Shown here: piece by piece, positions 1-64,000 of the stretch | Layout: the number at the start of each line of letters is the position of its first letter | How positions within the stretch are numbered: the stretch's first letter is position 1 | Assembly (NCBI RefSeq): GCF_011046245.1 | Contig: NZ_CP049241.1 | Location: forward strand, 3,364,001-3,428,000 | Direction of reading: 5' to 3' | Length of the DNA stretch: 64,000 nucleotides | DNA from: Allorhizobium pseudoryzae | Lineage (GTDB): Bacteria; Pseudomonadota; Alphaproteobacteria; Rhizobiales; Rhizobiaceae | The notes under the pieces: model-generated | What the model was told of the DNA's origin: nothing | The model's input: only the letters and a program-made list of their open reading frames with translations | The model's database searches: none | Position numbers and translations under genes: made by a program

Positions 1-787
1 GCGGACCGGCTTCGGCAGCCTTGGCATTGGCTTCCGCCGCGGCCGGTGCCGTGACCGGCGTCTTCAGCGAGGCATTGGTCTCGGCGGCGGTGTCCTTCGG
101 ACGAGCAGCTTCGGCGGGCGGCACCTGAGCCGCCGGCGCTTCCGGCTGGGCTTCGAGGTTGGTGCGGACCGGCTTCACCTCTTCGAGAAGCGTGACCGGG
201 CCACCTTCCGGTGCGGAGGTGTGACGATCGACCTGCGGGCCGGTCTTCACGTCTGCGCCCTTGCCTGCCTCGAACGCATCGATGATCTCTTCGAGACGCT
301 CGGGCGTCAGGTCCTCATAGGCGTCCTTGAAGATCATCACCATCGGCGCGTTGACGCAGGCGCCCTGACATTCGACCTCTTCCCAGGAGAGCGTGCCGGA
401 GGCGTTCAGCGCGAAGGGATCGTGATGGATCTTGCGCTTGCAGACCTCCATCAGCGCTTCGGAACCTCTGAGCATGCACGGCGTTGTACCGCACACCTGG
501 ACGTGCGCCTTCGTGCCGATCGGCTTCAGCTGGAACTGCGTGTAGAAGGTCGCAACCTCCAGTACGCGGATATAGGGCATCGACAGCTTTTCGGCGACGA
601 ATTCGATCGCCGCGCGCGTGACCCAGCCGTCCTGCTCCTGCGCACGCATGAGCAGCGGGATGACCGCCGATTGCTGGCGCCCTTCCGGGTATTTCCGGAT
701 CGTCGCTTCCGCCCAGGCTGCGTTATCCGCAGTGAAGGCAAAAGCGGCCGGCTGGAACTGATCTTCGGCTAGTCGACGAACGGACAT
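1..787 (-). CDS. nuoE: NADH-quinone oxidoreductase subunit E (partial, runs off left edge)
   Basis: This is the 24-kDa [2Fe-2S] subunit of the peripheral arm of respiratory complex I. The ATG is at 787 and the frame is open to base 1, giving 262 residues with no stop. The thioredoxin-like ferredoxin core covers about residues 10-175, with four cluster ligands visible at Cys99, Cys104 (CGTTPC), Cys140 and Cys144 (CQGAC). After about residue 180 an Ala/Pro/Glu-rich, probably disordered tail begins and is still open at the window edge. Such tails occur in rhizobial NuoE but not in the short E. coli protein. It is the last gene seen in the leftward nuo operon, 16 bases after the small secreted-protein gene. 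The identification is firm; only the C-terminus is missing. Confidence 0.95.
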   Translation of the reverse strand, partial: MSVRRLAEDQFQPAAFAFTADNAAWAEATIRKYPEGRQQSAVIPLLMRAQEQDGWVTRAAIEFVAEKLSMPYIRVLEVATFYTQFQLKPIGTKAHVQVCGTTPCMLRGSEALMEVCKRKIHHDPFALNASGTLSWEEVECQGACVNAPMVMIFKDAYEDLTPERLEEIIDAFEAGKGADVKTGPQVDRHTSAPEGGPVTLLEEVKPVRTNLEAQPEAPAAQVPPAEAARPKDTAAETNASLKTPVTAPAAAEANAKAAEAGP

Positions 788-803
788 TCTTTCTCACGCC
801 TTA

Positions 804-1055
804 TCAATTGATCGATGCACAACGCGTCTTCGTGACATTGACGAATTCGCAGGCATAAGCAGACGTACCCTTCTGCATGAAAACGATCAGCTTCGATCCA
901 TTGGGCACGGCAGACTTGATTTCATACTCCCTGGAGAGAAGTTGCGCCATGGTGGCGTCGCCTCCCCGCTCCGTCCCGACGGCTGCTCCGAGCGACTGCG
1001 CAAACGCAGCCGTCGAAAACAGGCAAGCCAGGAGAGCGAGAGCGACGCGGGCCAT
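804..1055 (-). CDS. small secreted protein inside the nuo operon (83 aa)
   Basis: Function unknown. The protein starts [19 protein letters not shown], a clear Sec signal peptide with an AFA-Q cleavage site near residue 19, leaving about 64 mature residues. The mature part has two cysteines (YACEF and KTRCAS) that could form a disulfide in the periplasm. Its ATG shares one base with the nuoD stop (TGATG), which indicates translational coupling, and nuoE follows 16 bases later. A longer reading that starts inside nuoD exists, but the signal peptide and the TGATG junction fix this start. I infer a periplasmic accessory of complex I or a passenger gene; no family is recognised. Confidence 0.75.
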   Translation of the reverse strand: MARVALALLACLFSTAAFAQSLGAAVGTERGGDATMAQLLSREYEIKSAVPNGSKLIVFMQKGTSAYACEFVNVTKTRCASIN

Positions 1056-2245
1056 CAGCGGTCCACCTCTCCGAACACGATATCGAGCGACCCGAGCACG
1101 GCCGACACGTCGGCGAGCTGGTGGCCACGGCACATGAAGTCCATCGACTGCAGGTGTGCGTAACCCGGGGCGCGGATCTTGCAGCGATACGGCTTGTTGG
1201 TGCCATCCGAGACGAGGTAGACGCCGAATTCGCCCTTCGGCGCTTCGACGGCGGCATAGACCTCGCCGGCCGGCACGTGGAAACCTTCGGTGTAGAGCTT
1301 GAAATGGTGGATGAGGGCTTCCATCGAGCGCTTCATCTCGCCACGCTTCGGCGGAACGACCTTGCCGTCGATCGACGAGACCGGGCCGGTCTTGGCATCC
1401 GACAGCAGGCGGTTGACGCACTGCTTCATGATCTTCACCGATTCCTGCATTTCGATCATGCGGATCAGGTAACGATCGTAGCAGTCGCCGTTCTTGCCGA
1501 TCGCGATGTCGAAATCGAGGTCCGCATAGCACTCGTAGGGCTGCGACTTGCGCAGGTCCCACTTGGCGCCGGAACCGCGCACCATGACGCCGGAGAAACC
1601 CCAGGCCCAGGCGTCTTCCAGCTTCACGACGCCGATATCGACGTTGCGCTGCTTGAAGATGCGGTTGTCGGTGATGAGCCCGTGGATGTCATCGAGCTTT
1701 TCCGGGAACTGGTCGCACCACTTGCCGATATCCTCGACGAGTTCGACCGGCAGGTCCTGGTGGACACCACCCGGACGGAAATAGGCGGCGTGCATGCGCG
1801 AGCCGGAGGCGCGCTCATAAAACACCATCAGCTTCTCGCGCTCTTCGAAACCCCAGAGCGGCGGCGTCAGCGCGCCGACGTCCATGGCCTGCGTCGTGAC
1901 GTTCAGAAGATGCGACAGGATGCGGCCGATTTCCGAATAGAGCACGCGGATCAACTGGCCGCGGATCGGAACCGTGATGCCGAGCAGCTTTTCCACCGCC
2001 AGACAGTAGGCATGCTCCTGGTTCATCGGCGCGACGTAATCGAGGCGGTCGAAGTAAGGCAGCGCCTGCAGATAGGTCTTGGCCTCGATCAGCTTTTCGG
2101 TGCCGCGGTGCAAAAGGCCGATATGCGGGTCCACGCGCTCGACGATTTCACCGTCCAGCTCGAGAACCAGCCGCAGAACGCCGTGCGCCGCAGGGTGCTG
2201 CGGGCCGAAGTTGATGTTGAAATTGCGGACGTTGTGTTCAGTCAT
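1055..2245 (-). CDS. nuoD: NADH-quinone oxidoreductase subunit D
   Basis: This is the 49-kDa subunit of complex I, in the hydrogenase-like connecting module that helps form the quinone-binding pocket with NuoB. The 396 residues match the usual length of an unfused NuoD. Family hallmarks are visible: [13 protein letters not shown] near the N-terminus, [12 protein letters not shown], and a C-terminus ending in [13 protein letters not shown]. The ATG at 2245 has a GGAG sequence 7 bases upstream. The gene is separated from nuoC by about 490 bp that hold a repeat-flanked four-helix-bundle gene, an unusual break in an otherwise compact operon. Its stop overlaps the start of the small secreted-protein gene. 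Confidence 0.97.
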
Positions 2246-2265
2246 TGGCGCGCTCCGCGCTGGTG

Positions 2266-2291
2266 ATTAGCGAATAGCGAATAGCGAATAG
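2266..2291. repeat. heptamer array AATAGCG, left flank of four-helix-bundle gene
   Basis: The top strand carries about 3.7 tandem units of the heptamer AATAGCG, the first with one mismatch (ATTAGCG). It lies between the stop of the four-helix-bundle gene and the nuoD ribosome binding site. The same heptamer occurs in inverted orientation on the other side of that gene. Confidence 0.85.
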
Positions 2292-2305
2292 TTGATCCAG
2301 TCCGC

Positions 2306-2641
2306 TCATGTCTTCTCCTGCAGGCTTCGGATCAGCGAACGCATCATCTTTCCGATTTCATCACATTGATCGATCAAGCTCTGAAACTCCTGCCCAGGAA
2401 TGGTGTCCACCCTGCGCGCAATGATGAGATGCGTTTCCAACTCCTTCAACGATCCTTGCGCGATTCTCAGAAACTGAACGAAACTTCCGGTGTTTTCCCG
2501 TCCGTGGCCTTCCGCGATATTGGCCGCCACGGAGGTTGACGCCCGCCTGATTTGCGACGTCAAACCGTAAAGCTCGCTCTTCGGAAAATCTTCGGTGCAA
2601 CGATAACATTGAACAGCGAGTTCAATTGCTTGCTGCCACAC
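2306..2641 (-). CDS. four-helix-bundle protein, 23S rRNA intervening-sequence (S23) family
   Basis: The protein matches the four-helix-bundle family first known as ORFs in 23S rRNA intervening sequences: it has FPKSELYGLTSQIRRAS, the VAANIAEG motif and a SLKELETHL helix. Biochemical role unknown; related bundles bind nucleic acid or act as Avd-type accessories in diversity-generating retroelements, but no reverse transcriptase is near. The frame given starts at a GTG at 2641 (reading VWQQ), yet homology-like sequence (SSYKDLK) continues upstream in frame without any ATG. An ATC codon at 2663-2665 lies after AAGG, so the true start may be non-canonical or lost. The gene sits between nuoC and nuoD, in operon orientation, flanked by inverted heptamer arrays. 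Confidence 0.75.
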   Translation of the reverse strand: MWQQAIELAVQCYRCTEDFPKSELYGLTSQIRRASTSVAANIAEGHGRENTGSFVQFLRIAQGSLKELETHLIIARRVDTIPGQEFQSLIDQCDEIGKMMRSLIRSLQEKT

Positions 2642-2696
2642 CTTCAGATCTTTGTAAGAGCTGATCGTCTGCCTTGTCCTTTCTGTATGGCGACAA

Positions 2697-2725
2697 CTAT
2701 TCGCTATTCGCTACTCGCTATTCGC
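2697..2725. repeat. heptamer array, right flank (inverted copy of 2266-2291)
   Basis: On the minus strand this stretch reads as about four units of AATAGCG, one with a single substitution (GAGTAGCG). It ends 13 bases before the nuoC stop codon. Together with 2266-2291 it forms inverted repeats around the four-helix-bundle gene, so the nuo transcript could fold the two arrays into a long stem. Confidence 0.85.
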
Positions 2726-2738
2726 CCCAAAAAACCGT

Positions 2739-3341
2739 TTAAGCCTTTGCCTTCTCATCCCCCGGCAGCACGTAATCCGTGCCTTCCCAGGGGCTCAAGA
2801 AATCGAAGCTGCGGAATTCCTGCCTGAGGTTGACGGGTTCGTAGACGACGCGCTTGGCGCTGTCGTCGTAGCGCACCTCGACAAAACCCGTGAGCGGGAA
2901 ATCCTTGCGCAGCGGATGGCCTTCGAAACCGTAATCGGTGAGGATGCGGCGCAGGTCCGGGTGACCGGTGAACATGATGCCGTAGAGATCCCAGGCCTCG
3001 CGTTCGAACCAGTCGGCGCCCGGATAGACGGAACAGGCCGACGGCACTGCTTCGTCCTCCGCCGTCTCCACCTTGACGCGCACGCGCATATTCTGGCGCG
3101 GCGAGAGCAGATGGTAGACCACGTCGAAGCGGCGCGCGCGCTGCGGCCAGTCGACGCCGCAGACATCGATCATGTTGACGAAACCGCACTGCACGTCGTC
3201 GCGCAGGAAGGTCAAGAGCGGGATCAGCTTGTCGGCATCCGCCGTCAGCGTCAGCTCGCCATAGGCAACCGTCGAGGATGCGACAAGACCCGGCCGCACT
3301 TCGGCGAGGTAGGAGGCGAATTCGTTCAGGGCTTCACTCAT
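2739..3341 (-). CDS. nuoC: NADH-quinone oxidoreductase subunit C
   Basis: This is the 30-kDa subunit of the peripheral arm of complex I. At 200 residues it has the length of an unfused alphaproteobacterial NuoC. The family signature is visible in [24 protein letters not shown] sequence (residues about 125-145), followed by [20 protein letters not shown]. It lies 15 bases downstream of nuoB on the minus strand. The next operon gene, nuoD, is displaced by the inserted four-helix-bundle gene. Confidence 0.97.
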
Positions 3342-3356
3342 AATGCGTCCTCGCCC

Positions 3357-3938
3357 TTAGCGTTCGATCGTTCCGGTCCGGCGGATCTTCTTCTGCAGCA
3401 GAAGCACGCCGTACAGCAGCGCTTCCGCCGTGGGGGGACAGCCGGGAACGTAGATATCCACCGGCACCACGCGGTCGCAACCACGCACCACCGAATAGGA
3501 ATAGTGATAGTAGCCGCCGCCATTGGCACAGGAGCCCATGGAGATGACATAGCGCGGCTCCGGCATCTGGTCATAGACCTTGCGCAGAGCGGGCGCCATC
3601 TTGTTGGTCAGCGTGCCGGCAACGATCATCACGTCGGACTGACGCGGGCTGGCGCGTGGCGCAAAACCGAACCGCTCGACGTCATAGCGCGGCATCGAGA
3701 GCTGCATCATTTCCACGGCGCAGCAGGCGAGACCGAAGGTCATCCACATCAGCGAGCCGGTGCGGGCCCAGTTGATCAACTCGTCGGTCGAGGTGACGAG
3801 AAAACCCTTGTCGGCGAGCTCATTGTTGATCTCGCCGAAGAAAGCGTCGTCGCTGCCGATGGGCTTGCCCGTGCGGGGATCGATGATCCCCTTGGGCTGC
3901 GGCGCCATGAGGGTGGAGGAATTGTCCACTACTCCCAT
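3357..3938 (-). CDS. nuoB: NADH-quinone oxidoreductase subunit B
   Basis: This 20-kDa (PSST) subunit of complex I carries the terminal cluster N2. The cluster ligands are visible as the tandem cysteines in [11 protein letters not shown], the cysteine in [20 protein letters not shown] and the one in [12 protein letters not shown]. The start is taken at 3938 ([11 protein letters not shown], 193 residues), which overlaps the nuoA stop by ten bases as is common for this gene pair. An upstream ATG at 3959 would add seven residues deeper inside nuoA and is less likely. Confidence 0.96.
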
Positions 3939-4294
3939 TCCAGCGCTCCTTTCTTCCATTCATAGATAAAGCCGATGGTCAGAACCCCGAGGAAGACCAT
4001 CATGGACCAGAAGCCGAACCAGCCGATTTCCCCGAAGGACACAGCCCAGGGGAAGAGGAACGCCACTTCCAGGTCGAAAATGATGAAGAGGATCGACACC
4101 AGGTAAAAGCGAATGTCGAACTTCATGCGCGCGTCGTCGAAGGCGTTGAAACCGCATTCGTAGGCCGAGAGCTTTTCCGAATCGGGCGCCTTGTAGGCAA
4201 CGGCGAACGGCGCAATCAGAAGCGCGATGCCGATCACGAGAGAGATGCCTATGAAGATCGCTATCGGAACATAGGAACTCAGGAGTTCTGTCAT
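3929..4294 (-). CDS. nuoA: NADH-quinone oxidoreductase subunit A
   Basis: This is a membrane subunit of complex I (ND3 homologue) and the first gene of the operon. At 121 residues it is of normal length, with three hydrophobic helices at about 8-32, 62-84 and 92-114. The conserved loop with [16 protein letters not shown] contains the family's cysteine. The start at 4294 gives the classic N-terminus ([14 protein letters not shown]); longer readings upstream lack membrane character. The operon promoter must lie in the gap to its right. Confidence 0.96.
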
Positions 4295-4769
4295 GGTATT
4301 CGATCCCTGCTTGCCAAGCAGTGCCGGGCGGCACGAAAGCGAATGCGCGGCAAGCGAACGTGCATTGCAACAAGCCGTGACTAGCGCAGGCAGGGTCCGG
4401 GCGCAAGAGCTTTGAACGACCGGTCCCGCACCAAAATGGCACAAATCCGAATGCCCGCTATGTATTGCTTCAGACTTCGGCCCGCCACGGGAACATATCA
4501 GCAAAAACTGTCGAAGACGCGGAATAACATGATGATGGCCTTCATGTTATCGACACAGCCACCGACCGCGCCGCCCTCGGGCCCAGTCCCGTAACGGCAT
4601 GCTCCGCAAACAACTGTCTTGACGGCAGATAAGGGTGGAACAGAGCCCGTGCAATGGTCCCGCCGACTATTTTAGCACACCGAGATAAAACGTCGCACCC
4701 AAAGAGATAGACCCCGCCTGGCACATATCGGCGCCGCACGAGTTGGGGCCTCAACAGGAGAGAAAAATC
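4295..4769. other. divergent intergenic region upstream of nuoA
   Basis: This 475-bp stretch separates nuoA (leftward) from a small rightward gene. It should contain the nuo operon promoter and the promoter of the small gene, but I could not assign convincing -35/-10 pairs. Open frames in it have no ribosome binding site and no recognisable product. Confidence 0.5.
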
Positions 4770-4994
4770 ATGGCCAATCACGAAAAGATGAGCACCGGCA
4801 GCAATGACCGCCCGAAGAACGCCAGCATCGCCCAGACGGGTCCGGGGCCGCCCGACGATTCGAGCGCTCCGATCACGCCCTCGCCCGAGGACGAACAGGC
4901 AGTGCGGCGCGCACTCGACACGCCCTCGCCCCGCGAACGGTTGACGCGAGAGGTGGACGAAGAGATCAAGGCCTCCGCGCGCGGCTCCGAGTGA
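4770..4994 (+). CDS. small acidic, probably disordered protein (74 aa)
   Basis: Function unknown. The start at 4770 (MANHEKMSTGSN) follows an AGGAG box at good spacing; an upstream in-frame ATG at 4743 has none. The product is rich in Pro, Ser, Asp, Glu and Arg (PPDDSSAPITPSPEDEQ, then PRERLTREVDEEIKASA), has no membrane segment or signal peptide, and looks unstructured except for a possible C-terminal helix. It is followed by tRNA-Asp genes on the other strand. Confidence 0.55.
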   Translation: MANHEKMSTGSNDRPKNASIAQTGPGPPDDSSAPITPSPEDEQAVRRALDTPSPRERLTREVDEEIKASARGSE

Positions 4995-5059
4995 GCCAAT
5001 AACCCTGCTGTCCATCGCCTCCGGCGATCGTCAAGACATTCCGAAAGAGAGACAGGAAA

Positions 5060-5136
5060 TGGCGCGAGTGACGGGGCTCGAACCCGCGACCTCCGGCGTG
5101 ACAGGCCGGCACTCTAACCGACTGAGCTACACCCGC
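5060..5136 (-). tRNA. tRNA-Asp (GTC), copy 1
   Basis: On the minus strand a 77-base cloverleaf starts GCGGGTG and ends CACTCGC-G-CCA. It has a D-arm with AGCTCAGTCGGTTAGAG, the anticodon GTC in loop CTGTCAC, and the T-loop GGTTCGAGCC. The CCA is encoded and the discriminator is G73, as expected for tRNA-Asp. Confidence 0.96.
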
Positions 5137-5175
5137 GCATTGCTGCCACATGAAGCGGCAAGGTCTTGAATTGAA

Positions 5176-5252
5176 TGGCGCGAGTGACGGGGCTCGAACC
5201 CGCGACCTCCGGCGTGACAGGCCGGCACTCTAACCGACTGAGCTACACCCGC
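5176..5252 (-). tRNA. tRNA-Asp (GTC), copy 2
   Basis: This is an exact second copy of the tRNA-Asp gene, 116 bp to the right of the first and in the same orientation. A few flanking bases on both sides are also shared, so a recent tandem duplication is likely. Both copies are probably cotranscribed leftward. Confidence 0.96.
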
Positions 5253-5587
5253 GCATTTCAAAGGGGAAAACCAACCCCGTCGATCGGCAGCGCCAATCGA
5301 TGTGCGGCTCTCTAAGGGGTTCATCTGGAGGTGTCAAGCAGGTTTGAAGACAAAACCGTGACGAAGCGGAAAATGATGCCGCCCCCTTTCCCCAAGCATC
5401 CACAGGGCTGTGGATGATGCGCCATGCGCCTTTGCTCAAATACCCGGTTTTGCAGGGATTTTCCGTGAACCCACACCGGTCGGCGCGAAAAAAATCAAAA
5501 AAACTTCACAAACACTCTTGCGTCTTTTCCGCGATCCGCATAGATCACGGCCACCGACGCGGCGGACACTGGTTCGCTGAAACGTCC
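5253..5587. other. intergenic region between tRNA-Asp and tRNA-Val
   Basis: This 335-bp stretch holds no gene that I can support. It should contain the promoters of the leftward tRNA-Asp pair and the rightward tRNA-Val. The A-rich run near 5490-5510 is the only compositional feature. Confidence 0.4.
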
Positions 5588-5663
<76 letters not shown>

Positions 5664-5671
5664 TCCCCAAA

Positions 5672-6850
5672 TTATGGGTTTGATTTCTCATCTCTTTTTC
5701 CCTCGTTTGTCTCGCTTGTCTTTCCGCCGCCGGAAAACGAGACACTTTTGAGTTTTTCATGCGCTTGTCGACGCTCGTAGGCGTTCACCCTGAGCTTCCG
5801 TTTTTCCGCCTGATCGATGTAGATTTGCGCAGTTCTGAGGTTCGACCATCCGAACACGGCGCATAACTCCGGCGCGCTTGCACCGCTCTCGGCATAGGCC
5901 ACAGCCGCTGCCTTTCTAAGGCCATGCGCTGAACACTCCAGGAGCCCAGCTTCGACGCACCAGCGTTTGAACGCGTTGCCGAAGCTCTCGATCGTGAACG
6001 ATGCGTTTCGGGCATTCATTATATAGCTGCTGCCTGTCGGCGTTTTCTGCAACGCCTCGATCAGCTCCGGCGTTAGACGAGATTCGATCTCGACCGGGAA
6101 GCGGTTCCGAGCCTTGTAGGCCGTAAACCGCAGCCAACGCTGACCGTCTCGCATGAACTCGTTGCGGGGACCGATCGATGCGGCATCGGATCGCCGGGCG
6201 CCGACGGTGATCATGACTTCCATCGCCAGACGCGGCACGGTCCCGATCGGCCAATGCGCGCGATAGATATCGATCTCGGCGGGCGTCCAGGTGTGGAAGC
6301 CGCCTTTCTTCCGGTTGATAGGCGCGATGCCAATGGCCGGATTGTGGCTCATCAGTTTCGGATTACGCTTCATGGCCCAGTTGAAGACGGCGCGAAGCAC
6401 CTTCACCAACTTGTCGGCAGCGCCCGGTGTATCCTTCCGGGCGAGCTGACTTCGCTCCATGTCCTCGCGTCGGTACTTCTTATAGGGATGATCTCCCGCC
6501 TTCTCCGCGAACCGGCTCAATACGCTTCGCTTGTCCTTCTGCGTGGCCTTGTCCAGCCGCATGAACTCCGGCGATCGGTAATACTGGTCGAACAGCCAGT
6601 TGAATGTCTCTTCCCGAATCACAGGGGCTTTCGGCTTTGCCGCTTCCTCACCGGCGGCATCACCCCGCAACTCCGTAATAGCCGCGAAATAGGCCAGCAT
6701 GAAATCCTGCGTGATCTCGCCAGCCGCATCCTTGAACGGCTGGCGAATGCGCTTCTTTTGGAACCGCCCGCCGATCTTCAGGCGAACATAAAAGCGGTCC
6801 CTTCCCTTCTCATCCGGATCATGCACCAGGTATCGCAGTTGGGTTTTCAT
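5672..6850 (-). CDS. site-specific tyrosine recombinase (integrase)
   Basis: This phage-type integrase would catalyse integration and excision at the tRNA-Val site. The catalytic domain is in the C-terminal half: the first Arg lies in MITVGARRSDAAS, the HxLR box is HGLRKAAAVAYAESG, and the nucleophile Tyr is in AQIYIDQAEK. The N-terminus has a basic arm-binding region. The ATG at 6850 gives 392 residues and shares one base with the stop of the upstream excisionase-like gene (TGATG); a TTG one codon earlier is not needed. Its end lies directly beside attL, the normal place for an element's integrase. Confidence 0.93.
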   Translation of the reverse strand: MKTQLRYLVHDPDEKGRDRFYVRLKIGGRFQKKRIRQPFKDAAGEITQDFMLAYFAAITELRGDAAGEEAAKPKAPVIREETFNWLFDQYYRSPEFMRLDKATQKDKRSVLSRFAEKAGDHPYKKYRREDMERSQLARKDTPGAADKLVKVLRAVFNWAMKRNPKLMSHNPAIGIAPINRKKGGFHTWTPAEIDIYRAHWPIGTVPRLAMEVMITVGARRSDAASIGPRNEFMRDGQRWLRFTAYKARNRFPVEIESRLTPELIEALQKTPTGSSYIMNARNASFTIESFGNAFKRWCVEAGLLECSAHGLRKAAAVAYAESGASAPELCAVFGWSNLRTAQIYIDQAEKRKLRVNAYERRQAHEKLKSVSFSGGGKTSETNEGKRDEKSNP

Positions 6851-7167
6851 CAAACCACGACCCCGTCAAACGGGTTTGGTCCGTCGTCGAGGGCATCACC
6901 CTCGGCCGCTTCCTGAAGGTCGCGCCAGGCGCTTCGAACCTTCTCGGCATCCCATAGAGCAATACCGCCCACCCTGACAGCCTGAGGCATCCTGCCGGCT
7001 CGAACCCATCCGTCAAAGGTTGACGGGGAAATTCCGAGCGTAGCCGCCGCTTCGTCGCGCCTCAGGGCGATTCTCTGCAGGGAAATCGTTCGAAGTGTCG
7101 GCTGAACGCTCTTCCTCTTCCGAATTGGCGGCTTGCCGCTCTCCTCTGATGTCGCTACCCGAGCCAT
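6850..7167 (-). CDS. excisionase/AlpA-like helix-turn-helix protein
   Basis: A 105-residue protein with a MerR-like winged helix-turn-helix at about residues 30-80 (RRDEAAATLGISPSTFDGWVRAG followed by VGGIALWDAEKV). This is the fold of small phage excisionases and AlpA-type activators of integrase genes. It is coupled by TGATG junctions both to the upstream small gene and to the integrase, so the three form one operon. I infer that it directs excision or controls the integrase. The N-terminus is basic and probably flexible. Confidence 0.8.
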   Translation of the reverse strand: MARVATSEESGKPPIRKRKSVQPTLRTISLQRIALRRDEAAATLGISPSTFDGWVRAGRMPQAVRVGGIALWDAEKVRSAWRDLQEAAEGDALDDGPNPFDGVVV

Positions 7168-7352
7168 CACTCTTCCTCGATAAGATCAGATTCCGCGTAC
7201 CAATAGGCATCACGCCCGGCGATCTTCAGATCGAGGCGGACGAAGTAGCGATGACGGCCAGTGATAGCTTCCGCCCGCACTTCGATCCTGCCGGACTTGC
7301 GGCTTCTCAAGATCGTCACCCGTTGGCCAAGGCCAAACTTGAGCTTTTCCAT
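7167..7352 (-). CDS. small beta-rich protein (61 aa)
   Basis: Function unknown. The sequence (GLGQRVTILRSRKSGRIEVRAEAITGRHRYFVRLDL, given here only in outline) alternates beta strands and turns and resembles small SH3-like barrel proteins common in phages. It is the first gene of the unit that ends with the integrase and shares one base with the next start (TGATG). The product ends in acidic residues (ESDLIEEE). Confidence 0.6.
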   Translation of the reverse strand: MEKLKFGLGQRVTILRSRKSGRIEVRAEAITGRHRYFVRLDLKIAGRDAYWYAESDLIEEE

Positions 7353-7368
7353 GATTCCCGCCCCGCCA

Positions 7369-8991
7369 TCATGCCGACGCCGACGCCTGCGCGTCCACCA
7401 GGTCGATACGGCTCAAGGCGGTATCAAGGCAGCGGGCGGCGGCTTCCGTCGTGCGGGCGATGTCGGAAATGACCTGATGACAATCCGCGAAGGGCGTGGC
7501 CAGCGGCATCACGGTAATCTGTCGAAGCGCCTGGTGCGCCAGCCGCACCATGGCTTGCGCTTCCCGCACGACCTCGTAGACCGCGTCGAGATCGGCCGCT
7601 TGACCGATGCGTTCGGCGGACTTTGAGACAGGCGCGGCCTCCAACTCTTGCTTACGGAAGAAAGTCAGAGCACTGCACACCAGAGGCTTGACCAAGGGAC
7701 TGGCGCAAGCAAATCCATCAAGTTCTCGAACGACCACTTCGAGCGCCAGCAAGCTTTCCGGAACACTGACAGCTGCCCCCTTCCACTCGGAAAGCACATC
7801 CATCGGGCACCCGTATGTCTCTTGATCGAAGCCCTCCGGAGGTTCGCCATCGAAGTGCGCGGCTTCATACGCGGCCATCCCGCGATGATAGTCGGCGATT
7901 GCTTGCGTAAGGCTGAGTGTGGCCGACCCAACATCAGCCGACGCATCGAGGTCCGTTGTACCGGCATCGCGGGCAGATAGCCCCTCGCCCCGCCCCTGCG
8001 CGTCCACCAGGTCAATACGGCTCAAGGCGGTATCGAGGCAGCGGGCGGCTGCTTCCGTCGTGCGGGCGATGTCGGAAATGTCCTGATGAAAATCCGCGAA
8101 GGGCGTGGCCAACGGCATCACGGCAATCTGCCGGAGCGCCTGGCGGGCAAGCCGCACCATGGCTTGCGCCTCCCTTACACCGTCATAGATCCGGTCCCTG
8201 TCAATGTTCAGCGTCTCGCTTGCGTCAAGCTTCACCACATCGGCATCATCACCGACCGGTACCTTTTCGAGAAAACCGAGTGCGGCAGACACAAGGGAGA
8301 AGATGAGAGGTGATTCTTCGAAGTCCTTTGCTTCATCTCGGACCAGCCGCAGCGCCTCCAGCGCATCAGCCATATTGGCCGCCGGACTATTCCACGCTTT
8401 CAGCGCCTCAAGCTGCGACGTCCAGGGCCGAACCTCGGTCATGTCCGGTTCGACACGGTGCAGATCTTCGGCCATTGCCCGTTCCCATGTCGCGCGGAAT
8501 GTCGCTATTGTCTCAGAAAGACCGAGCGTTGAAGTCTCGCCAGCAGACGGCACATCAGTCTTCGCTTGAAAGGATTGCTCCCGGAAAAAGGGAGCCAGAC
8601 TGCGCAACCATTCCGCCATCTCGTCGGCATATTCAGAGGCCTCCGGCGTAAAAAGCCACAGTTTGGCATCCTCGAACTTGAGAAGGCCGTCAGCCGGGCT
8701 TTTGACCGGATGTCCGTAAAACTCGAGGCGATACTTCAGCGCGTTCCTGTCGCGCTGGGCCATAGCCCTCCGGATCTGTCGAACTTCAGGCAGTTCCTCG
8801 AACAAGGCCTGCGCATAATTGCCTTTGCCATGCTCCGCCTGAAAAGCCGGCAGATGCTGCTTCCTCAGATCCTGAAGTTTTTCCTCCAAGGCGTCGAACG
8901 CGATGTTATTGAAGTCGTACTTCCACTGCAGCGCCTGCAGCCCGGGACTTGCCTCGGCAAGGGCTTTCGGTGTATTGCTGTCCATGTTCAT
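7369..8991 (-). CDS. large helical protein with an internal duplication (540 aa)
   Basis: I do not recognise a family. The protein is mostly helical and soluble, with no signal peptide. It contains two near-identical segments of about 65 residues, at about 270-333 and at the very C-terminus (473-536), each including VREAQAMVRLA and ARTTEAAARCLDTALSRID. The underlying DNA is also nearly identical, which indicates a recent duplication. Start is either the ATG at 8991 or the ATG at 8985; the latter sits better behind AGGAG. It lies between the regulators and the integrase operon. An interaction or regulatory role in the element's life cycle is possible but unproven. Confidence 0.6.
   Translation of the reverse strand: MNMDSNTPKALAEASPGLQALQWKYDFNNIAFDALEEKLQDLRKQHLPAFQAEHGKGNYAQALFEELPEVRQIRRAMAQRDRNALKYRLEFYGHPVKSPADGLLKFEDAKLWLFTPEASEYADEMAEWLRSLAPFFREQSFQAKTDVPSAGETSTLGLSETIATFRATWERAMAEDLHRVEPDMTEVRPWTSQLEALKAWNSPAANMADALEALRLVRDEAKDFEESPLIFSLVSAALGFLEKVPVGDDADVVKLDASETLNIDRDRIYDGVREAQAMVRLARQALRQIAVMPLATPFADFHQDISDIARTTEAAARCLDTALSRIDLVDAQGRGEGLSARDAGTTDLDASADVGSATLSLTQAIADYHRGMAAYEAAHFDGEPPEGFDQETYGCPMDVLSEWKGAAVSVPESLLALEVVVRELDGFACASPLVKPLVCSALTFFRKQELEAAPVSKSAERIGQAADLDAVYEVVREAQAMVRLAHQALRQITVMPLATPFADCHQVISDIARTTEAAARCLDTALSRIDLVDAQASASA
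7386..7583. repeat. direct repeat copy A inside the 540-aa gene
   Basis: About 198 bp match positions 7995-8192 in the same orientation with only scattered differences. The offset of 609 bp is a multiple of three, so the repeat preserves the reading frame and encodes the duplicated protein segment. Confidence 0.85.
7995..8192. repeat. direct repeat copy B inside the 540-aa gene
   Basis: This is the partner of 7386-7583. The match begins at CCTGCGCGTCCACCAGGTC and fades after the codons for the VREAQAMV segment. It could allow recombination that deletes 609 bp in frame. Confidence 0.85.
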
Positions 8992-9035
8992 TACTCCTTT
9001 TGGGGTGTGGTTAGAAAAGCCGACGCACGAGTTTC

Positions 9036-9209
9036 CTAGGCTCGCGGTGCGTCGGCTTTTTCGTTTTCCAGCGGATCGAACATCGCCCGATGTAAGTGAA
9101 ATACGATCTCGGCATTCATAGATCGCTGGTTCCGCTCTGCCTCTTCTTTGATTCTCGATCTCAATCCGTCAGGCATACGAACGAAATATGTCTCGCGTTC
9201 GCTTTTCAT
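9036..9209 (-). CDS. Arc-type ribbon-helix-helix repressor (57 aa)
   Basis: A minimal Arc/MetJ-fold protein: a short strand (TYFVRMPDGLRSRI) followed by two helices (KEEAERNQRSMNAEIVFHLHRA). The RSMNAEI helix is the family hallmark. The start chosen at 9209 (MKSERET) follows a GGAG box; two upstream in-frame ATGs are possible. It is divergent from a second protein of the same fold at 9313, and three copies of a palindrome lie between them. I infer autoregulation and control of the divergent promoter as the element's decision switch. Confidence 0.85.
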   Translation of the reverse strand: MKSERETYFVRMPDGLRSRIKEEAERNQRSMNAEIVFHLHRAMFDPLENEKADAPRA

Positions 9210-9224
9210 ATTCATCTCCATAGG

Positions 9225-9307
9225 TGCAAGTTGCATCTATGCATACGCTGACATAATGGGTGCATGATTGCAAGTCGCACTCATTGATTTTTTGGGTGCA
9301 AGTTGCA
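9225..9307. promoter_or_regulatory. operator cluster TGCAAGTTGCA (three copies) between divergent ribbon-helix-helix genes
   Basis: The 11-bp palindrome TGCAAGTTGCA occurs perfectly at 9225-9235 and 9297-9307 and with one mismatch at 9269-9279. The cluster fills the space between two divergent Arc-like genes, so it is very likely their shared operator. The outer sites abut the two start codons. Confidence 0.75.
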
Positions 9308-9312
9308 ATCAC

Positions 9313-9771
9313 ATGGCTATGAGTGATGAAAACAAATACCCGAGCCAGTTAGCTGAACGCTTTCAGATCCGATTGCCGGATGGGATGAGACAGATCCTCA
9401 AGGATGCCGCGGCTGAAAACGGCCGCTCGATGAATTCGGAGATCATCGTCCGGCTACAGGAGAGCTTGGAATTTCAGCAGTACGTCGCCGCACATCCGGT
9501 CCCGCCTGATGAAGTCATTGATGAATATTTTGATCGACAAGCCTCAAGCGAGCCCCTACCGGTGGCAGACGCTCCGAAGGCGGTAACGGCCAAGTCTTCG
9601 ATCGACGATATCGCTGGAGTGTGCTGGCAGATGATTGCGAGGGAGAGTAAGCCGCTGCCGCGTGATAAGATTGAAGAGCTCGAAATGCTCTACCTCAGTA
9701 TCAAGGAACGGGAAGCTGAAGACAGGCGCAAGTTCATCCAGCTCGCTAAAGATCTGCTGCGATCGCGATAA
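9313..9771 (+). CDS. Arc-type ribbon-helix-helix regulator with helical C-terminal extension
   Basis: Residues about 10-60 form an Arc-like domain (ERFQIRLPDGMRQILKDAA, then RSMNSEIIVRLQES), closely related to the divergent 57-residue protein. It continues with a linker and a charged, mostly helical C-terminal part (residues 90-152) that may mediate oligomerisation. The ATG at 9313 is preferred because the upstream frame would begin inside the operator; 9319 is also possible. Two related regulators facing each other over shared palindromes look like a Cro/CI-style switch built from Arc proteins. Confidence 0.82.
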   Translation: MAMSDENKYPSQLAERFQIRLPDGMRQILKDAAAENGRSMNSEIIVRLQESLEFQQYVAAHPVPPDEVIDEYFDRQASSEPLPVADAPKAVTAKSSIDDIAGVCWQMIARESKPLPRDKIEELEMLYLSIKEREAEDRRKFIQLAKDLLRSR

Positions 9772-9840
9772 CCCTGTTTCTGGGTGCCGATAACCTGATA
9801 TTTTCGGAACGCAGAGCGGTTCAGAAAGGTCGCTGCACCC

Positions 9841-10044
9841 ATGTCCGAAGCGCAACCAACCCAAACAACTCGCACCAGAGTCAGCGAAAAGGCGCTACGC
9901 CTTACTCTGAAGGCTATAATGGATGCCGGACTGACGATCGACAGAGTGTCAATAACAGGCGCCCGTGTCGACATTCACTGCTCGCCTGTCAGCACTGACC
10001 AGCAGGATAGCCGTCGCACAGGTTTTCAACCGGAGCCCTGGTAA
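9841..10044 (+). CDS. small protein, divergent member of a three-copy family (67 aa)
   Basis: Function unknown. The core SEKALRLTLKAIMDAGLTID followed by RVSITGARVDI has the same pattern (helix, Ala-Gly turn, beta hairpin) as the two proteins encoded at 10084-10278 and 10327-10521. It is on the opposite strand to them. Similar small proteins are frequent in rhizobial mobile DNA, but none that I know has an assigned role. Confidence 0.6.
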   Translation: MSEAQPTQTTRTRVSEKALRLTLKAIMDAGLTIDRVSITGARVDIHCSPVSTDQQDSRRTGFQPEPW

Positions 10045-10083
10045 GGCCCGATCTGAAGGCGGAAATTATTTCCGACGTGTCCT

Positions 10084-10278
10084 TCAGAAATACCCTCTGG
10101 AACTAGCCTCAAACTGATCCGGCATCAGTTCGTCTCCACTACGGGCGCGATCGCCGTTGATGACGACGGTGCCATCCGGCTCGATCCGAACGGTGCGGAT
10201 CTCGACGCCAGCCTTTTGCACCGCCTTGATTGCCCGCGTGATCGCGTCCTGCGTAAAGGGTATTGTTCGCCGTCCCAT
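10084..10278 (-). CDS. small paralogous protein, copy 1 (64 aa)
   Basis: Function unknown. It begins MGRRTIPFTQDAITRAIKAV and continues with a predicted beta hairpin (VRIEPDGTVVINGD). The neighbouring gene at 10327-10521 encodes a protein of exactly the same length and clearly homologous sequence, so the pair arose by tandem duplication. The start at 10278 is fixed by this alignment; an upstream ATG at 10326 would add 16 unrelated residues. Confidence 0.7.
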   Translation of the reverse strand: MGRRTIPFTQDAITRAIKAVQKAGVEIRTVRIEPDGTVVINGDRARSGDELMPDQFEASSRGYF

Positions 10279-10326
10279 GCTTGATCTTCCGCGTTGTCCA
10301 TTCAGCCACGCACGGTGTGCAGGCAC

Positions 10327-10521
10327 TTAGAGATAAGGCTTCGGCCGCGACACAAGTTCTGCATGCATAAGAGCGTCGTCGCTGTCGATGCAGTCGCCGT
10401 TGATGACGACGGCGCCATCCGACTCGATCCGCACGCTTCGAATCTCGATACCAGACTGTTTCACCGCGCGAATGGCACGCACCACGCTGTCCTGTGTGAA
10501 GGGTATCTTTCGCCGTCCCAT
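10327..10521 (-). CDS. small paralogous protein, copy 2 (64 aa)
   Basis: Function unknown. The sequence MGRRKIPFTQDSVVRAIRAV and the following VRIESDGAVVINGD align throughout with the product of 10084-10278. It is the first gene of this leftward group, 48 bases upstream of its paralogue. An AAGGAGGG-type box lies just before the start. Confidence 0.7.
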   Translation of the reverse strand: MGRRKIPFTQDSVVRAIRAVKQSGIEIRSVRIESDGAVVINGDCIDSDDALMHAELVSRPKPYL

Positions 10522-10903
10522 GGCCCTCCTTTCGAAGTCTTGCGGCGGTCCTTACCGGATCGCCACGCCGTCGGGAAGCATACGTGGAAGACCGCGCCGT
10601 TCACAGTAAACGCGGGACTTACTGCGTGATGATTCGGTGTTCGCCAATAAGATTTTGAAAAGACTTCGGTTTTCTTGCTTCGGAAGACGTTTCCGCTGTG
10701 TTCTCACCAAGAACGAATCAAGAAGGGCGCAGACGCAAGTGCAAAAAACGAGGAAAATCTTCCAAAATCGCACGGAAGATAAAAATATAAAGAAAAAATC
10801 TTCTACGGTCTGTGGAAATGTGGGGATGAAACACGCATTGCTTGACTCGAGTCAGCCTAATGGTTGATTAATCCTCCGTCGACGCAGAATCATCTGCGAT
10901 GAC
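10522..10903. other. AT-rich control region between divergent halves of the element
   Basis: No gene is supported here. The stretch contains several copies of GGAAGA/TCTTCC, including ATCTTCC and GGAAGAT as an inverted repeat near 10756-10781 followed by an A-rich run. It separates leftward genes (to 10521) from rightward genes (from 11054) and is a likely site for promoters and regulator binding. Confidence 0.4.
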
Positions 10904-11056
10904 CGACACGACAAAGCCGGGGGTGCAACCCCGGCTCCGTGTCGCAACCGCAACGACCTTGGAGGGCTTGCGGACGCTGTTAACACACCGGAGGAGTACT
11001 CCGTCAACGCGTTTCCTGTCAAGTTCTCCAAGGTCATATAAGGACAACTTTATATG
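10904..11056 (+). other. hairpin-rich region, possible structured RNA or leader of the 11054 gene
   Basis: Nested inverted repeats follow each other. CGACACG (10904-10910) pairs with CGTGTCG (10938-10944) around a GCCGGGG/CCCCGGC stem (10916-10935). GACCTTGGAG (10955-10964) pairs perfectly with CTCCAAGGTC (11026-11035) around a palindrome GGAGTACTCC (10993-11002). CATATAA (11035-11041) pairs with TTATATG (11050-11056) over the start codon of the next gene. The last stem would occlude or expose that start. It does not match an RNA family that I know. Confidence 0.45.
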
Positions 11057-11245
11057 ACTGCACACATGCGAAGACTGAGCTTTGACGACGCCGTGAAGGT
11101 CTGGCTCTACAGATGGAATGGGCAGTTTCAGCACCAAATTGCTGCATACTTTGGCGTAAACCAAGGGCGGATCAATGAGGTTCTGAAAGAGAAGCGTCAC
11201 GTCGGAAGCCGACAGATCGCCGCCCGAATGAGGGGGGCTTCCTGA
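11054..11245 (+). CDS. small helix-turn-helix protein (63 aa)
   Basis: The sequence FDDAVKVWLYRWNGQFQHQIAAYFGVNQGRINEVLKEKRH (quoted here in part: HQIAAYFGVNQGRINEVL) is a clear helix-turn-helix of the type found in small phage and rhizobial DNA-binding proteins. AAGGA precedes the ATG at proper spacing, inside a predicted hairpin. The stop shares one base with the next start (TGATG). It is probably a regulator of the rightward genes. Confidence 0.72.
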   Translation: MTAHMRRLSFDDAVKVWLYRWNGQFQHQIAAYFGVNQGRINEVLKEKRHVGSRQIAARMRGAS

Positions 11246-11526
11246 TGTCAGAGCACTTGCTGAAAATGATCTGCGCTGAATGCAGAATCTCTCCGCAGCT
11301 TTCGACGAACTCCGAAGGCGAAGAGTGGTGCACATGTCCCACTTGCGGAGTAGCGGACACAAAGGCGAACGCTGTCGCCGAGATGGCAGCGCATGTTACC
11401 GAAGTTAGCGCCCGTGCACTTCAGACCGGTATTCGCCGGTCACTGAGAGGCACCAAGGGCCTCAGGTTCGATGGCAAGCCGATCCCGCAGGGAAGCTATC
11501 GGTTCATTGCGGAGCTTAACTCCTGA
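11245..11526 (+). CDS. zinc-ribbon protein (93 aa)
   Basis: Function unknown. The N-terminal half has two CxxC pairs (MICAECRIS and WCTCPTCGVAD), the pattern of a zinc ribbon. The rest is a helix (NAVAEMAAHVTEVSARAL) and a basic tail. It is coupled to the upstream helix-turn-helix gene by a TGATG junction and followed by a strong hairpin, so the two genes form a closed operon. A nucleic-acid-binding or adaptor role is plausible. Confidence 0.65.
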   Translation: MSEHLLKMICAECRISPQLSTNSEGEEWCTCPTCGVADTKANAVAEMAAHVTEVSARALQTGIRRSLRGTKGLRFDGKPIPQGSYRFIAELNS

Positions 11527-11532
11527 CAGCGG

Positions 11533-11552
11533 CGGCGGGCTTCGGCCCGCCG
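11533..11552 (+). terminator. hairpin with TTCG loop after the zinc-ribbon gene
   Basis: CGGCGGGC and GCCCGCCG form a perfect 8-bp stem closed by a TTCG tetraloop, 6 bases after the stop codon. There is no U-run, so termination may be weak or the stem may protect the 3' end. Confidence 0.6.
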
Positions 11553-11701
11553 TTCACTGATGCCTGAGCCCGATGAGCACAGCCGGCACTTTGTGCTGAA
11601 GACCTTTTCGGTATGCCGTCGTAATCCGCGCTGGGGTCTGAATGGCAGCTATTGATGTGCATACAACAATCCTAATGACATCCCGCTCGGACAACGGATC
11701 A

Positions 11702-11715
11702 ATCCTGCGCAGGAT
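11702..11715. promoter_or_regulatory. 14-bp perfect palindrome upstream of the two-gene cassette
   Basis: ATCCTGCGCAGGAT is perfectly self-complementary and lies 68 bases before the start of the 315-residue protein. Its position suggests an operator that controls the cassette. Confidence 0.4.
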
Positions 11716-11782
11716 GATGAAGCCTCTTGACTCGCGCTACCTTGCGTGACGAACTTCGTGCCTAAGTTGCTAAGGGACGCGT

Positions 11783-12730
11783 ATGCTCCAGAAAAATCGT
11801 CGATACGTTCTATATTTTGACTTGTCTATGGCTCCGCATCCAGCCGATGCGCCGCCCATCGATTTGGCCGTGGTTTTGCCTGAGTTGAAGAAAAGATGCG
11901 ACAATGGCGTAGCTGTCGAGACGATTGATGCCGAGCGGAGAATAATTCGACTCAGCAATATGGCGATCGTCAAGCTGGCAGACGGCAGTGACGGAATGGC
12001 TATGCTCTTCTGTCTCGGAGACAGGGAGAAGGCTGATACTGGCGTGACAAATGTTCACACAGGGAAGGTGAGGATCTTCGAGAAAGACAATGATGAAGTG
12101 GGCGGGCTATCGGTGCACGTAGTTGCTAGAATGACCCCCGCAACGCCAGGCAGCTTTTTCTACCGTATGGTGATGGAAGATGTCCCGGGTTTCGGGAGAA
12201 CATTGATCCAGAACTTTCTTCGGTCGCAGTTCCGGGTCATTTGCGACGAATTGAGCTTCACCTTCAAGCGTAACGAAAAAAGCGAGGTAAAAACTCGCCC
12301 GATGGTCGAGCTAGTCGGTCACGCATCCGAAAAGCTGAAAAATTCGATCGCAGAAGGACGCCTACTTCACGTTGAACTGATCGATTATGTTGAACAGGAC
12401 TTTGGGTTCGACGAGGCGAAGTTCATCAAGCAGGCACGCAAAAATCTGAACCTCTCCATCTCAAAGAAACTCCCCGAAGGCGATCAACTTAGCATGGTCG
12501 AGAAAATCAAGGTATGGGCAAAGGGAGCCGGATATGAGAGCATGAGGGTCCGGTGGAAGGATCCCGAGAGCACAAAGCCCCAGAGCGCCAAGCTAGATAC
12601 TGCCAAGCAGGACGCTGGTGAAGCGTTTTTTATCCGTACGGCTGAGGTCAAATTCACAACACCGTTGCCTGATATATGCGAAACAATGAGTGGGGAACTG
12701 GTGACCGAAATGAAGAAGCTTCTGGTTTGA
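11783..12730 (+). CDS. unknown cytosolic protein, first gene of a two-gene cassette (315 aa)
   Basis: I do not recognise a family. There is no signal peptide or membrane segment. The N-terminal half looks beta-rich (YVLYFDLSMAP, then IRLSNMAIVKLADG), and the C-terminal half is mixed with charged helices (FIKQARKNLNLSISKKL). AAGGGA sits at good distance before the ATG. The next gene starts one base after its stop and encodes a four-helix membrane protein, so the two almost certainly work together. The pair is cargo of a satellite-like element, a known hotspot for anti-phage systems. The cytosolic-plus-membrane layout resembles Kiwa in general form, but I see no sequence evidence for that. Confidence 0.65.
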   Translation: MLQKNRRYVLYFDLSMAPHPADAPPIDLAVVLPELKKRCDNGVAVETIDAERRIIRLSNMAIVKLADGSDGMAMLFCLGDREKADTGVTNVHTGKVRIFEKDNDEVGGLSVHVVARMTPATPGSFFYRMVMEDVPGFGRTLIQNFLRSQFRVICDELSFTFKRNEKSEVKTRPMVELVGHASEKLKNSIAEGRLLHVELIDYVEQDFGFDEAKFIKQARKNLNLSISKKLPEGDQLSMVEKIKVWAKGAGYESMRVRWKDPESTKPQSAKLDTAKQDAGEAFFIRTAEVKFTTPLPDICETMSGELVTEMKKLLV

Positions 12731-12731
12731 T

Positions 12732-13352
12732 ATGTGGCGATTATTCGTCCCATTGAAGTATCTGCGAATTAGCCATCCGGAAAAAATCAAGTTTGACCTG
12801 GTTTTTCCGGTGGTTTTTGCGTGCTTCTTTTTCCTGCCTGTCTTCTCCTCGCAGTTTCGGGAAGATGCCCTCAAAGGCATAGACGTATTGGGGCGTTCAA
12901 GCGACCTTCTCAGCATACTCACTGGTTTCTTTGTTGCATCGCTTGCTGCTGTGGCAACTTTTGGCGGCGACGAAATGAATCAGCCAATGCCTGGTTCGAG
13001 CCCGATGTTGCTAAAACACAGCGGTAGCGCACCGCCAGAAGAGTTAACCCGTCGAAGATTTCTTTGCTTCCTATTTGGATACTTGGCCTTCACCTCCCTC
13101 GGTATATACCTCGGGGGATTTGCGTATTTTGCCGTTCAAGCATACATCTTGGAAAAATACTGGCCGGATTCAGTAATTTATTCCTTTGTCGTATTCTGGG
13201 GTTTGTACGGGCTGGCTCTCGGCAACCTACTCTCGAATACCCTACTGGGGCTGTTCTATCTGACTGATCGAATTCATCGCCCCAACCACATTGTACGATG
13301 GAAGGTCAACAGACCTGAAGATGATGGGAAAACCCCATCCAAAGTAGCTTGA
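12732..13352 (+). CDS. four-helix membrane protein, second gene of the cassette (206 aa)
   Basis: Hydrophobic segments lie at about residues 24-40, 60-78, 110-137 and 148-177. The loop between helices two and three is about 30 residues and polar (GGDEMNQPMPGSSPM), and there is a basic C-terminal tail (NHIVRWKVNRPEDDGK). No signal peptide is seen. It starts one base after the upstream gene and has no convincing ribosome binding site of its own, so translational coupling is likely. Codon use is more AT-rich than in the host genes. As inner-membrane partner of an unknown cytosolic protein it could be the effector of an abortive defence system; that is inference. Confidence 0.65.
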   Translation: MWRLFVPLKYLRISHPEKIKFDLVFPVVFACFFFLPVFSSQFREDALKGIDVLGRSSDLLSILTGFFVASLAAVATFGGDEMNQPMPGSSPMLLKHSGSAPPEELTRRRFLCFLFGYLAFTSLGIYLGGFAYFAVQAYILEKYWPDSVIYSFVVFWGLYGLALGNLLSNTLLGLFYLTDRIHRPNHIVRWKVNRPEDDGKTPSKVA

Positions 13353-13669
13353 CTTCTGTTTGCAGATTTTGGCCGGCCTGCACCTATAGCGAATTCCAGA
13401 CTGCCATTTCGACCGTCTAGTCTGCCCTCAGGCTGCCATACGAATTGCAAACCGTCTGGAACGACGCTTGCGCCCATCAACTGCCCCCATTGATGAATGT
13501 TTGTTCGGCAACCGACACAAGGGCAGACGTTGATAATGCGGCCCAACGACCTGTTGGCAGTATCTCTGGGTCTCATCCGCAAACACCAAACCGCCGGAGC
13601 CGATAAACAAGCTCCGGCGGTTCGCCTGGCGCGGGACTCCTCCATACAGGAGCCGCCATCTCGCTGCAC
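13353..13669. other. convergent intergenic region after the cassette
   Basis: The space between the rightward cassette and the leftward capsid gene carries a strong hairpin at 13589-13622. A minus-strand frame with a CPCVGC motif runs through it into the end of the membrane gene, but it lacks a ribosome binding site. I see no other gene. Confidence 0.45.
13589..13622 (-). terminator. terminator of the capsid operon
   Basis: AACCGCCGGAGC and its perfect 12-bp complement enclose a 10-base loop. On the minus strand a T-rich stretch (TTTGGTGTTT) partly overlaps the end of the stem. It lies 48 bases downstream of the capsid stop codon. Confidence 0.65.
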
Positions 13670-15394
13670 TCAGCGAGAAGCTAGAACCACGAACGGCGAG
13701 CGCGTTGAACCGCCGTTGAATGGGGTGACAGGGCTTGCAAAGGCCGGCTGTCCATCAACCCGCAGCACAAAGCGCCAGATCAGCTCATCATTGAGGAATC
13801 TGACATGAGCGGACAATGCCGGCGTGGTGCCGCCATCGACGATGATGTACTGACCGAGGTCTGCAAGGACGATGTCGCCCTTGGAACCGAGAACAGGGCA
13901 CTGCTCAACCGCAATCACTGGACGCCCCTTCAAGAGGGGATATTGATTGCCCTCCGACGATCCGGCAGGCATGTAGAGCGACGAGGCAGACGGAGACGGA
14001 GATCCGGAAGCGCCGACGACGTTGGTCAACTGCTCAAGCTGCTGCTCCGCATCCTCGTTGACCAGCCATACAGCTCGCTTCCTCGATGGTGCAGGAAGTC
14101 GCGACCACATGTTGCGAACGTTTTCGGCGATGATGGTTCCCGACGCCTGCCCCGTTTCCTTGTCGACCACGATTGTCGCGGGTGCATTGACGATGCCGAG
14201 CATCTGGCCTGTACCGTTGCCTGAGAGAACCGAGAGATCGAGCTTGAACGAAGCTTCCGCAGCGAACCCGCGACGGATATGCGTCTCCAGCATCGGAACA
14301 TCCTGCATCAGCTCGGTTGTTCCACGCACCAGGCAGATCAGCTTCTTGCTGGAGAAGTCGATATGCCGGAAGCGCGGTAGCGATGCGCTGACTTCTTCAG
14401 CTTCAGCCGCCCAGTACGATTGCAGCCCGCCCCAGCGAGAGCCATCAGCTCGCGACGTTTCATCGACCGCCGGCATCTTGATGTCAGCGAGAGGAGCGGA
14501 TGTCATCCGGCGATCGCAGCGCGCCGCGATCTCGCTTTCCTCGTAGAGACTGCCGATCAGCTCATTGACAAAGTTCTGCTGGACAAGAAACCCGCCGAAG
14601 GCTGCGTCACCTTCATTCAACCCTGTCGGCGCCCGGACAAGGCGCGGATCGGTGTTTTCCGGGCGCAGGACAGCGTTGCGGATTGCAACGAGCTGACTGC
14701 CAAGGGTCGGAAACCTGACCCCACCACCGATAGCAGGATCCGCGATAGCCGACGGGTAGACCGCCGGAGCGCCGGCCGCGCGCCGCACGGCGGCGAGTGT
14801 GTCTCGGGACATGAGTGTATCCTTTTGATCGAGCGCTTTCTCAGCCCAACTCCGCATTGGCGCCGTGTCGATACCGCAGCTTCGTGCCGACGCCAGTGCA
14901 GTCGGTAGTGAGGGAACCGGAACCTGCGAGATTTCAAGAAGATCAACTTGCTCGAAATCGACGCCTCCGGGCCGTGAACGGTCATTTGCCAACCGCCATT
15001 TGAGCGGGTTCCAACTGACCGAGGTCGCATTCAGGAAGCCTTCCTTGACCATCCGGAATACGGTTTCCGCCATCGGGTTCATGTCCGCAGTGGCATATTC
15101 AACAGTTCCGGACAGCACACCGCCGATTTCTCCAAGCTCGACCACTCGCCCAATGGGGAGTTGCTTCGAATCGTGAGCCCAAAGAAAAACCGGATTACGC
15201 AAAAAGTTCGCGAATTCCCATGCGCCGGACAGGATGCGGTGACTGTCACGAGCGACCGTATCGTCGGAAAACCGGTAACGGATCAAACGACCATTGTCGT
15301 TTGCCATTGCGACAACACCTGCTGACCGCAGGCAAGCGCCGGAAGGCAAACGACCCTCACGGATAAGAATGGATGTGTCGCTTGCCCGTGTCAT
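13670..15394 (-). CDS. HK97-type prohead protease fused to major capsid protein (574 aa)
   Basis: Residues about 10-175 match the HK97-family prohead protease: the His region NPVFLWAHDSKQLPIGRV, the Ser region GFLNATSVSW, and LLEISQVPVPS. Residues about 230-570 match the HK97 gp5 capsid fold: FGGFLVQQNFVNELI, DIKMPAVDE, LIRRGF-like helices around ETHIRRGFAAEASFKLDL and GNGTGQMLGIVNAP. Many phages encode these as two genes or as such a fusion. It is expressed leftward and overlaps the upstream helical gene by four bases (ATGA). No portal, terminase or tail gene accompanies it, so the capsid probably packages the element with helper-phage parts. Confidence 0.88.
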   Translation of the reverse strand: MTRASDTSILIREGRLPSGACLRSAGVVAMANDNGRLIRYRFSDDTVARDSHRILSGAWEFANFLRNPVFLWAHDSKQLPIGRVVELGEIGGVLSGTVEYATADMNPMAETVFRMVKEGFLNATSVSWNPLKWRLANDRSRPGGVDFEQVDLLEISQVPVPSLPTALASARSCGIDTAPMRSWAEKALDQKDTLMSRDTLAAVRRAAGAPAVYPSAIADPAIGGGVRFPTLGSQLVAIRNAVLRPENTDPRLVRAPTGLNEGDAAFGGFLVQQNFVNELIGSLYEESEIAARCDRRMTSAPLADIKMPAVDETSRADGSRWGGLQSYWAAEAEEVSASLPRFRHIDFSSKKLICLVRGTTELMQDVPMLETHIRRGFAAEASFKLDLSVLSGNGTGQMLGIVNAPATIVVDKETGQASGTIIAENVRNMWSRLPAPSRKRAVWLVNEDAEQQLEQLTNVVGASGSPSPSASSLYMPAGSSEGNQYPLLKGRPVIAVEQCPVLGSKGDIVLADLGQYIIVDGGTTPALSAHVRFLNDELIWRFVLRVDGQPAFASPVTPFNGGSTRSPFVVLASR

Positions 15395-16014
15395 GGCTTC
15401 ACCGCCGGAAGTTCGTTGCGCAGGAGCTGAAGACGCTCCGAGATGTTCGACTGATCAGCTTCAAGCTTCATTCGCTCTGCAGCGTCCATCGCATCTCGGA
15501 TAGCGGCAATCCGCTGGTTCACGGATTCGAAATTGCTTTCGAACCGGCGACTGATCTTGCCAGTGACAGGGTGTCTCTCAACGATTTCCTGAGAAACTCT
15601 TGTCGAGCGATGCGCTTTGTCCAACTCATCACGCATGTCGGAAGTGAACAGATCGATGGCCGGATCGTAGGATTGCAAGAGCTGCCTCGTCAGTTCGTCG
15701 AACTGATGATCAAGGTCCTGTCCGACCCACATATGCTTCCGGAACAATTCACCGTAAGCCACCTTTGCATCATGTAAAGCTCTCTCGGCCGCCTGGACGA
15801 CATCGGCCTGCTTCTTCAGATCAAGTGTCTTTTGATGAAAGTGCTTCTCACGTTGGATGTCGAGCTTATCACGCAATTGCACCGCAACCTTGCGCTCTTC
15901 AGCAAGGCGAAGGGCCTTTTCGGCCTTCGCCTTCTGCACAACGCTCGATCCCTGCAACAGCGCCAGCGTCTCGGCAGCGCCTGGTACTTCCGGGAACGTC
16001 TCCACCTTGGTCAT
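15391..16014 (-). CDS. coiled-coil protein upstream of the capsid gene (207 aa)
   Basis: Function unknown. Residues about 25-95 are strongly heptad-like and charged (KAKAEKALRLAEERKVAVQL, DIQREKHFHQKTLDLKKQAD), and the C-terminal part is also helical. It lies directly upstream of the capsid fusion and overlaps its start by ATGA. Position and coiled coil suggest a scaffolding or size-determining protein for capsid assembly; that is inference. The start at 16014 (MTKVETFPEV) follows GAAAGG; the longer frame from 16044 is less likely. Confidence 0.65.
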   Translation of the reverse strand: MTKVETFPEVPGAAETLALLQGSSVVQKAKAEKALRLAEERKVAVQLRDKLDIQREKHFHQKTLDLKKQADVVQAAERALHDAKVAYGELFRKHMWVGQDLDHQFDELTRQLLQSYDPAIDLFTSDMRDELDKAHRSTRVSQEIVERHPVTGKISRRFESNFESVNQRIAAIRDAMDAAERMKLEADQSNISERLQLLRNELPAVKP

Positions 16015-16050
16015 TGAAGCAACCTTTCTCGTTCGTTCAAGCATCCGCGA

Positions 16051-16512
16051 TTATTGTGGAAACGAAAAGCGCATTTTGTGCCGCCCGTTTCGCTTGTAAA
16101 AACAATCACCTGAAAGAATGGCTATCAACCGTTTATCGGAGATCGGAGGCGAACCGTCGCTATGTCTGAAGACGAGAAAGAGCAACTCATCACGCGTTCC
16201 GACATAGTTCGGAGGCGGCCGGTCTCGGTCCCGATCATAGCGCCAGCGGCCAGCCTCATAGTTTCGGCATAACCGGCGCAGTTCATCTCGCCGGGCGAGA
16301 TCCCCACCAATCGTGTAGCCCTCGTACAGCCGCCGCAATGCATCGTCTCTGACGAACATGTCGGCTGGCAGCCCGGCAAGTATGAGAGCCAACCAACCGG
16401 CAAGCCACCTCCCATCGTCACCGCCGATGACGTCCGCAGCGACGACAGCGATGCGCTGAAGCCGCTCCCGGTCTTCTCGACTGATCCGGATCTCGGGTAC
16501 ACCCTTGCCCAT
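16051..16512 (-). CDS. unknown protein of the capsid operon (153 aa)
   Basis: I do not recognise a family. It starts MGKGVPEIRISREDRERLQR; a central hydrophobic helix (WLAGWLALILAGLPADMFV) could be buried or peripheral to a membrane. The C-terminus is Arg/Asp-rich (RYDRDRDRPPPNY) and basic. It begins three bases after the zinc-finger gene and is followed by the coiled-coil gene, so it belongs to the same leftward unit. A small-terminase or connector role would fit the position, but the sequence does not show it. Confidence 0.55.
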   Translation of the reverse strand: MGKGVPEIRISREDRERLQRIAVVAADVIGGDDGRWLAGWLALILAGLPADMFVRDDALRRLYEGYTIGGDLARRDELRRLCRNYEAGRWRYDRDRDRPPPNYVGTRDELLFLVFRHSDGSPPISDKRLIAILSGDCFYKRNGRHKMRFSFPQ

Positions 16513-16515
16513 CGC

Positions 16516-16905
16516 TCACCCCTTCAAGCGCCGAGAGCGGCGTTCACGGTCGGTGCGAGCCCGTCCTCGGCGTTGACAAGCGACCGAGCAGTAGTGCGGA
16601 ATTCGTCCGGGCCTGATGACATCGACGAAGAACGGAGCGTTACATTCCCAGCAGATCAAGCCGTCAGATCGATTTGCCTTGCCTGTGTCTTGGGTTGCGC
16701 GCCAAGCCTTTTTGCTTTCTCTTCTCGCTACTTCAGAACACTGTTGCGAGCAGTAGCGTGGCTGCCGGCCTCCCCGTCTGTTCCAGAGGAACGACACACC
16801 GCATATGGCACACACGATCGGAGGGGCACCGATACCAGGCAAGCCAAGCTGGAGAGCCTCATCTCCCGAGTGGGAAATATTATCTGCTTTCGTCATATTC
16901 GACAT
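16516..16905 (-). CDS. protein with two TRASH-like zinc fingers (129 aa)
   Basis: Two copies of a CxxC...YCSxxC motif are visible: CAICGVSF with RYCSQQCSEVARR, and CWECNAPF with HYCSVACQRRGR. Each resembles a treble-clef finger of the TRASH/MYM or HNH-like class that binds nucleic acid. A basic tail (RARTDRERRSRRLKG) supports nucleic-acid binding. It is the first gene of the leftward capsid operon, next to the iteron region. The start at 16905 (MSNMTKADN) is chosen for lack of a better one; 16896 is possible. It could act in packaging-site recognition or transcription control. Confidence 0.6.
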   Translation of the reverse strand: MSNMTKADNISHSGDEALQLGLPGIGAPPIVCAICGVSFLWNRRGGRQPRYCSQQCSEVARRESKKAWRATQDTGKANRSDGLICWECNAPFFVDVIRPGRIPHYCSVACQRRGRARTDRERRSRRLKG

Positions 16906-17142
16906 ACAGATACGCTCTAATACGCTGTTTTCATTATCTTTTTTCAATTGCCCGGCCCCCGAAAGTGGGCAGCAAGCCCTGTTGGAAGGGAAATATTCGA
17001 GCCGCAAATAAAAAATCTGCGCATGAGACCTGTGCGGTTACGACCCTTGGGTCGGCCTGAGGATTTAAACCCCCTACCCCCTCACTCGCCCGGCCGCCCC
17101 GAACTGAAGCGCGTTCGCCTGACTGGTGAGGTCTACTCACGC
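16906..17142. other. promoter-side gap of the capsid operon
   Basis: This part of the gap between the zinc-finger gene and the iteron array holds no supported gene. It should contain the leftward promoter of the capsid operon. A minus-strand frame runs through it into the array, but its product is low-complexity and translates the repeats. Confidence 0.4.
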
Positions 17143-17433
17143 GCTCCAGTCCGGCACGCCCTACCGCCTCGCCAGACCGACGCTTACCCACACCCGGATG
17201 CAGGCCGCTCCAGTTCGCTCCAGTGCTCCAGTCATCACCCCCCCTAAAGGGGGTGTGACTGGACTGCGCCGGACGGCTTGACTGGAGCAAACTCGAGCCG
17301 GCCTTCAGAGCATCCTTTGCGCTCCAGTGCTCCAGTCTGCTCCAGTTGGTATATTGAACTGGAGCGCCCTCAAAATCTGAGGGGTTTTGCTCCAGTGCTC
17401 CAGTGCGCTCCAGTTCATAAAAAGGACTGGAGC
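17143..17433. repeat. iteron array, 13 copies of GCTCCAGT: probable replication origin
   Basis: The octamer GCTCCAGT occurs ten times on the plus strand (starts 17143, 17207, 17217, 17225, 17321, 17329, 17339, 17389, 17397, 17407) and three times inverted (17281, 17358, 17426). Sites 17321-17365 and 17389-17433 repeat the same layout exactly 68 bp apart: two sites 8 bp apart, a third 10 bp on, then one inverted site. Hairpins CACCCCC/GGGGGTG near 17237-17256 and CCCTCA/TGAGGG at 17367-17383 lie between modules. The array ends 10 bases from the replication ATPase gene, as in iteron origins of plasmids and P4-like satellites. Confidence 0.85.
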
Positions 17434-17442
17434 AGCGTGCGA

Positions 17443-18849
17443 TCACACCCATTCTCCGACCCTCACAAACGCGCGGTCACGTCGCTTTTCGTCCTTCACC
17501 AGCTCGATCCGGAGCGCGCCGGCGTCGATCCACTTCGCCAGCAGCCTCTTGATCTTGTGGCGCCCCAGAGGGCTGCCGGCATCGATGGTGAGCACCTCCG
17601 CGACGACCGTTCCTGCCCAGGTGCTGGCGCGAATATCCTCCCGGAAATCGCCCCTGCTGATCGCCACCTGAACCGCCTTCAGGTTCTCGATCGTCACACC
17701 GTCGAAGGCGTCAGGCGGCGCCCAGCGCGACACGACGCCGACGTGATCGCCGTTCGGCAGCACCACGTTGCGCAGCTCGTACCATTCGGACAGCTCCGGC
17801 GGCGGCGCCATGTTCGACTTGTCGTCGAAGGCCCGGAAGAAGTTCCGATGCTGGGTGATACCGAACTCTTTCCCTTCGTCTGCCGACATGCGGTTGATGG
17901 TTCGAACGACGCGGGCCGCGTCCGTCAAGGCTTTCCCGCCTCGCGAGCTTTCTGCCGTCACCTCCGCATCAGATCCGAGCTTGCGCGTATGGTGCACCAG
18001 GTGGATTGCGCAGCCGCAGGCGTCGGCCAAGCGTCCCCAGGTCTTGGCCACCTTGTCGATGGCCATGTTATCGTTCTCGCTGACGGAGTGGCTTGAAACG
18101 AACGGATCAACGATCAGCACGTCGATCTTTCTCGCGATCAGCTCTTCAGCCAGAGCCGCGACAACGGGCTTAATGATAACCGTTCTGCCCTTCGGATCGG
18201 ATTGAGCGATACACAGACCTTGCAACCTACCACTGTCGACGAACAGACCGTCGGACAGATCCTCGGCTGAAATGTCATAATGCTCGCACGCCGCCTGAAT
18301 TCTTCGTTGCAGCTCGTCGGCAGGGTCTTCAAGGTTCCACAACCAGACCCGCAGACGCTCCTCTGGCTGCTTTCCCAGCAGCGGGCGCCCGCTGACCATG
18401 GAAAGCGCCTCGACCATCGTCAGGGAGCTTTTGCCGACGCCACCAGGCGAAACCGTCACGGTGACGAACCCCCGGATCAACTGGCGCCCGTAAAGCCATC
18501 GCCGTTTCGGGATGTTTGAAGGGTCCGTCCAGACGTACGGCGTTGCCGTAACGAGTTTCTGGCCATTGGCGGGCGCGTCCCCGAACAGCTCCGGGATGTC
18601 GATCTTCTGAGCCTTCAACTCTCGTAGAAGTAGCTCTCTTCCTCGCTGCGGATTCTTGTGGAGATACTCCCTAAGCTCTCGAGCAACAGTAACCTCGTCG
18701 AGAGCCGACCACGTTTCGTTCATTATCAACACGTCGAAGGGAACGCGCGTTTCTAGCCCTTTTCGTATCCTTTCCTTCGCGCGGTTGGCGTATTCTTGGA
18801 GCTCCTCCTCGGAGACCTGCCTACATTCGATCTTATTCGGCTTTTTCAC
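17443..18849 (-). CDS. RepA-like replicative ATPase/helicase loader (468 aa)
   Basis: The central domain (about residues 110-330) is a RecA-fold ATPase of the RepA/AAA_25 class: Walker A VSPGGVGKSSLTMVEALSMV, a Walker B region IDVLIVDPFVSSHSVSEND, and a following IHLVHHTRK sensor segment. The C-terminus could be a winged helix (SPLGRHKIKRLLAKWIDAGAL). A GTG at 18849 with GGAGG seven bases upstream is the best start; it overlaps the upstream gene by 17 bases, and the longer frame to 19065 reads shadow sequence. I infer that it unwinds the element at the adjoining iterons. No primase domain is evident, so host primase may be used. Confidence 0.85.
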   Translation of the reverse strand: MKKPNKIECRQVSEEELQEYANRAKERIRKGLETRVPFDVLIMNETWSALDEVTVARELREYLHKNPQRGRELLLRELKAQKIDIPELFGDAPANGQKLVTATPYVWTDPSNIPKRRWLYGRQLIRGFVTVTVSPGGVGKSSLTMVEALSMVSGRPLLGKQPEERLRVWLWNLEDPADELQRRIQAACEHYDISAEDLSDGLFVDSGRLQGLCIAQSDPKGRTVIIKPVVAALAEELIARKIDVLIVDPFVSSHSVSENDNMAIDKVAKTWGRLADACGCAIHLVHHTRKLGSDAEVTAESSRGGKALTDAARVVRTINRMSADEGKEFGITQHRNFFRAFDDKSNMAPPPELSEWYELRNVVLPNGDHVGVVSRWAPPDAFDGVTIENLKAVQVAISRGDFREDIRASTWAGTVVAEVLTIDAGSPLGRHKIKRLLAKWIDAGALRIELVKDEKRRDRAFVRVGEWV

Positions 18850-19489
18850 AGCCTCGCCTCCACTCGTTGGCGCTGTCGCGGATCTGGAGGGCGTCGGATA
18901 GAGGCAAGCGATACTTGTAGCAGATCGTTCCGCCGCGCATGCCGCGCTTGCCGAGCAGGTGGCGGATGTAGTTATCGTTTCTGGCCAAACGGCGCCGCTC
19001 TGCAGCGTCGTCGATCTTCGCCGGATCAAGCCGATAGGTGTTCGGCAGGCTTCGCTTATTGCCAATCAGCATGGCGTTGCGCAGCGCAAGCCTCGCTGCC
19101 TCATAGCGGGCCAAGGTGTCACGGACCATCCACACGAATAGCCGGCACTCCATGACGCTGAGATCGAACCGCGCGACCGTGAAGGAAAAGCAGTCGTCTC
19201 GATGGAAAAAGTGCTCCATGGCCCGCGTCAGTCGAGCCTTGCGCCGATCGTCGAGAAGTCGGGCCGAAGGCTTCTTCAGCCCCACGCGATCCCGCAGCCT
19301 GTCGCGGCCACGGGACCAGAATTCAATGCCGCCATCGACCATCGATCGCAGGCTCATCATGTCAGATGGGATGAGCTGGTAGGTTGCGATCAGGTCGACG
19401 ATCTGCATCTCGCCAGCGACCAGGGAAGCAAACGGCGCGGCCAGACGCCCATGCTTAGCCTCAAACTCGGAGCGTAGCCGGTAGGTCAT
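18833..19489 (-). CDS. unknown protein upstream of the replication ATPase (218 aa)
   Basis: I do not recognise a family. The protein is basic, mostly helical and soluble (LRDRVGLKKPSARLLDDRRK; ARYEAARLALRNAMLIGN). It starts behind a GGAGG box seven bases from the ATG at 19489 and overlaps the replication gene, so it is the first gene of the replication operon. A role as replication accessory or iteron-binding initiator would fit, but there is no visible motif that proves it. The left-hand promoter must lie between 19490 and attR. Confidence 0.6.
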   Translation of the reverse strand: MTYRLRSEFEAKHGRLAAPFASLVAGEMQIVDLIATYQLIPSDMMSLRSMVDGGIEFWSRGRDRLRDRVGLKKPSARLLDDRRKARLTRAMEHFFHRDDCFSFTVARFDLSVMECRLFVWMVRDTLARYEAARLALRNAMLIGNKRSLPNTYRLDPAKIDDAAERRRLARNDNYIRHLLGKRGMRGGTICYKYRLPLSDALQIRDSANEWRRGCEKAE

Positions 19490-19634
19490 GGATTAACCTC
19501 CATACTACGAAAGGGAATGGCAACTACCGGCCTTTCCCGCGAGACACTCGTTCTGGCCAAGCACTGAAAACGCTCAACTTTTCCAAGTGTCTCAAAATCC
19601 CATAAAATACCGGAAAATCTCACAAATGGCGGGT
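19490..19634. other. AT-rich stretch between replication operon and attR
   Basis: This stretch should carry the promoter of the replication operon and possibly integrase arm sites. The phrase AAAATCCCATAAAATACCGG stands out as AT-rich. A minus-strand frame crosses attR into the chromosome and is not supported. Confidence 0.4.
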
Positions 19635-19650
19635 TCTCATCGCCCACCAT
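19635..19650. repeat. attachment site attR (TCTCATCGCCCACCAT)
   Basis: This exact 16-bp copy of the tRNA-Val 3' end marks the distal boundary of the element. Bases outside the repeat on both sides differ from those at attL. Confidence 0.88.
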
Positions 19651-20294
19651 TTCTCCCTTTGATGCTGTTTTGCTTGTCGTTGTTGACTGAGTGCTTTGAG
19701 TCTGTCGCGACTGCGTGGACAACTCGCCGAGCCGTTGAGCAACTTCTACGCATTACATCTGCCGGGTCAGGTTATTCCACTTTCTTCAAATAGTCCCTCA
19801 GATGAAACACCACGATGCAGGCGAGGTAGGCTCTCCGGCGGGAATTTGTCGTCTCCTCATATTCACGCAAAGTGGGAAGCACTATTTCCCCCATGTACTG
19901 ACATGGGGGCATGAGACTTGCGATCATTGGTGTCCTCCAGTCGCGCTTTGGCAGGTGCGAGCCCTCACCCGGCCTCCGCTTCGCTCGGCCACCCTCTCCC
20001 CAAGGGGAGAGGAGATTCGCAAGGGCTGCGGCGCCTTCTTCTCCCCTCGGAGAGAAGGTGCCCGAAGGGCGGATGAGCGGCGGCTTGCACGGCTCGCGTA
20101 AATCTACGCCCGAATCAACTCGCCAACAATCTCTGGACACCCCGTGCTGCCTCTGTCACAAGCGCCGCGGGGCGCGACCGCCGTTATCTATAGAACGGGT
20201 TCGGGCGACAGATTGACGTCACGTTGCTGCCACGAGAGTACGTGGCCGCCCCGCTGTTTTCCCCGACATCAGGATCAGAGCGCTCTCGAAAGCG
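19651..20294. other. intergenic region between attR and lpsL
   Basis: The region from attR to the stop of the epimerase gene carries a RIME-like palindromic element at 19962-20080 and otherwise no gene that I can support. Frames running through it translate the palindromes. Confidence 0.5.
19962..20080. repeat. RIME-like intergenic palindromic element
   Basis: The sequence holds two large palindromes: CCTCTCCCC/GGGGAGAGG at 19993-20012, and CCTTCTTCTCCCC with AGAGAAGGTGCCC to its right, ending in CGAAGGGCGGATGAG. This arrangement is typical of the Rhizobium-specific intergenic mosaic elements. It is a non-coding repeat expected in many copies in the genome. Confidence 0.75.
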
Positions 20295-21314
20295 TCAGAG
20301 CTGCAGTTCGTCGCGGTTTTCCAGATACCAGGCGACAAAAGCCTTCACGCCAACGTCGAGGCCGATCTCCGGCTTCTGGCCGGTCAGCGCCACCAAAAGG
20401 TCGGGGCTTGCATAGGTGCGTGGCACGTCGCCCTTCTGCATCGGCAGCATCTTTCGCCGCGCGGGCTTTCCCATCACCTTCTCGATCGTCTCGACGAAAT
20501 CCATCAGCCCCACCGGCTGGCCGCCGCCGATATTGACGACGCGGAACGGCGCCTGGTGCGACAGCGTGTCGGAGACACCGGGCAGCGTCACCCGATTCGA
20601 TTCGTCCGGCGCCACCTTGGAGAGCGCAACGATCCCCTGAACGAGATCGTCGATGTAGGTGAAGTCGCGACTCATCTTCCCTTCGCCGTAAATCTCCACC
20701 TCGCGGTCCTCCAGCATTGCCTTGACGAACTTGAAGAGCGCCATGTCCGGGCGGCCCCAGGGGCCGTAGACGGTGAAGAAGCGGAAGGCGGTGGTCGGCA
20801 CCTTGTGCAGATGCGCATAGGAATGCGCCATCATCTCCATCGCCTTCTTGGTGGCGGCGTAGAAGGTCAAGGGTTCGTCGGCGCGGTCGGCCTCGGCGAA
20901 GGGGATCTTGTCGTTTGCGCCGTAGACGGAGGAGGTGGAGGCGAGCATCAGGTGGCGCACGCCGACAGTCTTTGCCAGTTCGAGGATGTTCCAGGAGCCG
21001 GTGAGGTTCGAATCGAGATAGGCCTTCGGGTTTTCGAGGCTGTAGCGCACGCCCGCCTGGGCGGCGAGATGCACGATCACCTCCGGCGCCCCCTCCTCCA
21101 GCGTGCTTTCCAGGAGGCGCTGATCCTCGAGCATGCCGATCACCGGGCGGAAGCCTGGAAACTGGCCGAGCGCCGCGTGTCGGGCCTCCTTGAGGCGAAG
21201 ATTGTAGTATGGGGTCATGCCATCGAACCCGGTGACGCGGTGCCCCTCTTCCAGGAGGTGCCTGGCCAGATGAAAGCCGATGAAACCCGCGGTTCCGGTG
21301 ATCAGATAATGCAT
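20295..21314 (-). CDS. lpsL: UDP-glucuronate 4-epimerase family protein
   Basis: An extended short-chain dehydrogenase/reductase of 339 residues that should interconvert UDP-glucuronate and UDP-galacturonate, a precursor for LPS or capsule. The NAD-binding [19 protein letters not shown] is at the N-terminus, followed by [15 protein letters not shown], Ser in ASTSSVYG and the catalytic Tyr/Lys in [10 protein letters not shown]. The VRYS...NP and [16 protein letters not shown] segments fit the UDP-glucuronate epimerase subgroup (LpsL in Sinorhizobium). It lies just outside the satellite. Exact substrate is inferred from family. Confidence 0.82.
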
Positions 21315-21423
21315 GATGTGGCACCCCTATCCTTGCGGGCGGATAGAAAACCATCCGCCCGGCGGATGCAACCCGCATTCAGGCCGCCGTGGCAGCCTGT
21401 CGTTCAACCGCGCGTGACGAAAA

Positions 21424-21451
21424 TGGGCCCCGGCGATAACGCCGGGGCCCA
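21424..21451 (-). terminator. rho-independent terminator after the phytase-like gene
   Basis: TGGGCCCCGGCG and its perfect complement form a 12-bp stem with a four-base loop, followed on the minus strand by TTTT. It lies 34 bases beyond the stop at 21485. Confidence 0.85.
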
Positions 21452-21484
21452 TCGTGATGGATCAAGTGATGGCGACGATGCCGG

Positions 21485-23683
21485 TCAGTTGATTGCTTTC
21501 ATCTCGACGGGGAAGAAGATCGTCTCGCCGGAGGAATCATCCACGCCGTCATTGTCGGTCACCGCATAGGCCTTGCCGGACTTGTCGAAGGCGAAGCCCT
21601 CGAGCTTGTCCACGACGTACCCGTTGGTGGCGGCCTTCAGATCCGGCAGGAAGTCATGCACGTCCTCCTTCTTGACCACCGGCAGTTCGCCGCCGAGCTT
21701 GGCGCCCTTCAGATCCGCGATCGCCACGCGGAAGAGCTTCTTCAGCTTCGCTTTGTCGCCGATCTGGTTGTCGCGTTCGACGATATAGACGTAATCGCCA
21801 TGGGCGGTGATTTCCGACAGGCCGACCCAGCCCTCGCCCGCCTTGTCCAGCGGATAGCGCACGGCAGACCACTCCTTGGTCTTCGGCTTGTAGGCGACGA
21901 GTTTGACGCTGCCCTTCGGATCGTCCTTCCATTCGCGCTGGACGGCCATCCAGAGCGTCAGGTCGTCGCCCTTACCGACGCTCGTCACACCTTCGAAACC
22001 GAAGCGGGTTTCGCCGGCAAGCAGTTCGGCCGGAAGACCGATCTCCGCCTTGATCTCGCCCTTGGCATCGACGTTGTAAAGCGCGTGCGGCACGAGCTTG
22101 GACGAGTCGCCTTCGGAGGCCAGCCAGAAGCCGCCCTTGCCATCCAGCGCAATGCCTTCGAGGTCGAGCTTCTGGGCCGGCTGGCCGCCGCGCGTCACAC
22201 GCACGACATTGGTGATTTCAGCGGGCGTCTTGCTGGCATCGATCGTGAAGATCGACGGCTGCATGCTGTAGAAGGAATCGGAGACCGCATAGAGGATGCC
22301 GTCCTTTTCCGCATCGCCGGCCAGACCGGACAACGCGCCCCAGCCGATGATCTTGCCATCGACATCCTTGGAGACGAGCGTCGGATAGGTCGGCCTGCCT
22401 TCGGCATATTGGTAGAGCATCACATGCGAGCGCACGCCGCCATCCTTGCCGAGATCGACTTCGTTGGCGGTGGCGAGCAGGTTGCGGCCGGGGATGGCGA
22501 CGGCGCCTTCCGGGGAAATGCCCGAGGGCAGGAGCTGCGTCAGCTGTGGTTCGGCGCCGGTATCCTTGTAGACGCCAACCACCGAGGCGCGCTCGGCGAG
22601 CACGAAAAAGTACTTTTGGCCGCCAAAGGTCGCGGCTTCCAGACCTTCCGGCTCGACGCCCTTCGACTTGGCGCGCTTGTCCGGGAAATGGCCGATGCGG
22701 GCAATCGCCTGCTCGAACGCAGAGCCCGATTCGTAGAGAACCTTGCCGGTCTTGTCGAAGATGGTGAAGCCGCGTGTGCCACCCTTCCAGTCGCCTTCGT
22801 TGGCGATGACGAAGCGGTCATTGTCCAGCCACTTCACGGCATCAGGTTCACGCGGACGCTCATCCAGCTTGCCGGTAAAAGTGAGTGCGCCATCGGACTT
22901 GGTGTCAACGCCTTCGACCGCCGTCTTGCCGGCGGAGAATCTCGTCTTCACCGTGCCGGTCTTGCCGTCGATGATGACGATATCATTGTTTTCCTGCAGC
23001 GTGAGCGCAACCTCGCCGAGGCTGTTGATGGCGACGAATTCCGGCTCCGGATCATCCCCAGCCACATCGGCCAGACCGGCCAGCGTGACGTGCTTGATGG
23101 AGGCGCAGTCGGCAGCGCCATCCTTCAGGGGGACGATCACGAGATCGCCGGCCGGCATCTGCGGGATCGCCCCGTCATTCACCTTCTCGTCGCGCTCGTT
23201 TTCGATGGCAATCGCCGCGAAGCTCTTGTCGGGAGACACGGAGACGGAATCCGGCTGGCCGCCGAGATCGCAGCTGGCCTCCACCTTCTTCGTCGCCAGA
23301 TCGACGACGCGCAGCTGGCCGGACGGCTTCACATAGCTCTCGGACGTGTTGACGGCAGCGAGGACCTTCTTGCCGGCAACCGCAACCGAGGTCGGCTCAC
23401 CATCCATCATCAGCGCGCCGGCGGCCTTCGGCGCCTTGGGATCGGTGATGTCGATGAAGCCGATCGCGCCCAGCGGGCTGTCGGAATAGATCAGCATGGT
23501 GCCGTCTTCGGACGCGGTGATGATTTCCGCCGAACTCGGCGTCAGCTTGTCCTTTTCGGCCGGCAGGTTCTGCGCCACCGGGAAGGCGGCGATCCGGTTG
23601 AACACCTGTTCGGCGGCGGCGGGAGCCGCGACCGAGGCCAGCAGTGCCGCGGTCAGCGCGGCGCGCGAAATCTTCGTTTTCAT
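21485..23683 (-). CDS. secreted two-part beta-propeller protein with phytase-like esterase domain (732 aa)
   Basis: The N-terminus (MKTKISRAALTAALLASVAA ending AAE-Q) is a Sec signal peptide, so the protein is periplasmic or secreted. Residues about 30-390 contain repeated propeller-like motifs (LRVVDLATKKVEASCDLGG; GDLVIVPLKDGAADC; NEGDWKGGTRGFTIF). Residues about 400-725 match the esterase-like activity of phytase family (LDLEGIALDGKGGFWLASEG; FEGVTSVGKGDDLTLWMAV; YVVDKLEGFAFDKSGKAYAV). The start at 23683 sits behind GGAGG; the upstream ATG at 23737 lacks signal-peptide logic. Possible roles are phosphate-ester use or surface binding. Confidence 0.8.
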   Translation of the reverse strand: MKTKISRAALTAALLASVAAPAAAEQVFNRIAAFPVAQNLPAEKDKLTPSSAEIITASEDGTMLIYSDSPLGAIGFIDITDPKAPKAAGALMMDGEPTSVAVAGKKVLAAVNTSESYVKPSGQLRVVDLATKKVEASCDLGGQPDSVSVSPDKSFAAIAIENERDEKVNDGAIPQMPAGDLVIVPLKDGAADCASIKHVTLAGLADVAGDDPEPEFVAINSLGEVALTLQENNDIVIIDGKTGTVKTRFSAGKTAVEGVDTKSDGALTFTGKLDERPREPDAVKWLDNDRFVIANEGDWKGGTRGFTIFDKTGKVLYESGSAFEQAIARIGHFPDKRAKSKGVEPEGLEAATFGGQKYFFVLAERASVVGVYKDTGAEPQLTQLLPSGISPEGAVAIPGRNLLATANEVDLGKDGGVRSHVMLYQYAEGRPTYPTLVSKDVDGKIIGWGALSGLAGDAEKDGILYAVSDSFYSMQPSIFTIDASKTPAEITNVVRVTRGGQPAQKLDLEGIALDGKGGFWLASEGDSSKLVPHALYNVDAKGEIKAEIGLPAELLAGETRFGFEGVTSVGKGDDLTLWMAVQREWKDDPKGSVKLVAYKPKTKEWSAVRYPLDKAGEGWVGLSEITAHGDYVYIVERDNQIGDKAKLKKLFRVAIADLKGAKLGGELPVVKKEDVHDFLPDLKAATNGYVVDKLEGFAFDKSGKAYAVTDNDGVDDSSGETIFFPVEMKAIN

Positions 23684-23781
23684 GAAACAGCCCTCCATGT
23701 CCAGACATTGAACAGGGCGCTTTTGCGGCATGGTCATGACAGCGGGATGACATGATCCCCTATTTGGCGGGGACGTCAGGG

Positions 23782-24708
23782 TCAGATCGTCTCCTGTCCG
23801 GCTTCCTGCCTGCTTTCCTGGCGCGCCTCGCGCAGGAGGAGCGACAGCGAGGCGGCGAGGATCAGAAGGGCGCCGAGCCAGAGCGTGCCGCTCGGGGCGT
23901 AACCGAAGACCAGCCAGCCGGCGGCGACATTCAACGGCAGCTTCAGATCATCGAAGGGCTGCACATAGGCGGCATCGGCGGCATTGTAGGCAAGCGTCAG
24001 CAGGTACTGGCCAAAGGCGGTCAACAGGCCGGCAAACAGGAGCAGCCAGAGGCTCATGCCCTCCGGGACGGCAAAGCCGGTGCCGAGCGCGAGTGCGGCG
24101 TTGATCGGCGTCAGCAGGACGAGCAGCCAGACCGTCACCGTTTCCGGTGCCTCGTGATGGGTGAGGTTCTTCATGATCAGCGACGACCCGCCCCACAAAA
24201 GCGCAGACAGGACCGGCAACAGGGAAGCGGCGGTAAAGCCAGCCGACCAGGGTTGCAGGATGATCATGGCGCCGACAAAACCCGCCACCGTCGCCAGCCA
24301 GCGGTGGAGGCCGATGCGTTCGCCGAGGAAGAGTCGGGCGCCGATGATGACGAAGAAGGGCGAGGTCATGACGAGCGCGATCGCCTGCCAGATCGGCACC
24401 GTTGCCAGCCCCACCACCCAGGCCTGCACGCCAAGCGCTGCGAGCGCCACCCGCACCAGATGGCGAACCGGATAGCGCGTGCGCATGGACCGCACGCCCA
24501 GCCGCCACAGAAGCGGCAGGCTGAAGACGAGTGCAAAGCCATACTGCCAGAAGGCGGTGGACGCGGCGGGAAAATGCAGGACCATGGCGAGCCATTGCGT
24601 GGCAACGTTGAGCGCCGCAAAGACGATGCCGGCGAGCACCATGAACAGCGCGCCGATCACGGCACGGGACCGAAGGGCTGAGGTCTTGGCGGCAGTTTTT
24701 GCACTCAC
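23782..24708 (-). CDS. ribN: EamA/DMT-family riboflavin transporter
   Basis: An inner-membrane protein of 308 residues with about ten hydrophobic segments in two EamA repeats (for example GALFMVLAGIVFAALNVATQ and LVLLTPINAALALGTGFAV). An FMN riboswitch lies directly upstream on the same strand. In rhizobia and related bacteria the EamA transporter with this arrangement is RibN, which imports riboflavin. The start is a GTG at 24708 with AGGAG eight bases upstream. The substrate call rests on the riboswitch; the transporter family itself is certain. Confidence 0.85.
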   Translation of the reverse strand: MSAKTAAKTSALRSRAVIGALFMVLAGIVFAALNVATQWLAMVLHFPAASTAFWQYGFALVFSLPLLWRLGVRSMRTRYPVRHLVRVALAALGVQAWVVGLATVPIWQAIALVMTSPFFVIIGARLFLGERIGLHRWLATVAGFVGAMIILQPWSAGFTAASLLPVLSALLWGGSSLIMKNLTHHEAPETVTVWLLVLLTPINAALALGTGFAVPEGMSLWLLLFAGLLTAFGQYLLTLAYNAADAAYVQPFDDLKLPLNVAAGWLVFGYAPSGTLWLGALLILAASLSLLLREARQESRQEAGQETI

Positions 24709-24797
24709 GGACAGGCTCCTGGCTCGGGTTGACGATACCAGGACGACGAAGCACCACGCCGCCCCCTGCCCTTATCGAGGCACAGAACAGCGTGCAA

Positions 24798-24816
24798 CGC
24801 CGGCGGATCGCCGGCG
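24798..24816 (-). promoter_or_regulatory. GC-rich hairpin between FMN riboswitch and ribN
   Basis: CGCCGGCG occurs twice around a three-base loop and forms a perfect 8-bp stem, 8 bases downstream of the riboswitch 3' edge. It is a candidate expression platform; there is no U-run, so it may act by sequestration or anti-folding rather than as a classic terminator. Confidence 0.5.
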
Positions 24817-24823
24817 CGCGCCT

Positions 24824-24972
24824 CGTTCTCTCTCATCCGGACTATGACCGTCGGCTCCGGAGTTCGACCGGATCTGCTGACCCCGCACTGCACGACGCAT
24901 TGACGGGCGCTCGCGGGCTTGAAGCTTGAGCTTCCTACCGCCGGTGGGGAATTGCACCCCGCCCTGAGAACG
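24824..24972 (-). promoter_or_regulatory. FMN riboswitch (RFN element) upstream of ribN
   Basis: On the minus strand the hallmark segments occur in order: GGGGTGCAATTCCCCACCGG, GCGGTAGG, AGCCCGCGAGCGCC, GGTCAGCAGATCCGGT, then ACTCCGGAGCCGACGGT and CATAGTCCGGATGAGAGA. The closing P1 stem is CGTTCTC at the 5' end with GAGAACG at the 3' end. FMN binding should lower expression of the downstream transporter. Confidence 0.95.
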
Positions 24973-25104
24973 CTGCCGGTCTTTGGCCGGCTCGTTTTGT
25001 TATCCCATCACCGGGACGGTGACAAGCAAGACGAAAAAGGCCCGGCGCAGGGGCCGGGCCTTGATCAGGTCGCGAGGAGCTTCGCCGCGGGGCGGCGCCA
25101 GACC
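24973..25104. other. promoter region of the ribN leader and 3' region of hup
   Basis: Between the riboswitch and the HU gene lies only the HU terminator and the presumed promoter for the riboswitch transcript. No gene is present. Confidence 0.4.
25033..25060 (-). terminator. terminator of the HU gene
   Basis: GGCCCGG/CCGGGCC forms a stem with an 8-base loop, followed on the minus strand by TTTTT. It lies 45 bases after the HU stop codon. Confidence 0.85.
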
Positions 25105-25380
25105 TCAGCTGTTGACGGCGTCCTTCAGGCCCTTGCCGGCCGAGAACTTCGGAACATTGCGAGCCGGGATATCGACTTCAGCACCGGTCGAGGGGTTACG
25201 GCCCTTCGATGCTTCACGGCGCGAAACGGAGAAGCTGCCAAAGCCTGCAAGACGAACTTCGCCACCGTTCTTCAACTCGCCCTGAACGGCTTCGAATACG
25301 GCGTCAACTGCGGACGCGGCATCAGCCTTGGAGAGACCTGCCTTTTCGGCGACGGCGGATACCAATTCGTTCTTGTTCAT
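25105..25380 (-). CDS. hup: DNA-binding protein HU
   Basis: A 91-residue histone-like protein of the HU/IHF fold: MNKNELVSAVAEKAGLSKAD, the conserved GEVRLAGFGSFSVSRR, and the DNA-binding arm GRNPSTGAEVDIPARNVPKF. It compacts and bends DNA non-specifically as a dimer. It is a single-gene unit with its own terminator, adjoining lon as in many bacteria. Confidence 0.96.
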   Translation of the reverse strand: MNKNELVSAVAEKAGLSKADAASAVDAVFEAVQGELKNGGEVRLAGFGSFSVSRREASKGRNPSTGAEVDIPARNVPKFSAGKGLKDAVNS

Positions 25381-25510
25381 GTTTCCACCCCTTTCAATGG
25401 TTTCACATACAATGGATCGGTCGGGGGCGACTCGTGTTTCTGACGACCCCTTCGCAAACCCAAAAGCTCCGCAATGGCCTGAAAAACAAGGGGTACAGAC
25501 CAGTTTTCAC

Positions 25511-25540
25511 AAAAAAGGCCGGCGATTTGCCGGCCTTTTT
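25511..25540 (-). terminator. terminator of lon
   Basis: AAAAAAGGCCGGC and GCCGGCCTTTTT enclose a five-base loop. A- and T-runs on both sides make it potentially bidirectional; it lies 38 bases beyond the lon stop. Confidence 0.88.
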
Positions 25541-25577
25541 CACAGCTATGTGCAATTTTCGCACACTTCACAGCCCA

Positions 25578-27998
25578 TCAATGGGCGAGCGAAGTGCCGG
25601 TTTCCTCGGCGCCCTCGACCGTCGCAATCACCGGTGTTTCCACCGTACCGTCCCATTCGATGGGCTCCGGTTTGCGGGTCAGCGCGTGTTCGAGCACTTC
25701 CGACATCAAGGAGACCGGAATGATCTCCATGTTGTTCTTCACGTTGTCCGGAATTTCCGCCAGATCCTTGGCGTTCTCTTCCGGGATCAGAACCTTCTTG
25801 ATGCCGCCGCGAAGGGCTGCGAGCAGCTTTTCCTTGAGGCCGCCGATCGGAAGCACGCGACCGCGCAGGGTGATTTCACCCGTCATCGCCACGTTCTTAT
25901 CGACCGGGATGCCGGTCATGATCGAGACGATGGCGGTTGCCATGGCCACACCGGCGGACGGACCGTCCTTCGGCGTGGCGCCTTCCGGCACGTGGACGTG
26001 GATGTCCGACTTGTCGAAGCGCGGCGGCTCGATGCCAAAATCGACGGCACGGGAGCGCACGTAGGATGCAGCCGCCGAAATCGATTCCTTCATCACGTCC
26101 TTCAGGTTGCCGGTGACGGTCATGCGACCCTTGCCGGGCATCATGACGCCTTCGATCGTCAGAAGCTCGCCGCCGACTTCCGTCCAGGCGAGACCGGTGA
26201 CGACGCCGACCTGATCCTCACGCTCTGCCTCGCCGTGGCGGAACCGCGGCACGCCGAGATAGTCGTGAACGTTGGCCGCAGTGACTTCCACCGTCTTCGT
26301 CTTGCCCTTGATGATCTCGGTGACCGCCTTGCGGGCGAGCTTCATCAGTTCGCGCTCGAAGTTACGCACGCCGGCTTCGCGGGTGTACTGCTGGATGACC
26401 GCCATCAGGGCATCGTCGCTGACGGAGAATTCCTCCGGTTTCAGCGCATGTTCCTTGATGGCCTTCGGCAGCAGGTGCCGCTTGGCGATTTCGCGCTTCT
26501 CATCTTCCGTGTAACCGGCGATGCGGATGATCTCCATGCGGTCCATCAGCGGTGCCGGAATGTTCAGCGTGTTCGCCGTGGTGATGAACATCACGTCGGA
26601 CAGGTCGTATTCCACTTCCAGGTAATGGTCCATGAAGGTGGAATTCTGCGCCGGATCGAGCACTTCGAGCAGGGCCGACGACGGATCGCCACGGAAATCC
26701 ATGCCCATCTTGTCGATTTCGTCGAGCAGGAAGAGCGGGTTCGAGCGCTTGGCCTTCTTCATCGACTGGATGACCTTGCCGGGCATCGAGCCGATATAGG
26801 TGCGGCGGTGACCGCGGATTTCGGCCTCGTCCCGCACGCCGCCAAGCGCCATGCGGACATATTCGCGACCGGTGGCCTTCGCGATCGACTGGGCGAGCGA
26901 GGTCTTGCCGACGCCCGGAGGACCGACGAGGCACAGAATCGGGCCCTTGATCTTCGTGGCACGCGCCTGGACCGCCAGATATTCGACGATGCGTTCCTTG
27001 ACCTTGTCGAGACCGTAGTGATCCTGTTCGAGGATCTTCTCGGCATTGTTCAGGTCAGCCTTGATCTTCGACTTCTTGTTCCACGGAATGCTCAACAGCC
27101 AGTCGAGGTAGTTGCGCACGACCGTGGCTTCCGCCGACATCGGGCTCATCTGCTTCAGCTTCTTCAGTTCGGCATCCGCCTTTTCGCGGGCCTCCTTGGT
27201 CAGCTTGGTCTTGGCGATGCGTTCTTCCAGTTCGGCCATTTCGTCACGGCCGTCCTCGCCCTCGCCGAGCTCCTTCTGAATGGCCTTCATCTGCTCATTC
27301 AGATAATACTCGCGCTGGGTCTTCTCCATCTGGCGCTTGACGCGCGAGCGGATGCGCTTTTCGACCTGAAGAACCGAGATCTCGCCTTCCATGAAGCCGA
27401 GCGCCTTTTCCAGCCTGCCCTTCACGCTCACCGTTTCCAGCATTTCCTGCTTTTCGGTGATCTTGATGGACAGATGCGAGGCAACGGTATCGGCGAGCTT
27501 CGAGTAGTCCTCGATCTGGCTTGCCGCACCAACGACTTCCGGAGAGATCTTCTTGTTCAGCTTGACGTAGTTTTCGAACTCGGAGACCACGGAGCGGGCC
27601 AGTGCCTCCACCTCGACGGAATCGTCTTCCGGCTCGGCGAGAACCTTGGCGGTCGCCTCGTAGAAATCTTCGCGGCCCGTGTAGGTGTCGATCCGGGCGC
27701 GGGCGCGGCCCTCGACCAGAACCTTCACGGTGCCATCGGGCAGCTTCAGAAGCTGGAGGACATTGGCAACCGTTCCCACCTTGTGGATGGCAGACGGGTC
27801 CGGATCGTCATCTCCGGCATTGATCTGGGTGACGAGCATGATCTGCTTGTCGGACCCCATGACCTCTTCCAGCGCGCGAATGGATTTTTCGCGCCCGACG
27901 AACAGAGGTACGATCATGTGGGGGAAGACCACAATGTCGCGCAAAGGCAGGACCGGATAGACATCCCCGCCAGGTGCCGCAGACGCTGTATTCGTCAT
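25578..27998 (-). CDS. lon: ATP-dependent Lon protease
   Basis: This cytosolic AAA+ serine protease degrades misfolded and regulatory proteins. With the ATG at 27998 it has 806 residues, normal for alphaproteobacteria. The N-terminal substrate domain begins [20 protein letters not shown]. Walker A is [15 protein letters not shown], followed by the Lon-typical [20 protein letters not shown]. The catalytic Ser is in [13 protein letters not shown] and the Lys in [21 protein letters not shown] five codons upstream opens the same frame, but AAAGGA lies between them and fits the ATG. Confidence 0.97.
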
Positions 27999-28347
27999 GT
28001 CATTTCCTTTCACTCGTCCCGTTTCCGGGAGCCGGCCCGACCACAGGAGGCGGGCACTTCTTTCCTCCCCAAAGTGGAGGTTTTAACGGGTCTTTTCAAG
28101 CCTTGCGCGTCGCGCCATTGAAGGAAGCGCTAAGAGAGCACACTAGGACGGGATGCTTACGCGTGACTGGTCAGTCCGTCGGAACCCTGGAGGCACAAGC
28201 GCATCGGCGCCTTTCGCCATCCATCCGGTTCGCCGCCCATCAGCCTCTCTGGCTGGCGCGGCACCTGCGGCGTGATGCCTCAAGTTCGGCATCGGACCCG
28301 CAAGGCAAAATGAGGCGAGGCACCCAAGGTCCCTCGCCCCTTATTCA
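27999..28347. other. intergenic region between lon and clpX
   Basis: This 349-bp stretch contains the clpX terminator at its right end and should hold the lon promoter. A possible heat-shock promoter on the minus strand has CTTGAA at 28095-28100 and a CC-rich -10 region near 28072-28081, but the match is loose. No gene is supported. Confidence 0.4.
28314..28338 (-). terminator. terminator of clpX
   Basis: GGCGAGG and CCTCGCC form the outer stem with ACC/GGT inside, followed on the minus strand by TCATTTTGCC. It lies 10 bases past the clpX stop codon. Confidence 0.7.
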
Positions 28348-29628
28348 TCAGGCCGAAACGTTGGCCTTCTCGTCCTGGCGGTCGGCATAGATGTAGAGCG
28401 GACGGGCTGCGCCGCGAACGACCTCTTCCGAGATCACCACTTCACGCACGCCTTCCAGCGCCGGCAGTTCGAACATCGTGTCGAGCAGGATCTTTTCCAT
28501 GATCGAGCGCAGGCCGCGGGCGCCGGTCTTGCGCACGATCGCCTTCTTGGCGATCTCGCGCAGCGCGTCCTCGTGGAAGGTCAGTTCGACGTCTTCCATC
28601 TCGAACAGGCGCTGGTACTGCTTCACGAGCGCGTTCTTCGGCTCCGACAGGATCTGGATCAGCGCATCCTCATCGAGATCCTCGAGCGTTGCCAGGACCG
28701 GCAGACGACCGATGAATTCCGGGATGAGGCCGAACTTGACCAGATCTTCCGGCTCCAGTTCGCGCAGCACTTCGCCGACGCGGCGATCATCCGGCGCCTT
28801 GACGGTGGCGGCAAAACCGATCGAGGTCTTTTCGCCACGGGCGGAGATGATCTTGTCGAGGCCGGCAAAGGCGCCGCCGCAGATGAACAGGATGTTCGTC
28901 GTATCGACCTGCAGGAATTCCTGCTGCGGATGCTTGCGACCGCCCTGCGGCGGAACGGAAGCGACCGTGCCTTCCATGATCTTCAGAAGCGCCTGCTGCA
29001 CGCCTTCGCCCGACACGTCGCGGGTGATCGACGGGTTGTCGGACTTGCGGCTGATCTTATCGACTTCGTCGATATAGACGATGCCGCGCTGGGCACGCTC
29101 GACGTTGTAATCGGCCGCCTGCAGAAGCTTCAGGATGATGTTTTCGACGTCCTCGCCGACGTAACCGGCTTCGGTCAGCGTCGTGGCATCCGCCATGGTG
29201 AAGGGCACGTCGATGATGCGGGCGAGCGTCTGGGCGAGATAGGTCTTGCCGCAACCGGTCGGGCCGACGAGCATGATGTTGGACTTCGCCAGTTCCACTT
29301 CGCCGTTCTTGGACGCATGCGCCAGGCGCTTGTAGTGGTTGTGGACGGCAACAGACAGGATCTTCTTCGCCTGCTTCTGGCCGATCACGTATTCGTCCAG
29401 CACCTTGATGATGTCCTGCGGCGTCGGAACGCCGTCACGCGAGGACTTCATCATGGAGCTCTTGTTCTCCTCGCGGATGATGTCCATGCACAATTCGACG
29501 CATTCATCGCAGATGAACACCGTCGGTCCGGCAATCAGCTTGCGGACTTCGTGCTGGCTCTTGCCGCAGAACGAACAATACAACGTATTCTTGGAGTCGC
29601 CGCCGTTGCTGCCGCTGACCTTGCTCAT
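28348..29628 (-). CDS. clpX: ATP-dependent Clp protease ATP-binding subunit ClpX
   Basis: The AAA+ unfoldase partner of ClpP, 426 residues. The N-terminal zinc-binding domain has YCSFCGKSQ and the second pair CDECVELC. Walker A is [16 protein letters not shown], Walker [11 protein letters not shown], and the IGF loop for ClpP docking lies in KTSIGFAA. The start at 29628 ([10 protein letters not shown]) follows GAAGGGAAG; a longer frame to 29703 adds unrelated residues. Order clpP-clpX-lon-hup is conserved. Confidence 0.97.
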
Positions 29629-29916
29629 ATCACTTCCCTTCCAGCACACCGCCAGCCCGTGATCCGGGCGCGGACACTTCTCTTGCCGACCAGCATGCCT
29701 CACGGGGAGGCAGTGCCCGCCACTCCTTCAAGGGGTACTCTGCCGGCAGGGATCAATCTTGTCCCCGGTCCGGTGGCAACGAAACCCCGTCCAGACCGCA
29801 TGCTATGTCATAAAATTTCAACACAGCATTAATATGCAACTATTAGCGCTTTCGCGGCGAGTTGAAACCCCGTTTTCGGTCACAACGGGGTGACACTTTC
29901 GCCGGCACCGCCACCG
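29629..29916. other. clpP-clpX intergenic region
   Basis: The 288-bp gap includes a probable clpP terminator at 29867-29891 and presumably a clpX promoter in the AT-rich part around 29805-29850. No gene is seen. Confidence 0.4.
29867..29891 (-). terminator. hairpin after clpP
   Basis: ACCCCGTT and AACGGGGT form an 8-bp stem with a 9-base loop. On the minus strand it is followed by TTCAAC, so the U-tract is short; it lies 25 bases after the clpP stop. Confidence 0.5.
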
Positions 29917-30549
29917 TCAATCCGCGGAGCCGCCTTCGAGTTCCTGACGCGAGGTCAGAACCTTGTCGACAACACCCCAGGCCAGCGCCTCGTCACAATC
30001 CATGAAGTGATCCCGATCGAGGGTCTTTTCGACTTCCTCGTAGGTGCGGCCGGTGTGCTTCACATACACATCATTCAGCCGCTTTTTCATCTTCAATATG
30101 TCACGAGCATGGCGCTCGATATCCGAGGCCTGGCCCTGGAAACCGCCGGAGGGCTGGTGCACCATGATGCGCGAGTTCGGCATGGCAAACCGCATGCCCT
30201 TTTCACCGGCCGCCAGAAGCAGCGAGCCCATGGACGCGGCCTGACCGATGCAGAGCGTCGAGACGGCCGGCTTGATGAACTGCATGGTGTCGTAGATCGA
30301 CATGCCGGCGGTGACGACGCCACCGGGCGAATTGATATACAGCGCGATTTCCTTCTTCGGGTTTTCGGCCTCGAGGAACAGGAGCTGCGCGCAGACGAGC
30401 GAGGCCATGTGATCTTCGACCGGACCAGTCAGGAAAATGATCCGCTCTTTCAGCAGGCGCGAATAGATGTCGTAGGAGCGCTCGCCGCGGTTGGTCTGCT
30501 CGACGACCATCGGCACCAGGGCCATAGCGGTATCAACGGGATTTCTCAT
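29917..30549 (-). CDS. clpP: ATP-dependent Clp protease proteolytic subunit ClpP
   Basis: The tetradecameric serine protease of the Clp system, 210 residues from the ATG at 30549 ([18 protein letters not shown]). The catalytic Ser is in [14 protein letters not shown], His in [12 protein letters not shown] and Asp in DRDHFMD. AAGGA lies five bases before this start; a GTG-like upstream start at 30567 is not needed. A heat-shock-type promoter is plausible about 80 bases upstream. Confidence 0.97.
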
Positions 30550-30624
30550 GGTGTTCCTTTGTTTCATCGGCGCCCGACGACTTGAACTCAGCGCCAGGAA
30601 TCGTCTTCATCAGGTCAGCTCTCT

Positions 30625-30654
30625 ACATAGAGCTTGGACGCACCGCACTTCAAG
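30625..30654 (-). promoter_or_regulatory. possible RpoH (heat-shock) promoter of clpP
   Basis: On the minus strand CTTGAA (30649-30654) and CTATGT (30625-30630) are 18 bases apart, close to the alphaproteobacterial sigma-32 consensus. clpP is a classic heat-shock gene. Confidence 0.45.
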
Positions 30655-30760
30655 AGTCGGCGGTGGATATCCTTAATCCCTTGGCCTTTTCATCAACGGA
30701 CAATGAGGATCGTTAGCAATTTCCTTCCAGGAGCAACCAGCTTTTAAACTCTATCCCGCA

Positions 30761-32053
30761 ATGTGGCGGTGGAGATTGTGCAGGAAAGACCGTCTTTTGG
30801 ATTACGCGACCGCCATGATGCTCTGGGCGACGGAGGCCCTGACACTTGCCATCCTGATGGTGTGCGCCTGGCTGCACGACCGCCGGCAGGCGGTCACGGG
30901 CCTGTGGGGACTGGGCTTCGGCCTGCACGGCATCGGCGTTGCGCTGGTCGGATTGCGCGGCGTTGTTCCCGATGTCGTCTCCGTCATCGGCGGCAACGGG
31001 TTGATGCTGATCGGCATTGCCGCCTGGTGCAACGGCGTGTTGCTGTATGACGGCCACCGGATGCGGTTCTTTCCGCTTGCTCCTCTCGCCGCGTGGCTTG
31101 CAGCGCTGCTCGTGCCCTTCATCATGGAGAACTTCTGGACCCGCAGCGTCGCCATTCAACTGGCGGCGGGGGCATCCTATCTGACGCTCGCCATGGTGCT
31201 GCTTTACGGTCGCCAGGAACAGCGCCTGACGCGTCTGGCCTTCGCGCTGGTCTCCACGGTCCAGGCCTGCCTGATGTTCAAGATGGCCTTCGACTGTTTT
31301 CACCTCCGGCCGTCCAGCTTCGTCGAAATGCCGCACCTGACGTCGTTTGCCATCGGAAACATCTTTTGTCTGGTGGCAGGCATCCTGCTCGGTGCACAGC
31401 TGCTGATGGCGCGTTCGGAAGCCCACCTGCAACACCTGGCAGACAGCGATCCGCTCACCGGCGTCCTCAATCGTCGCGGGCTTCTCGACCGTTTCCACCA
31501 GCTTTGCCGCAAGGCCGTCGGCGGCAAGAACCAGATCGCGATCGTGATCTTCGACCTCGACCACTTCAAGCAGGTCAACGATCGGCACGGCCACAAGGCG
31601 GGCGATACCGTGCTGCTGGAGTTTTGCCGTGTTGCCACCACCTGCCTTGGCCAGCGGGGCATCTTCGGGCGCATGGGCGGCGAGGAATTTGCCTGCATGA
31701 TGCAGGTCGGCGGAGCGGCAGAAGCCATCGGGATTACCGAGGCGATCCGGCTCACCCTCGAACACAGCGACATCGTGGTCGATGAAGCGGGGACGTCCGT
31801 GTCCGTCACCGTCAGTTGCGGGATCGGGCTGTCGCCGATCGCATCCGCGGATCTCGACCAGATGCTGATCTGTGCCGACCGCGCTTTGTACGCCGCCAAG
31901 TTTGACGGCCGCAACGGGACAGCCATTGCCAGCAGCCTCAAGGACGACATCCAGCTGATCGGCCCCGGCGCCATCGATCCGACCCACGAGGAGCGGGAGC
32001 CCGTCTTGCTGAAGCGCCCCGCGCTCGTGCCGATCACCGGCGGTCGGATCTGA
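30761..32053 (+). CDS. membrane-bound diguanylate cyclase (GGDEF)
   Basis: The N-terminal 210 residues contain about six hydrophobic segments without a recognisable sensor signature. Residues about 225-390 form a GGDEF domain: DPLTGVLNRRGLLDRF, FDLDHFKQVNDRHGHKAGD, and an active-site RMGGEEFACMM, so it should make cyclic di-GMP from GTP. The inhibitory RxxD site five residues before GGEEF is absent. The start is uncertain: the ATG at 30761 has no ribosome binding site, while an in-frame TTG at 30797 follows AGGAAAG. A terminator follows. Confidence 0.88.
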   Translation: MWRWRLCRKDRLLDYATAMMLWATEALTLAILMVCAWLHDRRQAVTGLWGLGFGLHGIGVALVGLRGVVPDVVSVIGGNGLMLIGIAAWCNGVLLYDGHRMRFFPLAPLAAWLAALLVPFIMENFWTRSVAIQLAAGASYLTLAMVLLYGRQEQRLTRLAFALVSTVQACLMFKMAFDCFHLRPSSFVEMPHLTSFAIGNIFCLVAGILLGAQLLMARSEAHLQHLADSDPLTGVLNRRGLLDRFHQLCRKAVGGKNQIAIVIFDLDHFKQVNDRHGHKAGDTVLLEFCRVATTCLGQRGIFGRMGGEEFACMMQVGGAAEAIGITEAIRLTLEHSDIVVDEAGTSVSVTVSCGIGLSPIASADLDQMLICADRALYAAKFDGRNGTAIASSLKDDIQLIGPGAIDPTHEEREPVLLKRPALVPITGGRI

Positions 32054-32110
32054 TCCACGCTCCACACTTGCCCTGCTGGCGTTTGTCGGCGACACTCCCC
32101 CTCCATCATG

Positions 32111-32144
32111 CGGGCATTCCGTAACGGAACGTCCCGGCTTTTTT
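32111..32144 (+). terminator. terminator after the diguanylate cyclase gene
   Basis: CGGG...CCCG with inner TTCCGT/ACGGAA forms an imperfect stem, followed by GGC and six T. It lies 58 bases beyond the stop. Confidence 0.72.
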
Positions 32145-32167
32145 AGAGCCGATACCTGGAGGCCATC

Positions 32168-33925
32168 ATGCGGCACACCTTCCTCCTTGCGACCTTCACA
32201 GCAGTCCTGATGCAGACGACGGCGGGCTTCGCGCAGCAGGCCTCCGATACGGTGGCGCCCGAAAAGGCAACCGCCATCACCTCGGCGAAACGGGTCGAGG
32301 CGAAATCCTTCATGGTGGCGGCCGCCAATCCGCTCGCGGCGGAGGCCGGTCGCGCCATCATTGACAAGGGTGGCAGCGCGATCGACGCTCTGGTGGCGGT
32401 GCAGACGGTGCTGGGACTCGTCGAACCGCAGAGCTCCGGCCTCGGCGGCGGTGCCTTCCTTGTCTATTACGATGCGGCATCCAAGAGCTTGACCACCTTC
32501 GATGGGCGGGAGACCGCACCGATGGCCGCCACCCCGAAACTCTTCCTCGACGACAAGGGGCAGCCGCTGAAATTCATGGAGGCGGTCGTCGGCGGCCGTT
32601 CGGTCGGCACCCCCGGCACCGTGCGGCTGATGGAGGATGTGCACAAGCGCTTCGGCAAACTGCCATGGGCGGATCTCTTTGCGCCGGCCGAAAAACTGGC
32701 GCAGGGCGGATTTGCCGTCTCGCCCAGACTTGCCACGCTGGTGGCCGGCGAAGGCGACAAGCTGAAACGCTATGCGGGGCCGCGCTCCTATTTCTTCGGG
32801 CCGGACGGTGCGCCTTTGAAGGCCGGCACCGTCCTGAAGAACCCGGATTACGCCAAGACACTGGCTGCTATTGCCAAGGGCGGCGCGAATGCCTTCTACA
32901 CCGGGCCGATTGCCGAGGCGATCGTCAAGACGGTGCGGGAGGCAGAAGGCAATCCGGGCGTTCTGTCGCTGGCGGATCTTGCCAATTACCGGACGAAGGA
33001 ACGGCAACCGGTCTGCGTGACCTACCGGGCGCTCGATGTCTGCGGCATGGGGCCGCCCTCCTCCGGTGCCGTCGCCATCGGCCAGATGCTCGGCATGCTG
33101 GAGAACTTCGATCTCAAGGGCTACGAGCCGGACAACGTGCAGAGCTGGCGGCTGATCGGCGATGCGCAACGCCTCGCCTTTGCCGATCGCGAACGGTATC
33201 TCGGCGACACCGATTTCGTGCCCTCGCCGATCAAGGGGCTCGTCTCCAAGGATTATCTCGGCCAGCGCGCCAAGCTGCTGGATACGGACCGGGCGCTGCC
33301 GGCCGATCAGGTGAAGGCGGGTGAGCCGACCTGGGACCACGCGCTTCTCTTTGGCCGCGGCGCGGCTATCGAACTGCCCTCCACCAGCCATTTCGTGATC
33401 GTCGACAAGGACGGCAATGTCGTCTCCATGACGACGACGATCGAGAACGGCTTTGGCTCGCGGCTGATGACGGGCGGCTTCCTGCTCAACAACGAACTTA
33501 CCGACTTCTCCTTCAAGACCCATGACAAGGGCGTGCCGGTGGCAAATCGCGTGGAGCCGGGCAAGCGGCCGCGCTCCTCCATGTCGCCCACCATCGTGAT
33601 GAAGGACGGCCAACCGCTACTTGCCATCGGTTCGCCGGGCGGCAGCCAGATCATCGGTTATGTGGCGCAGGCGCTGATTGCCTATATCGACTGGGGCATG
33701 CCGGTGGAGCAGATCGTCGCACAGCCGCATCTGATCAACCGCTTCGGCAAGTATGACCTGGAAGCCGGCACCGCGGCGGAAAAGTTTGCCGATCCCTTGA
33801 ATGCGTTGGGCTTTGACGTGAACCTTGCCGAGATGAATTCCGGCCTGCACGCGATCGAGATCACACCCGCCGGCCTTGCGGGAAGCGCCGACCCGCGGCG
33901 CGAAGGTGTGGCTGTCGGCGAATAA
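32168..33925 (+). CDS. ggt: gamma-glutamyltransferase
   Basis: A periplasmic Ntn-hydrolase of 585 residues that cleaves glutathione and other gamma-glutamyl compounds. The signal peptide is MRHTFLLATFTAVLMQTTAG with cleavage near GFAQ. Family motifs are SSGLGGGAFLVYYD (residues about 90-105), the autoprocessing site just before the catalytic Thr in LPSTSHFVIVDKDGN, the MTTTIENGFGS segment, and GSPGGSQII near the end. GGAGG is well placed before the ATG. Large and small subunits arise by self-cleavage. Confidence 0.94.
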   Translation: MRHTFLLATFTAVLMQTTAGFAQQASDTVAPEKATAITSAKRVEAKSFMVAAANPLAAEAGRAIIDKGGSAIDALVAVQTVLGLVEPQSSGLGGGAFLVYYDAASKSLTTFDGRETAPMAATPKLFLDDKGQPLKFMEAVVGGRSVGTPGTVRLMEDVHKRFGKLPWADLFAPAEKLAQGGFAVSPRLATLVAGEGDKLKRYAGPRSYFFGPDGAPLKAGTVLKNPDYAKTLAAIAKGGANAFYTGPIAEAIVKTVREAEGNPGVLSLADLANYRTKERQPVCVTYRALDVCGMGPPSSGAVAIGQMLGMLENFDLKGYEPDNVQSWRLIGDAQRLAFADRERYLGDTDFVPSPIKGLVSKDYLGQRAKLLDTDRALPADQVKAGEPTWDHALLFGRGAAIELPSTSHFVIVDKDGNVVSMTTTIENGFGSRLMTGGFLLNNELTDFSFKTHDKGVPVANRVEPGKRPRSSMSPTIVMKDGQPLLAIGSPGGSQIIGYVAQALIAYIDWGMPVEQIVAQPHLINRFGKYDLEAGTAAEKFADPLNALGFDVNLAEMNSGLHAIEITPAGLAGSADPRREGVAVGE

Positions 33926-33975
33926 GCGGCGAAACCGGCTTTTCTTGTCGCACAAGATATTTTACCCCATCGGGC

Positions 33976-35223
33976 ATGACACAGATGCCCGATTTCCTCC
34001 ACATCGACGCCGCCACCCGCACGGTCTCGCTCGACGCCCGCAATCCCGCCTTCTACGGCGACCCGAACCGCGCTTATGCGGCGCTGCATGCGCGGTGTCC
34101 GACGTTTTACTGGCAGGAGCAGAAGCAGTGGTTCTTCTGCGGTTATGACCACGTGAACGCGCTTTTGCGCGACCGCCGTTTTGGCCGCCAGATCCTGCAT
34201 ATTGCGAGCCGCAAGGAGTTGGGCTTGGCCGAACCTGCCGCCCACACGGCGCATTTCGACCTCGCCGAACGCCATTCGCTGCTGGAGATCGAACCGCCGG
34301 AGCACACCCGCCTGCGCACGCTCGTCAACCGCGCCTTCGTCTCACGGCATGTGGAAAAGATGAGCGGCGAGATCGAGACGCTCGCCAACAGTCTGATCGA
34401 TCGGTTCGAGGCCGACGGCCAGACCGAACTGCTCTCCTCCTTCGCCGACATCATTCCGGTCACGATGATCGCCCGGATGATCGGCATTCCGGAGGCGATG
34501 GGGCCGCAGCTTCTCAAATGGAGCCATGATTACGTCGGCATGTATATGTTCAAGCGCTCCCGCGCCGACGAGGACGCCGCCGACCGTTCCGCAAAGGAAT
34601 TCGCCGATTACGTCAAGACGGTGATTGCCGAGCGCCGCGCCAACCCGCGCGACGACCTTTTGAGCCACATGATCCACACCGAACACAAGGGCCAGCTGCT
34701 GACCGAGGACGAGCTGGTTTCGACCACCATCGTACTCCTGAATGCCGGGCATGAGGCGACCGTGCACCAGATCGGCAATTCGGTCAGGGTCATCCTCGAC
34801 AGCGGCCTTGATCCGCAGGCGATGTTTGCCGATGCCGCTGCCACAGAGCGAACGGTGGAAGAGACGCTGCGCATCTGTGCGCCGGTGCACATTTTCCAGC
34901 GCTGGGCCCTGGAAGATGTCGAGGTGGATGGCGTTTCCTTCAAGCGCGGCGACAAGGTGAGCCTCATCCTCGCCGCCGCCAATCTCGACCCGAAGAAGTT
35001 TTCCGATCCGCTGCGCTTCCAGCCGGAGCGGAACGAGGGCGCCAACCTCTCCTTCGGCGCCGGCATCCATTTCTGCATCGGCGCGCCGCTGGCACGGCTC
35101 GAGCTCAACATCGTGCTACCGCTGCTGTTCAAGCGTCTGCCAGGGCTGCGGCTGGCGGAAAAGCCGGCTGTGAAGGACGTCTATCATTTCCACGGGCTGG
35201 AGCGGCTGGATCTTGCTTGGTGA
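33976..35223 (+). CDS. cytochrome P450
   Basis: A soluble bacterial P450 of 415 residues. The heme-binding loop is FGAGIHFCIGAPLARLE with the thiolate Cys near residue 362. The I-helix oxygen-binding motif is LLNAGHEATVHQ, and the ExxR pair is in VEETLRICAP. Substrate and redox partners cannot be told; no ferredoxin gene is adjacent. The start at 33976 has no clear ribosome binding site and MPDFLHID three codons later is an alternative. It lies 50 bases after ggt and may be cotranscribed. Confidence 0.92.
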   Translation: MTQMPDFLHIDAATRTVSLDARNPAFYGDPNRAYAALHARCPTFYWQEQKQWFFCGYDHVNALLRDRRFGRQILHIASRKELGLAEPAAHTAHFDLAERHSLLEIEPPEHTRLRTLVNRAFVSRHVEKMSGEIETLANSLIDRFEADGQTELLSSFADIIPVTMIARMIGIPEAMGPQLLKWSHDYVGMYMFKRSRADEDAADRSAKEFADYVKTVIAERRANPRDDLLSHMIHTEHKGQLLTEDELVSTTIVLLNAGHEATVHQIGNSVRVILDSGLDPQAMFADAAATERTVEETLRICAPVHIFQRWALEDVEVDGVSFKRGDKVSLILAAANLDPKKFSDPLRFQPERNEGANLSFGAGIHFCIGAPLARLELNIVLPLLFKRLPGLRLAEKPAVKDVYHFHGLERLDLAW

Positions 35224-35274
35224 GCAGATCCTTCCCTTTTCGCCAGGGAAGCGTATAGTTTTCCGAGGAACAGG

Positions 35275-35556
35275 GTGCTTGTCATGTCAACGAGATCCTC
35301 AGGCAAAACACGCATGATCGTGGCCGGTGAGAGCACCGGGCCCGAGCAGATCCGGTTTGACCAGAGCGAACTCGATCTTATCGTTCAGGCCCTCGATACC
35401 GGCGATCGACAGACGACCGAGCAGGCGCTTGAAACGATCGAAACCGCGACGGCGCGCAAACGTCGTCCCGGTCGCTTCAAAGGCCGCCTTGTGGTGGGCG
35501 ACGAATTCTTCGAACCGCTGTCGCCGGAGGTTCTGCACGATTTCGACCAAGCATGA
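35275..35556 (+). CDS. antitoxin of a PIN-type toxin-antitoxin pair
   Basis: A short protein with the C-terminal RPGRFKGRLVVGDEFFEPLSP pattern seen in antitoxins partnered with DTHTLLWW-type PIN toxins; that region wraps the toxin active site. The N-terminal part should form the DNA-binding dimer, though the classic Phd fold is not obvious. Start is a GTG at 35275, closer to AGGA, or the ATG at 35284. The stop overlaps the toxin start by four bases (ATGA), the normal coupling of such pairs. Confidence 0.78.
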   Translation: MLVMSTRSSGKTRMIVAGESTGPEQIRFDQSELDLIVQALDTGDRQTTEQALETIETATARKRRPGRFKGRLVVGDEFFEPLSPEVLHDFDQA

Positions 35557-35939
35557 AGTATCTGCTGGATACGCACACGCTGCTCTGGTGGCTGTCCGAT
35601 AGCCCGCAATTGTCGCCGGCCGCCGTCAGGCTGATGGAAGACGGGGACAATGAGATTTTTGTCAGTGCCGCCTCCGCTTGGGAGGTCACGACCAAATGGG
35701 TGCGAGGCAAGTTGCCGTCTGCCGCGGTCCTGCTTCCCGACTTCGCTGCGGTGGTGCATGAAGAAGGTTTCCTGGAACTTCCGGTGACGAGCGCCCACAT
35801 GGTGCGCAGTTGCCTGTTGCCGGGCGTCCATCGTGACCCCTTCGACCGAATTATTGCGGCACAGGCGATCCAGGAGGGAATGGGCTTGATCTCGACCGAT
35901 GACAAGATTGCCGAATTTGGCGTCGTTCTGCACTGGTAG
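35553..35939 (+). CDS. PIN-domain ribonuclease toxin (VapC family)
   Basis: A 128-residue PIN protein beginning MKYLLDTHTLLWWLSDSPQL. The acidic metal-binding residues are in LLDTHTLLW (Asp6), ISAASAWEVTTK-like VSAASAWEVTTKW (Glu), HRDPFDRIIAAQA and ISTDDKI. The toxin would cleave RNA unless bound by the upstream antitoxin. All key residues are present, so it looks active. Confidence 0.88.
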   Translation: MKYLLDTHTLLWWLSDSPQLSPAAVRLMEDGDNEIFVSAASAWEVTTKWVRGKLPSAAVLLPDFAAVVHEEGFLELPVTSAHMVRSCLLPGVHRDPFDRIIAAQAIQEGMGLISTDDKIAEFGVVLHW

Positions 35940-36011
35940 ACCGGGCTGGACAGCCTCTCGTGAAACGAGCCAAAGGCGTGTATGTTGAAAAGGCGATCCA
36001 GGAGTTGCAGC

Positions 36012-36260
36012 ATGCGCCACGTGTCGATTGCCGAAGCAAAGGAAAAGTTTGACGAGTTGATTACGCTCGTGCGTGCCGGCGAGACCGTTGTTCTGACCGA
36101 AGACAACCGGAATATCGTCGAGCTGAAAGCCGCGCCGGCACCGATGAAGCCTGTGGATATCGAAGCACTTCAGCGGGACCTGGCGGAGCTGCGTGCCTCG
36201 ATGAAGGGCTTTACCCTCGACGAGCTGGCGGAATTCCGCCGTGAGGGCCAAAAAGGCTGA
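36012..36260 (+). CDS. Phd/YefM-type antitoxin (partner degraded)
   Basis: An 82-residue protein starting MRHVSIAEAKEKFDELITLV with RAGETVVLTEDNRNIVEL, the standard prevent-host-death fold. GGAG lies seven bases before the ATG at 36012. Its stop shares one base with an ATG that opens a PIN-like N-terminus (MRFIIDASVTASW), but that frame is quickly disrupted. The antitoxin therefore appears orphaned next to a toxin remnant. Confidence 0.82.
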   Translation: MRHVSIAEAKEKFDELITLVRAGETVVLTEDNRNIVELKAAPAPMKPVDIEALQRDLAELRASMKGFTLDELAEFRREGQKG

Positions 36261-36324
36261 TGCGCTTCATCATTGATGCCTCGGTCACCGCGTCCTGGCA
36301 TCGCTGTTGGCAGACACGATCTAA
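36260..36324 (+). pseudogene. remnant of a VapC-type PIN toxin
   Basis: From the TGATG junction at 36258-36262 the frame reads MRFIIDASVTASW, the usual start of a PIN toxin (IIDASV with its first Asp), then loses similarity. Another frame over the next bases reads LASLLADTI and stops at 36324, like a protein C-terminus. An internal deletion that removed most of the gene explains both ends. Confidence 0.65.
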
Positions 36325-36665
36325 AGCCGGATCACGTAATCCTTGCGAGTCGTTTCAATCACTTCCCAGGTTCCTTTGAAGCCCGGTCGCAAGATCAGGC
36401 GGTCGCCTGCCTTCAAATGAACCGGCTCGCCGCCCTCTTCCGTGACGATCGAATAGCCGTCGAGGATATGGAAATACTCCCACTCGTCATAGGAGATCCG
36501 CCACTTGCCCGGTGTCGATTGCCAGATGCCGGCATAAAGCCCGCCGTCTGCCTCCTCGATATTCCAGGTGGTGAAGCGCGGATCGCCGGAGATCAGACGG
36601 TCCGGTGCCGGCGCCCCCTCTTCCGGGGTGATGGCAGACAGGTCGAACGACAGAAAACGCGACAT
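36321..36665 (-). CDS. cupin-domain protein (DUF861 type)
   Basis: A 114-residue single-domain cupin (Cupin_3): GLYAGIWQSTPGKWRISYDEWEYFHILDGYSIV-type sequence, seen here as DEWEYFHILDG with a Glu/His metal-site candidate, and AGDRLILRPGFKGTWEV. Such proteins occur in sugar, ureide and ethanolamine metabolism; the substrate is unknown. Its stop overlaps the toxin remnant on the other strand. Confidence 0.82.
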   Translation of the reverse strand: MSRFLSFDLSAITPEEGAPAPDRLISGDPRFTTWNIEEADGGLYAGIWQSTPGKWRISYDEWEYFHILDGYSIVTEEGGEPVHLKAGDRLILRPGFKGTWEVIETTRKDYVIRL

Positions 36666-36718
36666 CGGCGGGCTCCGGTGAGGGTGGCGGCGCTGGATGC
36701 CCCGCCTCCCTTCGTTTC

Positions 36719-38002
36719 TTAGACTTTCGCCAGCGACTGTTCCAGATCGGCGATGATGTCGGCGACGTCCTCGATGCCGATCGACAGGCGCACGACATCC
36801 GGCCCGGCACCGGCGGCCACCTGCTGTTCCGGCGTCAACTGCCGGTGCGTGGTGGAGGCGGGATGGATGACCAGCGAGCGTGTGTCACCGATATTGGCCA
36901 GGTGCGAGAAGAGTTTCAGACCCTCGACGAAATTCTTGCCGGCCTCGTAGCCGCCCTTCAGCCCGAAGGTGAAGACGGCACCGGCGCCGGACGGCGCATA
37001 ATGCTGCTGCAGCGCGTGGTTCGGATGGTCTTCCAGGCCGGCGTAGTGCACCCACGACACCTTGTCATGCGCCTTCAGCCAGGCGGCGACGGCCGCGGCA
37101 TTGTCGCAATGCCGCTGCATGCGCAAGGACAGTGTCTCGATGCCGGTCAGGATCATGAAGGCGTTGAAGGGCGAGATGGCGGGGCCGAGATCGCGAAGGC
37201 CGAGCACGCGGCAGGCAATGGCAAAGGCGAAGTTGCCAAACGTCTGGTGCAGCACGACGCCCGCATATTCCGGGCGCGGTTCCGACAGCATCGGGTATTT
37301 GCCGGAGGCAGACCAGTCGAAGGTGCCGCCATCGACGATGATGCCGCCCATGGAATTGCCGTGGCCACCGAGGAATTTCGTCAGCGAGTGGACGACGATA
37401 TCGGCGCCATGCTCCAGCGGGCGCACCAGGTAGGGGCTTGCCATGGTGTTGTCGACGATGAGCGGCAGGCCATGCGCCTGCGCAACCTCGGCAATCGCGG
37501 CGATATCGACGAAGGTGCCGCCTGGGTTGGCAAGGCTTTCGATGAAGACGCCACGGGTATTTTCATCCACCTGCGACGCAAAACTATCGGGATCGGCCGG
37601 ATCGGCCCAGCGTACCTCCCAGCCGAAATTCTTGAAGGCATGGCCGAACTGGTTGATCGAGCCGCCATAGAGCCGCTTCGCCGCGATGAAATTGCAACCC
37701 GGCTGCATGATCGTGTGGAAGACCAGCATCTGCGCCGCATGGCCGGAGGCAACCGCAAGGGCCGCGGTGCCGCCTTCGAGCGCAGCGACCTTTTCTTCCA
37801 GCACCGCCTGGGTGGGGTTCATGATGCGGGTGTAGATATTGCCGAACTGCTGCAGACCGAAGAGAGCCGCCGCATGATCGGCATTCTCGAACACGAAGGA
37901 CGTCGTCTGGTAGATGGGTGTTGCACGGGCGCCGGTCGCCGGGTCCGGCTTGGCACCGGCATGGATGGCGAGCGTCGAAAAGCCTGGCATTGCATCGGTC
38001 AT
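36719..38002 (-). CDS. metY: O-acetylhomoserine aminocarboxypropyltransferase (sulfhydrylase)
   Basis: A PLP-dependent Cys/Met-metabolism enzyme of 427 residues that makes homocysteine from O-acetylhomoserine and sulfide. Visible family motifs are YTRIMNPTQAVLEEKVAALE, the GHAAQMLVF region, VDNTMASPYLVRPLEHGADI and the PLP lysine in VHSLTKFLGGHGNSMGG. The length and long insertion fit MetY rather than the shorter MetZ. The start at 38002 (MTDAMPGFSTLAIHAG) follows GGGAGGA; a longer frame adds 36 unrelated residues. I looked for a SAM-type riboswitch upstream and found none. Confidence 0.9.
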   Translation of the reverse strand: MTDAMPGFSTLAIHAGAKPDPATGARATPIYQTTSFVFENADHAAALFGLQQFGNIYTRIMNPTQAVLEEKVAALEGGTAALAVASGHAAQMLVFHTIMQPGCNFIAAKRLYGGSINQFGHAFKNFGWEVRWADPADPDSFASQVDENTRGVFIESLANPGGTFVDIAAIAEVAQAHGLPLIVDNTMASPYLVRPLEHGADIVVHSLTKFLGGHGNSMGGIIVDGGTFDWSASGKYPMLSEPRPEYAGVVLHQTFGNFAFAIACRVLGLRDLGPAISPFNAFMILTGIETLSLRMQRHCDNAAAVAAWLKAHDKVSWVHYAGLEDHPNHALQQHYAPSGAGAVFTFGLKGGYEAGKNFVEGLKLFSHLANIGDTRSLVIHPASTTHRQLTPEQQVAAGAGPDVVRLSIGIEDVADIIADLEQSLAKV

Positions 38003-38250
38003 GAAATATCCTCCCTGTTGTGTCTTTTGTCGGCGTCCGGTGCGTTGGATGCCAAGAGCAGCGACTATAACGGCGCTTGCGGCAGACGGACAGGCGACCG
38101 TGCACAACATCCGATCATCGGGCGCAAATTTTTGCTCACCTCGGCGGCTTATGGAAAAACACGTCCGGTTGTTCCCGATTTGACCAGGATCAAGGTCGGT
38201 TGCGGCGCCTCTGGCATTTTCATCGCAGATGATCAGCCTGGAGCCGTGAC

Positions 38251-38685
38251 ATGACCATGAACGATGCCAAATCCCATCTCGCGCAGCGGGTCGGCAAACA
38301 ACTCGTTGATTGGTATTCCGACTTGAGGGTCCGGCACGAGGATGAACGGGCGCTGGTGAACCTCGACCCGGAAAGCCGTCGGCAGCTGGCCGCGGATTGC
38401 AACGTCAATTTCGACACATTGCTCGAAGTGGTGCGCGCCGGTGCCCATGGCGCCGACGAGATGATCGAGATGCTGAAGGCGCTGCATATCGATCCGGCCG
38501 ATCTTCAGGCGCACCTGCCGGATCTTTTCCGCGACATGCAGGTGACCTGTGCCACCTGTCAGGACAAGGGCCGCTGCCGGTACGACCTGAAAGACGGCAC
38601 GGCGCCGGTGAATTTTGCAGATTACTGCGCCAACGCACCGGCGCTCAACGTGATGCGGGCAGAGCCGCCACTCCTACGGGAATGA
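38251..38685 (+). CDS. DUF6455-type protein
   Basis: A 144-residue soluble protein. It has LDPESRRQLAADCNVNFDTL and a C-terminal cysteine cluster VTCATCQDKGRCRYDL with a last YCANA, the pattern of the DUF6455 family found in alphaproteobacteria. The cysteines may bind zinc or a cluster; function unknown. GGAG is seven bases before the ATG and a terminator follows. Confidence 0.75.
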   Translation: MTMNDAKSHLAQRVGKQLVDWYSDLRVRHEDERALVNLDPESRRQLAADCNVNFDTLLEVVRAGAHGADEMIEMLKALHIDPADLQAHLPDLFRDMQVTCATCQDKGRCRYDLKDGTAPVNFADYCANAPALNVMRAEPPLLRE

Positions 38686-38706
38686 GCCACAGGCTCGCAT
38701 GCCCGA

Positions 38707-38755
38707 CCGCTGCCCTCTTCCGATTTGCCCAATGACGGGATGGCAGCGGCTTTTT
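38707..38755 (+). terminator. terminator after the DUF6455 gene
   Basis: CCGCTGCC (38707-38714) pairs with GGCAGCGG (38742-38749) and is followed by CTTTTT. The long loop makes it less compact than usual. Confidence 0.65.
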
Positions 38756-38789
38756 ATCACCAGCGCCGGATGGCGCCGGCGCGTGGCGT

Positions 38790-39224
38790 TCAGTGATGAC
38801 CGAGCAGCCTGGGATATTCGATCGCCGGGCACCGGTCCTGCACGACCTTGATGCCGGCCGCCTCTGCACGGGCTGCCGCTTCATCGTCCCGCACGCCGAG
38901 CTGGGTCCAGACCACCTTCGGCTTGGTGGACAAGGTCAGCACGTCGTCCATGATCTCGTCCATGAATTCCGGCGACCGGAAGACATCGATCATATCCACC
39001 GCCTCAGGCACTTCGCTCAGCGCGGCGTAAACCGTCTGGCCCTGGATCTTCTTGCCCGCCTGGCCCGGATTGACCGGGATCACATGATAGCCTTTGGACA
39101 ACAGGAAGCCGATGACCCCGTAGCTGGGCCTGACCGGGTTGGGTGAAGCACCCAGCACGGCCACGGTTTTCACCGTCTTCAGGATCTCTGCAACATAACC
39201 GTCGTCATATCGATCGTGATTCAT
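38790..39224 (-). CDS. CoA-binding domain protein (YccU family)
   Basis: A 144-residue single Rossmann-fold protein: TVAVLGASPNPVRPSYGVIG, GYHVIPVNPGQAGKKIQGQT, and ending in CPAIEYPRLLG. It matches the CoA-binding domain of succinyl-CoA ligase alpha and the stand-alone YccU proteins. The role is unknown. The ATG at 39224 follows GGAGGA; the longer frame to 39266 is unlikely. Confidence 0.87.
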   Translation of the reverse strand: MNHDRYDDGYVAEILKTVKTVAVLGASPNPVRPSYGVIGFLLSKGYHVIPVNPGQAGKKIQGQTVYAALSEVPEAVDMIDVFRSPEFMDEIMDDVLTLSTKPKVVWTQLGVRDDEAAARAEAAGIKVVQDRCPAIEYPRLLGHH

Positions 39225-39324
39225 CGCGTCATCCTCCAAGTTCGGCCAAATTGCCGTCAGCGCCACTTGGCCGTAAGGTATTGTGCGCTATCTCCGTTCC
39301 ATGAGCTTTAACAGGAATTCTAAG

Positions 39325-39675
39325 ATGCGACAGACATTTCCCGTTCTGCTGTCCGTCATACCGCTGTCTCTCGTTCTGGTCGCACCGGCACATGCCATCT
39401 CGCGGTACAATTCCACCGGCATGACCTGCCAGGCGGTGCAATCCACCCTCGCCCGCGAAGGTGCCGCGGTGCTGCGCTATCCCGGGCGTACCGGGGTGAC
39501 GCTCTATGACCGTTACGTCTCGTCCGGCCGGTTCTGCACGGCCGACGACTTTGCTGATGACGCCACCGTTCCAACACGCGACCGCGCCGATTGCCCCGTC
39601 AAACATTGCGTCAAACGCCCCTCTCCCGAGGATTGCGGCGGCTTTTTCGAACCCGGCTGCACGGGCTTTCCCTGA
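39325..39675 (+). CDS. small secreted cysteine-rich protein (116 aa)
   Basis: The start MRQTFPVLLSVIPLSLVLVA ends in APAHA, a signal peptide. The mature part of about 94 residues has six cysteines (MTCQ, FCTAD, DCPVKHCVKR, DCGG, GCTG), probably paired in the periplasm. It carries GMTCQAVQSTLAREGAAVLR and TLYDRYVSSGRFC, a pattern seen in small rhizobial exported proteins. In-frame ATGs at 39283 and 39301 would spoil the signal peptide. Function unknown. Confidence 0.7.
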   Translation: MRQTFPVLLSVIPLSLVLVAPAHAISRYNSTGMTCQAVQSTLAREGAAVLRYPGRTGVTLYDRYVSSGRFCTADDFADDATVPTRDRADCPVKHCVKRPSPEDCGGFFEPGCTGFP

Positions 39676-39757
39676 CCTAAATTGTGGTATCATATAACCA
39701 CATCATCAACCCATTGAATTTGCTTATCTATTTTTCAGAGCGCCGAATTGGCGCCGA

Positions 39758-39786
39758 TTGACGCTTTGTCATGGCTTGCGTATAAG
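39758..39786 (+). promoter_or_regulatory. sigma-70-type promoter of rplM-rpsI
   Basis: TTGACG (39758-39763) and TATAAG (39781-39786) are separated by 17 bases, an almost consensus housekeeping promoter. The 5' leader to rplM is about 125 bases, long enough for ribosomal-protein feedback control. Confidence 0.75.
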
Positions 39787-39916
39787 CGCCGCCAGGATAC
39801 GGGCACGGTGTCGTGCGCGCTTCCCCGGCCGTGCAGACGGCCACAACCAAGCAACAAAAAACGCCCTGAGACGAGGACTTGAGCCTTGCTTTGGGATCAC
39901 CAAGAAGAGAGCTATC

Positions 39917-40381
39917 ATGTCTACCTTCGTACAGAAGCCCGCCGAGGTGGAGAAGAAGTGGGTGCTGATCGACGCCGAAGGTCTCGTCGTCGGCCGTCTC
40001 GCCACCATCATCGCAACCCGCCTGCGCGGCAAGCACAAGGCCACCTACACGCCCCACGTCGACGACGGCGACAATGTCATCGTCATCAATGCCGACAAGG
40101 TCGTGTTCACCGGCAAGAAGTACACCGACAAGAAGTACTACTGGCACACCGGTTACCCGGGCGGCATCAAGGAACGTACGGCACGCGCCATCATCGAAGG
40201 CCGCTTTCCGGAGCGCGTTCTCGAAAAGGCCGTTGAGCGCATGATCCCGCGCGGCCCGCTCGGCCGTCGCCAGATGAAGAACCTTCGCGTTTACGCCGGT
40301 TCCAACCATCCGCACGAAGCCCAGCAGCCGGTCTCGCTCGACGTCGCCAAGCTCAGCAACAAGAACACAAGGAGCGCCTGA
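39917..40381 (+). CDS. rplM: 50S ribosomal protein L13
   Basis: A 154-residue large-subunit protein: [36 protein letters not shown] and the conserved [14 protein letters not shown] with [20 protein letters not shown]. The start at 39917 ([10 protein letters not shown]) matches rhizobial L13. It is followed two bases later by rpsI, the universal L13-S9 pair. Confidence 0.98.
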
Positions 40382-40383
40382 TT

Positions 40384-40851
40384 ATGGCTGACCTTTCCTC
40401 TCTCAAGGACCTCGGCACGGTCGCCCAGGCTTCCGCTCCGGTTCGCGAGCGCAAGGTTGACGCACAGGGCCGCTCCTACGCAACCGGCAAGCGCAAGAAC
40501 GCCGTTGCCCGCGTATGGGTCAAGGCCGGTTCCGGCAAGATCATCGTCAACGGCAAGGACTATTCGGCATACTTCGCCCGTCCGGTCCTGCAGATGATCC
40601 TGCAGCAGCCGATCGTTGCTGCCGCACGCGCCGGCCAGTTCGACGTGATTGCCACGGTTGCCGGCGGCGGTCTCTCCGGCCAGGCTGGTGCCGTTCGTCA
40701 CGGCATCTCCAAGGCCATGACCTACTTCGAGCCGGGCCTGCGCTCGGTTCTGAAGAAGGGTGGCTTCCTGACCCGCGACAGCCGCGTTGTCGAGCGTAAG
40801 AAGTACGGCAAGGCCAAGGCCCGCCGTTCGTTCCAGTTCTCCAAGCGTTAA
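40384..40851 (+). CDS. rpsI: 30S ribosomal protein S9
   Basis: A 155-residue small-subunit protein with an N-terminal alphaproteobacterial extension. The conserved part starts [20 protein letters not shown] and ends [14 protein letters not shown], whose basic tail reaches the ribosomal P site. A strong terminator follows. Confidence 0.98.
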
Positions 40852-40881
40852 TCGCCGGAGACCGGATTACGGTCAAAGATC

Positions 40882-40909
40882 AAGGCGGGGCTTCGGCTCC
40901 GCCTTTTTT
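40882..40909 (+). terminator. terminator of rplM-rpsI
   Basis: AAGGCGGGGC and GCTCCGCCTT form a stem with a TTCG loop and run into six T. It lies 31 bases after the rpsI stop and just before the IS element. Confidence 0.9.
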
Positions 40910-40923
40910 GTGTATAACTTCTA

Positions 40924-41772
40924 GGTCCTGTTGACAAAGTGGATTCCCAAATCAGCGGAAGCATGATTCAAGACTGCTTTTTAGGAGGCAGCTTTGGCTC
41001 GTGGCGACCTGACGGATATGGAGTGGCGGATCATTGAGGGTCTGTTACCCACCGAACGTGGTAGGAAATCCCGGCCCTCGCACGATAATCGACGATACCT
41101 GAACGGTATGCTGCATGTTCTTCGGGTCGGCTGCCCCTGGCGCGATATGCATGAGCGCTACGGAAAGTGGAACTCGGTCTATGTACGCTTTCGCCGTTGG
41201 GCCGAACAGGGCGTGTGGGACGCTCTTCTTGAGACCTTGGTCGAACTTGGGCTAACGGATGACTGGCAGCACATGATCGACAGCACCACGGTTCGCGGCC
41301 ATTCGCAGGCTGCGGGCGCTAAAGGGGGACTTATCAGGAGGCTTTTGGTCGATCACGCGGCGGCTTTACGACGAAAATCCACGCCCGAGCAGACGGTCAG
41401 GGACGCCCTCTTGGCTTCATCCTGACGGGCGGAGAGGTTTCGGACTACAACGCCGTTCCGGACCTGCTGGCGATACCGGTCGGCAAACCGAGGCTGTTCC
41501 TTGCCGATAAAGGCTATGACGGCGATTTCCTGCGTGAAGAACTCCTGATCCACGGGATCAGGCCCGTCATTCCGCCGAAGGCCAACCGGAAGAACCCGCC
41601 TGCCTGCGACTTCCGGGCATACAAGGATCGAAACCGCATAGAGCGGATGTTCAACCGCCTCAAGCAGTTCCGTCGCATCGCGACCCGATACGACAAGACC
41701 CGAAAATCCTTCGCAGCATTCCTTGCCCTGGCCGCCGCAAAGATATGGCTGCCATACTTTGTCAACAGAACC
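40924..41772 (+). mobile_element. IS5-family insertion sequence (IS427-like), 849 bp
   Basis: Ends are inverted repeats: GGTCCTGTTGACAAAGT on the left and the complement of GGTTCTGTTGACAAAGT on the right. The flanking dinucleotide TA (40922-40923 and 41773-41774) fits the short target duplication of this subgroup. The single transposase is split over two frames. It lies between rpsI and a foreign-looking RelA/SpoT-domain gene. Confidence 0.9.
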
Positions 41773-41775
41773 TAG
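40994..41775 (+). CDS. IS5-family DDE transposase, read through a -1 frameshift
   Basis: Frame A (from a TTG at 40994 behind AGGAGG) gives the N-terminus ARGDLTDMEWRIIEGLLP and the first catalytic Asp in HMIDSTTVRGHSQAAGAKGG. After AAAGGGGG near 41320 the homology continues in the -1 frame: GGFTTKIHARADGQGRPLGF, the second Asp in LADKGYDGDFLREELL and the Glu in RNRIERMFNRLKQFRRIATR. Both parts together look complete. Such IS427-group elements use programmed -1 frameshifting, so the gene is probably functional. The stop TAG uses TA of the target plus the next G, outside the element. Confidence 0.82.
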
Positions 41776-41805
41776 TTAATAGCTGAATTTTCCAAGGTAG
41801 TTGCC

Positions 41806-42843
41806 ATGTCAGATTTTCAGGATTTCTACCGCTCTCGGGAGGCGCTGCTACAACGAACATGCAACGCAGCAACAGGATTGATTTCAAGCCTGCTCGAGGC
41901 AAAGGAGATTGAATACCTTTCCGTGTCGGGCAGAGTAAAGTCGCTTACATCATGCCTGGAAAAGATTGTCAGAAAACAGTACAAAAAGCCAAGCGAATCC
42001 ATTACCGATCTAGTTGGGATTCGCGTAATAGTTTATTTTGAACATCAATTAAGCGAAGTAGAAGAAATAATACGCACCAATTGTTCAGTAGACGAAAACA
42101 ATTCTTCGTCAAAAGATGCTGATTTGGGCGATGACAGAATTGGGTATAGATCAACGCATTTGGTATGCACCTTTGATCGCAGTAGATCCTCGCTCATTGA
42201 ATACCGCAATGTGTCAGGACAGCGCTTTGAAATCCAAATTCGAACTGTTCTACAACACGCATGGGCGGAGCTCGCGCATGACCGGGCATACAAACTTTCA
42301 GGCGGCCTACCGAAGAAGATTCAGCGAGAAGTCAATCTGTACGCGGGAATGCTGGAAATAGCAGATTCTTCATTCAGTAAGATTGTCAAAGAGATTGATT
42401 TATACAAGAAAGACATCGAGTTCAGAAATATAGACGATAAACAGATAAATGTTTTAACTGTAAATCGCCTGATCGAGGACATATCAAATGCGAATAACCT
42501 CAAATTTAGAGATAAACGTTACTGCGACGATGTTATTATCGGAGAGCTAGCGAATTTTGGCTTTGAGAACATAGGCTCACTGCGTAAGGCAATCGATAGT
42601 GAATTTATTGAGGCCACCAAACGATATCAAACAGACAATACAGACGCCGGCTTTCTACGGGATCTAATGATGTGGATCGATCCGAACAAATACTTTTCAA
42701 AATGCTGGAAAGGCAGCTGGAATGGAGTAGATGGCAACACTCAGGAAATGATTGAGATAAAGCATCCAAACTTTGCATTAATACTTGAAGAGTTTGCTAT
42801 CGATATAGATGATGATTTTGGTGCTCCTAACGAAGACGATTAG
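41806..42843 (+). CDS. RelA/SpoT-domain protein, probable nucleotide pyrophosphokinase (345 aa)
   Basis: Residues about 40-185 match the (p)ppGpp synthetase fold: RVKSLTSCLEKIVRK, ITDLVGIRVIVYFEHQL, GYRSTHLVCTFD and RFEIQIRTVLQHAWAELAHD with the Glu and His of the active site. There is no HD hydrolase, TGS or ACT domain, so it is not the housekeeping Rel. A C-terminal part of about 130 residues (from NRLIEDISNANNLKF) is unfamiliar. Base use is clearly more AT-rich than in the flanking genes, and an IS adjoins it, so transfer is likely. Lone synthetases of this kind can be toxins (toxSAS) or defence proteins such as CapRel. Confidence 0.78.
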   Translation: MSDFQDFYRSREALLQRTCNAATGLISSLLEAKEIEYLSVSGRVKSLTSCLEKIVRKQYKKPSESITDLVGIRVIVYFEHQLSEVEEIIRTNCSVDENNSSSKDADLGDDRIGYRSTHLVCTFDRSRSSLIEYRNVSGQRFEIQIRTVLQHAWAELAHDRAYKLSGGLPKKIQREVNLYAGMLEIADSSFSKIVKEIDLYKKDIEFRNIDDKQINVLTVNRLIEDISNANNLKFRDKRYCDDVIIGELANFGFENIGSLRKAIDSEFIEATKRYQTDNTDAGFLRDLMMWIDPNKYFSKCWKGSWNGVDGNTQEMIEIKHPNFALILEEFAIDIDDDFGAPNEDD

Positions 42844-42845
42844 CA

Positions 42846-43805
42846 ATGAAATCCATCGACCATGCCTTTACCGCAAAACAGCTGCGCAGTGCGGCCACAG
42901 ACCCGACCTATGCCGGGGCGCTCTCCTTCATGCGCCGCCCCTATTCGAAATCGCTGGTGGATGTCGATGCCGTGGTGCTCGGCATCCCCTTCGACGCGGC
43001 CGTTTCCAACCGGCCGGGCGCGCGTTTCGGGCCGCAGGCGATCCGGCGGGCGTCCGCCATCTTCGATAATGATCCGCAATACCCGTTCGCCCGCGACCTC
43101 TTCGAACAGATGGCGGTGGTCGATTATGGCGACGTGCTGCTGGACTACGGCAACCACCAGGAGACGCCGGCACGGATCGAGGAACAGGCGGCGGCGATTC
43201 TGGCCTCCGGCGCCTATCTTCTCGGTCTCGGCGGCGATCATTTCGTCACCTGGCCGCTGCTGAAAGCCCATGCGGCCAAACACGGCCCGCTGGCGCTCGT
43301 CCATTTCGACGCGCATCAGGACACCTGGGACGACGACGGACAGCGCATCGACCACGGTTCCTTCGTTGGCCGGGCGGTGCGCGAAGGTGTCATCGACGCT
43401 GCCCATTCGATCCAGATCGGCATCCGCTCTGAGGCGCCGCAGGATTTCGGCATCCGCATTCTGCATGGCTACGAGGTGGAGGACATGAGTGCGCAGACGA
43501 TTGCCGAGGCGATCCTTGCTCATGTCGGGGAGCGCCCCTGCTACCTCACCTTCGATATCGACTGCCTGGACCCGGCCTTTGCGCCCGGCACCGGAACACC
43601 GGTCGCCGGTGGCCCGTCGTCGGCCAAGATCCTCTCCGTGCTGCGCAAGCTCGGGCCGCTCGATATTCGCGGTTCGGACGTGGTGGAGGTGGCGCCCGCC
43701 TATGATCATGCCGATATCACCGCCATTGCCGGTGCGACGGTCGCGATGTATATGCTGGGCCTTCGGGCAGAACGGCTTTCCGAGCGACTGGCGGCTTCCC
43801 GTTAA
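42846..43805 (+). CDS. speB: agmatinase (ureohydrolase family)
   Basis: A 319-residue Mn-dependent hydrolase that converts agmatine to putrescine and urea. The metal-binding motifs GLGGDHFVTWPLL, LVHFDAHQDTWDD and the TFDIDCLDPAFAPGTGTP segment are all present. It starts only three bases after the stop of the AT-rich RelA/SpoT gene, so its original promoter region was probably displaced by that insertion. In related genomes it follows rpsI directly. Substrate preference within the family cannot be read from sequence alone. Confidence 0.9.
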   Translation: MKSIDHAFTAKQLRSAATDPTYAGALSFMRRPYSKSLVDVDAVVLGIPFDAAVSNRPGARFGPQAIRRASAIFDNDPQYPFARDLFEQMAVVDYGDVLLDYGNHQETPARIEEQAAAILASGAYLLGLGGDHFVTWPLLKAHAAKHGPLALVHFDAHQDTWDDDGQRIDHGSFVGRAVREGVIDAAHSIQIGIRSEAPQDFGIRILHGYEVEDMSAQTIAEAILAHVGERPCYLTFDIDCLDPAFAPGTGTPVAGGPSSAKILSVLRKLGPLDIRGSDVVEVAPAYDHADITAIAGATVAMYMLGLRAERLSERLAASR

Positions 43806-43877
43806 CAAACTGAATCAAGTGGCGGATAAACTGATTCCGCCAAGCAGGCTAACCCACTGACCGATTGGACAAATGAC

Positions 43878-44810
43878 ATGAGCGCGAAGATCTTCATTGA
43901 TGGCGAACACGGCACCACGGGGCTGCAGATCCGCACCCGCATGGCCGGCCGCCGCGATGTCGAGCTCCTGTCGATCCCGGAAGCGGAACGCCGCAATGCC
44001 GCGATGCGCGAAGACCTGTTGAACAGCGCCGACATCGCGATCCTCTGCCTGCCCGACGACGCCTCACGCGAGGCCGTCTCGATGCTGTCGGGCAACAACA
44101 AGGTGCGGATCATCGACACGTCCACCGCCTATCGGGTGGCGGACGACTGGGCCTATGGTTTTGCCGAAATGGACAGCGCGCAGAGGGAGAAGATCCGCTC
44201 CGCACGCTGCGTCGCCAATCCGGGCTGCTATCCGACGGGCGCCATCGCGCTTCTGCGGCCGCTGCGGGCTGCCGGCCTGCTGCCGGACGGGTATCCGGTC
44301 TCCGTCAATGCGGTCTCCGGCTATACCGGCGGCGGCAAACAGATGATCGCGCAGATGGAAGACGCAAGCCGCGACGACGCGATCACCGCCAATAATTTCC
44401 TCTACGGACTGACGCTGAAGCACAAGCATGTGCCGGAGATGAAGATCCACGGCCTGCTGGACCGTGCGCCGCTCTTCTCGCCCTCCGTCGGTCGTTTTGC
44501 CCAGGGCATGATCGTGCAGGTGCCGCTGTTCCTCGAGGATCTGAAGGACGGCACAACACTGGAAGGTGTGCACGCCGCCCTCGTCGCCCATTATGCCGGC
44601 CAGGACATCGTCCGTGTCGTGCCGCTCGAGGAAAGCGCCAAGCTTTCCCGCATCGATGCGGAGGAACTGGTGGGCCAGGACACGATGAAGCTCTTCGTCT
44701 TCGGCTCGGCCGGCGGCGCGCATGTCAACCTCGTCGCCGTGCTCGACAATCTCGGCAAGGGTGCCTCTGGGGCTGCCGTCCAGAACATGGACCTGATGCT
44801 GTCGGCCTGA
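43878..44810 (+). CDS. argC: N-acetyl-gamma-glutamyl-phosphate reductase
   Basis: The third enzyme of arginine synthesis, 310 residues, of the short type-2 group found in alphaproteobacteria. The N-terminal NADP site is [20 protein letters not shown], the catalytic Cys lies in [19 protein letters not shown], and the [10 protein letters not shown] and KHKHVPEM segments follow. It lies 72 bases after speB. Confidence 0.95.
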
Positions 44811-44846
44811 GGGGCGGAACCTGGACCACCCAACAAGGAGGCGGGA

Positions 44847-45245
44847 ATGCTGGATCACATCGGCCTGTCTGTTGCGGATCTTTCCCGTTCCCGCGCCTTC
44901 TACGACGCCGTCATGCCGACGCTCGGTGCAGCCTGCGTCATGGCCGTGACGGCGGAGGAGACCGGCGGCACCTATGAGGGCGCCGGCTATGGCCGCAGTG
45001 GCAAACCCTCCTTCTGGATCGGCAGCGGCGGACGCACGAAGGGCAGCTTGCACGTTGCCTTCGTGGCGGAGAGCCGCGCCGCCGTCGATGCCTTCTACGC
45101 TGCCGCCATGGCAGCGGGGGCTACCGACAATGGCGCGCCGGGGCTGCGCCCTCATTATCACCCGAACTACTATGCCGCCTTCGTGCTCGATCCCGACGGC
45201 CACAATATCGAGGCCGTCTGCCACCTGCCGCCCGTTAGCGCATGA
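44847..45245 (+). CDS. VOC-superfamily (glyoxalase-like) protein
   Basis: A 132-residue protein of the vicinal-oxygen-chelate fold: MLDHIGLSVADLSRSRAFYD with the first metal His, HVAFVAESRAAVDAFY, and YYAAFVLDPDGHNIEAVCH with the metal Glu. Activity unknown. GGAGG precedes the ATG, and its stop overlaps the next gene by four bases (ATGA), so the two are coupled. Confidence 0.88.
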   Translation: MLDHIGLSVADLSRSRAFYDAVMPTLGAACVMAVTAEETGGTYEGAGYGRSGKPSFWIGSGGRTKGSLHVAFVAESRAAVDAFYAAAMAAGATDNGAPGLRPHYHPNYYAAFVLDPDGHNIEAVCHLPPVSA

Positions 45246-46120
45246 GCGGGCATGACAGGCCGGCAGCAATCGATCCCCTCCTGAGGCCCGACCTTCTGGC
45301 CGCGTGGCAGCTGACGGAAGCAAGCCTGCTCGCCGACACCCATACGAGCCGTCTCTACCGTGTCCGACGCACAGATGGCACGACAGCGGTCCTCAAGCTT
45401 TTGAAGCCCGAGGGCCGGCATGAGCGGGCGGGCTTTGCCTATCTCGCCTGGCGGGACGGCCTGGGTGCCGTGCGACTGCTGGCGCAGGAAGAGGACGCCT
45501 GCCTGCTCGACGATGCGGGTGCGCAGAGCCTTGCCGACCTGCACGAGAAGGAGGGAGACCGGACCGCGACGCCGATCCTCTGCCAGATTCTGCCGCTTCT
45601 GCATGCCCCTTCTCCAGAACCGCCGCCAGCCGATCTCGTGCCGCTCGAGCGGCATTTCCAGAGCCTGTTCGCGCTTGCCGATCAGGACGGCCCGCACCGG
45701 GACATGGCACGCTGGGCGGCGCGCGGAGTGCAGGACCTGATAGCGGGGCAAACCCGCCCTATCCCGCTGCATGGCGACCTGCATCATGGCAATGTCCTGA
45801 AAGGCGCAGACGGAGACTGGCGGGTGATCGACCCGCAGGGCCTGATCGGCGACCCGGCCTATGAAGTGGCAAACGTCTTCGGCAATCCGTCGGGCGCCCA
45901 TCTCTTTGCGCCCGAGCGCGTCGCGGTGCTGGCGGAGGCGTTCGCACCGGTGCTGGAGTGCAGCGCCCTGCGGGTGCTGCGGTTTGCCGGGGCACACGCC
46001 ATGCTGTCGATTGCCTGGTCGCTCGACCGGCCGGATGATGCGGACGCGCTCGAAAACATCCGCGAACGCAGCGCCGTCGCCGGCCTCGTTCGTTCACTGA
46101 TCGAACAACAATCTGTTTGA
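45242..46120 (+). CDS. aminoglycoside/hydroxyurea antibiotic kinase family protein
   Basis: A 292-residue kinase-like phosphotransferase of the APH(6)/hydroxyurea resistance type. The catalytic loop is PLHGDLHHGNVLKGADGDW with the following VIDPQGLIGDPAYEVANVFG, which supplies the metal-binding Asp. The N-lobe has TTAVLKLLKPEG with the ATP-site Lys. Chromosomal members of this family are often not true resistance genes, so a metabolic small-molecule kinase is equally possible. Coupled to the VOC gene upstream. Confidence 0.85.
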   Translation: MSGHDRPAAIDPLLRPDLLAAWQLTEASLLADTHTSRLYRVRRTDGTTAVLKLLKPEGRHERAGFAYLAWRDGLGAVRLLAQEEDACLLDDAGAQSLADLHEKEGDRTATPILCQILPLLHAPSPEPPPADLVPLERHFQSLFALADQDGPHRDMARWAARGVQDLIAGQTRPIPLHGDLHHGNVLKGADGDWRVIDPQGLIGDPAYEVANVFGNPSGAHLFAPERVAVLAEAFAPVLECSALRVLRFAGAHAMLSIAWSLDRPDDADALENIRERSAVAGLVRSLIEQQSV

Positions 46121-46185
46121 GATTTGTGCCATAGTGTGAACAGCCGATCCGCGCTATCGTCGCCTCACCATCGGAGGCCTCGTTC

Positions 46186-47013
46186 ATGCAGCACACCCGC
46201 TTTCCCGTCTATTTCATCCCGCATGGCGGCGGCCCCTGGCCGTTCATGGAGTTTCCGAAGGACGAGACGGGGCGCGGTCCCTGGGACGAGCTGGGTGATT
46301 TTCTCCGGGGTCTGAGCGCCGAAATCGGCCGCAAGCCGAAGGCGGTGCTGGTTGTCTCGGGCCACTGGGAAACCGAACCGGTGCCGACGCTGAGCACGGC
46401 ACCGAAGCCGCCGATGCTGTTCGACTACTACAATTTCCCGCCCCACACCTATGAACTCTCCTATCCGGCTCGAAGCTCGCCGGAGCTTGCCGCGCGTGCC
46501 CGCCAGTTGCTGTCGGAGGCCGGCATTGCCTCGGCGGAAGACCCGACGCGCGGGTTCGACCACGGAGTCTTCGTGCCCTTGATGCTGATCTATCCGGATG
46601 CGGATGTGCCGATCACGATGATTTCGCTGAAGAACACGCTCGACGTCGAAAGCCATGTGGCGATCGGCAAGGCGCTGGCGCCGCTGCGCGACGAGGACGT
46701 GCTGATCATCGCGTCGGGCATGAGCTATCACAACATGCGCAAGTTCCGCTCCCCCGAACCGGAGCATGTGGCGGAAGCCGTGCGGTTCGACGACTGGCTG
46801 ACGCAGGCCGTTGCCGAGCCTAATCCCGCCGAGCGCGAGACTCGGCTTGCGTCATGGATGGAGAACCCGGATGCCCGGGCCTGCCACGTGCCGGATCATG
46901 ACCACCTGGTGCCGCTGTTTGTCGCGGCCGGGGCCGCGGGACAGGATGCGGGCCGGCAGATTCTCCGCGCGACCTTCCTCGGCAAGCCCTATTCCGCCTA
47001 CCGCTTCGGCTGA
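46186..47013 (+). CDS. LigB-type extradiol ring-cleavage dioxygenase (DODA-like)
   Basis: A 275-residue non-heme iron dioxygenase. Candidate metal ligands are in YFIPHGGGPWPFME (His), VVSGHWETEPV (His) and RGFDHGVFVPLMLIYPDAD (His), with IIASGMSYHNMRKF further on. The closest known type is the DOPA 4,5-dioxygenase/YgiD group. The true substrate is unknown. It ends eight bases before the convergent ctaA gene. Confidence 0.87.
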   Translation: MQHTRFPVYFIPHGGGPWPFMEFPKDETGRGPWDELGDFLRGLSAEIGRKPKAVLVVSGHWETEPVPTLSTAPKPPMLFDYYNFPPHTYELSYPARSSPELAARARQLLSEAGIASAEDPTRGFDHGVFVPLMLIYPDADVPITMISLKNTLDVESHVAIGKALAPLRDEDVLIIASGMSYHNMRKFRSPEPEHVAEAVRFDDWLTQAVAEPNPAERETRLASWMENPDARACHVPDHDHLVPLFVAAGAAGQDAGRQILRATFLGKPYSAYRFG

Positions 47014-47021
47014 CGGAAACG

Positions 47022-48125
47022 TCAGCCGATCGTCACAGCCGGCGCACTGTGGCCAAGCTCGCCGTAGAAGCCGCGCCAGTGGGTGATCGCGTAAGCGAGC
47101 ACGACGAGCCCGCCGCCCTGGTGCAGCAGGCCGAGCTCGATCGGCACATGCAGGAGAAGCGTGGCAATGCCGATCGCCGCCTGCAGGCAGACGAGGCCGA
47201 AGAAGATCATCGCACCCTTCGCATGGGTCGTGCCGGGCGTTTTGTTGATCGAGACGATCATGTGCACGAAGGTCAGCGTCAACAGCAGGTAGGCCCCGCA
47301 GCGGTGGACGAACTGCACCGTCTTCGGGTTCTCGAAGAGGTTGATCCACCAAGGCTGTTGCACAAAGAGATCGCCCGGCACCAGCGAGCCGTCCATCAGC
47401 GGCCAGGTGTTGTAGGCAAAACCGGCATCAAGGCCTGCGACGAGAGCGCCGAGATAGATCTGGAAGAGCGCCAGGAAGGCGAGCCCGCCGGCGGCCAGAT
47501 GCGACCGGGCTGTCGGCGGTCGATCGACCCTTTGCGGCGTCAGACCGCGCATGATCCAGACGCAGGCGGAAAAGATCAGACAGGCGATCGTCAGATGGGT
47601 GGCGAGCCGGTACTGCGAGACATCGGTGCGCACCGAAAGGCCCGAGGAGACCATCCACCATCCGACAAACCCCTGGAAACCGCCCAGCGCCAGCAGTCCG
47701 ACGAGCGGCAGGCGCAGGCGCTTATCCACCTTGCCCGTCAGCCAGAAATAGAGAAGCGGCAGGCCGAAGATCAGGCCGATGGTGCGGGCCAGCAGCCGGT
47801 GCGCCCACTCCCACCAGAAGATGGACTTGAACTCGTCGAGCGACATGCCCTTGTTGATCTGCTGGTATTCCGGGATCTGGCGGTAGAGATCGAACTCCTC
47901 CTGCCATTCGGCGACCGACAGCGGCGGGATGACGCCGTGGATCGGCTTCCACTGCGTGATCGACAGGCCCGAATCGGTGAGCCGTGTCGCGCCGCCCACC
48001 AGCACGAGGCAGAACAGCGTGACGATCACCACCTGCAGCCAGCGGCGCAGCAAAAGCCGGTTCCGCTCCAAACCCTGAGCCTTGAGGGCCGTCTGCCCGT
48101 CGAGGATCGCACCTGATGTCGCCAT
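47022..48125 (-). CDS. ctaA: heme A synthase (CtaA/COX15)
   Basis: An inner-membrane protein of 367 residues with about eight transmembrane helices. It oxidises heme O to heme A for cytochrome aa3 oxidase. Conserved segments are [20 protein letters not shown] near the N-terminus, [12 protein letters not shown] and [20 protein letters not shown] with heme-ligand His residues, and [16 protein letters not shown]. It is the proteobacterial COX15-like type. A single gene on this strand. Confidence 0.95.
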
Positions 48126-48260
48126 GACCGTCTCCTGACATTCGTCAACAATGCCGTTGGCCGTTGATTTGCCTCATGCCCCTGTGCAAAACAAGAGCTG
48201 AGGGTTTGCGGCATGCCGTCGCGGCATCACCTGCAAAACAGTTACTGGGAGAGGCGTATC

Positions 48261-48470
48261 ATGCCGGTTCGGCTGAAGAAACTCATCGGCACGGTCCTGA
48301 TCATCATCCTCGTCTCGATCTATGCCGTGCTTGCCACGACGATTGCGACATTGACGCTCGCCACCTCCCCCTGGTGGGTGCATCTCCTCTATTTCGGCCT
48401 GAGCGGTGTCTTGTGGGTGCTGCCGGCCATGCTGATCATCCGCTGGATGGCCGGCCCGCGTAAGACCTGA
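48261..48470 (+). CDS. DUF2842-type small membrane protein (69 aa)
   Basis: Two transmembrane helices are visible (LIIILVSIYAVLATTIATL and LLYFGLSGVLWVLPAMLIIR) in a 69-residue protein beginning MPVRLKKLIGT. The pattern fits the DUF2842 family that neighbours ctaA in alphaproteobacteria, so a link to cytochrome oxidase assembly is possible. The start at 48261 follows GGGAGAGG; the frame open from 48213 lacks one. Confidence 0.8.
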   Translation: MPVRLKKLIGTVLIIILVSIYAVLATTIATLTLATSPWWVHLLYFGLSGVLWVLPAMLIIRWMAGPRKT

Positions 48471-48587
48471 ACGCCGCCTTTCGGATCTCATCATTCACGC
48501 GCTGTTTACCATTAATCCCGATCCCTGCGCCCAATGTGTGCCGGAATAAACCGCTTGTTGGAACCTTGCCCCTACCCTTTGGCCTGA

Positions 48588-49835
48588 ATGGCAAAGGGGT
48601 CTTTCGTGCACACCATCCGTCCGGCAATGATCGAGGGCGCCGAGCAGGCGCCATACGCGGAGCGGCAAACGGCGTCTGCCGCGGCTACGCTCGAGCTCGA
48701 TCTGGTGGAGACGATGCACGAGGTCGAAGCCGCGTGGAAAAAGCTCGAGGGCTTGTCGTGCAACTCCCTGCATCAGGGTTTCGACTGGTGCAAGGCCTGG
48801 TTCGAAACGAGCGGCGAAGAGCCCCTTCTGCTGCATGGTCGCCGGGGAAACGAGACGCTGTTCCTGCTGCCGCTGTCGCTGAAGACGCGTCACGGCATTC
48901 GTCGGGCCGGATTTCCGGGCGGGCGCTACAACAATTTGAACACCGGCCTGTTTGCCGAGGATTACCGGCCGACGCCGGACGAGCAGCGCGCGATCGCGCT
49001 GAAGCTCAAGACGCTTCTCGCCGGTCGGGCGGATATGGTGGTTCTGGAGGCCGTTCCGCGTGAATGGCGTGGCCACCGCCATCCGCTTCACAGCCTCGCG
49101 GTGCAGGAGCACACCAACCATTCCTTCCAGCTGCCGCTGTTTGCCCGCTTCGAGGACACGCTGGCGCAGGTCAATGCCAAACGCCGGCGCAAGAAGTTCC
49201 GGGTCCAGACGCGGCGGATGGAGGAAATCGGCGGCTACGACTACATCACGCCGCAGACGCCGGAGGAACGGCATGGTCTGCTCGATCTGTTCTTCGCGCA
49301 GAAGAGCACCCGGTTCCGGGCGCAGGGCCTGCCGGATGTGTTTGCCGATGGCCGGGTGCAGGCCTTCCTCCACAGGCTGCTTGATGTCGCGCCGAACGGC
49401 ATCGATCATCCGCTGGTGCTGCACGCAATCCGGCTGCGGCAGGGCGGCGACAACGATATTCCGGCCATTGCCGGCCTCTCGCGCAAGGGCGATCACATCA
49501 TCTGCCAGTTCGGCTCGATCGACGAAAGCCGCGTGCCGGATACCAGCCCCGGCGAGCTTCTGTTCTGGCACATGATCGAGGAGGCCTGCGGACAGGGCGC
49601 GGCACTGTTTGACTTCGGCGTCGGTGACCAGCTTTACAAACGCAGCTGGTGTCCCGTCGAGACGGTGCAATATGACATCGTGCTGCCGGTCTCGCTGAAG
49701 GGGCAACTTGCGGCGCAGGCACACACGGCCCTGACGCGGGCCAAGGCTATGGTCAAGCGCAATCCGTTGCTCTACCGGACCCTGCAACGCATTCGCTCGG
49801 CGCAGGTGACCACGCCGAGCGATAAAGATGACTGA
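48588..49835 (+). CDS. GNAT-type acyltransferase-like protein of the polysaccharide cluster
   Basis: A 415-residue protein with a BioF2/CelD-like acyltransferase domain in its second half (NAKRRRKKFRVQTRRMEEIG; GELLFWHMIEEACGQGAALF DFG region; QLYKRSWCPVETVQYDIVL). Homologues occur in cellulose and exopolysaccharide loci, where they may acylate the polymer or its precursors. It starts the rightward part of the cluster and converges on the chain-length gene. The exact donor and acceptor are unknown. Confidence 0.78.
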   Translation: MAKGSFVHTIRPAMIEGAEQAPYAERQTASAAATLELDLVETMHEVEAAWKKLEGLSCNSLHQGFDWCKAWFETSGEEPLLLHGRRGNETLFLLPLSLKTRHGIRRAGFPGGRYNNLNTGLFAEDYRPTPDEQRAIALKLKTLLAGRADMVVLEAVPREWRGHRHPLHSLAVQEHTNHSFQLPLFARFEDTLAQVNAKRRRKKFRVQTRRMEEIGGYDYITPQTPEERHGLLDLFFAQKSTRFRAQGLPDVFADGRVQAFLHRLLDVAPNGIDHPLVLHAIRLRQGGDNDIPAIAGLSRKGDHIICQFGSIDESRVPDTSPGELLFWHMIEEACGQGAALFDFGVGDQLYKRSWCPVETVQYDIVLPVSLKGQLAAQAHTALTRAKAMVKRNPLLYRTLQRIRSAQVTTPSDKDD

Positions 49836-49859
49836 ACCGTCTTCTGCGACCGCCGTCGA

Positions 49860-52076
49860 TCAGGCGGCGTAGCGGCCGCTCCGGCTGGGACGCCCGGCGA
49901 TATCGGCGGACATGACGAGCGGCTGGCGATAGCCGGCGGCTTCATAATCCTCCAGAAGTTCCGCGATTTCGGCAGGGCTTGCTTGCGGCAGCGACAGAAT
50001 GAGTTCGCTTGCGCCGTCGCGCGTCAGACGCTTCAGCCCGGTCGCCTCCGCTTGGCCGCACTCGACCAGAACCACGTCATACGCACCGGAGAGCGCATCC
50101 AGAACCATCGTCAGCCGATCGGCGCCGCGCATCGCCTGTTCGGCATCGGCGGTTCCCTGCGGGATGATATGCGCATCGGACAGCCGGTCCGGATGGATGG
50201 TCTCGCCGAACGGCGTCGTGCCGCACAGAAGATCCGTCACGCCCGGCAGGCTGGCGCTTTCGGCCATGAGGCGCGTCGGGCAGGCCGTGCCCGTCATATC
50301 GACCACGACGACCGAGCGGCCGGCTTCAGAAATTTCACGCGCCAGAAGCACGGTGGCGGTCGAGCCTTCGTCACCGGTCGGGGATACGGCAACGGCAAAG
50401 GGCGCCTCCCGCCGCAGGAGGTAATCGCGCACTGCCTCCAGGCTGAGGGCAGCATGCGGCACGGCCAGTTCCTCCGCCCCCTCGTCGTCTAGCGACGGAT
50501 CGTCTTGCTCGGGCTGATCCTGCACGCTGGCACCGGCAAGCGCCGAGAGATCGCGCTCCGCAGAAGCGGCGAACTCGTTGCGATGGACGTCGTCCTCATC
50601 CTCGTCCGCGTCCACGTGGTGTGCCAGGACCGGCTGGCGGGCACTCTGGCGCGAGGCTGTCGGATGATCAAGCGTGCCGTCATCGGCGGGGCGAAGGCCG
50701 CGACCGGTAAAGAGCGCCAGCACGATGATGCCGATGCAATAGAGAATGAGGGTCGCCAATGCCACGACGATGGTGATCGGCAGGATTTTCGGAAAATAGG
50801 GTTCGACCGGTTCGATGGCGGTGGAGACCACGCGGGCATCGGCCGGCGTCGAATTGGGATCGACGCGGGATGCGGCCTCGCGGTAGCGCGCGAGATAGGT
50901 TTCGAGCAGCTGGCGCTGGGCGGCGGCTTCGCGCTCCAGGGCCCGCAGGCCGACTTCCTCTTCACCGGCACGGGCGCTGTCCGCCTTCACGCCGTTCAGC
51001 TGCTGGACAAGCTGCTGTTCGCGCAGCTTGGCAACCGTCGCCTCGCTTTCGAGGCTCGCCAGGATCTTGCGGGTTTCCGCCTCGATCTGCTGGCGGATGC
51101 CGGCGAGCTGGGCCCGCAAACCCTTCAGGCGCGGATGCCCATCCATCAGCGCAATCTGGGCCTGGGAAATATCCGCCTGGATATTGGCTTCGGTTTCCTT
51201 CAGCCGCTGGATGACGGACGAACTGACGACATCGCCGAGCGTATCGAAACCGGCCCCGGCCTTCAGGGCGGTGCGGACATTTTCGGCCCGTGCTTCAGCA
51301 TTCGCCCGCTCGCCGCGCACGCGCGCCAGTTCCTGGGAAATGTCGTTCAGCTGCTGCGAGGAGAAACTGGTGTTTTCGCTGGATTGGAACAGACCGGCAT
51401 TTGTCCGGTAATCGGCGACGCGCTTTTCCGCCTCGCGCACCTTTTCACGCAGGCTTGCGATTTCCGGCTCCAGCCAGCGGGTGGTTTCCGTGTGGGTATC
51501 GAGCTTGGCGCCGCTCTGCATCGAGAGATAGACGTCCGCCATCTTGTTCGGGATGCCGGCGGCAAGCTTCGGATCCTCCGACGCAAGCTCGATCGCGATG
51601 ACGCGCGAGCCTTCGACGGGGTAGACCTGCAGCTTTTCGCGGAAGGCCTTGATGACGCGATCTTCCGGAGGCAGATCCATCGGGTTCTGCTTGAGGCCGA
51701 GCAGCACCAGCGGATCGGGCAACCAGGAATGCGCCTCCGGATCGAACTCCTTCAGATCGAAGAGCTTCATGTCGCGGGCCACCTGGCGGATCAGATCCGC
51801 CGATTGCAGAATCTGCGCCTGGCTGACGATGTTATACTGGTCGAGCACCTGATCATTGGTGCCCTGCGGCGCCTCCCCGCTCATATGCGTGTCGCGCGCT
51901 TCGATCAGAATGCGGGTTTCCGCCTTGTATTCCGGCGTCATCAGGCTGGAGCCGACAAAGGCCACCGCGGCGGCAATGGCGGTCGTCGTCAGAATGGCCT
52001 TGCGCCGTTCCCACACGGCTGCAAAAAGCTGGCCGATATCGATATCCGCATCCTGATTGCCGCTTACGCCTGACAT
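49860..52076 (-). CDS. Wzz/GumC-type polysaccharide chain-length and transport protein with degenerate kinase domain
   Basis: A 738-residue inner-membrane protein. A first transmembrane helix at about 30-50 (AILTTTAIAAAVAFVGSSL) leads into a Wzz domain, a long coiled-coil region with an LARV-type GNVR segment, and a second helix at about 445-470 (ILPITIVVALATLILYCIGI). The C-terminal 170 residues resemble the cytoplasmic BY-kinase domain (APFAVAVSPTGDEGSTATVL; YDVVLVECGQAE), but the Walker A lysine is missing and no C-terminal tyrosine cluster exists. It probably sets chain length as a pseudokinase. The start at 52076 (MSGVSGNQDADIDIG) is preferred over 52130. Confidence 0.87.
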   Translation of the reverse strand: MSGVSGNQDADIDIGQLFAAVWERRKAILTTTAIAAAVAFVGSSLMTPEYKAETRILIEARDTHMSGEAPQGTNDQVLDQYNIVSQAQILQSADLIRQVARDMKLFDLKEFDPEAHSWLPDPLVLLGLKQNPMDLPPEDRVIKAFREKLQVYPVEGSRVIAIELASEDPKLAAGIPNKMADVYLSMQSGAKLDTHTETTRWLEPEIASLREKVREAEKRVADYRTNAGLFQSSENTSFSSQQLNDISQELARVRGERANAEARAENVRTALKAGAGFDTLGDVVSSSVIQRLKETEANIQADISQAQIALMDGHPRLKGLRAQLAGIRQQIEAETRKILASLESEATVAKLREQQLVQQLNGVKADSARAGEEEVGLRALEREAAAQRQLLETYLARYREAASRVDPNSTPADARVVSTAIEPVEPYFPKILPITIVVALATLILYCIGIIVLALFTGRGLRPADDGTLDHPTASRQSARQPVLAHHVDADEDEDDVHRNEFAASAERDLSALAGASVQDQPEQDDPSLDDEGAEELAVPHAALSLEAVRDYLLRREAPFAVAVSPTGDEGSTATVLLAREISEAGRSVVVVDMTGTACPTRLMAESASLPGVTDLLCGTTPFGETIHPDRLSDAHIIPQGTADAEQAMRGADRLTMVLDALSGAYDVVLVECGQAEATGLKRLTRDGASELILSLPQASPAEIAELLEDYEAAGYRQPLVMSADIAGRPSRSGRYAA

Positions 52077-52267
52077 CGCGCTTCTCCACTTGAACACTCG
52101 CGGGCGAGCGTAAAGGAACATGGTAAGCATGGTGTTAACGCTGCGGGAGAGAGCGGCTTTCTTACAGCTTAGGCAAGAAAGTTCAGAAGTGCGCCACCTC
52201 TTTACCGGGCATTAACCCTAACGGATGGATAACAGCACTCATGTTTTTTCAGCCGGAGTCCGCGCGG
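52077..52267. promoter_or_regulatory. divergent promoter region of the polysaccharide genes
   Basis: The 191 bases between the leftward Wzz-type gene and the rightward export operon must hold both promoters. AT-rich parts lie near 52150-52180. I cannot assign precise boxes. Confidence 0.45.
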
Positions 52268-52846
52268 ATGATTTTCGCACGTCGCAAACCAATGTTGGCA
52301 TGGGCGCTCGCCAGCGTCGTGGCCATGGCCCTGTCCGGTTGCACCTCTTATCAGCCGGCGCCGAAGTCCTTTCAGCAGGCCACCATCCAGCCCTACCGGC
52401 TGGACAGCGGCGACCGTCTGCGCGTGACGGTGTTCGACCAGCCGAACCTCAGCAATACCTACACCGTCGATCAGGCGGGCTATATCTCCTTCCCGCTGGT
52501 CGGCCAGGTGCCTGCCCGCGGCGAAACGATGGCAAGCCTCGAAGGCGCGCTGGCCGCCAAGCTGCGCCAGGGGTATCTGCGCGATCCGGATGTGACGATC
52601 GAGGTCGATCGCTACCGCCCCGTCTTCGTGATGGGCGAAGTGGGTCGTCCCGGCCAGTATTCCTACGTGCCCGGCATGACGGTGCAGAATGCCGTCGCGG
52701 TGGCCGGCGGCTTTACCGCCCGCGGCAACCAGCGTGACGTGGACGTTACCCGCAAGATCAATGGCCGGGTGCTGACCGGACGCACGACGATCTCGAGCAC
52801 CGTGCTGGCCGGAGACACCATCTACGTCCGCGAGCGGCTGTTCTAA
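52268..52846 (+). CDS. Wza-type polysaccharide export lipoprotein
   Basis: A 192-residue outer-membrane export protein. The lipobox is MALSGC near residue 25, after a hydrophobic signal. The polysaccharide-export domain reads YRLDSGDRLRVTVFDQPNLS and YTVDQAGYISFPLVGQV, and a SLBB-like part follows (PVFVMGEVGRPGQYSYVPGM). It is shorter than E. coli Wza and resembles rhizobial ExoF-like proteins. The ATG at 52268 follows GGAG; an in-frame ATG at 52241 would also keep the lipobox. Confidence 0.87.
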   Translation: MIFARRKPMLAWALASVVAMALSGCTSYQPAPKSFQQATIQPYRLDSGDRLRVTVFDQPNLSNTYTVDQAGYISFPLVGQVPARGETMASLEGALAAKLRQGYLRDPDVTIEVDRYRPVFVMGEVGRPGQYSYVPGMTVQNAVAVAGGFTARGNQRDVDVTRKINGRVLTGRTTISSTVLAGDTIYVRERLF

Positions 52847-52851
52847 ATCCG

Positions 52852-54012
52852 ATGGCCGCCAACGAGGCTCCACTCAGGATCATCCACTGTTTCCGCTCGC
52901 CGGTCGGCGGGATCTTCCGGCATGTGCGCGATCTCGTGGAGCGGCATGCGGCGGAAGGCCATGCGGTGGGTATTCTGTGCGACAGCTCCACCGGCGGCGC
53001 GCATGAGGAAAAACTGTTCGAGGCTCTTCTGCCGCATCTATCCCTCGGTCTGAACCGCCTGCCGATCCGGCGCGCGATCAGCCCGTCGGACCTCGTGGCG
53101 CTGCAGGCGAGCTACAGGCACATCAAGAGTTTGAAGCCGGACATTTTGCACGGACACGGCGCCAAGGGCGGCGTCGTCGTGCGGTTGATCGGCTCACTGT
53201 TGCGGGTAAACAGGTATTGCGTCGCCCGCCTTTATTCCCCGCACGGCGGAAGCCTGCATTATGACCGGAACCGCCCCTCCGGACAGGTGGTGCTGCGGCT
53301 GGAACGCTTTCTGGAGCGCTTCACCGACCAGCTGGTGTTCGTCTGCGACTTCGAGCGGCGCACCTATGAGGCCAAGGTGGGGCGTCCGCGCATTCCGGCC
53401 CAGGTGATCTACAACGGCATCACCGACGACGAGTTCGCCGCCATCCCGACAGGACCTGACGGAGCCGATTTCCTCTATATCGGGATGATGCGCGACCTGA
53501 AGGGACCGGACGTCTTCATCGATGCCTTTGAGACGGTCGAACGGAGCCTTGGACGTCCCCTCTCCGCCGTCATGGTCGGCGATGGACCCGACAAGGAGCG
53601 TTACCGGCAGAGAATTCATGCGCGTGGCCTCTCGGACCGCCTCACCCTGCATGACGCCATGCCGGCACGCGAGGCTTTTGCCATGGCAAAGATCGTCGTC
53701 GTTCCGTCCCGCGCCGAGGCCATGCCCTACATTGTTCTCGAGGCCCTGGCGGCGGAAAAACCGCTGATTGCCACCCGCGTCGGCGGCATTCCCGAGGTGA
53801 TGGGAGAGGAGAGCCCGGCACTCGCCGCACCAGGCGATGCGGCTGGCCTTGCGCGTCTGATGGGTCAGGCACTGACCGAGCCCGGCTGGAAGGAGCGCGC
53901 GATGCCACGGCCGGACGATTTCCGCTCCGTCTTTTCCGCATCCCACATGGCCGGTGACATGATGCAGCTCTACCGGAAATTGCTGACAGACCAAAGCTCA
54001 AAACTTTCTTAG
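52852..54012 (+). CDS. glycosyltransferase family 4
   Basis: A 386-residue GT-B fold transferase. The N-terminal domain has RIIHCFRSPVGGIFRHVRDL and LHGHGAKGGVVVRLI; the C-terminal nucleotide-sugar site has the EAMPYIVLEALAAEKPLIAT pattern with VVPSRAEAMPY, and a preceding GDGPDKERYRQR. It should add one sugar of the repeat unit at the cytoplasmic face. It starts five bases after the export gene. Confidence 0.92.
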   Translation: MAANEAPLRIIHCFRSPVGGIFRHVRDLVERHAAEGHAVGILCDSSTGGAHEEKLFEALLPHLSLGLNRLPIRRAISPSDLVALQASYRHIKSLKPDILHGHGAKGGVVVRLIGSLLRVNRYCVARLYSPHGGSLHYDRNRPSGQVVLRLERFLERFTDQLVFVCDFERRTYEAKVGRPRIPAQVIYNGITDDEFAAIPTGPDGADFLYIGMMRDLKGPDVFIDAFETVERSLGRPLSAVMVGDGPDKERYRQRIHARGLSDRLTLHDAMPAREAFAMAKIVVVPSRAEAMPYIVLEALAAEKPLIATRVGGIPEVMGEESPALAAPGDAAGLARLMGQALTEPGWKERAMPRPDDFRSVFSASHMAGDMMQLYRKLLTDQSSKLS

Positions 54013-54091
54013 CATCTTGCTGATATGTCTCGGGATTGGGGGAGAATGAGACACATTCCCCGCATGTTGAGCGACCAATGGGACCCTGGCC

Positions 54092-55642
54092 ATGACTGAG
54101 CCGGTAAAGCAGGACGGATTCGACGTCGAGGCCCTGCGCCGCAAGGTATCGGACTTCTACGACCGCAGCTCGACCGGCGGGACGGACGCACCGCCGGAGC
54201 TCAACGCGTTCGCCCGGCAGATCGCGGAGCAGTTCCGTGATGAGACCACCAGCCCCGCCATGCTGATCGGCAAGATCCGGCTGCTCGAATGGGCGCTCCT
54301 GACGGTAAGTGGTCTCGCCGTCGCACTGCTTGTCGGCTACGGCGATGCGGCCGGCTTCCTGTGGCACCTGCTGACGATCGGCTTCGGTGCCGCCTTCAGC
54401 GTACTTTTCCTTCAGATTGCCGATGCCTATCAGATCCCGTCGCTGCGCGCGCCGCACCGCATTACGCTGCGGCTGGGGATGGCCTGGATTTCGGCCTTCC
54501 TGCTGCAAAACCTTCTCGCTCTTCTTCTCGACAGCCGGCTCCCGCTCGGCACGTCGCTCGTGTCGCTGATCGTCGACGGCCTGGTGCTCATTGGTGCCCG
54601 GTATCTGATGGCCTTCGGTATCCGCAACTGGTCACGCAACGGCATCATGGAGCGCCGGGCGGTCATCGTCGGCGGCGGCCAGCCGGCCAAGGACCTGGTG
54701 CGGGCGCTGGAGCAGCAGCCCGACAACGACATCCGCATCTGCGGCATCTTCGATGATCGCGGCAACGCCCGTTCGCCGGATGTGGTGGCCGGTTATCCGA
54801 AGCTCGGCACCTTCTGCGAACTGGTGGAATTCGCACGGCTTGCCCGCATCGACATGCTGATCATTGCGCTTCCGGCCACCGCCGAGCAGCGGATCCTGCA
54901 ACTGGTCAAGAAACTCTGGGTGCTGCCGGTCGATATCCGGCTCGCCGCCCATGCGCAGCAGCTGCGCTTTCGGCCCCGCGCCTACAGCCATGTGGGCAGC
55001 GTGCCGATGCTCGATATCTTCGACAAGCCGCTGCGCGACTGGGATTCGGTGGCAAAACGCCTCTTCGACCTCACCTTCTCCATCCTGGCGCTTACCGTTG
55101 CCTGGCCGGTGATGATTGCCTGCGCCATTGCGGTGAAGGCGACCTCGAAAGGGCCGGTCTTCTTCGTGCAGAAACGCCATGGCTTCAACAACGAGGTCAT
55201 CGATGTCCTGAAATTCCGTTCGATGTACACCGAGCTTAGCGATCCGACCGCCAAGAAGGCGGTGACGAAGAACGATCCGCGCGTGACGCCGGTCGGGCGC
55301 TTCCTGCGCAAGTCCTCGCTGGATGAACTGCCGCAGCTGTTCAACGTGCTGCGCAGCGAGCTGTCGCTGGTCGGCCCGCGGCCGCATGCGGTGCATGCCC
55401 AGACCGGCGAGCGCAAATATGTGGACGTGGTGGAGAGCTACTTCGCCCGCCATCGCGTCAAACCCGGCGTCACCGGCTGGGCCCAGATCAACGGCTTGCG
55501 CGGCGAACTCGACAGCGACGAGAAAATCCGCGCCCGCACCGCCTACGATCTGCACTACATCGAAAACTGGTCGCTGTGGCTCGATCTGAAGATCCTGGTG
55601 CTGACGCCGATCCGGCTTCTCAACACGGAGAATGCCTATTGA
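54092..55642 (+). CDS. undecaprenyl-phosphate glucose/galactose phosphotransferase (WcaJ type)
   Basis: A 516-residue polyprenyl-phosphate hexose-1-phosphate transferase that starts the repeat unit on the lipid carrier. Four hydrophobic helices lie at about 70-165, a CoA-binding-like domain with RAVIVGGGQPAKDLVRALEQ follows, and the catalytic C-terminal domain has RLFDLTFSILALTVAWPVM, the FKFRSM-like VLKFRSMYTELSD, and RKSSLDELPQLFNVL. The Asp-Glu pair in SLDELPQ is intact. The last bases overlap the next gene. Confidence 0.93.
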   Translation: MTEPVKQDGFDVEALRRKVSDFYDRSSTGGTDAPPELNAFARQIAEQFRDETTSPAMLIGKIRLLEWALLTVSGLAVALLVGYGDAAGFLWHLLTIGFGAAFSVLFLQIADAYQIPSLRAPHRITLRLGMAWISAFLLQNLLALLLDSRLPLGTSLVSLIVDGLVLIGARYLMAFGIRNWSRNGIMERRAVIVGGGQPAKDLVRALEQQPDNDIRICGIFDDRGNARSPDVVAGYPKLGTFCELVEFARLARIDMLIIALPATAEQRILQLVKKLWVLPVDIRLAAHAQQLRFRPRAYSHVGSVPMLDIFDKPLRDWDSVAKRLFDLTFSILALTVAWPVMIACAIAVKATSKGPVFFVQKRHGFNNEVIDVLKFRSMYTELSDPTAKKAVTKNDPRVTPVGRFLRKSSLDELPQLFNVLRSELSLVGPRPHAVHAQTGERKYVDVVESYFARHRVKPGVTGWAQINGLRGELDSDEKIRARTAYDLHYIENWSLWLDLKILVLTPIRLLNTENAY

Positions 55643-56898
55643 CCCTGATCATCGACACAGGCCCGAAACCGTTCAAGCCGCAACTGGCCGGCGTGCGCCT
55701 GCTGGGGTCGGCGCTGGTGGCGCTGGGCGTCTTCCTGTCGGGATTCGTCATCTCCGAGCCCGCCCCTTACGAACTGCTGATGGCGGTGCAGATCGCGCTC
55801 TGGTTCCTGCTCGGCCTCAAGATCTCGCGGGCGGTGGCGCCGCTCTTGATCCTCTTTTTGCTCTTCAACATCGGCGGCATGTTCTCGCTGACCGTGATGA
55901 AGGACATCAGCGGCGGGCCGATGTATATCGCCGTCTCGCTGTTCCTGGCGCTCTCCTCGGTCTTCTATGCCGCGATCATCGAGGATGACCATCGCCGGCT
56001 GAAACTGATCTTCCAGGCCTGGGTGGCGGGGGCGACGATCACCTCCATGCTCGGCATTCTCGGCTATTTCCACGCCTTTCCCGGCGCCGAGGTGTTTACC
56101 CTCTACGACCGCGCCAAGGGCGCCTTCCAGGACCCGAACGTGTTCGGCCCCTATCTGGTCGCCCCTGCCCTCTATTTGATGTACCGGATTCTCAGCGGCT
56201 CGCTGGCCCGTTCGCCGATCTATGTCGTCGGGCTACTCGTCCTGGTGCTCGGCATTTTCCTCTCCTTTTCGCGCGCCGCCTGGGGTCTGTTCCTGTTTGC
56301 CGCGATTGCGCTTGTTGTGGTGATGCTGCTGAAGGAACGCACGGCCGCCTTCCGGCTGAAGATCTTCAGCCTGGCGATTGCCGCCGTTCTGATCCTGATG
56401 GTGGCGATTGCCGGCGCCATGCAATCGAAGAAGGTCTCCGAACTCTTCCTCAACCGCGCCAAGCTGGTGCAGGAATATGACGGTGCGCGGCTTGGCCGTT
56501 TCGAACGCCACAAGCTGGGTTTCCTCATGTCGATGGAGCGCCCGCTCGGGCTCGGACCCATGGTGCTCGGCAAGATGTTCGGCGAGGACGAGCACAATAT
56601 CTGGCTGAAATCGCTCACCACCTATGGCTGGCTCGGTTTCGTCAGCTACGTGACCCTGATGTGGGCGACGCTGATCATCGGCTTCCGCTCGCTTTTGCGC
56701 GAACGGCCCTGGCAACCCTATCTGATGATCGCCTGGATCTGTCTGCTCGGCCATGCGCTGATCGGCAATGTCATCGACATCGACCACTGGCGCCATGCCT
56801 ACATGCTGTTCGGCATCATCTGGGGCTGCTTTGCGCTGGAGCAGGCGCACAAGCGCCGCAACCGCCTCGCGGCTCAGCAGTCCCGGCCGATCGCCTGA
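55639..56898 (+). CDS. O-antigen ligase/polymerase-like membrane protein (Wzy family)
   Basis: A 419-residue polytopic inner-membrane protein with about eleven hydrophobic segments. The periplasmic loop with KLVQEYDGARLGRFERHKLG and GEDEHNIWLKSLTTYGWLG fits the Wzy_C/O-antigen ligase family, which polymerises or transfers the glycan. The best start is a TTG at 55639 that overlaps the upstream stop (TTGA) and follows GGAG by eight bases; the long frame from 55576 reads shadow sequence. Confidence 0.88.
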   Translation: MTLIIDTGPKPFKPQLAGVRLLGSALVALGVFLSGFVISEPAPYELLMAVQIALWFLLGLKISRAVAPLLILFLLFNIGGMFSLTVMKDISGGPMYIAVSLFLALSSVFYAAIIEDDHRRLKLIFQAWVAGATITSMLGILGYFHAFPGAEVFTLYDRAKGAFQDPNVFGPYLVAPALYLMYRILSGSLARSPIYVVGLLVLVLGIFLSFSRAAWGLFLFAAIALVVVMLLKERTAAFRLKIFSLAIAAVLILMVAIAGAMQSKKVSELFLNRAKLVQEYDGARLGRFERHKLGFLMSMERPLGLGPMVLGKMFGEDEHNIWLKSLTTYGWLGFVSYVTLMWATLIIGFRSLLRERPWQPYLMIAWICLLGHALIGNVIDIDHWRHAYMLFGIIWGCFALEQAHKRRNRLAAQQSRPIA

Positions 56899-56961
56899 CC
56901 GGACTGCCGCGGCAGCCGATCCGGCCCTTGACCTGACGCCCAAACGATCCACATCCTCTTC

Positions 56962-57255
56962 ATGATCACGCACGAACAGATCCGCGCCGCGCGCGCCATG
57001 CTGAACCTATCTCTCGAAACGCTCGCCCGCGACACGGGGCTTTCGGTGGACGATCTCTCTGCCCTCGAAAATGAAGGGGGCGCCGGTGACAGTCGCACGC
57101 TGGAAACGCTGCGCACCACCTTCGAGCGGCACGGCATCGTCTTCCTGGCCAGCGGCGAGGACGACCCCGGCATCGGGCCGGGACTGAGGCTGCGCAAACA
57201 GGCGGCGGACGAGGGTCTGCGGCCGGAAAATCTCAACTCCTACAACGACGGATAA
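56962..57255 (+). CDS. XRE-type helix-turn-helix protein (97 aa)
   Basis: Residues about 5-55 form a Cro/CI-like helix-turn-helix (EQIRAARAMLNLSLETLARD, then LSVDDLSALENEGG). A polar C-terminal tail follows without known domain. It resembles the small XRE proteins common in rhizobial chromosomes. It lies just after the polysaccharide cluster and may regulate it; that is only positional inference. Confidence 0.85.
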   Translation: MITHEQIRAARAMLNLSLETLARDTGLSVDDLSALENEGGAGDSRTLETLRTTFERHGIVFLASGEDDPGIGPGLRLRKQAADEGLRPENLNSYNDG

Positions 57256-57316
57256 ACCGTCACCGGACACGGGAACCCTTGTCACCCTGCCGCGTTCATG
57301 CGGCAGGAAGAAGAAG

Positions 57317-57481
57317 ATGAAGGAGTTCCCCTTGAACCGCAGCAACAGCCTCTACCTCGTGATTGGTGCCCTCGTCGTCGTGGTCGTCGGCCTCGGCGCC
57401 TATGTCGTGCGCGAGGAAACCAAGCCCAAGGGCGTGGAAATGAGCATCTCCAGCGACGGCGTGCGTGTCGAGGAGAATTGA
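57317..57481 (+). CDS. small single-pass membrane protein (54 aa)
   Basis: The frame reads MKEFPLNRSNSLYLVIGALV, then a run of valine and leucine to about residue 28 that forms one transmembrane helix. It continues YVVREETKPKGVEMSISSDG and ends VRVEEN. The ATG at 57317 follows AGGAAGAAG; an in-frame TTG (LNRSNS) after GGAG is an alternative. The sequence pattern and intact frame look genuine. Function unknown; the tail should face the periplasm. Confidence 0.62.
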   Translation: MKEFPLNRSNSLYLVIGALVVVVVGLGAYVVREETKPKGVEMSISSDGVRVEEN

Positions 57482-57589
57482 CGCGCGTCAAAGACGTATA
57501 TTCACTGTTTTGCAACTATATCAGCGCGAATCTTGAGAGCATGGCGCTGGTGGCATGCCGACAGCCATGAGAACAATAAAGGGGAAGAC

Positions 57590-57778
57590 ATGACACAGCA
57601 TCTCGATCAGCAGACGGTTGTGAGCCAAGGTCTGAAAAGGGTCTGGAATGTCAGCGAATTCGCCAAGCGTTATCGCCTCGATCAGCGCGAGGAAAACCGC
57701 CTGCTGAAGCTGCTCGGCCCCTTTGCCTCCGAACACGAACTGCTGATGAACGCGACCCGCACGCCGAACTTCCGTTGA
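57590..57778 (+). CDS. small conserved-looking protein (62 aa)
   Basis: Starts MTQHLDQQTVVSQGLKRVWN behind AAGGGGAAG. The rest (VSEFAKRYRLDQREENRLLK and LLGPFASEHELLMNATRTP) is helical and charged. The small protein has no membrane segment or signal. Position before tRNA-Pro is typical in Rhizobiaceae as far as I recall, but no function is known. Confidence 0.65.
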   Translation: MTQHLDQQTVVSQGLKRVWNVSEFAKRYRLDQREENRLLKLLGPFASEHELLMNATRTPNFR

Positions 57779-57860
57779 TTGCAGTGGGCTTGTCCACTTT
57801 AGGTCTTGCACCGCAGCCGGCAAGTCATTATGGAGGTCGTGCTTCGGCAACGAAGCGGGT

Positions 57861-57937
<77 letters not shown>

Positions 57938-58077
57938 TTTCAAAATCAGCCGCAGCATCCCCCAGATGCCCGGTCCTTCTCCAAAAAAGATTGTTGTCCC
58001 AAACACGGTTTCGCTGCTGCGGAACCATGTCCGCCTGTTGCCGTTCGTTTCCAGAACACGATGGAGACTGAACAGCC

Positions 58078-58260
58078 ATGGCAGACGAGAGACGAAATCC
58101 TTCCACACCCGCAAACCCCGATGCCGTGCCGCCCGGAACACCGGACGCAGCGGAAAACACCTGCCGGCGCTGCGCAGGCAGCGGCGAAATCGACGGACAG
58201 GAGTGCCCGGATTGCGGCGGTTCCGGCATCGTACTGACACCGGTCGGCGGGGCGGGATGA
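58078..58260 (+). CDS. small DnaJ-type zinc-finger protein (60 aa)
   Basis: The 60-residue product has two CxxCxGxG-like modules, CRRCAGSGEIDG and CPDCGGSGIV, the motif of the DnaJ cysteine-rich domain. They probably bind one zinc ion. There is no J domain. The N-terminus is Pro-rich and flexible. Such mini zinc fingers are widespread in alphaproteobacteria without assigned role. Confidence 0.7.
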   Translation: MADERRNPSTPANPDAVPPGTPDAAENTCRRCAGSGEIDGQECPDCGGSGIVLTPVGGAG

Positions 58261-58284
58261 GGAAAATGGGTTGAGGCGGCCCGC

Positions 58285-58827
58285 TCAGCGGACCTGATCG
58301 AGCAGGCGTTTGCATTCGAGGAGATCGAAGAGCGCCTCCTGCAGCAAAGCGCGGTCTTCCTTGCCGATGGCGCTCTTGCCGGCGGCAATGTCGAGCGCGC
58401 TGTCATCGCCCGCCCCGCCGAAGCCGAAGAATCGGCCGCTCGGCTTGGTCTTGGCGCGACCGACGATCTGATCCTCTTCGTCGCTGCCGCCGATCTTCGG
58501 CTCGCCTGCCCCTCGGTCGCTGTTGGCCGCCATGATGGCTTCCATGGTGGCCACATCGCCAGAGGCAATTGCCGAGACGAACTTGTTGCCGTTGGTCTTC
58601 AAAAGCTTCTGAACGCCCTTGATCGTATAGCCGTGATCATAGAGCAGATGCCGGATGCCCTTCAGAAGATCGACATCTTCCGGGCGGTAGTAGCGGCGCC
58701 CGCCGCCGCGCTTCATCGGCTTGATCTGCGGAAAACGGGTTTCCCAGAACCTGAGCACGTGCTGCGGCAGGTCGAGGTCGTCTGCCACCTCGCTGATGGT
58801 GCGGAAAGCATCCGGACTTTTTTCCAC
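58285..58827 (-). CDS. MerR-family transcriptional regulator
   Basis: Residues about 8-80 form a MerR winged helix: [40 protein letters not shown] and [20 protein letters not shown]. The C-terminal half is low-complexity, with Gly/Asp-rich linkers and a last helix ([18 protein letters not shown]), and lacks the cysteines of metal sensors. It lies downstream of ihfA in the usual rhizobial order. The effector is unknown. Confidence 0.92.
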
Positions 58828-58956
58828 GCGGGCTCACTCCAGAATTCTGCGACTCACGCTGTGCCGAAACACGACACGACGAGCCGCATTTCAACGGTTT
58901 GCGCCGCGCAATTCAAGTTCTTTCGGAGATTGTGAACAGATGCCGGTCCGCCCCGC

Positions 58957-59295
58957 TCAGGCGGCCGGATTGGCAGGCTTCTGTTTGGCCTTGCGCAGCA
59001 GATGCGCCTTCAGAATGCGCTGCTTCAGCACATTGGACGCCTTGAACGTCATCACCTTGCGCGGCGAGATCGGCACTTCTTCGCCCGTCTTCGGGTTTCG
59101 ACCGATGCGCTCGTTCTTGGCGCGGACCTGGAAGGTCGCAAACGACGAGAGCTTGACGGTTTCGCCCCGCACGATGGCGTTGCAGATCTCGTCAATCACG
59201 GTTTCCACGAGTTCCGCCGATTCGGTCCGGGACAGCCCGACCTTGCGAAACACCGACTCTGCCAAATCCGCCCGTGTCACTGTTTTGCCGGCCAT
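58957..59295 (-). CDS. ihfA: integration host factor alpha subunit
   Basis: A 112-residue HU-fold protein that bends DNA at specific sites. It starts [20 protein letters not shown]; the DNA-binding region reads [20 protein letters not shown] and [20 protein letters not shown]. The basic C-terminal tail ([13 protein letters not shown]) is longer than in E. coli, normal for rhizobia. The ATG at 59295 fits the family; the longer frame does not. Confidence 0.95.
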
Positions 59296-59384
59296 GACCC
59301 CCGCCCGTGAAATGTCTTGTTTTATCAACGCGCCCAAACACTATGTTCGTTGTCGTCCCGGGTCAAGCGCTTGTAAAGACGACA

Positions 59385-60356
59385 TTACCAGCGAATGAGC
59401 AGCGCGCCCCAGGTGAAGCCGCCGCCCATGGCCTCCAGCATCACCAGATCGCCTTTCTTGATGCGCCCGTCGGCGGCTGCAACCGCGAGTGCCAGGGGAA
59501 TCGACGCCGCCGAGGTGTTGCCGTGCAGGTCCACGGTCACGACGACCTTTTCCAGCGGAATGCCGAGTTTCTTGGCCGACCCATCAATGATGCGGCGGTT
59601 CGCCTGGTGGGGAACGAGCCAGTCGAGGTCTTCCGCCGTCGTGCCTGTCGCCTCGAAAGCGGCAACGATGACATCGGTGATCATGCCGACGGCATGCTTG
59701 AAGACCTCGCGGCCTTCCATGCGCAGATGGCCGACGGTGCCGGTGGTCGAGGGCCCGCCATCGACATAGAGCTTGTCCTTGTGCGAGCCGTCCGAGCGCA
59801 GATGCGCGGTCAGGACGCCACGATCATTGACGGTGCCCTCGCCTTCCTGGGCTTCAAGGACGAGCGCGCCTGCGCCGTCACCGAAGAGCACGCAGGTCGT
59901 GCGGTCGTTCCAGTCGAGGATCCGCGAGAAGGTTTCCGCGCCGATGACCAGCGCGCGCTTGGCAAGACCGGCGCGCAGATGTGCGTCCGCCGTCGCCATG
60001 GCGTAGACAAAGCCGGTACAGACGGCCTGGACGTCGAAGGCATAGCCGTGCGTCATGCCGAGACGGTTCTGGATGTTGACGGCGGTGGCCGGGAAGGTGT
60101 TGTCGGGCGTCGAGGTTGCCACGATCACCACGTCGATGTCGGCAACCGTCAGCCCGGCATTGTCGAGCGCGGCGCGGGCCGCCTGCTCGCCCAGCGACGC
60201 GGTCGTTTCGCCCTCGCCGGCAATGTAACGCTGACGGATGCCCGTGCGCTGCACGATCCACTCGTCGGACGTTTCCACCTTCTCTTCCAGTTCCTTGTTG
60301 GGAACCACGCGTTTCGGCAGTGCCGATCCAAAGCCTCGAACAACTGAACGGATCAT
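59385..60356 (-). CDS. fabH: beta-ketoacyl-ACP synthase III
   Basis: Initiates fatty acid synthesis by condensing acetyl-CoA with malonyl-ACP. It has 323 residues. The catalytic Cys is in [19 protein letters not shown], the His in [14 protein letters not shown] and the Asn in [16 protein letters not shown]. The N-terminus ([16 protein letters not shown]) is typical. It lies 19 bases downstream of plsX on the minus strand and is followed by ihfA. Confidence 0.96.
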
Positions 60357-60375
60357 GCTTGAGTGTTTCCTGTCT

Positions 60376-61425
60376 TCACGCTGCTTCTTCCGGTCCTGCG
60401 GGTGGCAGGCGGCGGGCGTGATATGTTTTCAAATCCTGCGCGATCTTTTCGTTCAGCGCATTGCGGGCCATGTCGTAACCGACGTCGATGGCAGATGCAT
60501 AACCTTCCGCATCGGTGCCGCCATGGCTCTTGATGACGATGCCGTTCAGCCCGAGGAAGACGCCGCCATTGACCTTGCGCGGGTCCATCTTCTCGCGCAG
60601 GCGGTCAAAGGCGCCCTTGGCAAACAGATAGCCGATCTTGGCCCAGATGGTGCGCGACATGGCCGAGCGCAACAGCTCCGCCATCTGCTTGGCAGTGCCT
60701 TCCGCCGTTTTCAAGGCAATGTTGCCGGTAAAACCTTCCGTCACCACCACATCGACCACGCCGCGGCCGATATCATTGCCTTCGACAAAGCCGTGATAGG
60801 AAATGGTGGAGAGGTTCGCCTCGCGGATCATCCGGCCCGCTTCGCGGACCTCTTCCTGGCCCTTCACCTCTTCGACGCCGACATTCAGCAGGCCGACCGT
60901 CGGGCGTTCGATCTCGAAGAGCGCGCGCGCCATGGCGCCGCCCATCAGGGCGAAATCGAGAAGCTGCTGCGCATCGGCACCGATCGTCGCGCCGACATCG
61001 AGCACGATGCTTTCGCCCCGCAGGGTCGGCCAGATACCGGCAATCGCCGGGCGCTCGATGGTCGCCATGGTGCGCAGGCAGAATTTTGCCATGGCCATCA
61101 GCGCGCCGGTATTGCCGGCAGAGACAACCACATCCGCCTCGCCCGTCTTCACCGCCTCGATCGACCGCCACATGCTGGACACGTAGCGACCGCGTCGAAG
61201 CGCAGCGCTCGGCTTTTCATCCATGGTGACGGCGACTTCGCAATCGTGGAAGGTCGATTTATCCTTCAGCTTCGGAAAGCGGTCGAGGATCGGTTCGCAT
61301 TCGTCCTTGCGGCCGAAGATGAGGAAGGTCACGTCCGGATGGCGTTCAAGCGCCTTGGCAGCGCCTGGTATCACCACGGAGGGACCAAAATCACCACCCA
61401 TGGCATCGAGAGAAATTCTGATCAC
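60376..61425 (-). CDS. plsX: phosphate acyltransferase PlsX
   Basis: Makes acyl-phosphate from acyl-ACP for phospholipid synthesis. The family start [20 protein letters not shown] is clear; later motifs are [20 protein letters not shown] and [24 protein letters not shown] at 61425 just before [10 protein letters not shown], with AGGA four bases upstream, is the best start and gives 349 residues; the GTG at 61449 would add eight non-conserved residues. Confidence 0.95.
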
Positions 61426-61519
61426 GCGTTCCTGGTCCTTCCGTCCCACTTCTGGCGAAATCGCAGCCGATCCCGTCGGTTCAGCCGCCCATACAACTCA
61501 TTGGCGGATGAATGCAAAT

Positions 61520-62095
61520 CTATTCCTTGCTTTTCCAATCCTTCAGCACCGCAAACGGATTGGGTTTTGCGTCTGCCTTGCTATCGTCAGCTTCAATATG
61601 ATCGGCAAATTCAACCCCCGGCTTGCGGGGATAAGGATCGATGGCGAGAGCCACGAATTCCGCCACCGTGACGCCGGCGTCGATCGTGTCGCCCTCGAAC
61701 ATTTCCGGCAGATCCGGACCGTCGGGGTCGAGCACCATCTCGCTGCTGTCGCCATTGCCCATCAAGCGGGCGAGCTTCGAGCCCTCCGGCACGAAGATCT
61801 GCTCGAAGGGTTCCTCGATCACGCTCTCCACCGGCTCGAGCGTCACGACGCAGGCCTGAGTCAGCCGCGCCTTCACCTGGCCCTTCAGGCGCACGCCATC
61901 CTTTTTCCAGCGCGCGACCTGCATTTCGGCCGACAGTTCCTCGACGGACACGACCTTCCAGAGTTCGGCAAGCGCCGCCCGCTCCCGCTCGTCCGCCTTG
62001 AGATGGACGGTGACGGGATTTGCGGAAATGTGTCCCACCTTCACGCCATAGGAAAATGGCGGCCTTGCGCGACGTTCAGTCTTTTCGATCATCAT
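61520..62095 (-). CDS. DUF177/YceD-family protein
   Basis: A 191-residue protein of the YceD family, which accumulates with 23S rRNA processing and is linked to rpmF/plsX operons. Visible parts are RPPFSYGVKVGHISANPVTV, CVVTLEPVESVIEEPFEQIF and the acidic VAEFVALAIDPYPRKPG. It lies between the cytochrome bc1 chaperone gene and plsX. No rpmF gene is found in this block. Confidence 0.9.
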   Translation of the reverse strand: MMIEKTERRARPPFSYGVKVGHISANPVTVHLKADERERAALAELWKVVSVEELSAEMQVARWKKDGVRLKGQVKARLTQACVVTLEPVESVIEEPFEQIFVPEGSKLARLMGNGDSSEMVLDPDGPDLPEMFEGDTIDAGVTVAEFVALAIDPYPRKPGVEFADHIEADDSKADAKPNPFAVLKDWKSKE

Positions 62096-62099
62096 GTCC

Positions 62100-62636
62100 T
62101 CAATGGCCGGGCGACGGGATCACGAGTTGACCTCGTGCGATCGTCTCCTCCGGCACTGTCTTCAATTCCTGTTCCACCTGCAGCAGAAAGCGGGCAAGCG
62201 GCTCCATCGTCGGCGCATCTGCGGCATCCGGATGGATGTTGCGTCTCAACGCCGCGGCCAGTTCCGTTGCATCTGATGCATCGAGCGCCGCGGCATAGGC
62301 CTGCAGCCGGCCATAGAACATCGCGGCCAGCTTCTTCATGCGTTTCGGCACGCCCTGGTCTCCGATTCCCAGTTCGCGGATCGAATGGTCGATATCCGTG
62401 AAAAAAGCGTCGATGATTTCCTGGGCCAGTTCCTGACCGCTCGTTTCCGATTTTGCCGTCCGGCGGAAGAACAGAATCATCACCGCGGACACCATCTCGA
62501 AACGGCCCATCACCGTGTCCGGCACGTCCATATCGGTGTAGTAGAAAGGAACGCGCGCCGCGGAAGTCAAGGCGGCGTACTGCCGATCGACAATGATGCG
62601 ATTGTTATTTTTCTTGCCGAACAGCCCGAAGATCAT
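62100..62636 (-). CDS. ubiquinol-cytochrome c chaperone family protein
   Basis: A 178-residue member of the CBP3/ubiquinol-cytochrome c chaperone family, which helps assembly of the bc1 complex. Visible segments are VPFYTDMDVPDTVMGRFEMV-type sequence (seen as YYTDMDVPDTVMGRFEMV), FFTDIDHSIRELGIGDQGVP and RMKKLAAMFYGRLQAYAAAL. The start at 62636 (MIFGLFGKKNNN) is chosen; the longer frame overlaps the divergent lipoprotein gene's leader. DUF177 follows four bases later. Confidence 0.9.
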   Translation of the reverse strand: MIFGLFGKKNNNRIIVDRQYAALTSAARVPFYYTDMDVPDTVMGRFEMVSAVMILFFRRTAKSETSGQELAQEIIDAFFTDIDHSIRELGIGDQGVPKRMKKLAAMFYGRLQAYAAALDASDATELAAALRRNIHPDAADAPTMEPLARFLLQVEQELKTVPEETIARGQLVIPSPGH

Positions 62637-62872
62637 AAAAGCCTGCTCTCTTCGTCGCCAAAGCGACCGCCGGCACCGCCAGCCTTGTTGCATGGAAACC
62701 AAAGCTGGTTTACCGAAGCAGGCACGAATTGCAATGCCGGAGCCGTTTCGCCAGAGGAGAAGACGCAACGGAGCCTGGTCTTTGACGATTCGTGCGGCAA
62801 CGTTCGCGGAATAGCCACAATGCTGTTCCAGCAGAGGCCGGAGGTCGTGGCCGGCGAGCACATGAGGTCAAG

Positions 62873-63394
62873 GTGTTGAAGAAGCGCGTGTTTCAGTCTG
62901 ACATGGGAATGATGGGCAAGGCCGCCATGCTGGCTTTCGGTGTGTCGCTTGGACTTGCGGGCTGCACGACTTCCAACATGGGCATCGGCGAAACCATCTA
63001 TAACGGTTACGTGCTGGACAAGGATTCGCTTGATCTCATTCCGGAAGGATCGAGCCGCGAACAGGTCCTGCTCTCCATGGGCACGCCCTCGACGACGGCG
63101 ACCTTCGACGGCGAGGTCTTCTATTACATCTCCCAGAAGCGCGAGCGCCCCGTCGCCTTCATGAAGCCGAAGCTCGTCGAACAGACGGTGGTGGCGATCT
63201 ATTTCAACAAGGAAGGCACCGTTGCCCGCCGCGCGATCTACACGATGCAGGACGGCAAGGTGTTCGACACGATCAGCCGCACGACACCGACCGGCGGCAA
63301 GGATCTGACCTTCCTGCAGCAGCTGCTGACAGGCGGCGGCGGTGCAGCCGGTGCCGCGGGCTCGGCGGTGCGCAACCTGCTGGGCGGCCAGTAA
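62873..63394 (+). CDS. outer-membrane lipoprotein, SmpA/OmlA (BamE-like) family
   Basis: A lipoprotein of about 173 residues. The lipobox is LGLAGC followed by TTSNMGIGE. The SmpA/OmlA domain is visible in IPEGSSREQVLLSMGTPST and FYYISQKRERPVAFMKPKL. The family contributes to the outer-membrane BAM complex. The start is uncertain: GTG at 62873 with GAGG upstream, TTG at 62876, or ATG at 62903. The C-terminus is Gly/Ala-rich. It is divergent from the chaperone gene. Confidence 0.88.
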   Translation: MLKKRVFQSDMGMMGKAAMLAFGVSLGLAGCTTSNMGIGETIYNGYVLDKDSLDLIPEGSSREQVLLSMGTPSTTATFDGEVFYYISQKRERPVAFMKPKLVEQTVVAIYFNKEGTVARRAIYTMQDGKVFDTISRTTPTGGKDLTFLQQLLTGGGGAAGAAGSAVRNLLGGQ

Positions 63395-63417
63395 GGTTTT
63401 TCTTCTCTCCGATACAA

Positions 63418-63447
63418 AGAACCCGCGGATCGCTCCGCGGGTTCTTT
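63418..63447. terminator. bidirectional terminator between the lipoprotein gene and hppA
   Basis: AGAACCCGCGGA and TCCGCGGGTTCT form a perfect 12-bp stem with a TCGC loop and T-runs on both sides. It lies between two convergent genes. Confidence 0.85.
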
Positions 63448-63471
63448 CGTTTCAGGCGGTCTTTCGCAGCC

Positions 63472-64000
63472 TCAGGCGGCGAGGATCGCCAAAAGCAGCA
63501 GCGCGACGATATTGGTGATCTTGATCGCCGGATTGACGGCGGGGCCTGCCGTATCCTTGTAGGGGTCGCCGACCGTATCTCCGGTGACGGAGGCCTTGTG
63601 CGCATCCGACCCCTTCATGTGGCGGGTGCCGTCCTTATCGACGAAACCATCCTCGAAGCTCTTCTTGGCATTGTCCCAGGCACCGCCGCCCGACGTCATC
63701 GAGATCGCCACGAAGAGACCGTTGATGATGACGCCGAGAAGCGAGGCACCGAGCGCCGCAAAGGCCGAGGCCTTGGAGCCGGAGATCAGCAGAACGCCGA
63801 AATAGACGACGATCGGCGCCAGCACCGGCAGAAGCGATGGCACGATCATTTCGCGGATGGCGGCCTTGGTGAGAATATCCACCGCGCGACCGTAATCCGG
63901 CCGCTCAGTGCCGGCCATGATGCCGGGGCGCTCGCGGAACTGCTTGCGCACTTCCTCAACGATGGACCCCGCGGCACGCCCGACGGCGGTCATTGCCATG
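63472..64000 (-). CDS. hppA: proton-translocating inorganic pyrophosphatase (partial, runs off right edge)
   Basis: This is the C-terminal 175 or so residues of a membrane pyrophosphatase that couples PPi hydrolysis to proton pumping. Hydrophobic helices are [37 protein letters not shown] and [16 protein letters not shown]. The conserved loop [15 protein letters not shown] with [20 protein letters not shown] carries the acidic and basic active-site residues of the family. The K+-dependence residue lies outside the window. Confidence 0.95.

Follow-up and report, generated by a model that had tools for sequence, protein, structure and literature searches.

The 64-kb stretch of DNA analysed here (the window: positions 3,364,001-3,428,000 of contig C1, which is 3,646,231 bp long, in a host genome of 5.38 Mb) carries a 14.0-kb element inserted at a tRNA gene. 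From its gene content and its relatives, we consider that this element is probably an intact, integrated phage satellite that encodes its own capsid and depends on a helper phage. No published description of such a capsid-encoding satellite family was found in the literature searched.

A discrete unit integrated at a tRNA gene

The insertion site and the borders of the element are as follows.

5588..5663, + strand: tRNA-Val(TAC), the integration target (ARAGORN; Rfam)
5649..5664, + strand: att repeat copy 1, inside the tRNA 3' end (repeat search)
19635..19650, + strand: att repeat copy 2 (repeat search)

A sequence-only reading had proposed that a 16-bp repeat of the tRNA 3' end bounds a 14-kb unit, and this holds. 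The repeat, TCTCATCGCCCACCAT, is exact and consists of the final bases of tRNA-Val(TAC) and one further base. It occurs at 5649-5664 and 19635-19650, no third site was found in the 64 kb when up to one mismatch was allowed, and no match of this type arose in 100 shuffles of the sequence. The G+C content is 0.50-0.55 at 9-14 kb, inside the element, and thus lower than the 0.60-0.66 of the host DNA at 20-26 kb. With its integrase and direct-repeat borders the element is a discrete integrated unit, as a satellite should be, and all its named ORFs are open, without the broken genes of a cryptic prophage. Outside the capsid operon, it contains the following features.

5672..6853, - strand: tyrosine integrase (PF00589, E 9e-13; motifs R220, HGLR 310, GW 335 and Y345)
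6850..7170, - strand: AlpA/excisionase-like HTH protein (phrog_66, E 2e-7)
7167..7352, - strand: 61-aa protein; its phage family has no assigned function (phrog_8618, E 5e-6)
7369..8991, - strand: 540-aa protein with an internal repeat (repeat spotted by eye)
9036..9236, - strand: Arc-type regulator 1 (PF03869)
9268..9771, + strand: Arc-type regulator 2, divergent from regulator 1 (PF03869)
10084-10326 and 10327-10521, - strand: two similar tandem small ORFs (a weak phrog_29970 match each)
11783..12730, + strand: PDC-M53A-like candidate anti-phage protein (PADLOC, E 7e-30)
12732..13352, + strand: PDC-M53B-like candidate anti-phage protein (PADLOC, E 5e-37)
17143..17433, no strand assigned: 13 iterons GCTCCAGT/ACTGGAGC, probable replication origin (motif count)
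17443..18849, - strand: RepA-like AAA_25 ATPase, likely GTG start at 18849 (PF13481, E 2e-41; start by reading)
18833..19489, - strand: 218-aa protein immediately upstream of repA (ORF)

The integration, regulation, replication and capsid modules that had been read from the sequence are all present (PF00589, HTH, Arc PF03869, AAA_25 and PF05065). Two genes previously left as unknown now form a candidate defence pair, since PADLOC matched both halves of a PDC-M53 anti-phage system, A and B, in the middle of the element (11783-13352). The 540-aa and 218-aa proteins stay familyless, with no family match at E <= 0.001 and E <= 0.01, respectively, and neither has relatives among the other loci compared.

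Within 291 bases, the iteron array holds ten direct and three inverted copies of GCTCCAGT, as against one copy elsewhere in the 64 kb; a pattern of two spaced copies occurs three times and was never seen in 100 shuffles. The array, which lies beside the RepA-like gene, is probably a replication origin. The RepA-like protein also matches part of the primase PHROGs.

A protease-capsid fusion with two dedicated neighbours

The capsid operon comprises four genes which, from right to left, encode the zinc-finger protein, p153, p217 and the capsid protein.

13670..15394, - strand: fused prohead protease and HK97 major capsid protein, 574 aa (PF05065, E 7e-36; PF04586, Peptidase_S78, E 3.5e-5)
15391..16044, - strand: p217, a long coiled coil adjoining the capsid gene (homologues; AlphaFold2)
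16051..16512, - strand: p153 (gene A), conserved partner of p217 (homologues; AlphaFold2, pLDDT 83)
16516..17007, - strand: double zinc-finger protein, HNH-like (phrog_1271 HNH endonuclease, E 2e-7)

The claim that the element encodes a capsid is borne out, with the correction that the gene is a protease-capsid fusion; the 574-aa product also matches TIGR01554 (E 2e-44). The element thus has its own major capsid protein together with a maturation protease, two of the traits that define capsid-forming PICIs (cf-PICIs). In the protease part H74, S125 and E154, which we take to be the catalytic residues, are invariant across 29 sequences.

In the AlphaFold2 model of p217 (pLDDT 86) a single 92-residue helix (residues 34-125) is followed by a smaller C-terminal part, and the p153 model is helical with an unsure C-terminal end. 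Structure comparison gave no named match for either model. The long predicted helix and the place beside the capsid gene suggest that p217 may be a scaffold. Homologues of p153 and p217 occur together in seven distinct loci (the window, L011, L012, L059, L082, L105 and L111), and one or the other occurs in 11 distinct loci from 321 sources, and none of these 11 loci has a large terminase (TerL). The latter count excludes duplicates and five weak p217 matches, two of them in loci with TerL and portal. Moreover, a 366-aa nr protein, P0137, is a natural p153-p217 fusion: a p153 profile built without it matches its residues 45-128 (whole-protein E 3e-13), and a p217 profile in which it was included matches residues 156-362. 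In 50,697 phage records no match at E <= 0.01 was obtained for p153 or p217 of the window, nor for p217 of L012.

Related elements in other Alphaproteobacteria

Three further elements with the p153-p217-capsid trio have recognisable borders, so the trio is present in four bounded elements, the window element included.

L011, Xanthobacter aminoxidans ATCC BAA-299: 15.3 kb, bounded by a 49-bp repeat at tRNA-Thr(CGT)
L012, Bradyrhizobium erythrophlei GAS478: 16.0 kb, bounded by a 15-bp repeat at tRNA-Ser(GCT), which is short and has a 14-bp copy at a distance of 123 bases
L059, IMG/VR contig: 16.2 kb, bounded by a 61-bp repeat of tRNA-Ser(TGA); the integrase at one end is a relative of the L011 integrase (27%, E 3e-16)

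Neither TerL nor portal was found by Pfam in L011 and L012 (22 and 26 chosen ORFs), nor by an HMM panel in the L059 element (ORFs of at least 50 aa; PHROGs was run there on 10 ORFs). At about 41-62 kb, apart from the element, the L059 contig also carries TerL and portal in a prophage-like region. Among their chosen ORFs, L011 and L012 showed capsid, integrase and regulators by Pfam, with a protease in L011 only; none was detected in the 26 chosen ORFs of L012. A small terminase (TerS) without a detected TerL was seen in L029 (phrog_83, E 1e-43), L013 (phrog_12559, E 2e-37) and L012. The last has a Terminase_4 small subunit by Pfam, and Azospirillum phage Cd has a P27-family small terminase that the L012 protein at 7719-8144 matches (33%, E 1e-7). 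Tape-measure proteins were found in L013, L105 and L182, L082 has a relative of the L105 one, and one L012 ORF gave a weak minor-tail match (phrog_416, E 9e-4), so the relatives are not all tail-free. L111 contains a ParA-like gene, recognised by eye.

The capsid is rare in the host's own group. Within the genus, its own genome was the one match out of 57 at E <= 1e-40; within the family, three of 394 genomes matched at 1e-80, its own included. At E <= 1e-30, seven of 397 genomes of the order had it, the whole fusion being matched in its own genome alone. Seven of 391 Bradyrhizobium-family genomes were positive at 1e-80; two of them gave L011 and L012, and another had, to judge by its coordinates, already been counted in the order-level search. 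A protein search gave 326 capsid relatives among 8000 candidates scored, with 120 of the 326 listed. The suggestion of a separate rhizobial lineage at tRNA-Val does not stand, given one positive genome in the genus and relatives that Xanthobacter and Bradyrhizobium carry at different tRNA genes: the lineage extends beyond rhizobia, into other Alphaproteobacteria. Nevertheless, the wider view of a satellite-like, capsid-encoding element unlike any named family gains from the three further bounded elements and from the separate capsid clade described below.

The capsids form a clade without phage-labelled rows

The capsid tree was built by a quick method with SH-aLRT support only, from 195 rows, 182 of them different. 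Duplicate loci (L001, L139, L147, L158, L159, L164, L140, L141 and L162), too-short capsid matches and nr proteins of at most 500 aa among P0002-P0062 were omitted, as were numbers 45, 46, 49, 51 and 57-60 of that series; the tree stops short of the later loci L190-L320, and long branches were flagged at L149, L182, L055 and L046. A clade of 62 rows surrounds the window capsid (support 100, stem 0.74). It contains 53 nr fusion proteins, eight p153/p217 loci (the window, L011, L012, L013, L059, L082, L105 and L111) and L060, and none of the 99 phage-labelled rows falls inside it. The nr rows had been chosen for likeness to the window, so their grouping with it is partly a matter of selection. 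The fusion is not universal, since L082 and L105 have the protease in a separate overlapping frame (possibly a sequencing frameshift). Three loci with p153 or p217 (L029, L055 and L182) have capsids outside the clade. In two phage loci with TerL and portal, L235 and L244, one stretch shares 70-71% identity with the protease portion of clade member P0014, which makes an exchange of parts between this capsid lineage and phages likely. The capsid row of Rhizobium sp. NFR03 (Rhizobiaceae) is identical to that of G999, a relative of the same family.

TerL was found in none of the nine DNA loci inside the clade and in 75 of 133 outside, and a portal in one of the nine (L111) as against 99 of 133. 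Homologues lying consistently within larger prophages, the outcome that would have spoken against a satellite, were thus not seen. In several clade loci the missing TerL and portal are weak evidence, because these loci are short or cut (L013 has 7.4 kb, and L060 begins inside the capsid gene), and the weight of the argument rests on the four bounded elements.

These data bear on the possibility that the element is a prophage remnant, in which the capsid operon would be what survives of a larger prophage after the loss of its TerL, portal, tail and lysis genes. The window capsid does have homologues in phages that possess portal and TerL, among them the capsid of the Xanthobacter prophage L183 at 43% identity, and outside the clade a portal is present in most loci. 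However, the borders are exact and the named ORFs uninterrupted, three other bounded elements have the trio without TerL or portal, the capsids group in a single clade, and the three protease residues have stayed invariant in 29 sequences. We therefore regard a remnant as unlikely.

Packaging, portal, tail and lysis genes

Pfam and PHROGs, run on 20 ORFs picked from the ORF list, recognised no TerL, portal, tail or lysis gene in the element, confirming what had been noticed from the sequence. The profile search for TerL, portal and tail that had been proposed as a check was also run: TerL and portal HMMs were iterated from proteins of phages Dagobah and ppBdUSDA122-1 and of plasmid pTT14-8, and the TerL/portal/tail panel, applied to all window ORFs of at least 50 aa, gave zero matches inside the element. 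No portal or head-tail connector was recognised by Pfam, PHROGs or the panel HMMs, connectors being small and easily missed. Besides capsid and protease, the single packaging-type match was a terminase-small-subunit PHROG on the excisionase-like HTH protein (E 1.5e-4). A P27 TerS HMM had no match in the window at E <= 0.1, and Pfam, PHROGs and this HMM together recognised no credible small terminase in the element. The weak tape-measure match of p217 (E 0.01) is not credible as a tail gene, because p217 is only 217 aa long. The recognised virion gene set is thus incomplete, as in satellites. Across all sources the panel recovered TerL in 154 of 321 and portal in 211 of 321; detection is imperfect, with neither found in 13 of the 85 outside-clade loci of at least 10 kb.

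The second alternative is a minimal phage able to multiply unaided, with a TerL and a portal that have diverged beyond recognition. Four proteins (540-aa, 218-aa, p153 and p217) have no recognised family, and in L111 a portal follows the trio, after which that locus stops. On the other hand, the RepA-like protein is the sole ATPase recognised in the element (20 chosen ORFs, Pfam and PHROGs), TerL is usually recognised by Pfam or PHROGs, and the lack of relatives of the 540-aa and 218-aa proteins among the other loci compared makes a shared motor an unlikely role for them. We find an autonomous phage rather improbable.

A search of the host genome with PF05065, PF03354, PF04860 and PF03237 found its only set of TerL, portal and HK97 capsid in one cluster at C1:11-19 kb, presumably a candidate gene-transfer-agent-like cluster. 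As these four families point to that cluster alone, no resident helper prophage was recognised.

A proposed life cycle

We hypothesize that a helper phage would trigger excision by Int and AlpA, and that RepA would then replicate the excised circle from the iterons. The protease-capsid fusion would build a satellite-sized shell, aided by p217 as a scaffold and by p153, the partner of p217; the helper would supply this shell with portal, TerL and tail. Steering of the helper motor to the satellite DNA may fall to the zinc-finger protein (in relatives, to a small terminase). More tentatively, and as a possibility on which we would not yet insist, a separate satellite lineage centred on Alphaproteobacteria could swap only the helper's shell for a protease-capsid shell of its own, with p153-p217 as a dedicated assembly adaptor through which this shell would accept a foreign portal, motor and tail.

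A different use of the same genes would be an interference or defence island, in which the capsid protein poisons phage assembly, PDC-M53 acts as a second defence and the element spreads by other routes. The candidate PDC-M53 pair lies inside the element, and one L011 protein matches AAA/nSTAND1 ATPase domains. However, poisoning needs neither a conserved maturation protease nor a dedicated pair beside the capsid gene, and the element's own iteron origin and the small terminases of its relatives also argue against such an island, which we consider very unlikely.

Comparison with known satellites

SaPIs and classical PICIs have an integrase, divergent regulators and a replication initiator with origin repeats, as the window element does, and relatives L012, L013 and L029 share with them a TerS without a detected TerL. 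P4-like satellites have their own replication, with a P4-type primase/helicase, and Sid/Psu; the likeness to them lies in the own replication and the helper terminase that we propose for the window element.

According to the available text of PMC10690885, SaPIs shrink helper capsids by scaffolding proteins, and P4 redirects P2 capsid assembly via Sid without a capsid protein of its own, whereas the window element encodes its own major capsid protein. The satellite families named in the available text of PMC10690885 and PMC11389934 are P4-like, PICI, cf-PICI, PLE, PICMI, VEIME, Tycheposon and Mulch/Flayer. Mulch and Flayer, from Streptomyces, also encode their own capsid; as described in the consulted part of PMC10690885, they have portal, TerS, TerL and scaffold without recognised primases or replicases, whereas the window element has a RepA-like gene, and portal and TerL were not found.

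A further comparison is with cf-PICIs, which are likewise integrated and compact, with their own HK97 capsid and protease and a presumed dependence on a helper for tails. Their capsids form three clades in the phage capsid tree, as excerpted from PMC11389934. Their gene set includes portal, connectors, TerS, TerL and HNH (PMC10690885, in part), in contrast to shell/protease, p153, p217 and zinc-finger protein in the window; an own portal with connectors and an own small and large terminase were not recognised here. Despite the shared integrase, AlpA-like gene, replication gene and HK97 capsid with protease, membership of the known cf-PICIs is highly improbable, because portal and TerL, part of the cf-PICI gene set in the available text of PMC10690885, were not found; this places the element outside the cf-PICI definition by its gene content.

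A literature search covering titles and abstract openings, with paywalled papers and preprints outside its scope, found no capsid-encoding satellite of Rhizobiales and none without TerL and portal. In the accessible text of PMC10690885, capsid-encoding satellites carry head and packaging genes together, and classical ones have no capsid protein and remodel the helper head. If our interpretation is true, the window element would be a shell-only intermediate that separates shell building from motor and portal, it would add a satellite family in Rhizobiales, and it would raise the question of how the shell of one tailed virus assembles on the portal of another. The best-ranked capsid matches among phage records were Bradyrhizobium phage ppBdUSDA122-1 (32% identity) and Streptomyces phage Dagobah (38%). 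Unlike the window element, both are phages in which the gene order runs TerL, portal, protease, capsid.

Possible helper and other loci

The features considered in this part are listed by location.

Host genome (G000), C1:1-19.9 kb: L184, where TerL, portal and capsid genes lie clustered with a tape-measure-like ORF
Window, 11783-13352: PDC-M53, a candidate defence pair carried as cargo within the satellite-like element
L012 (Bradyrhizobium erythrophlei element), 11947-14145: a glycine-rich protein and its small neighbour, after the capsid gene
G022:C6:61500-75500: L180, the same tRNA-Val as in the window, in another species of the host genus
G018:C1:54000-67000: L179, the tRNA-Val of a further species
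Roseomonas mucosa plasmid pTT14-8: L151, small and circular, 16.9 kb

L184 is the one TerL/portal/capsid cluster recognised in the host genome with the four Pfam families searched (PF05065, PF03354, PF04860 and PF03237). It may be a gene transfer agent, and as such could serve as helper.

Tape-measure protein and capsid occur together in four compared loci (L082, L105, L013 and L182), in which TerL and portal were undetected; these might be satellites that fix their own tail length. The glycine-rich protein of L012 looks fibre-like by eye, and it had no match among phage records.

At L180, an 11-kb stretch follows the tRNA-Val, its far border being a second copy of the tRNA end. The HMM panel found in it one TerL-like ORF and one short portal-like ORF, and the window-type capsid profile had no match at this locus, which is perhaps a different satellite type or a remnant. 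At L179, the 10 kb after the tRNA-Val resembles, as judged by eye, a cytosine-methyltransferase restriction island.

The annotation of pTT14-8 includes HNH, portal, protease, capsid and TerL, and the replicon is perhaps a capsid-forming satellite, or a phage-plasmid, maintained as a plasmid.
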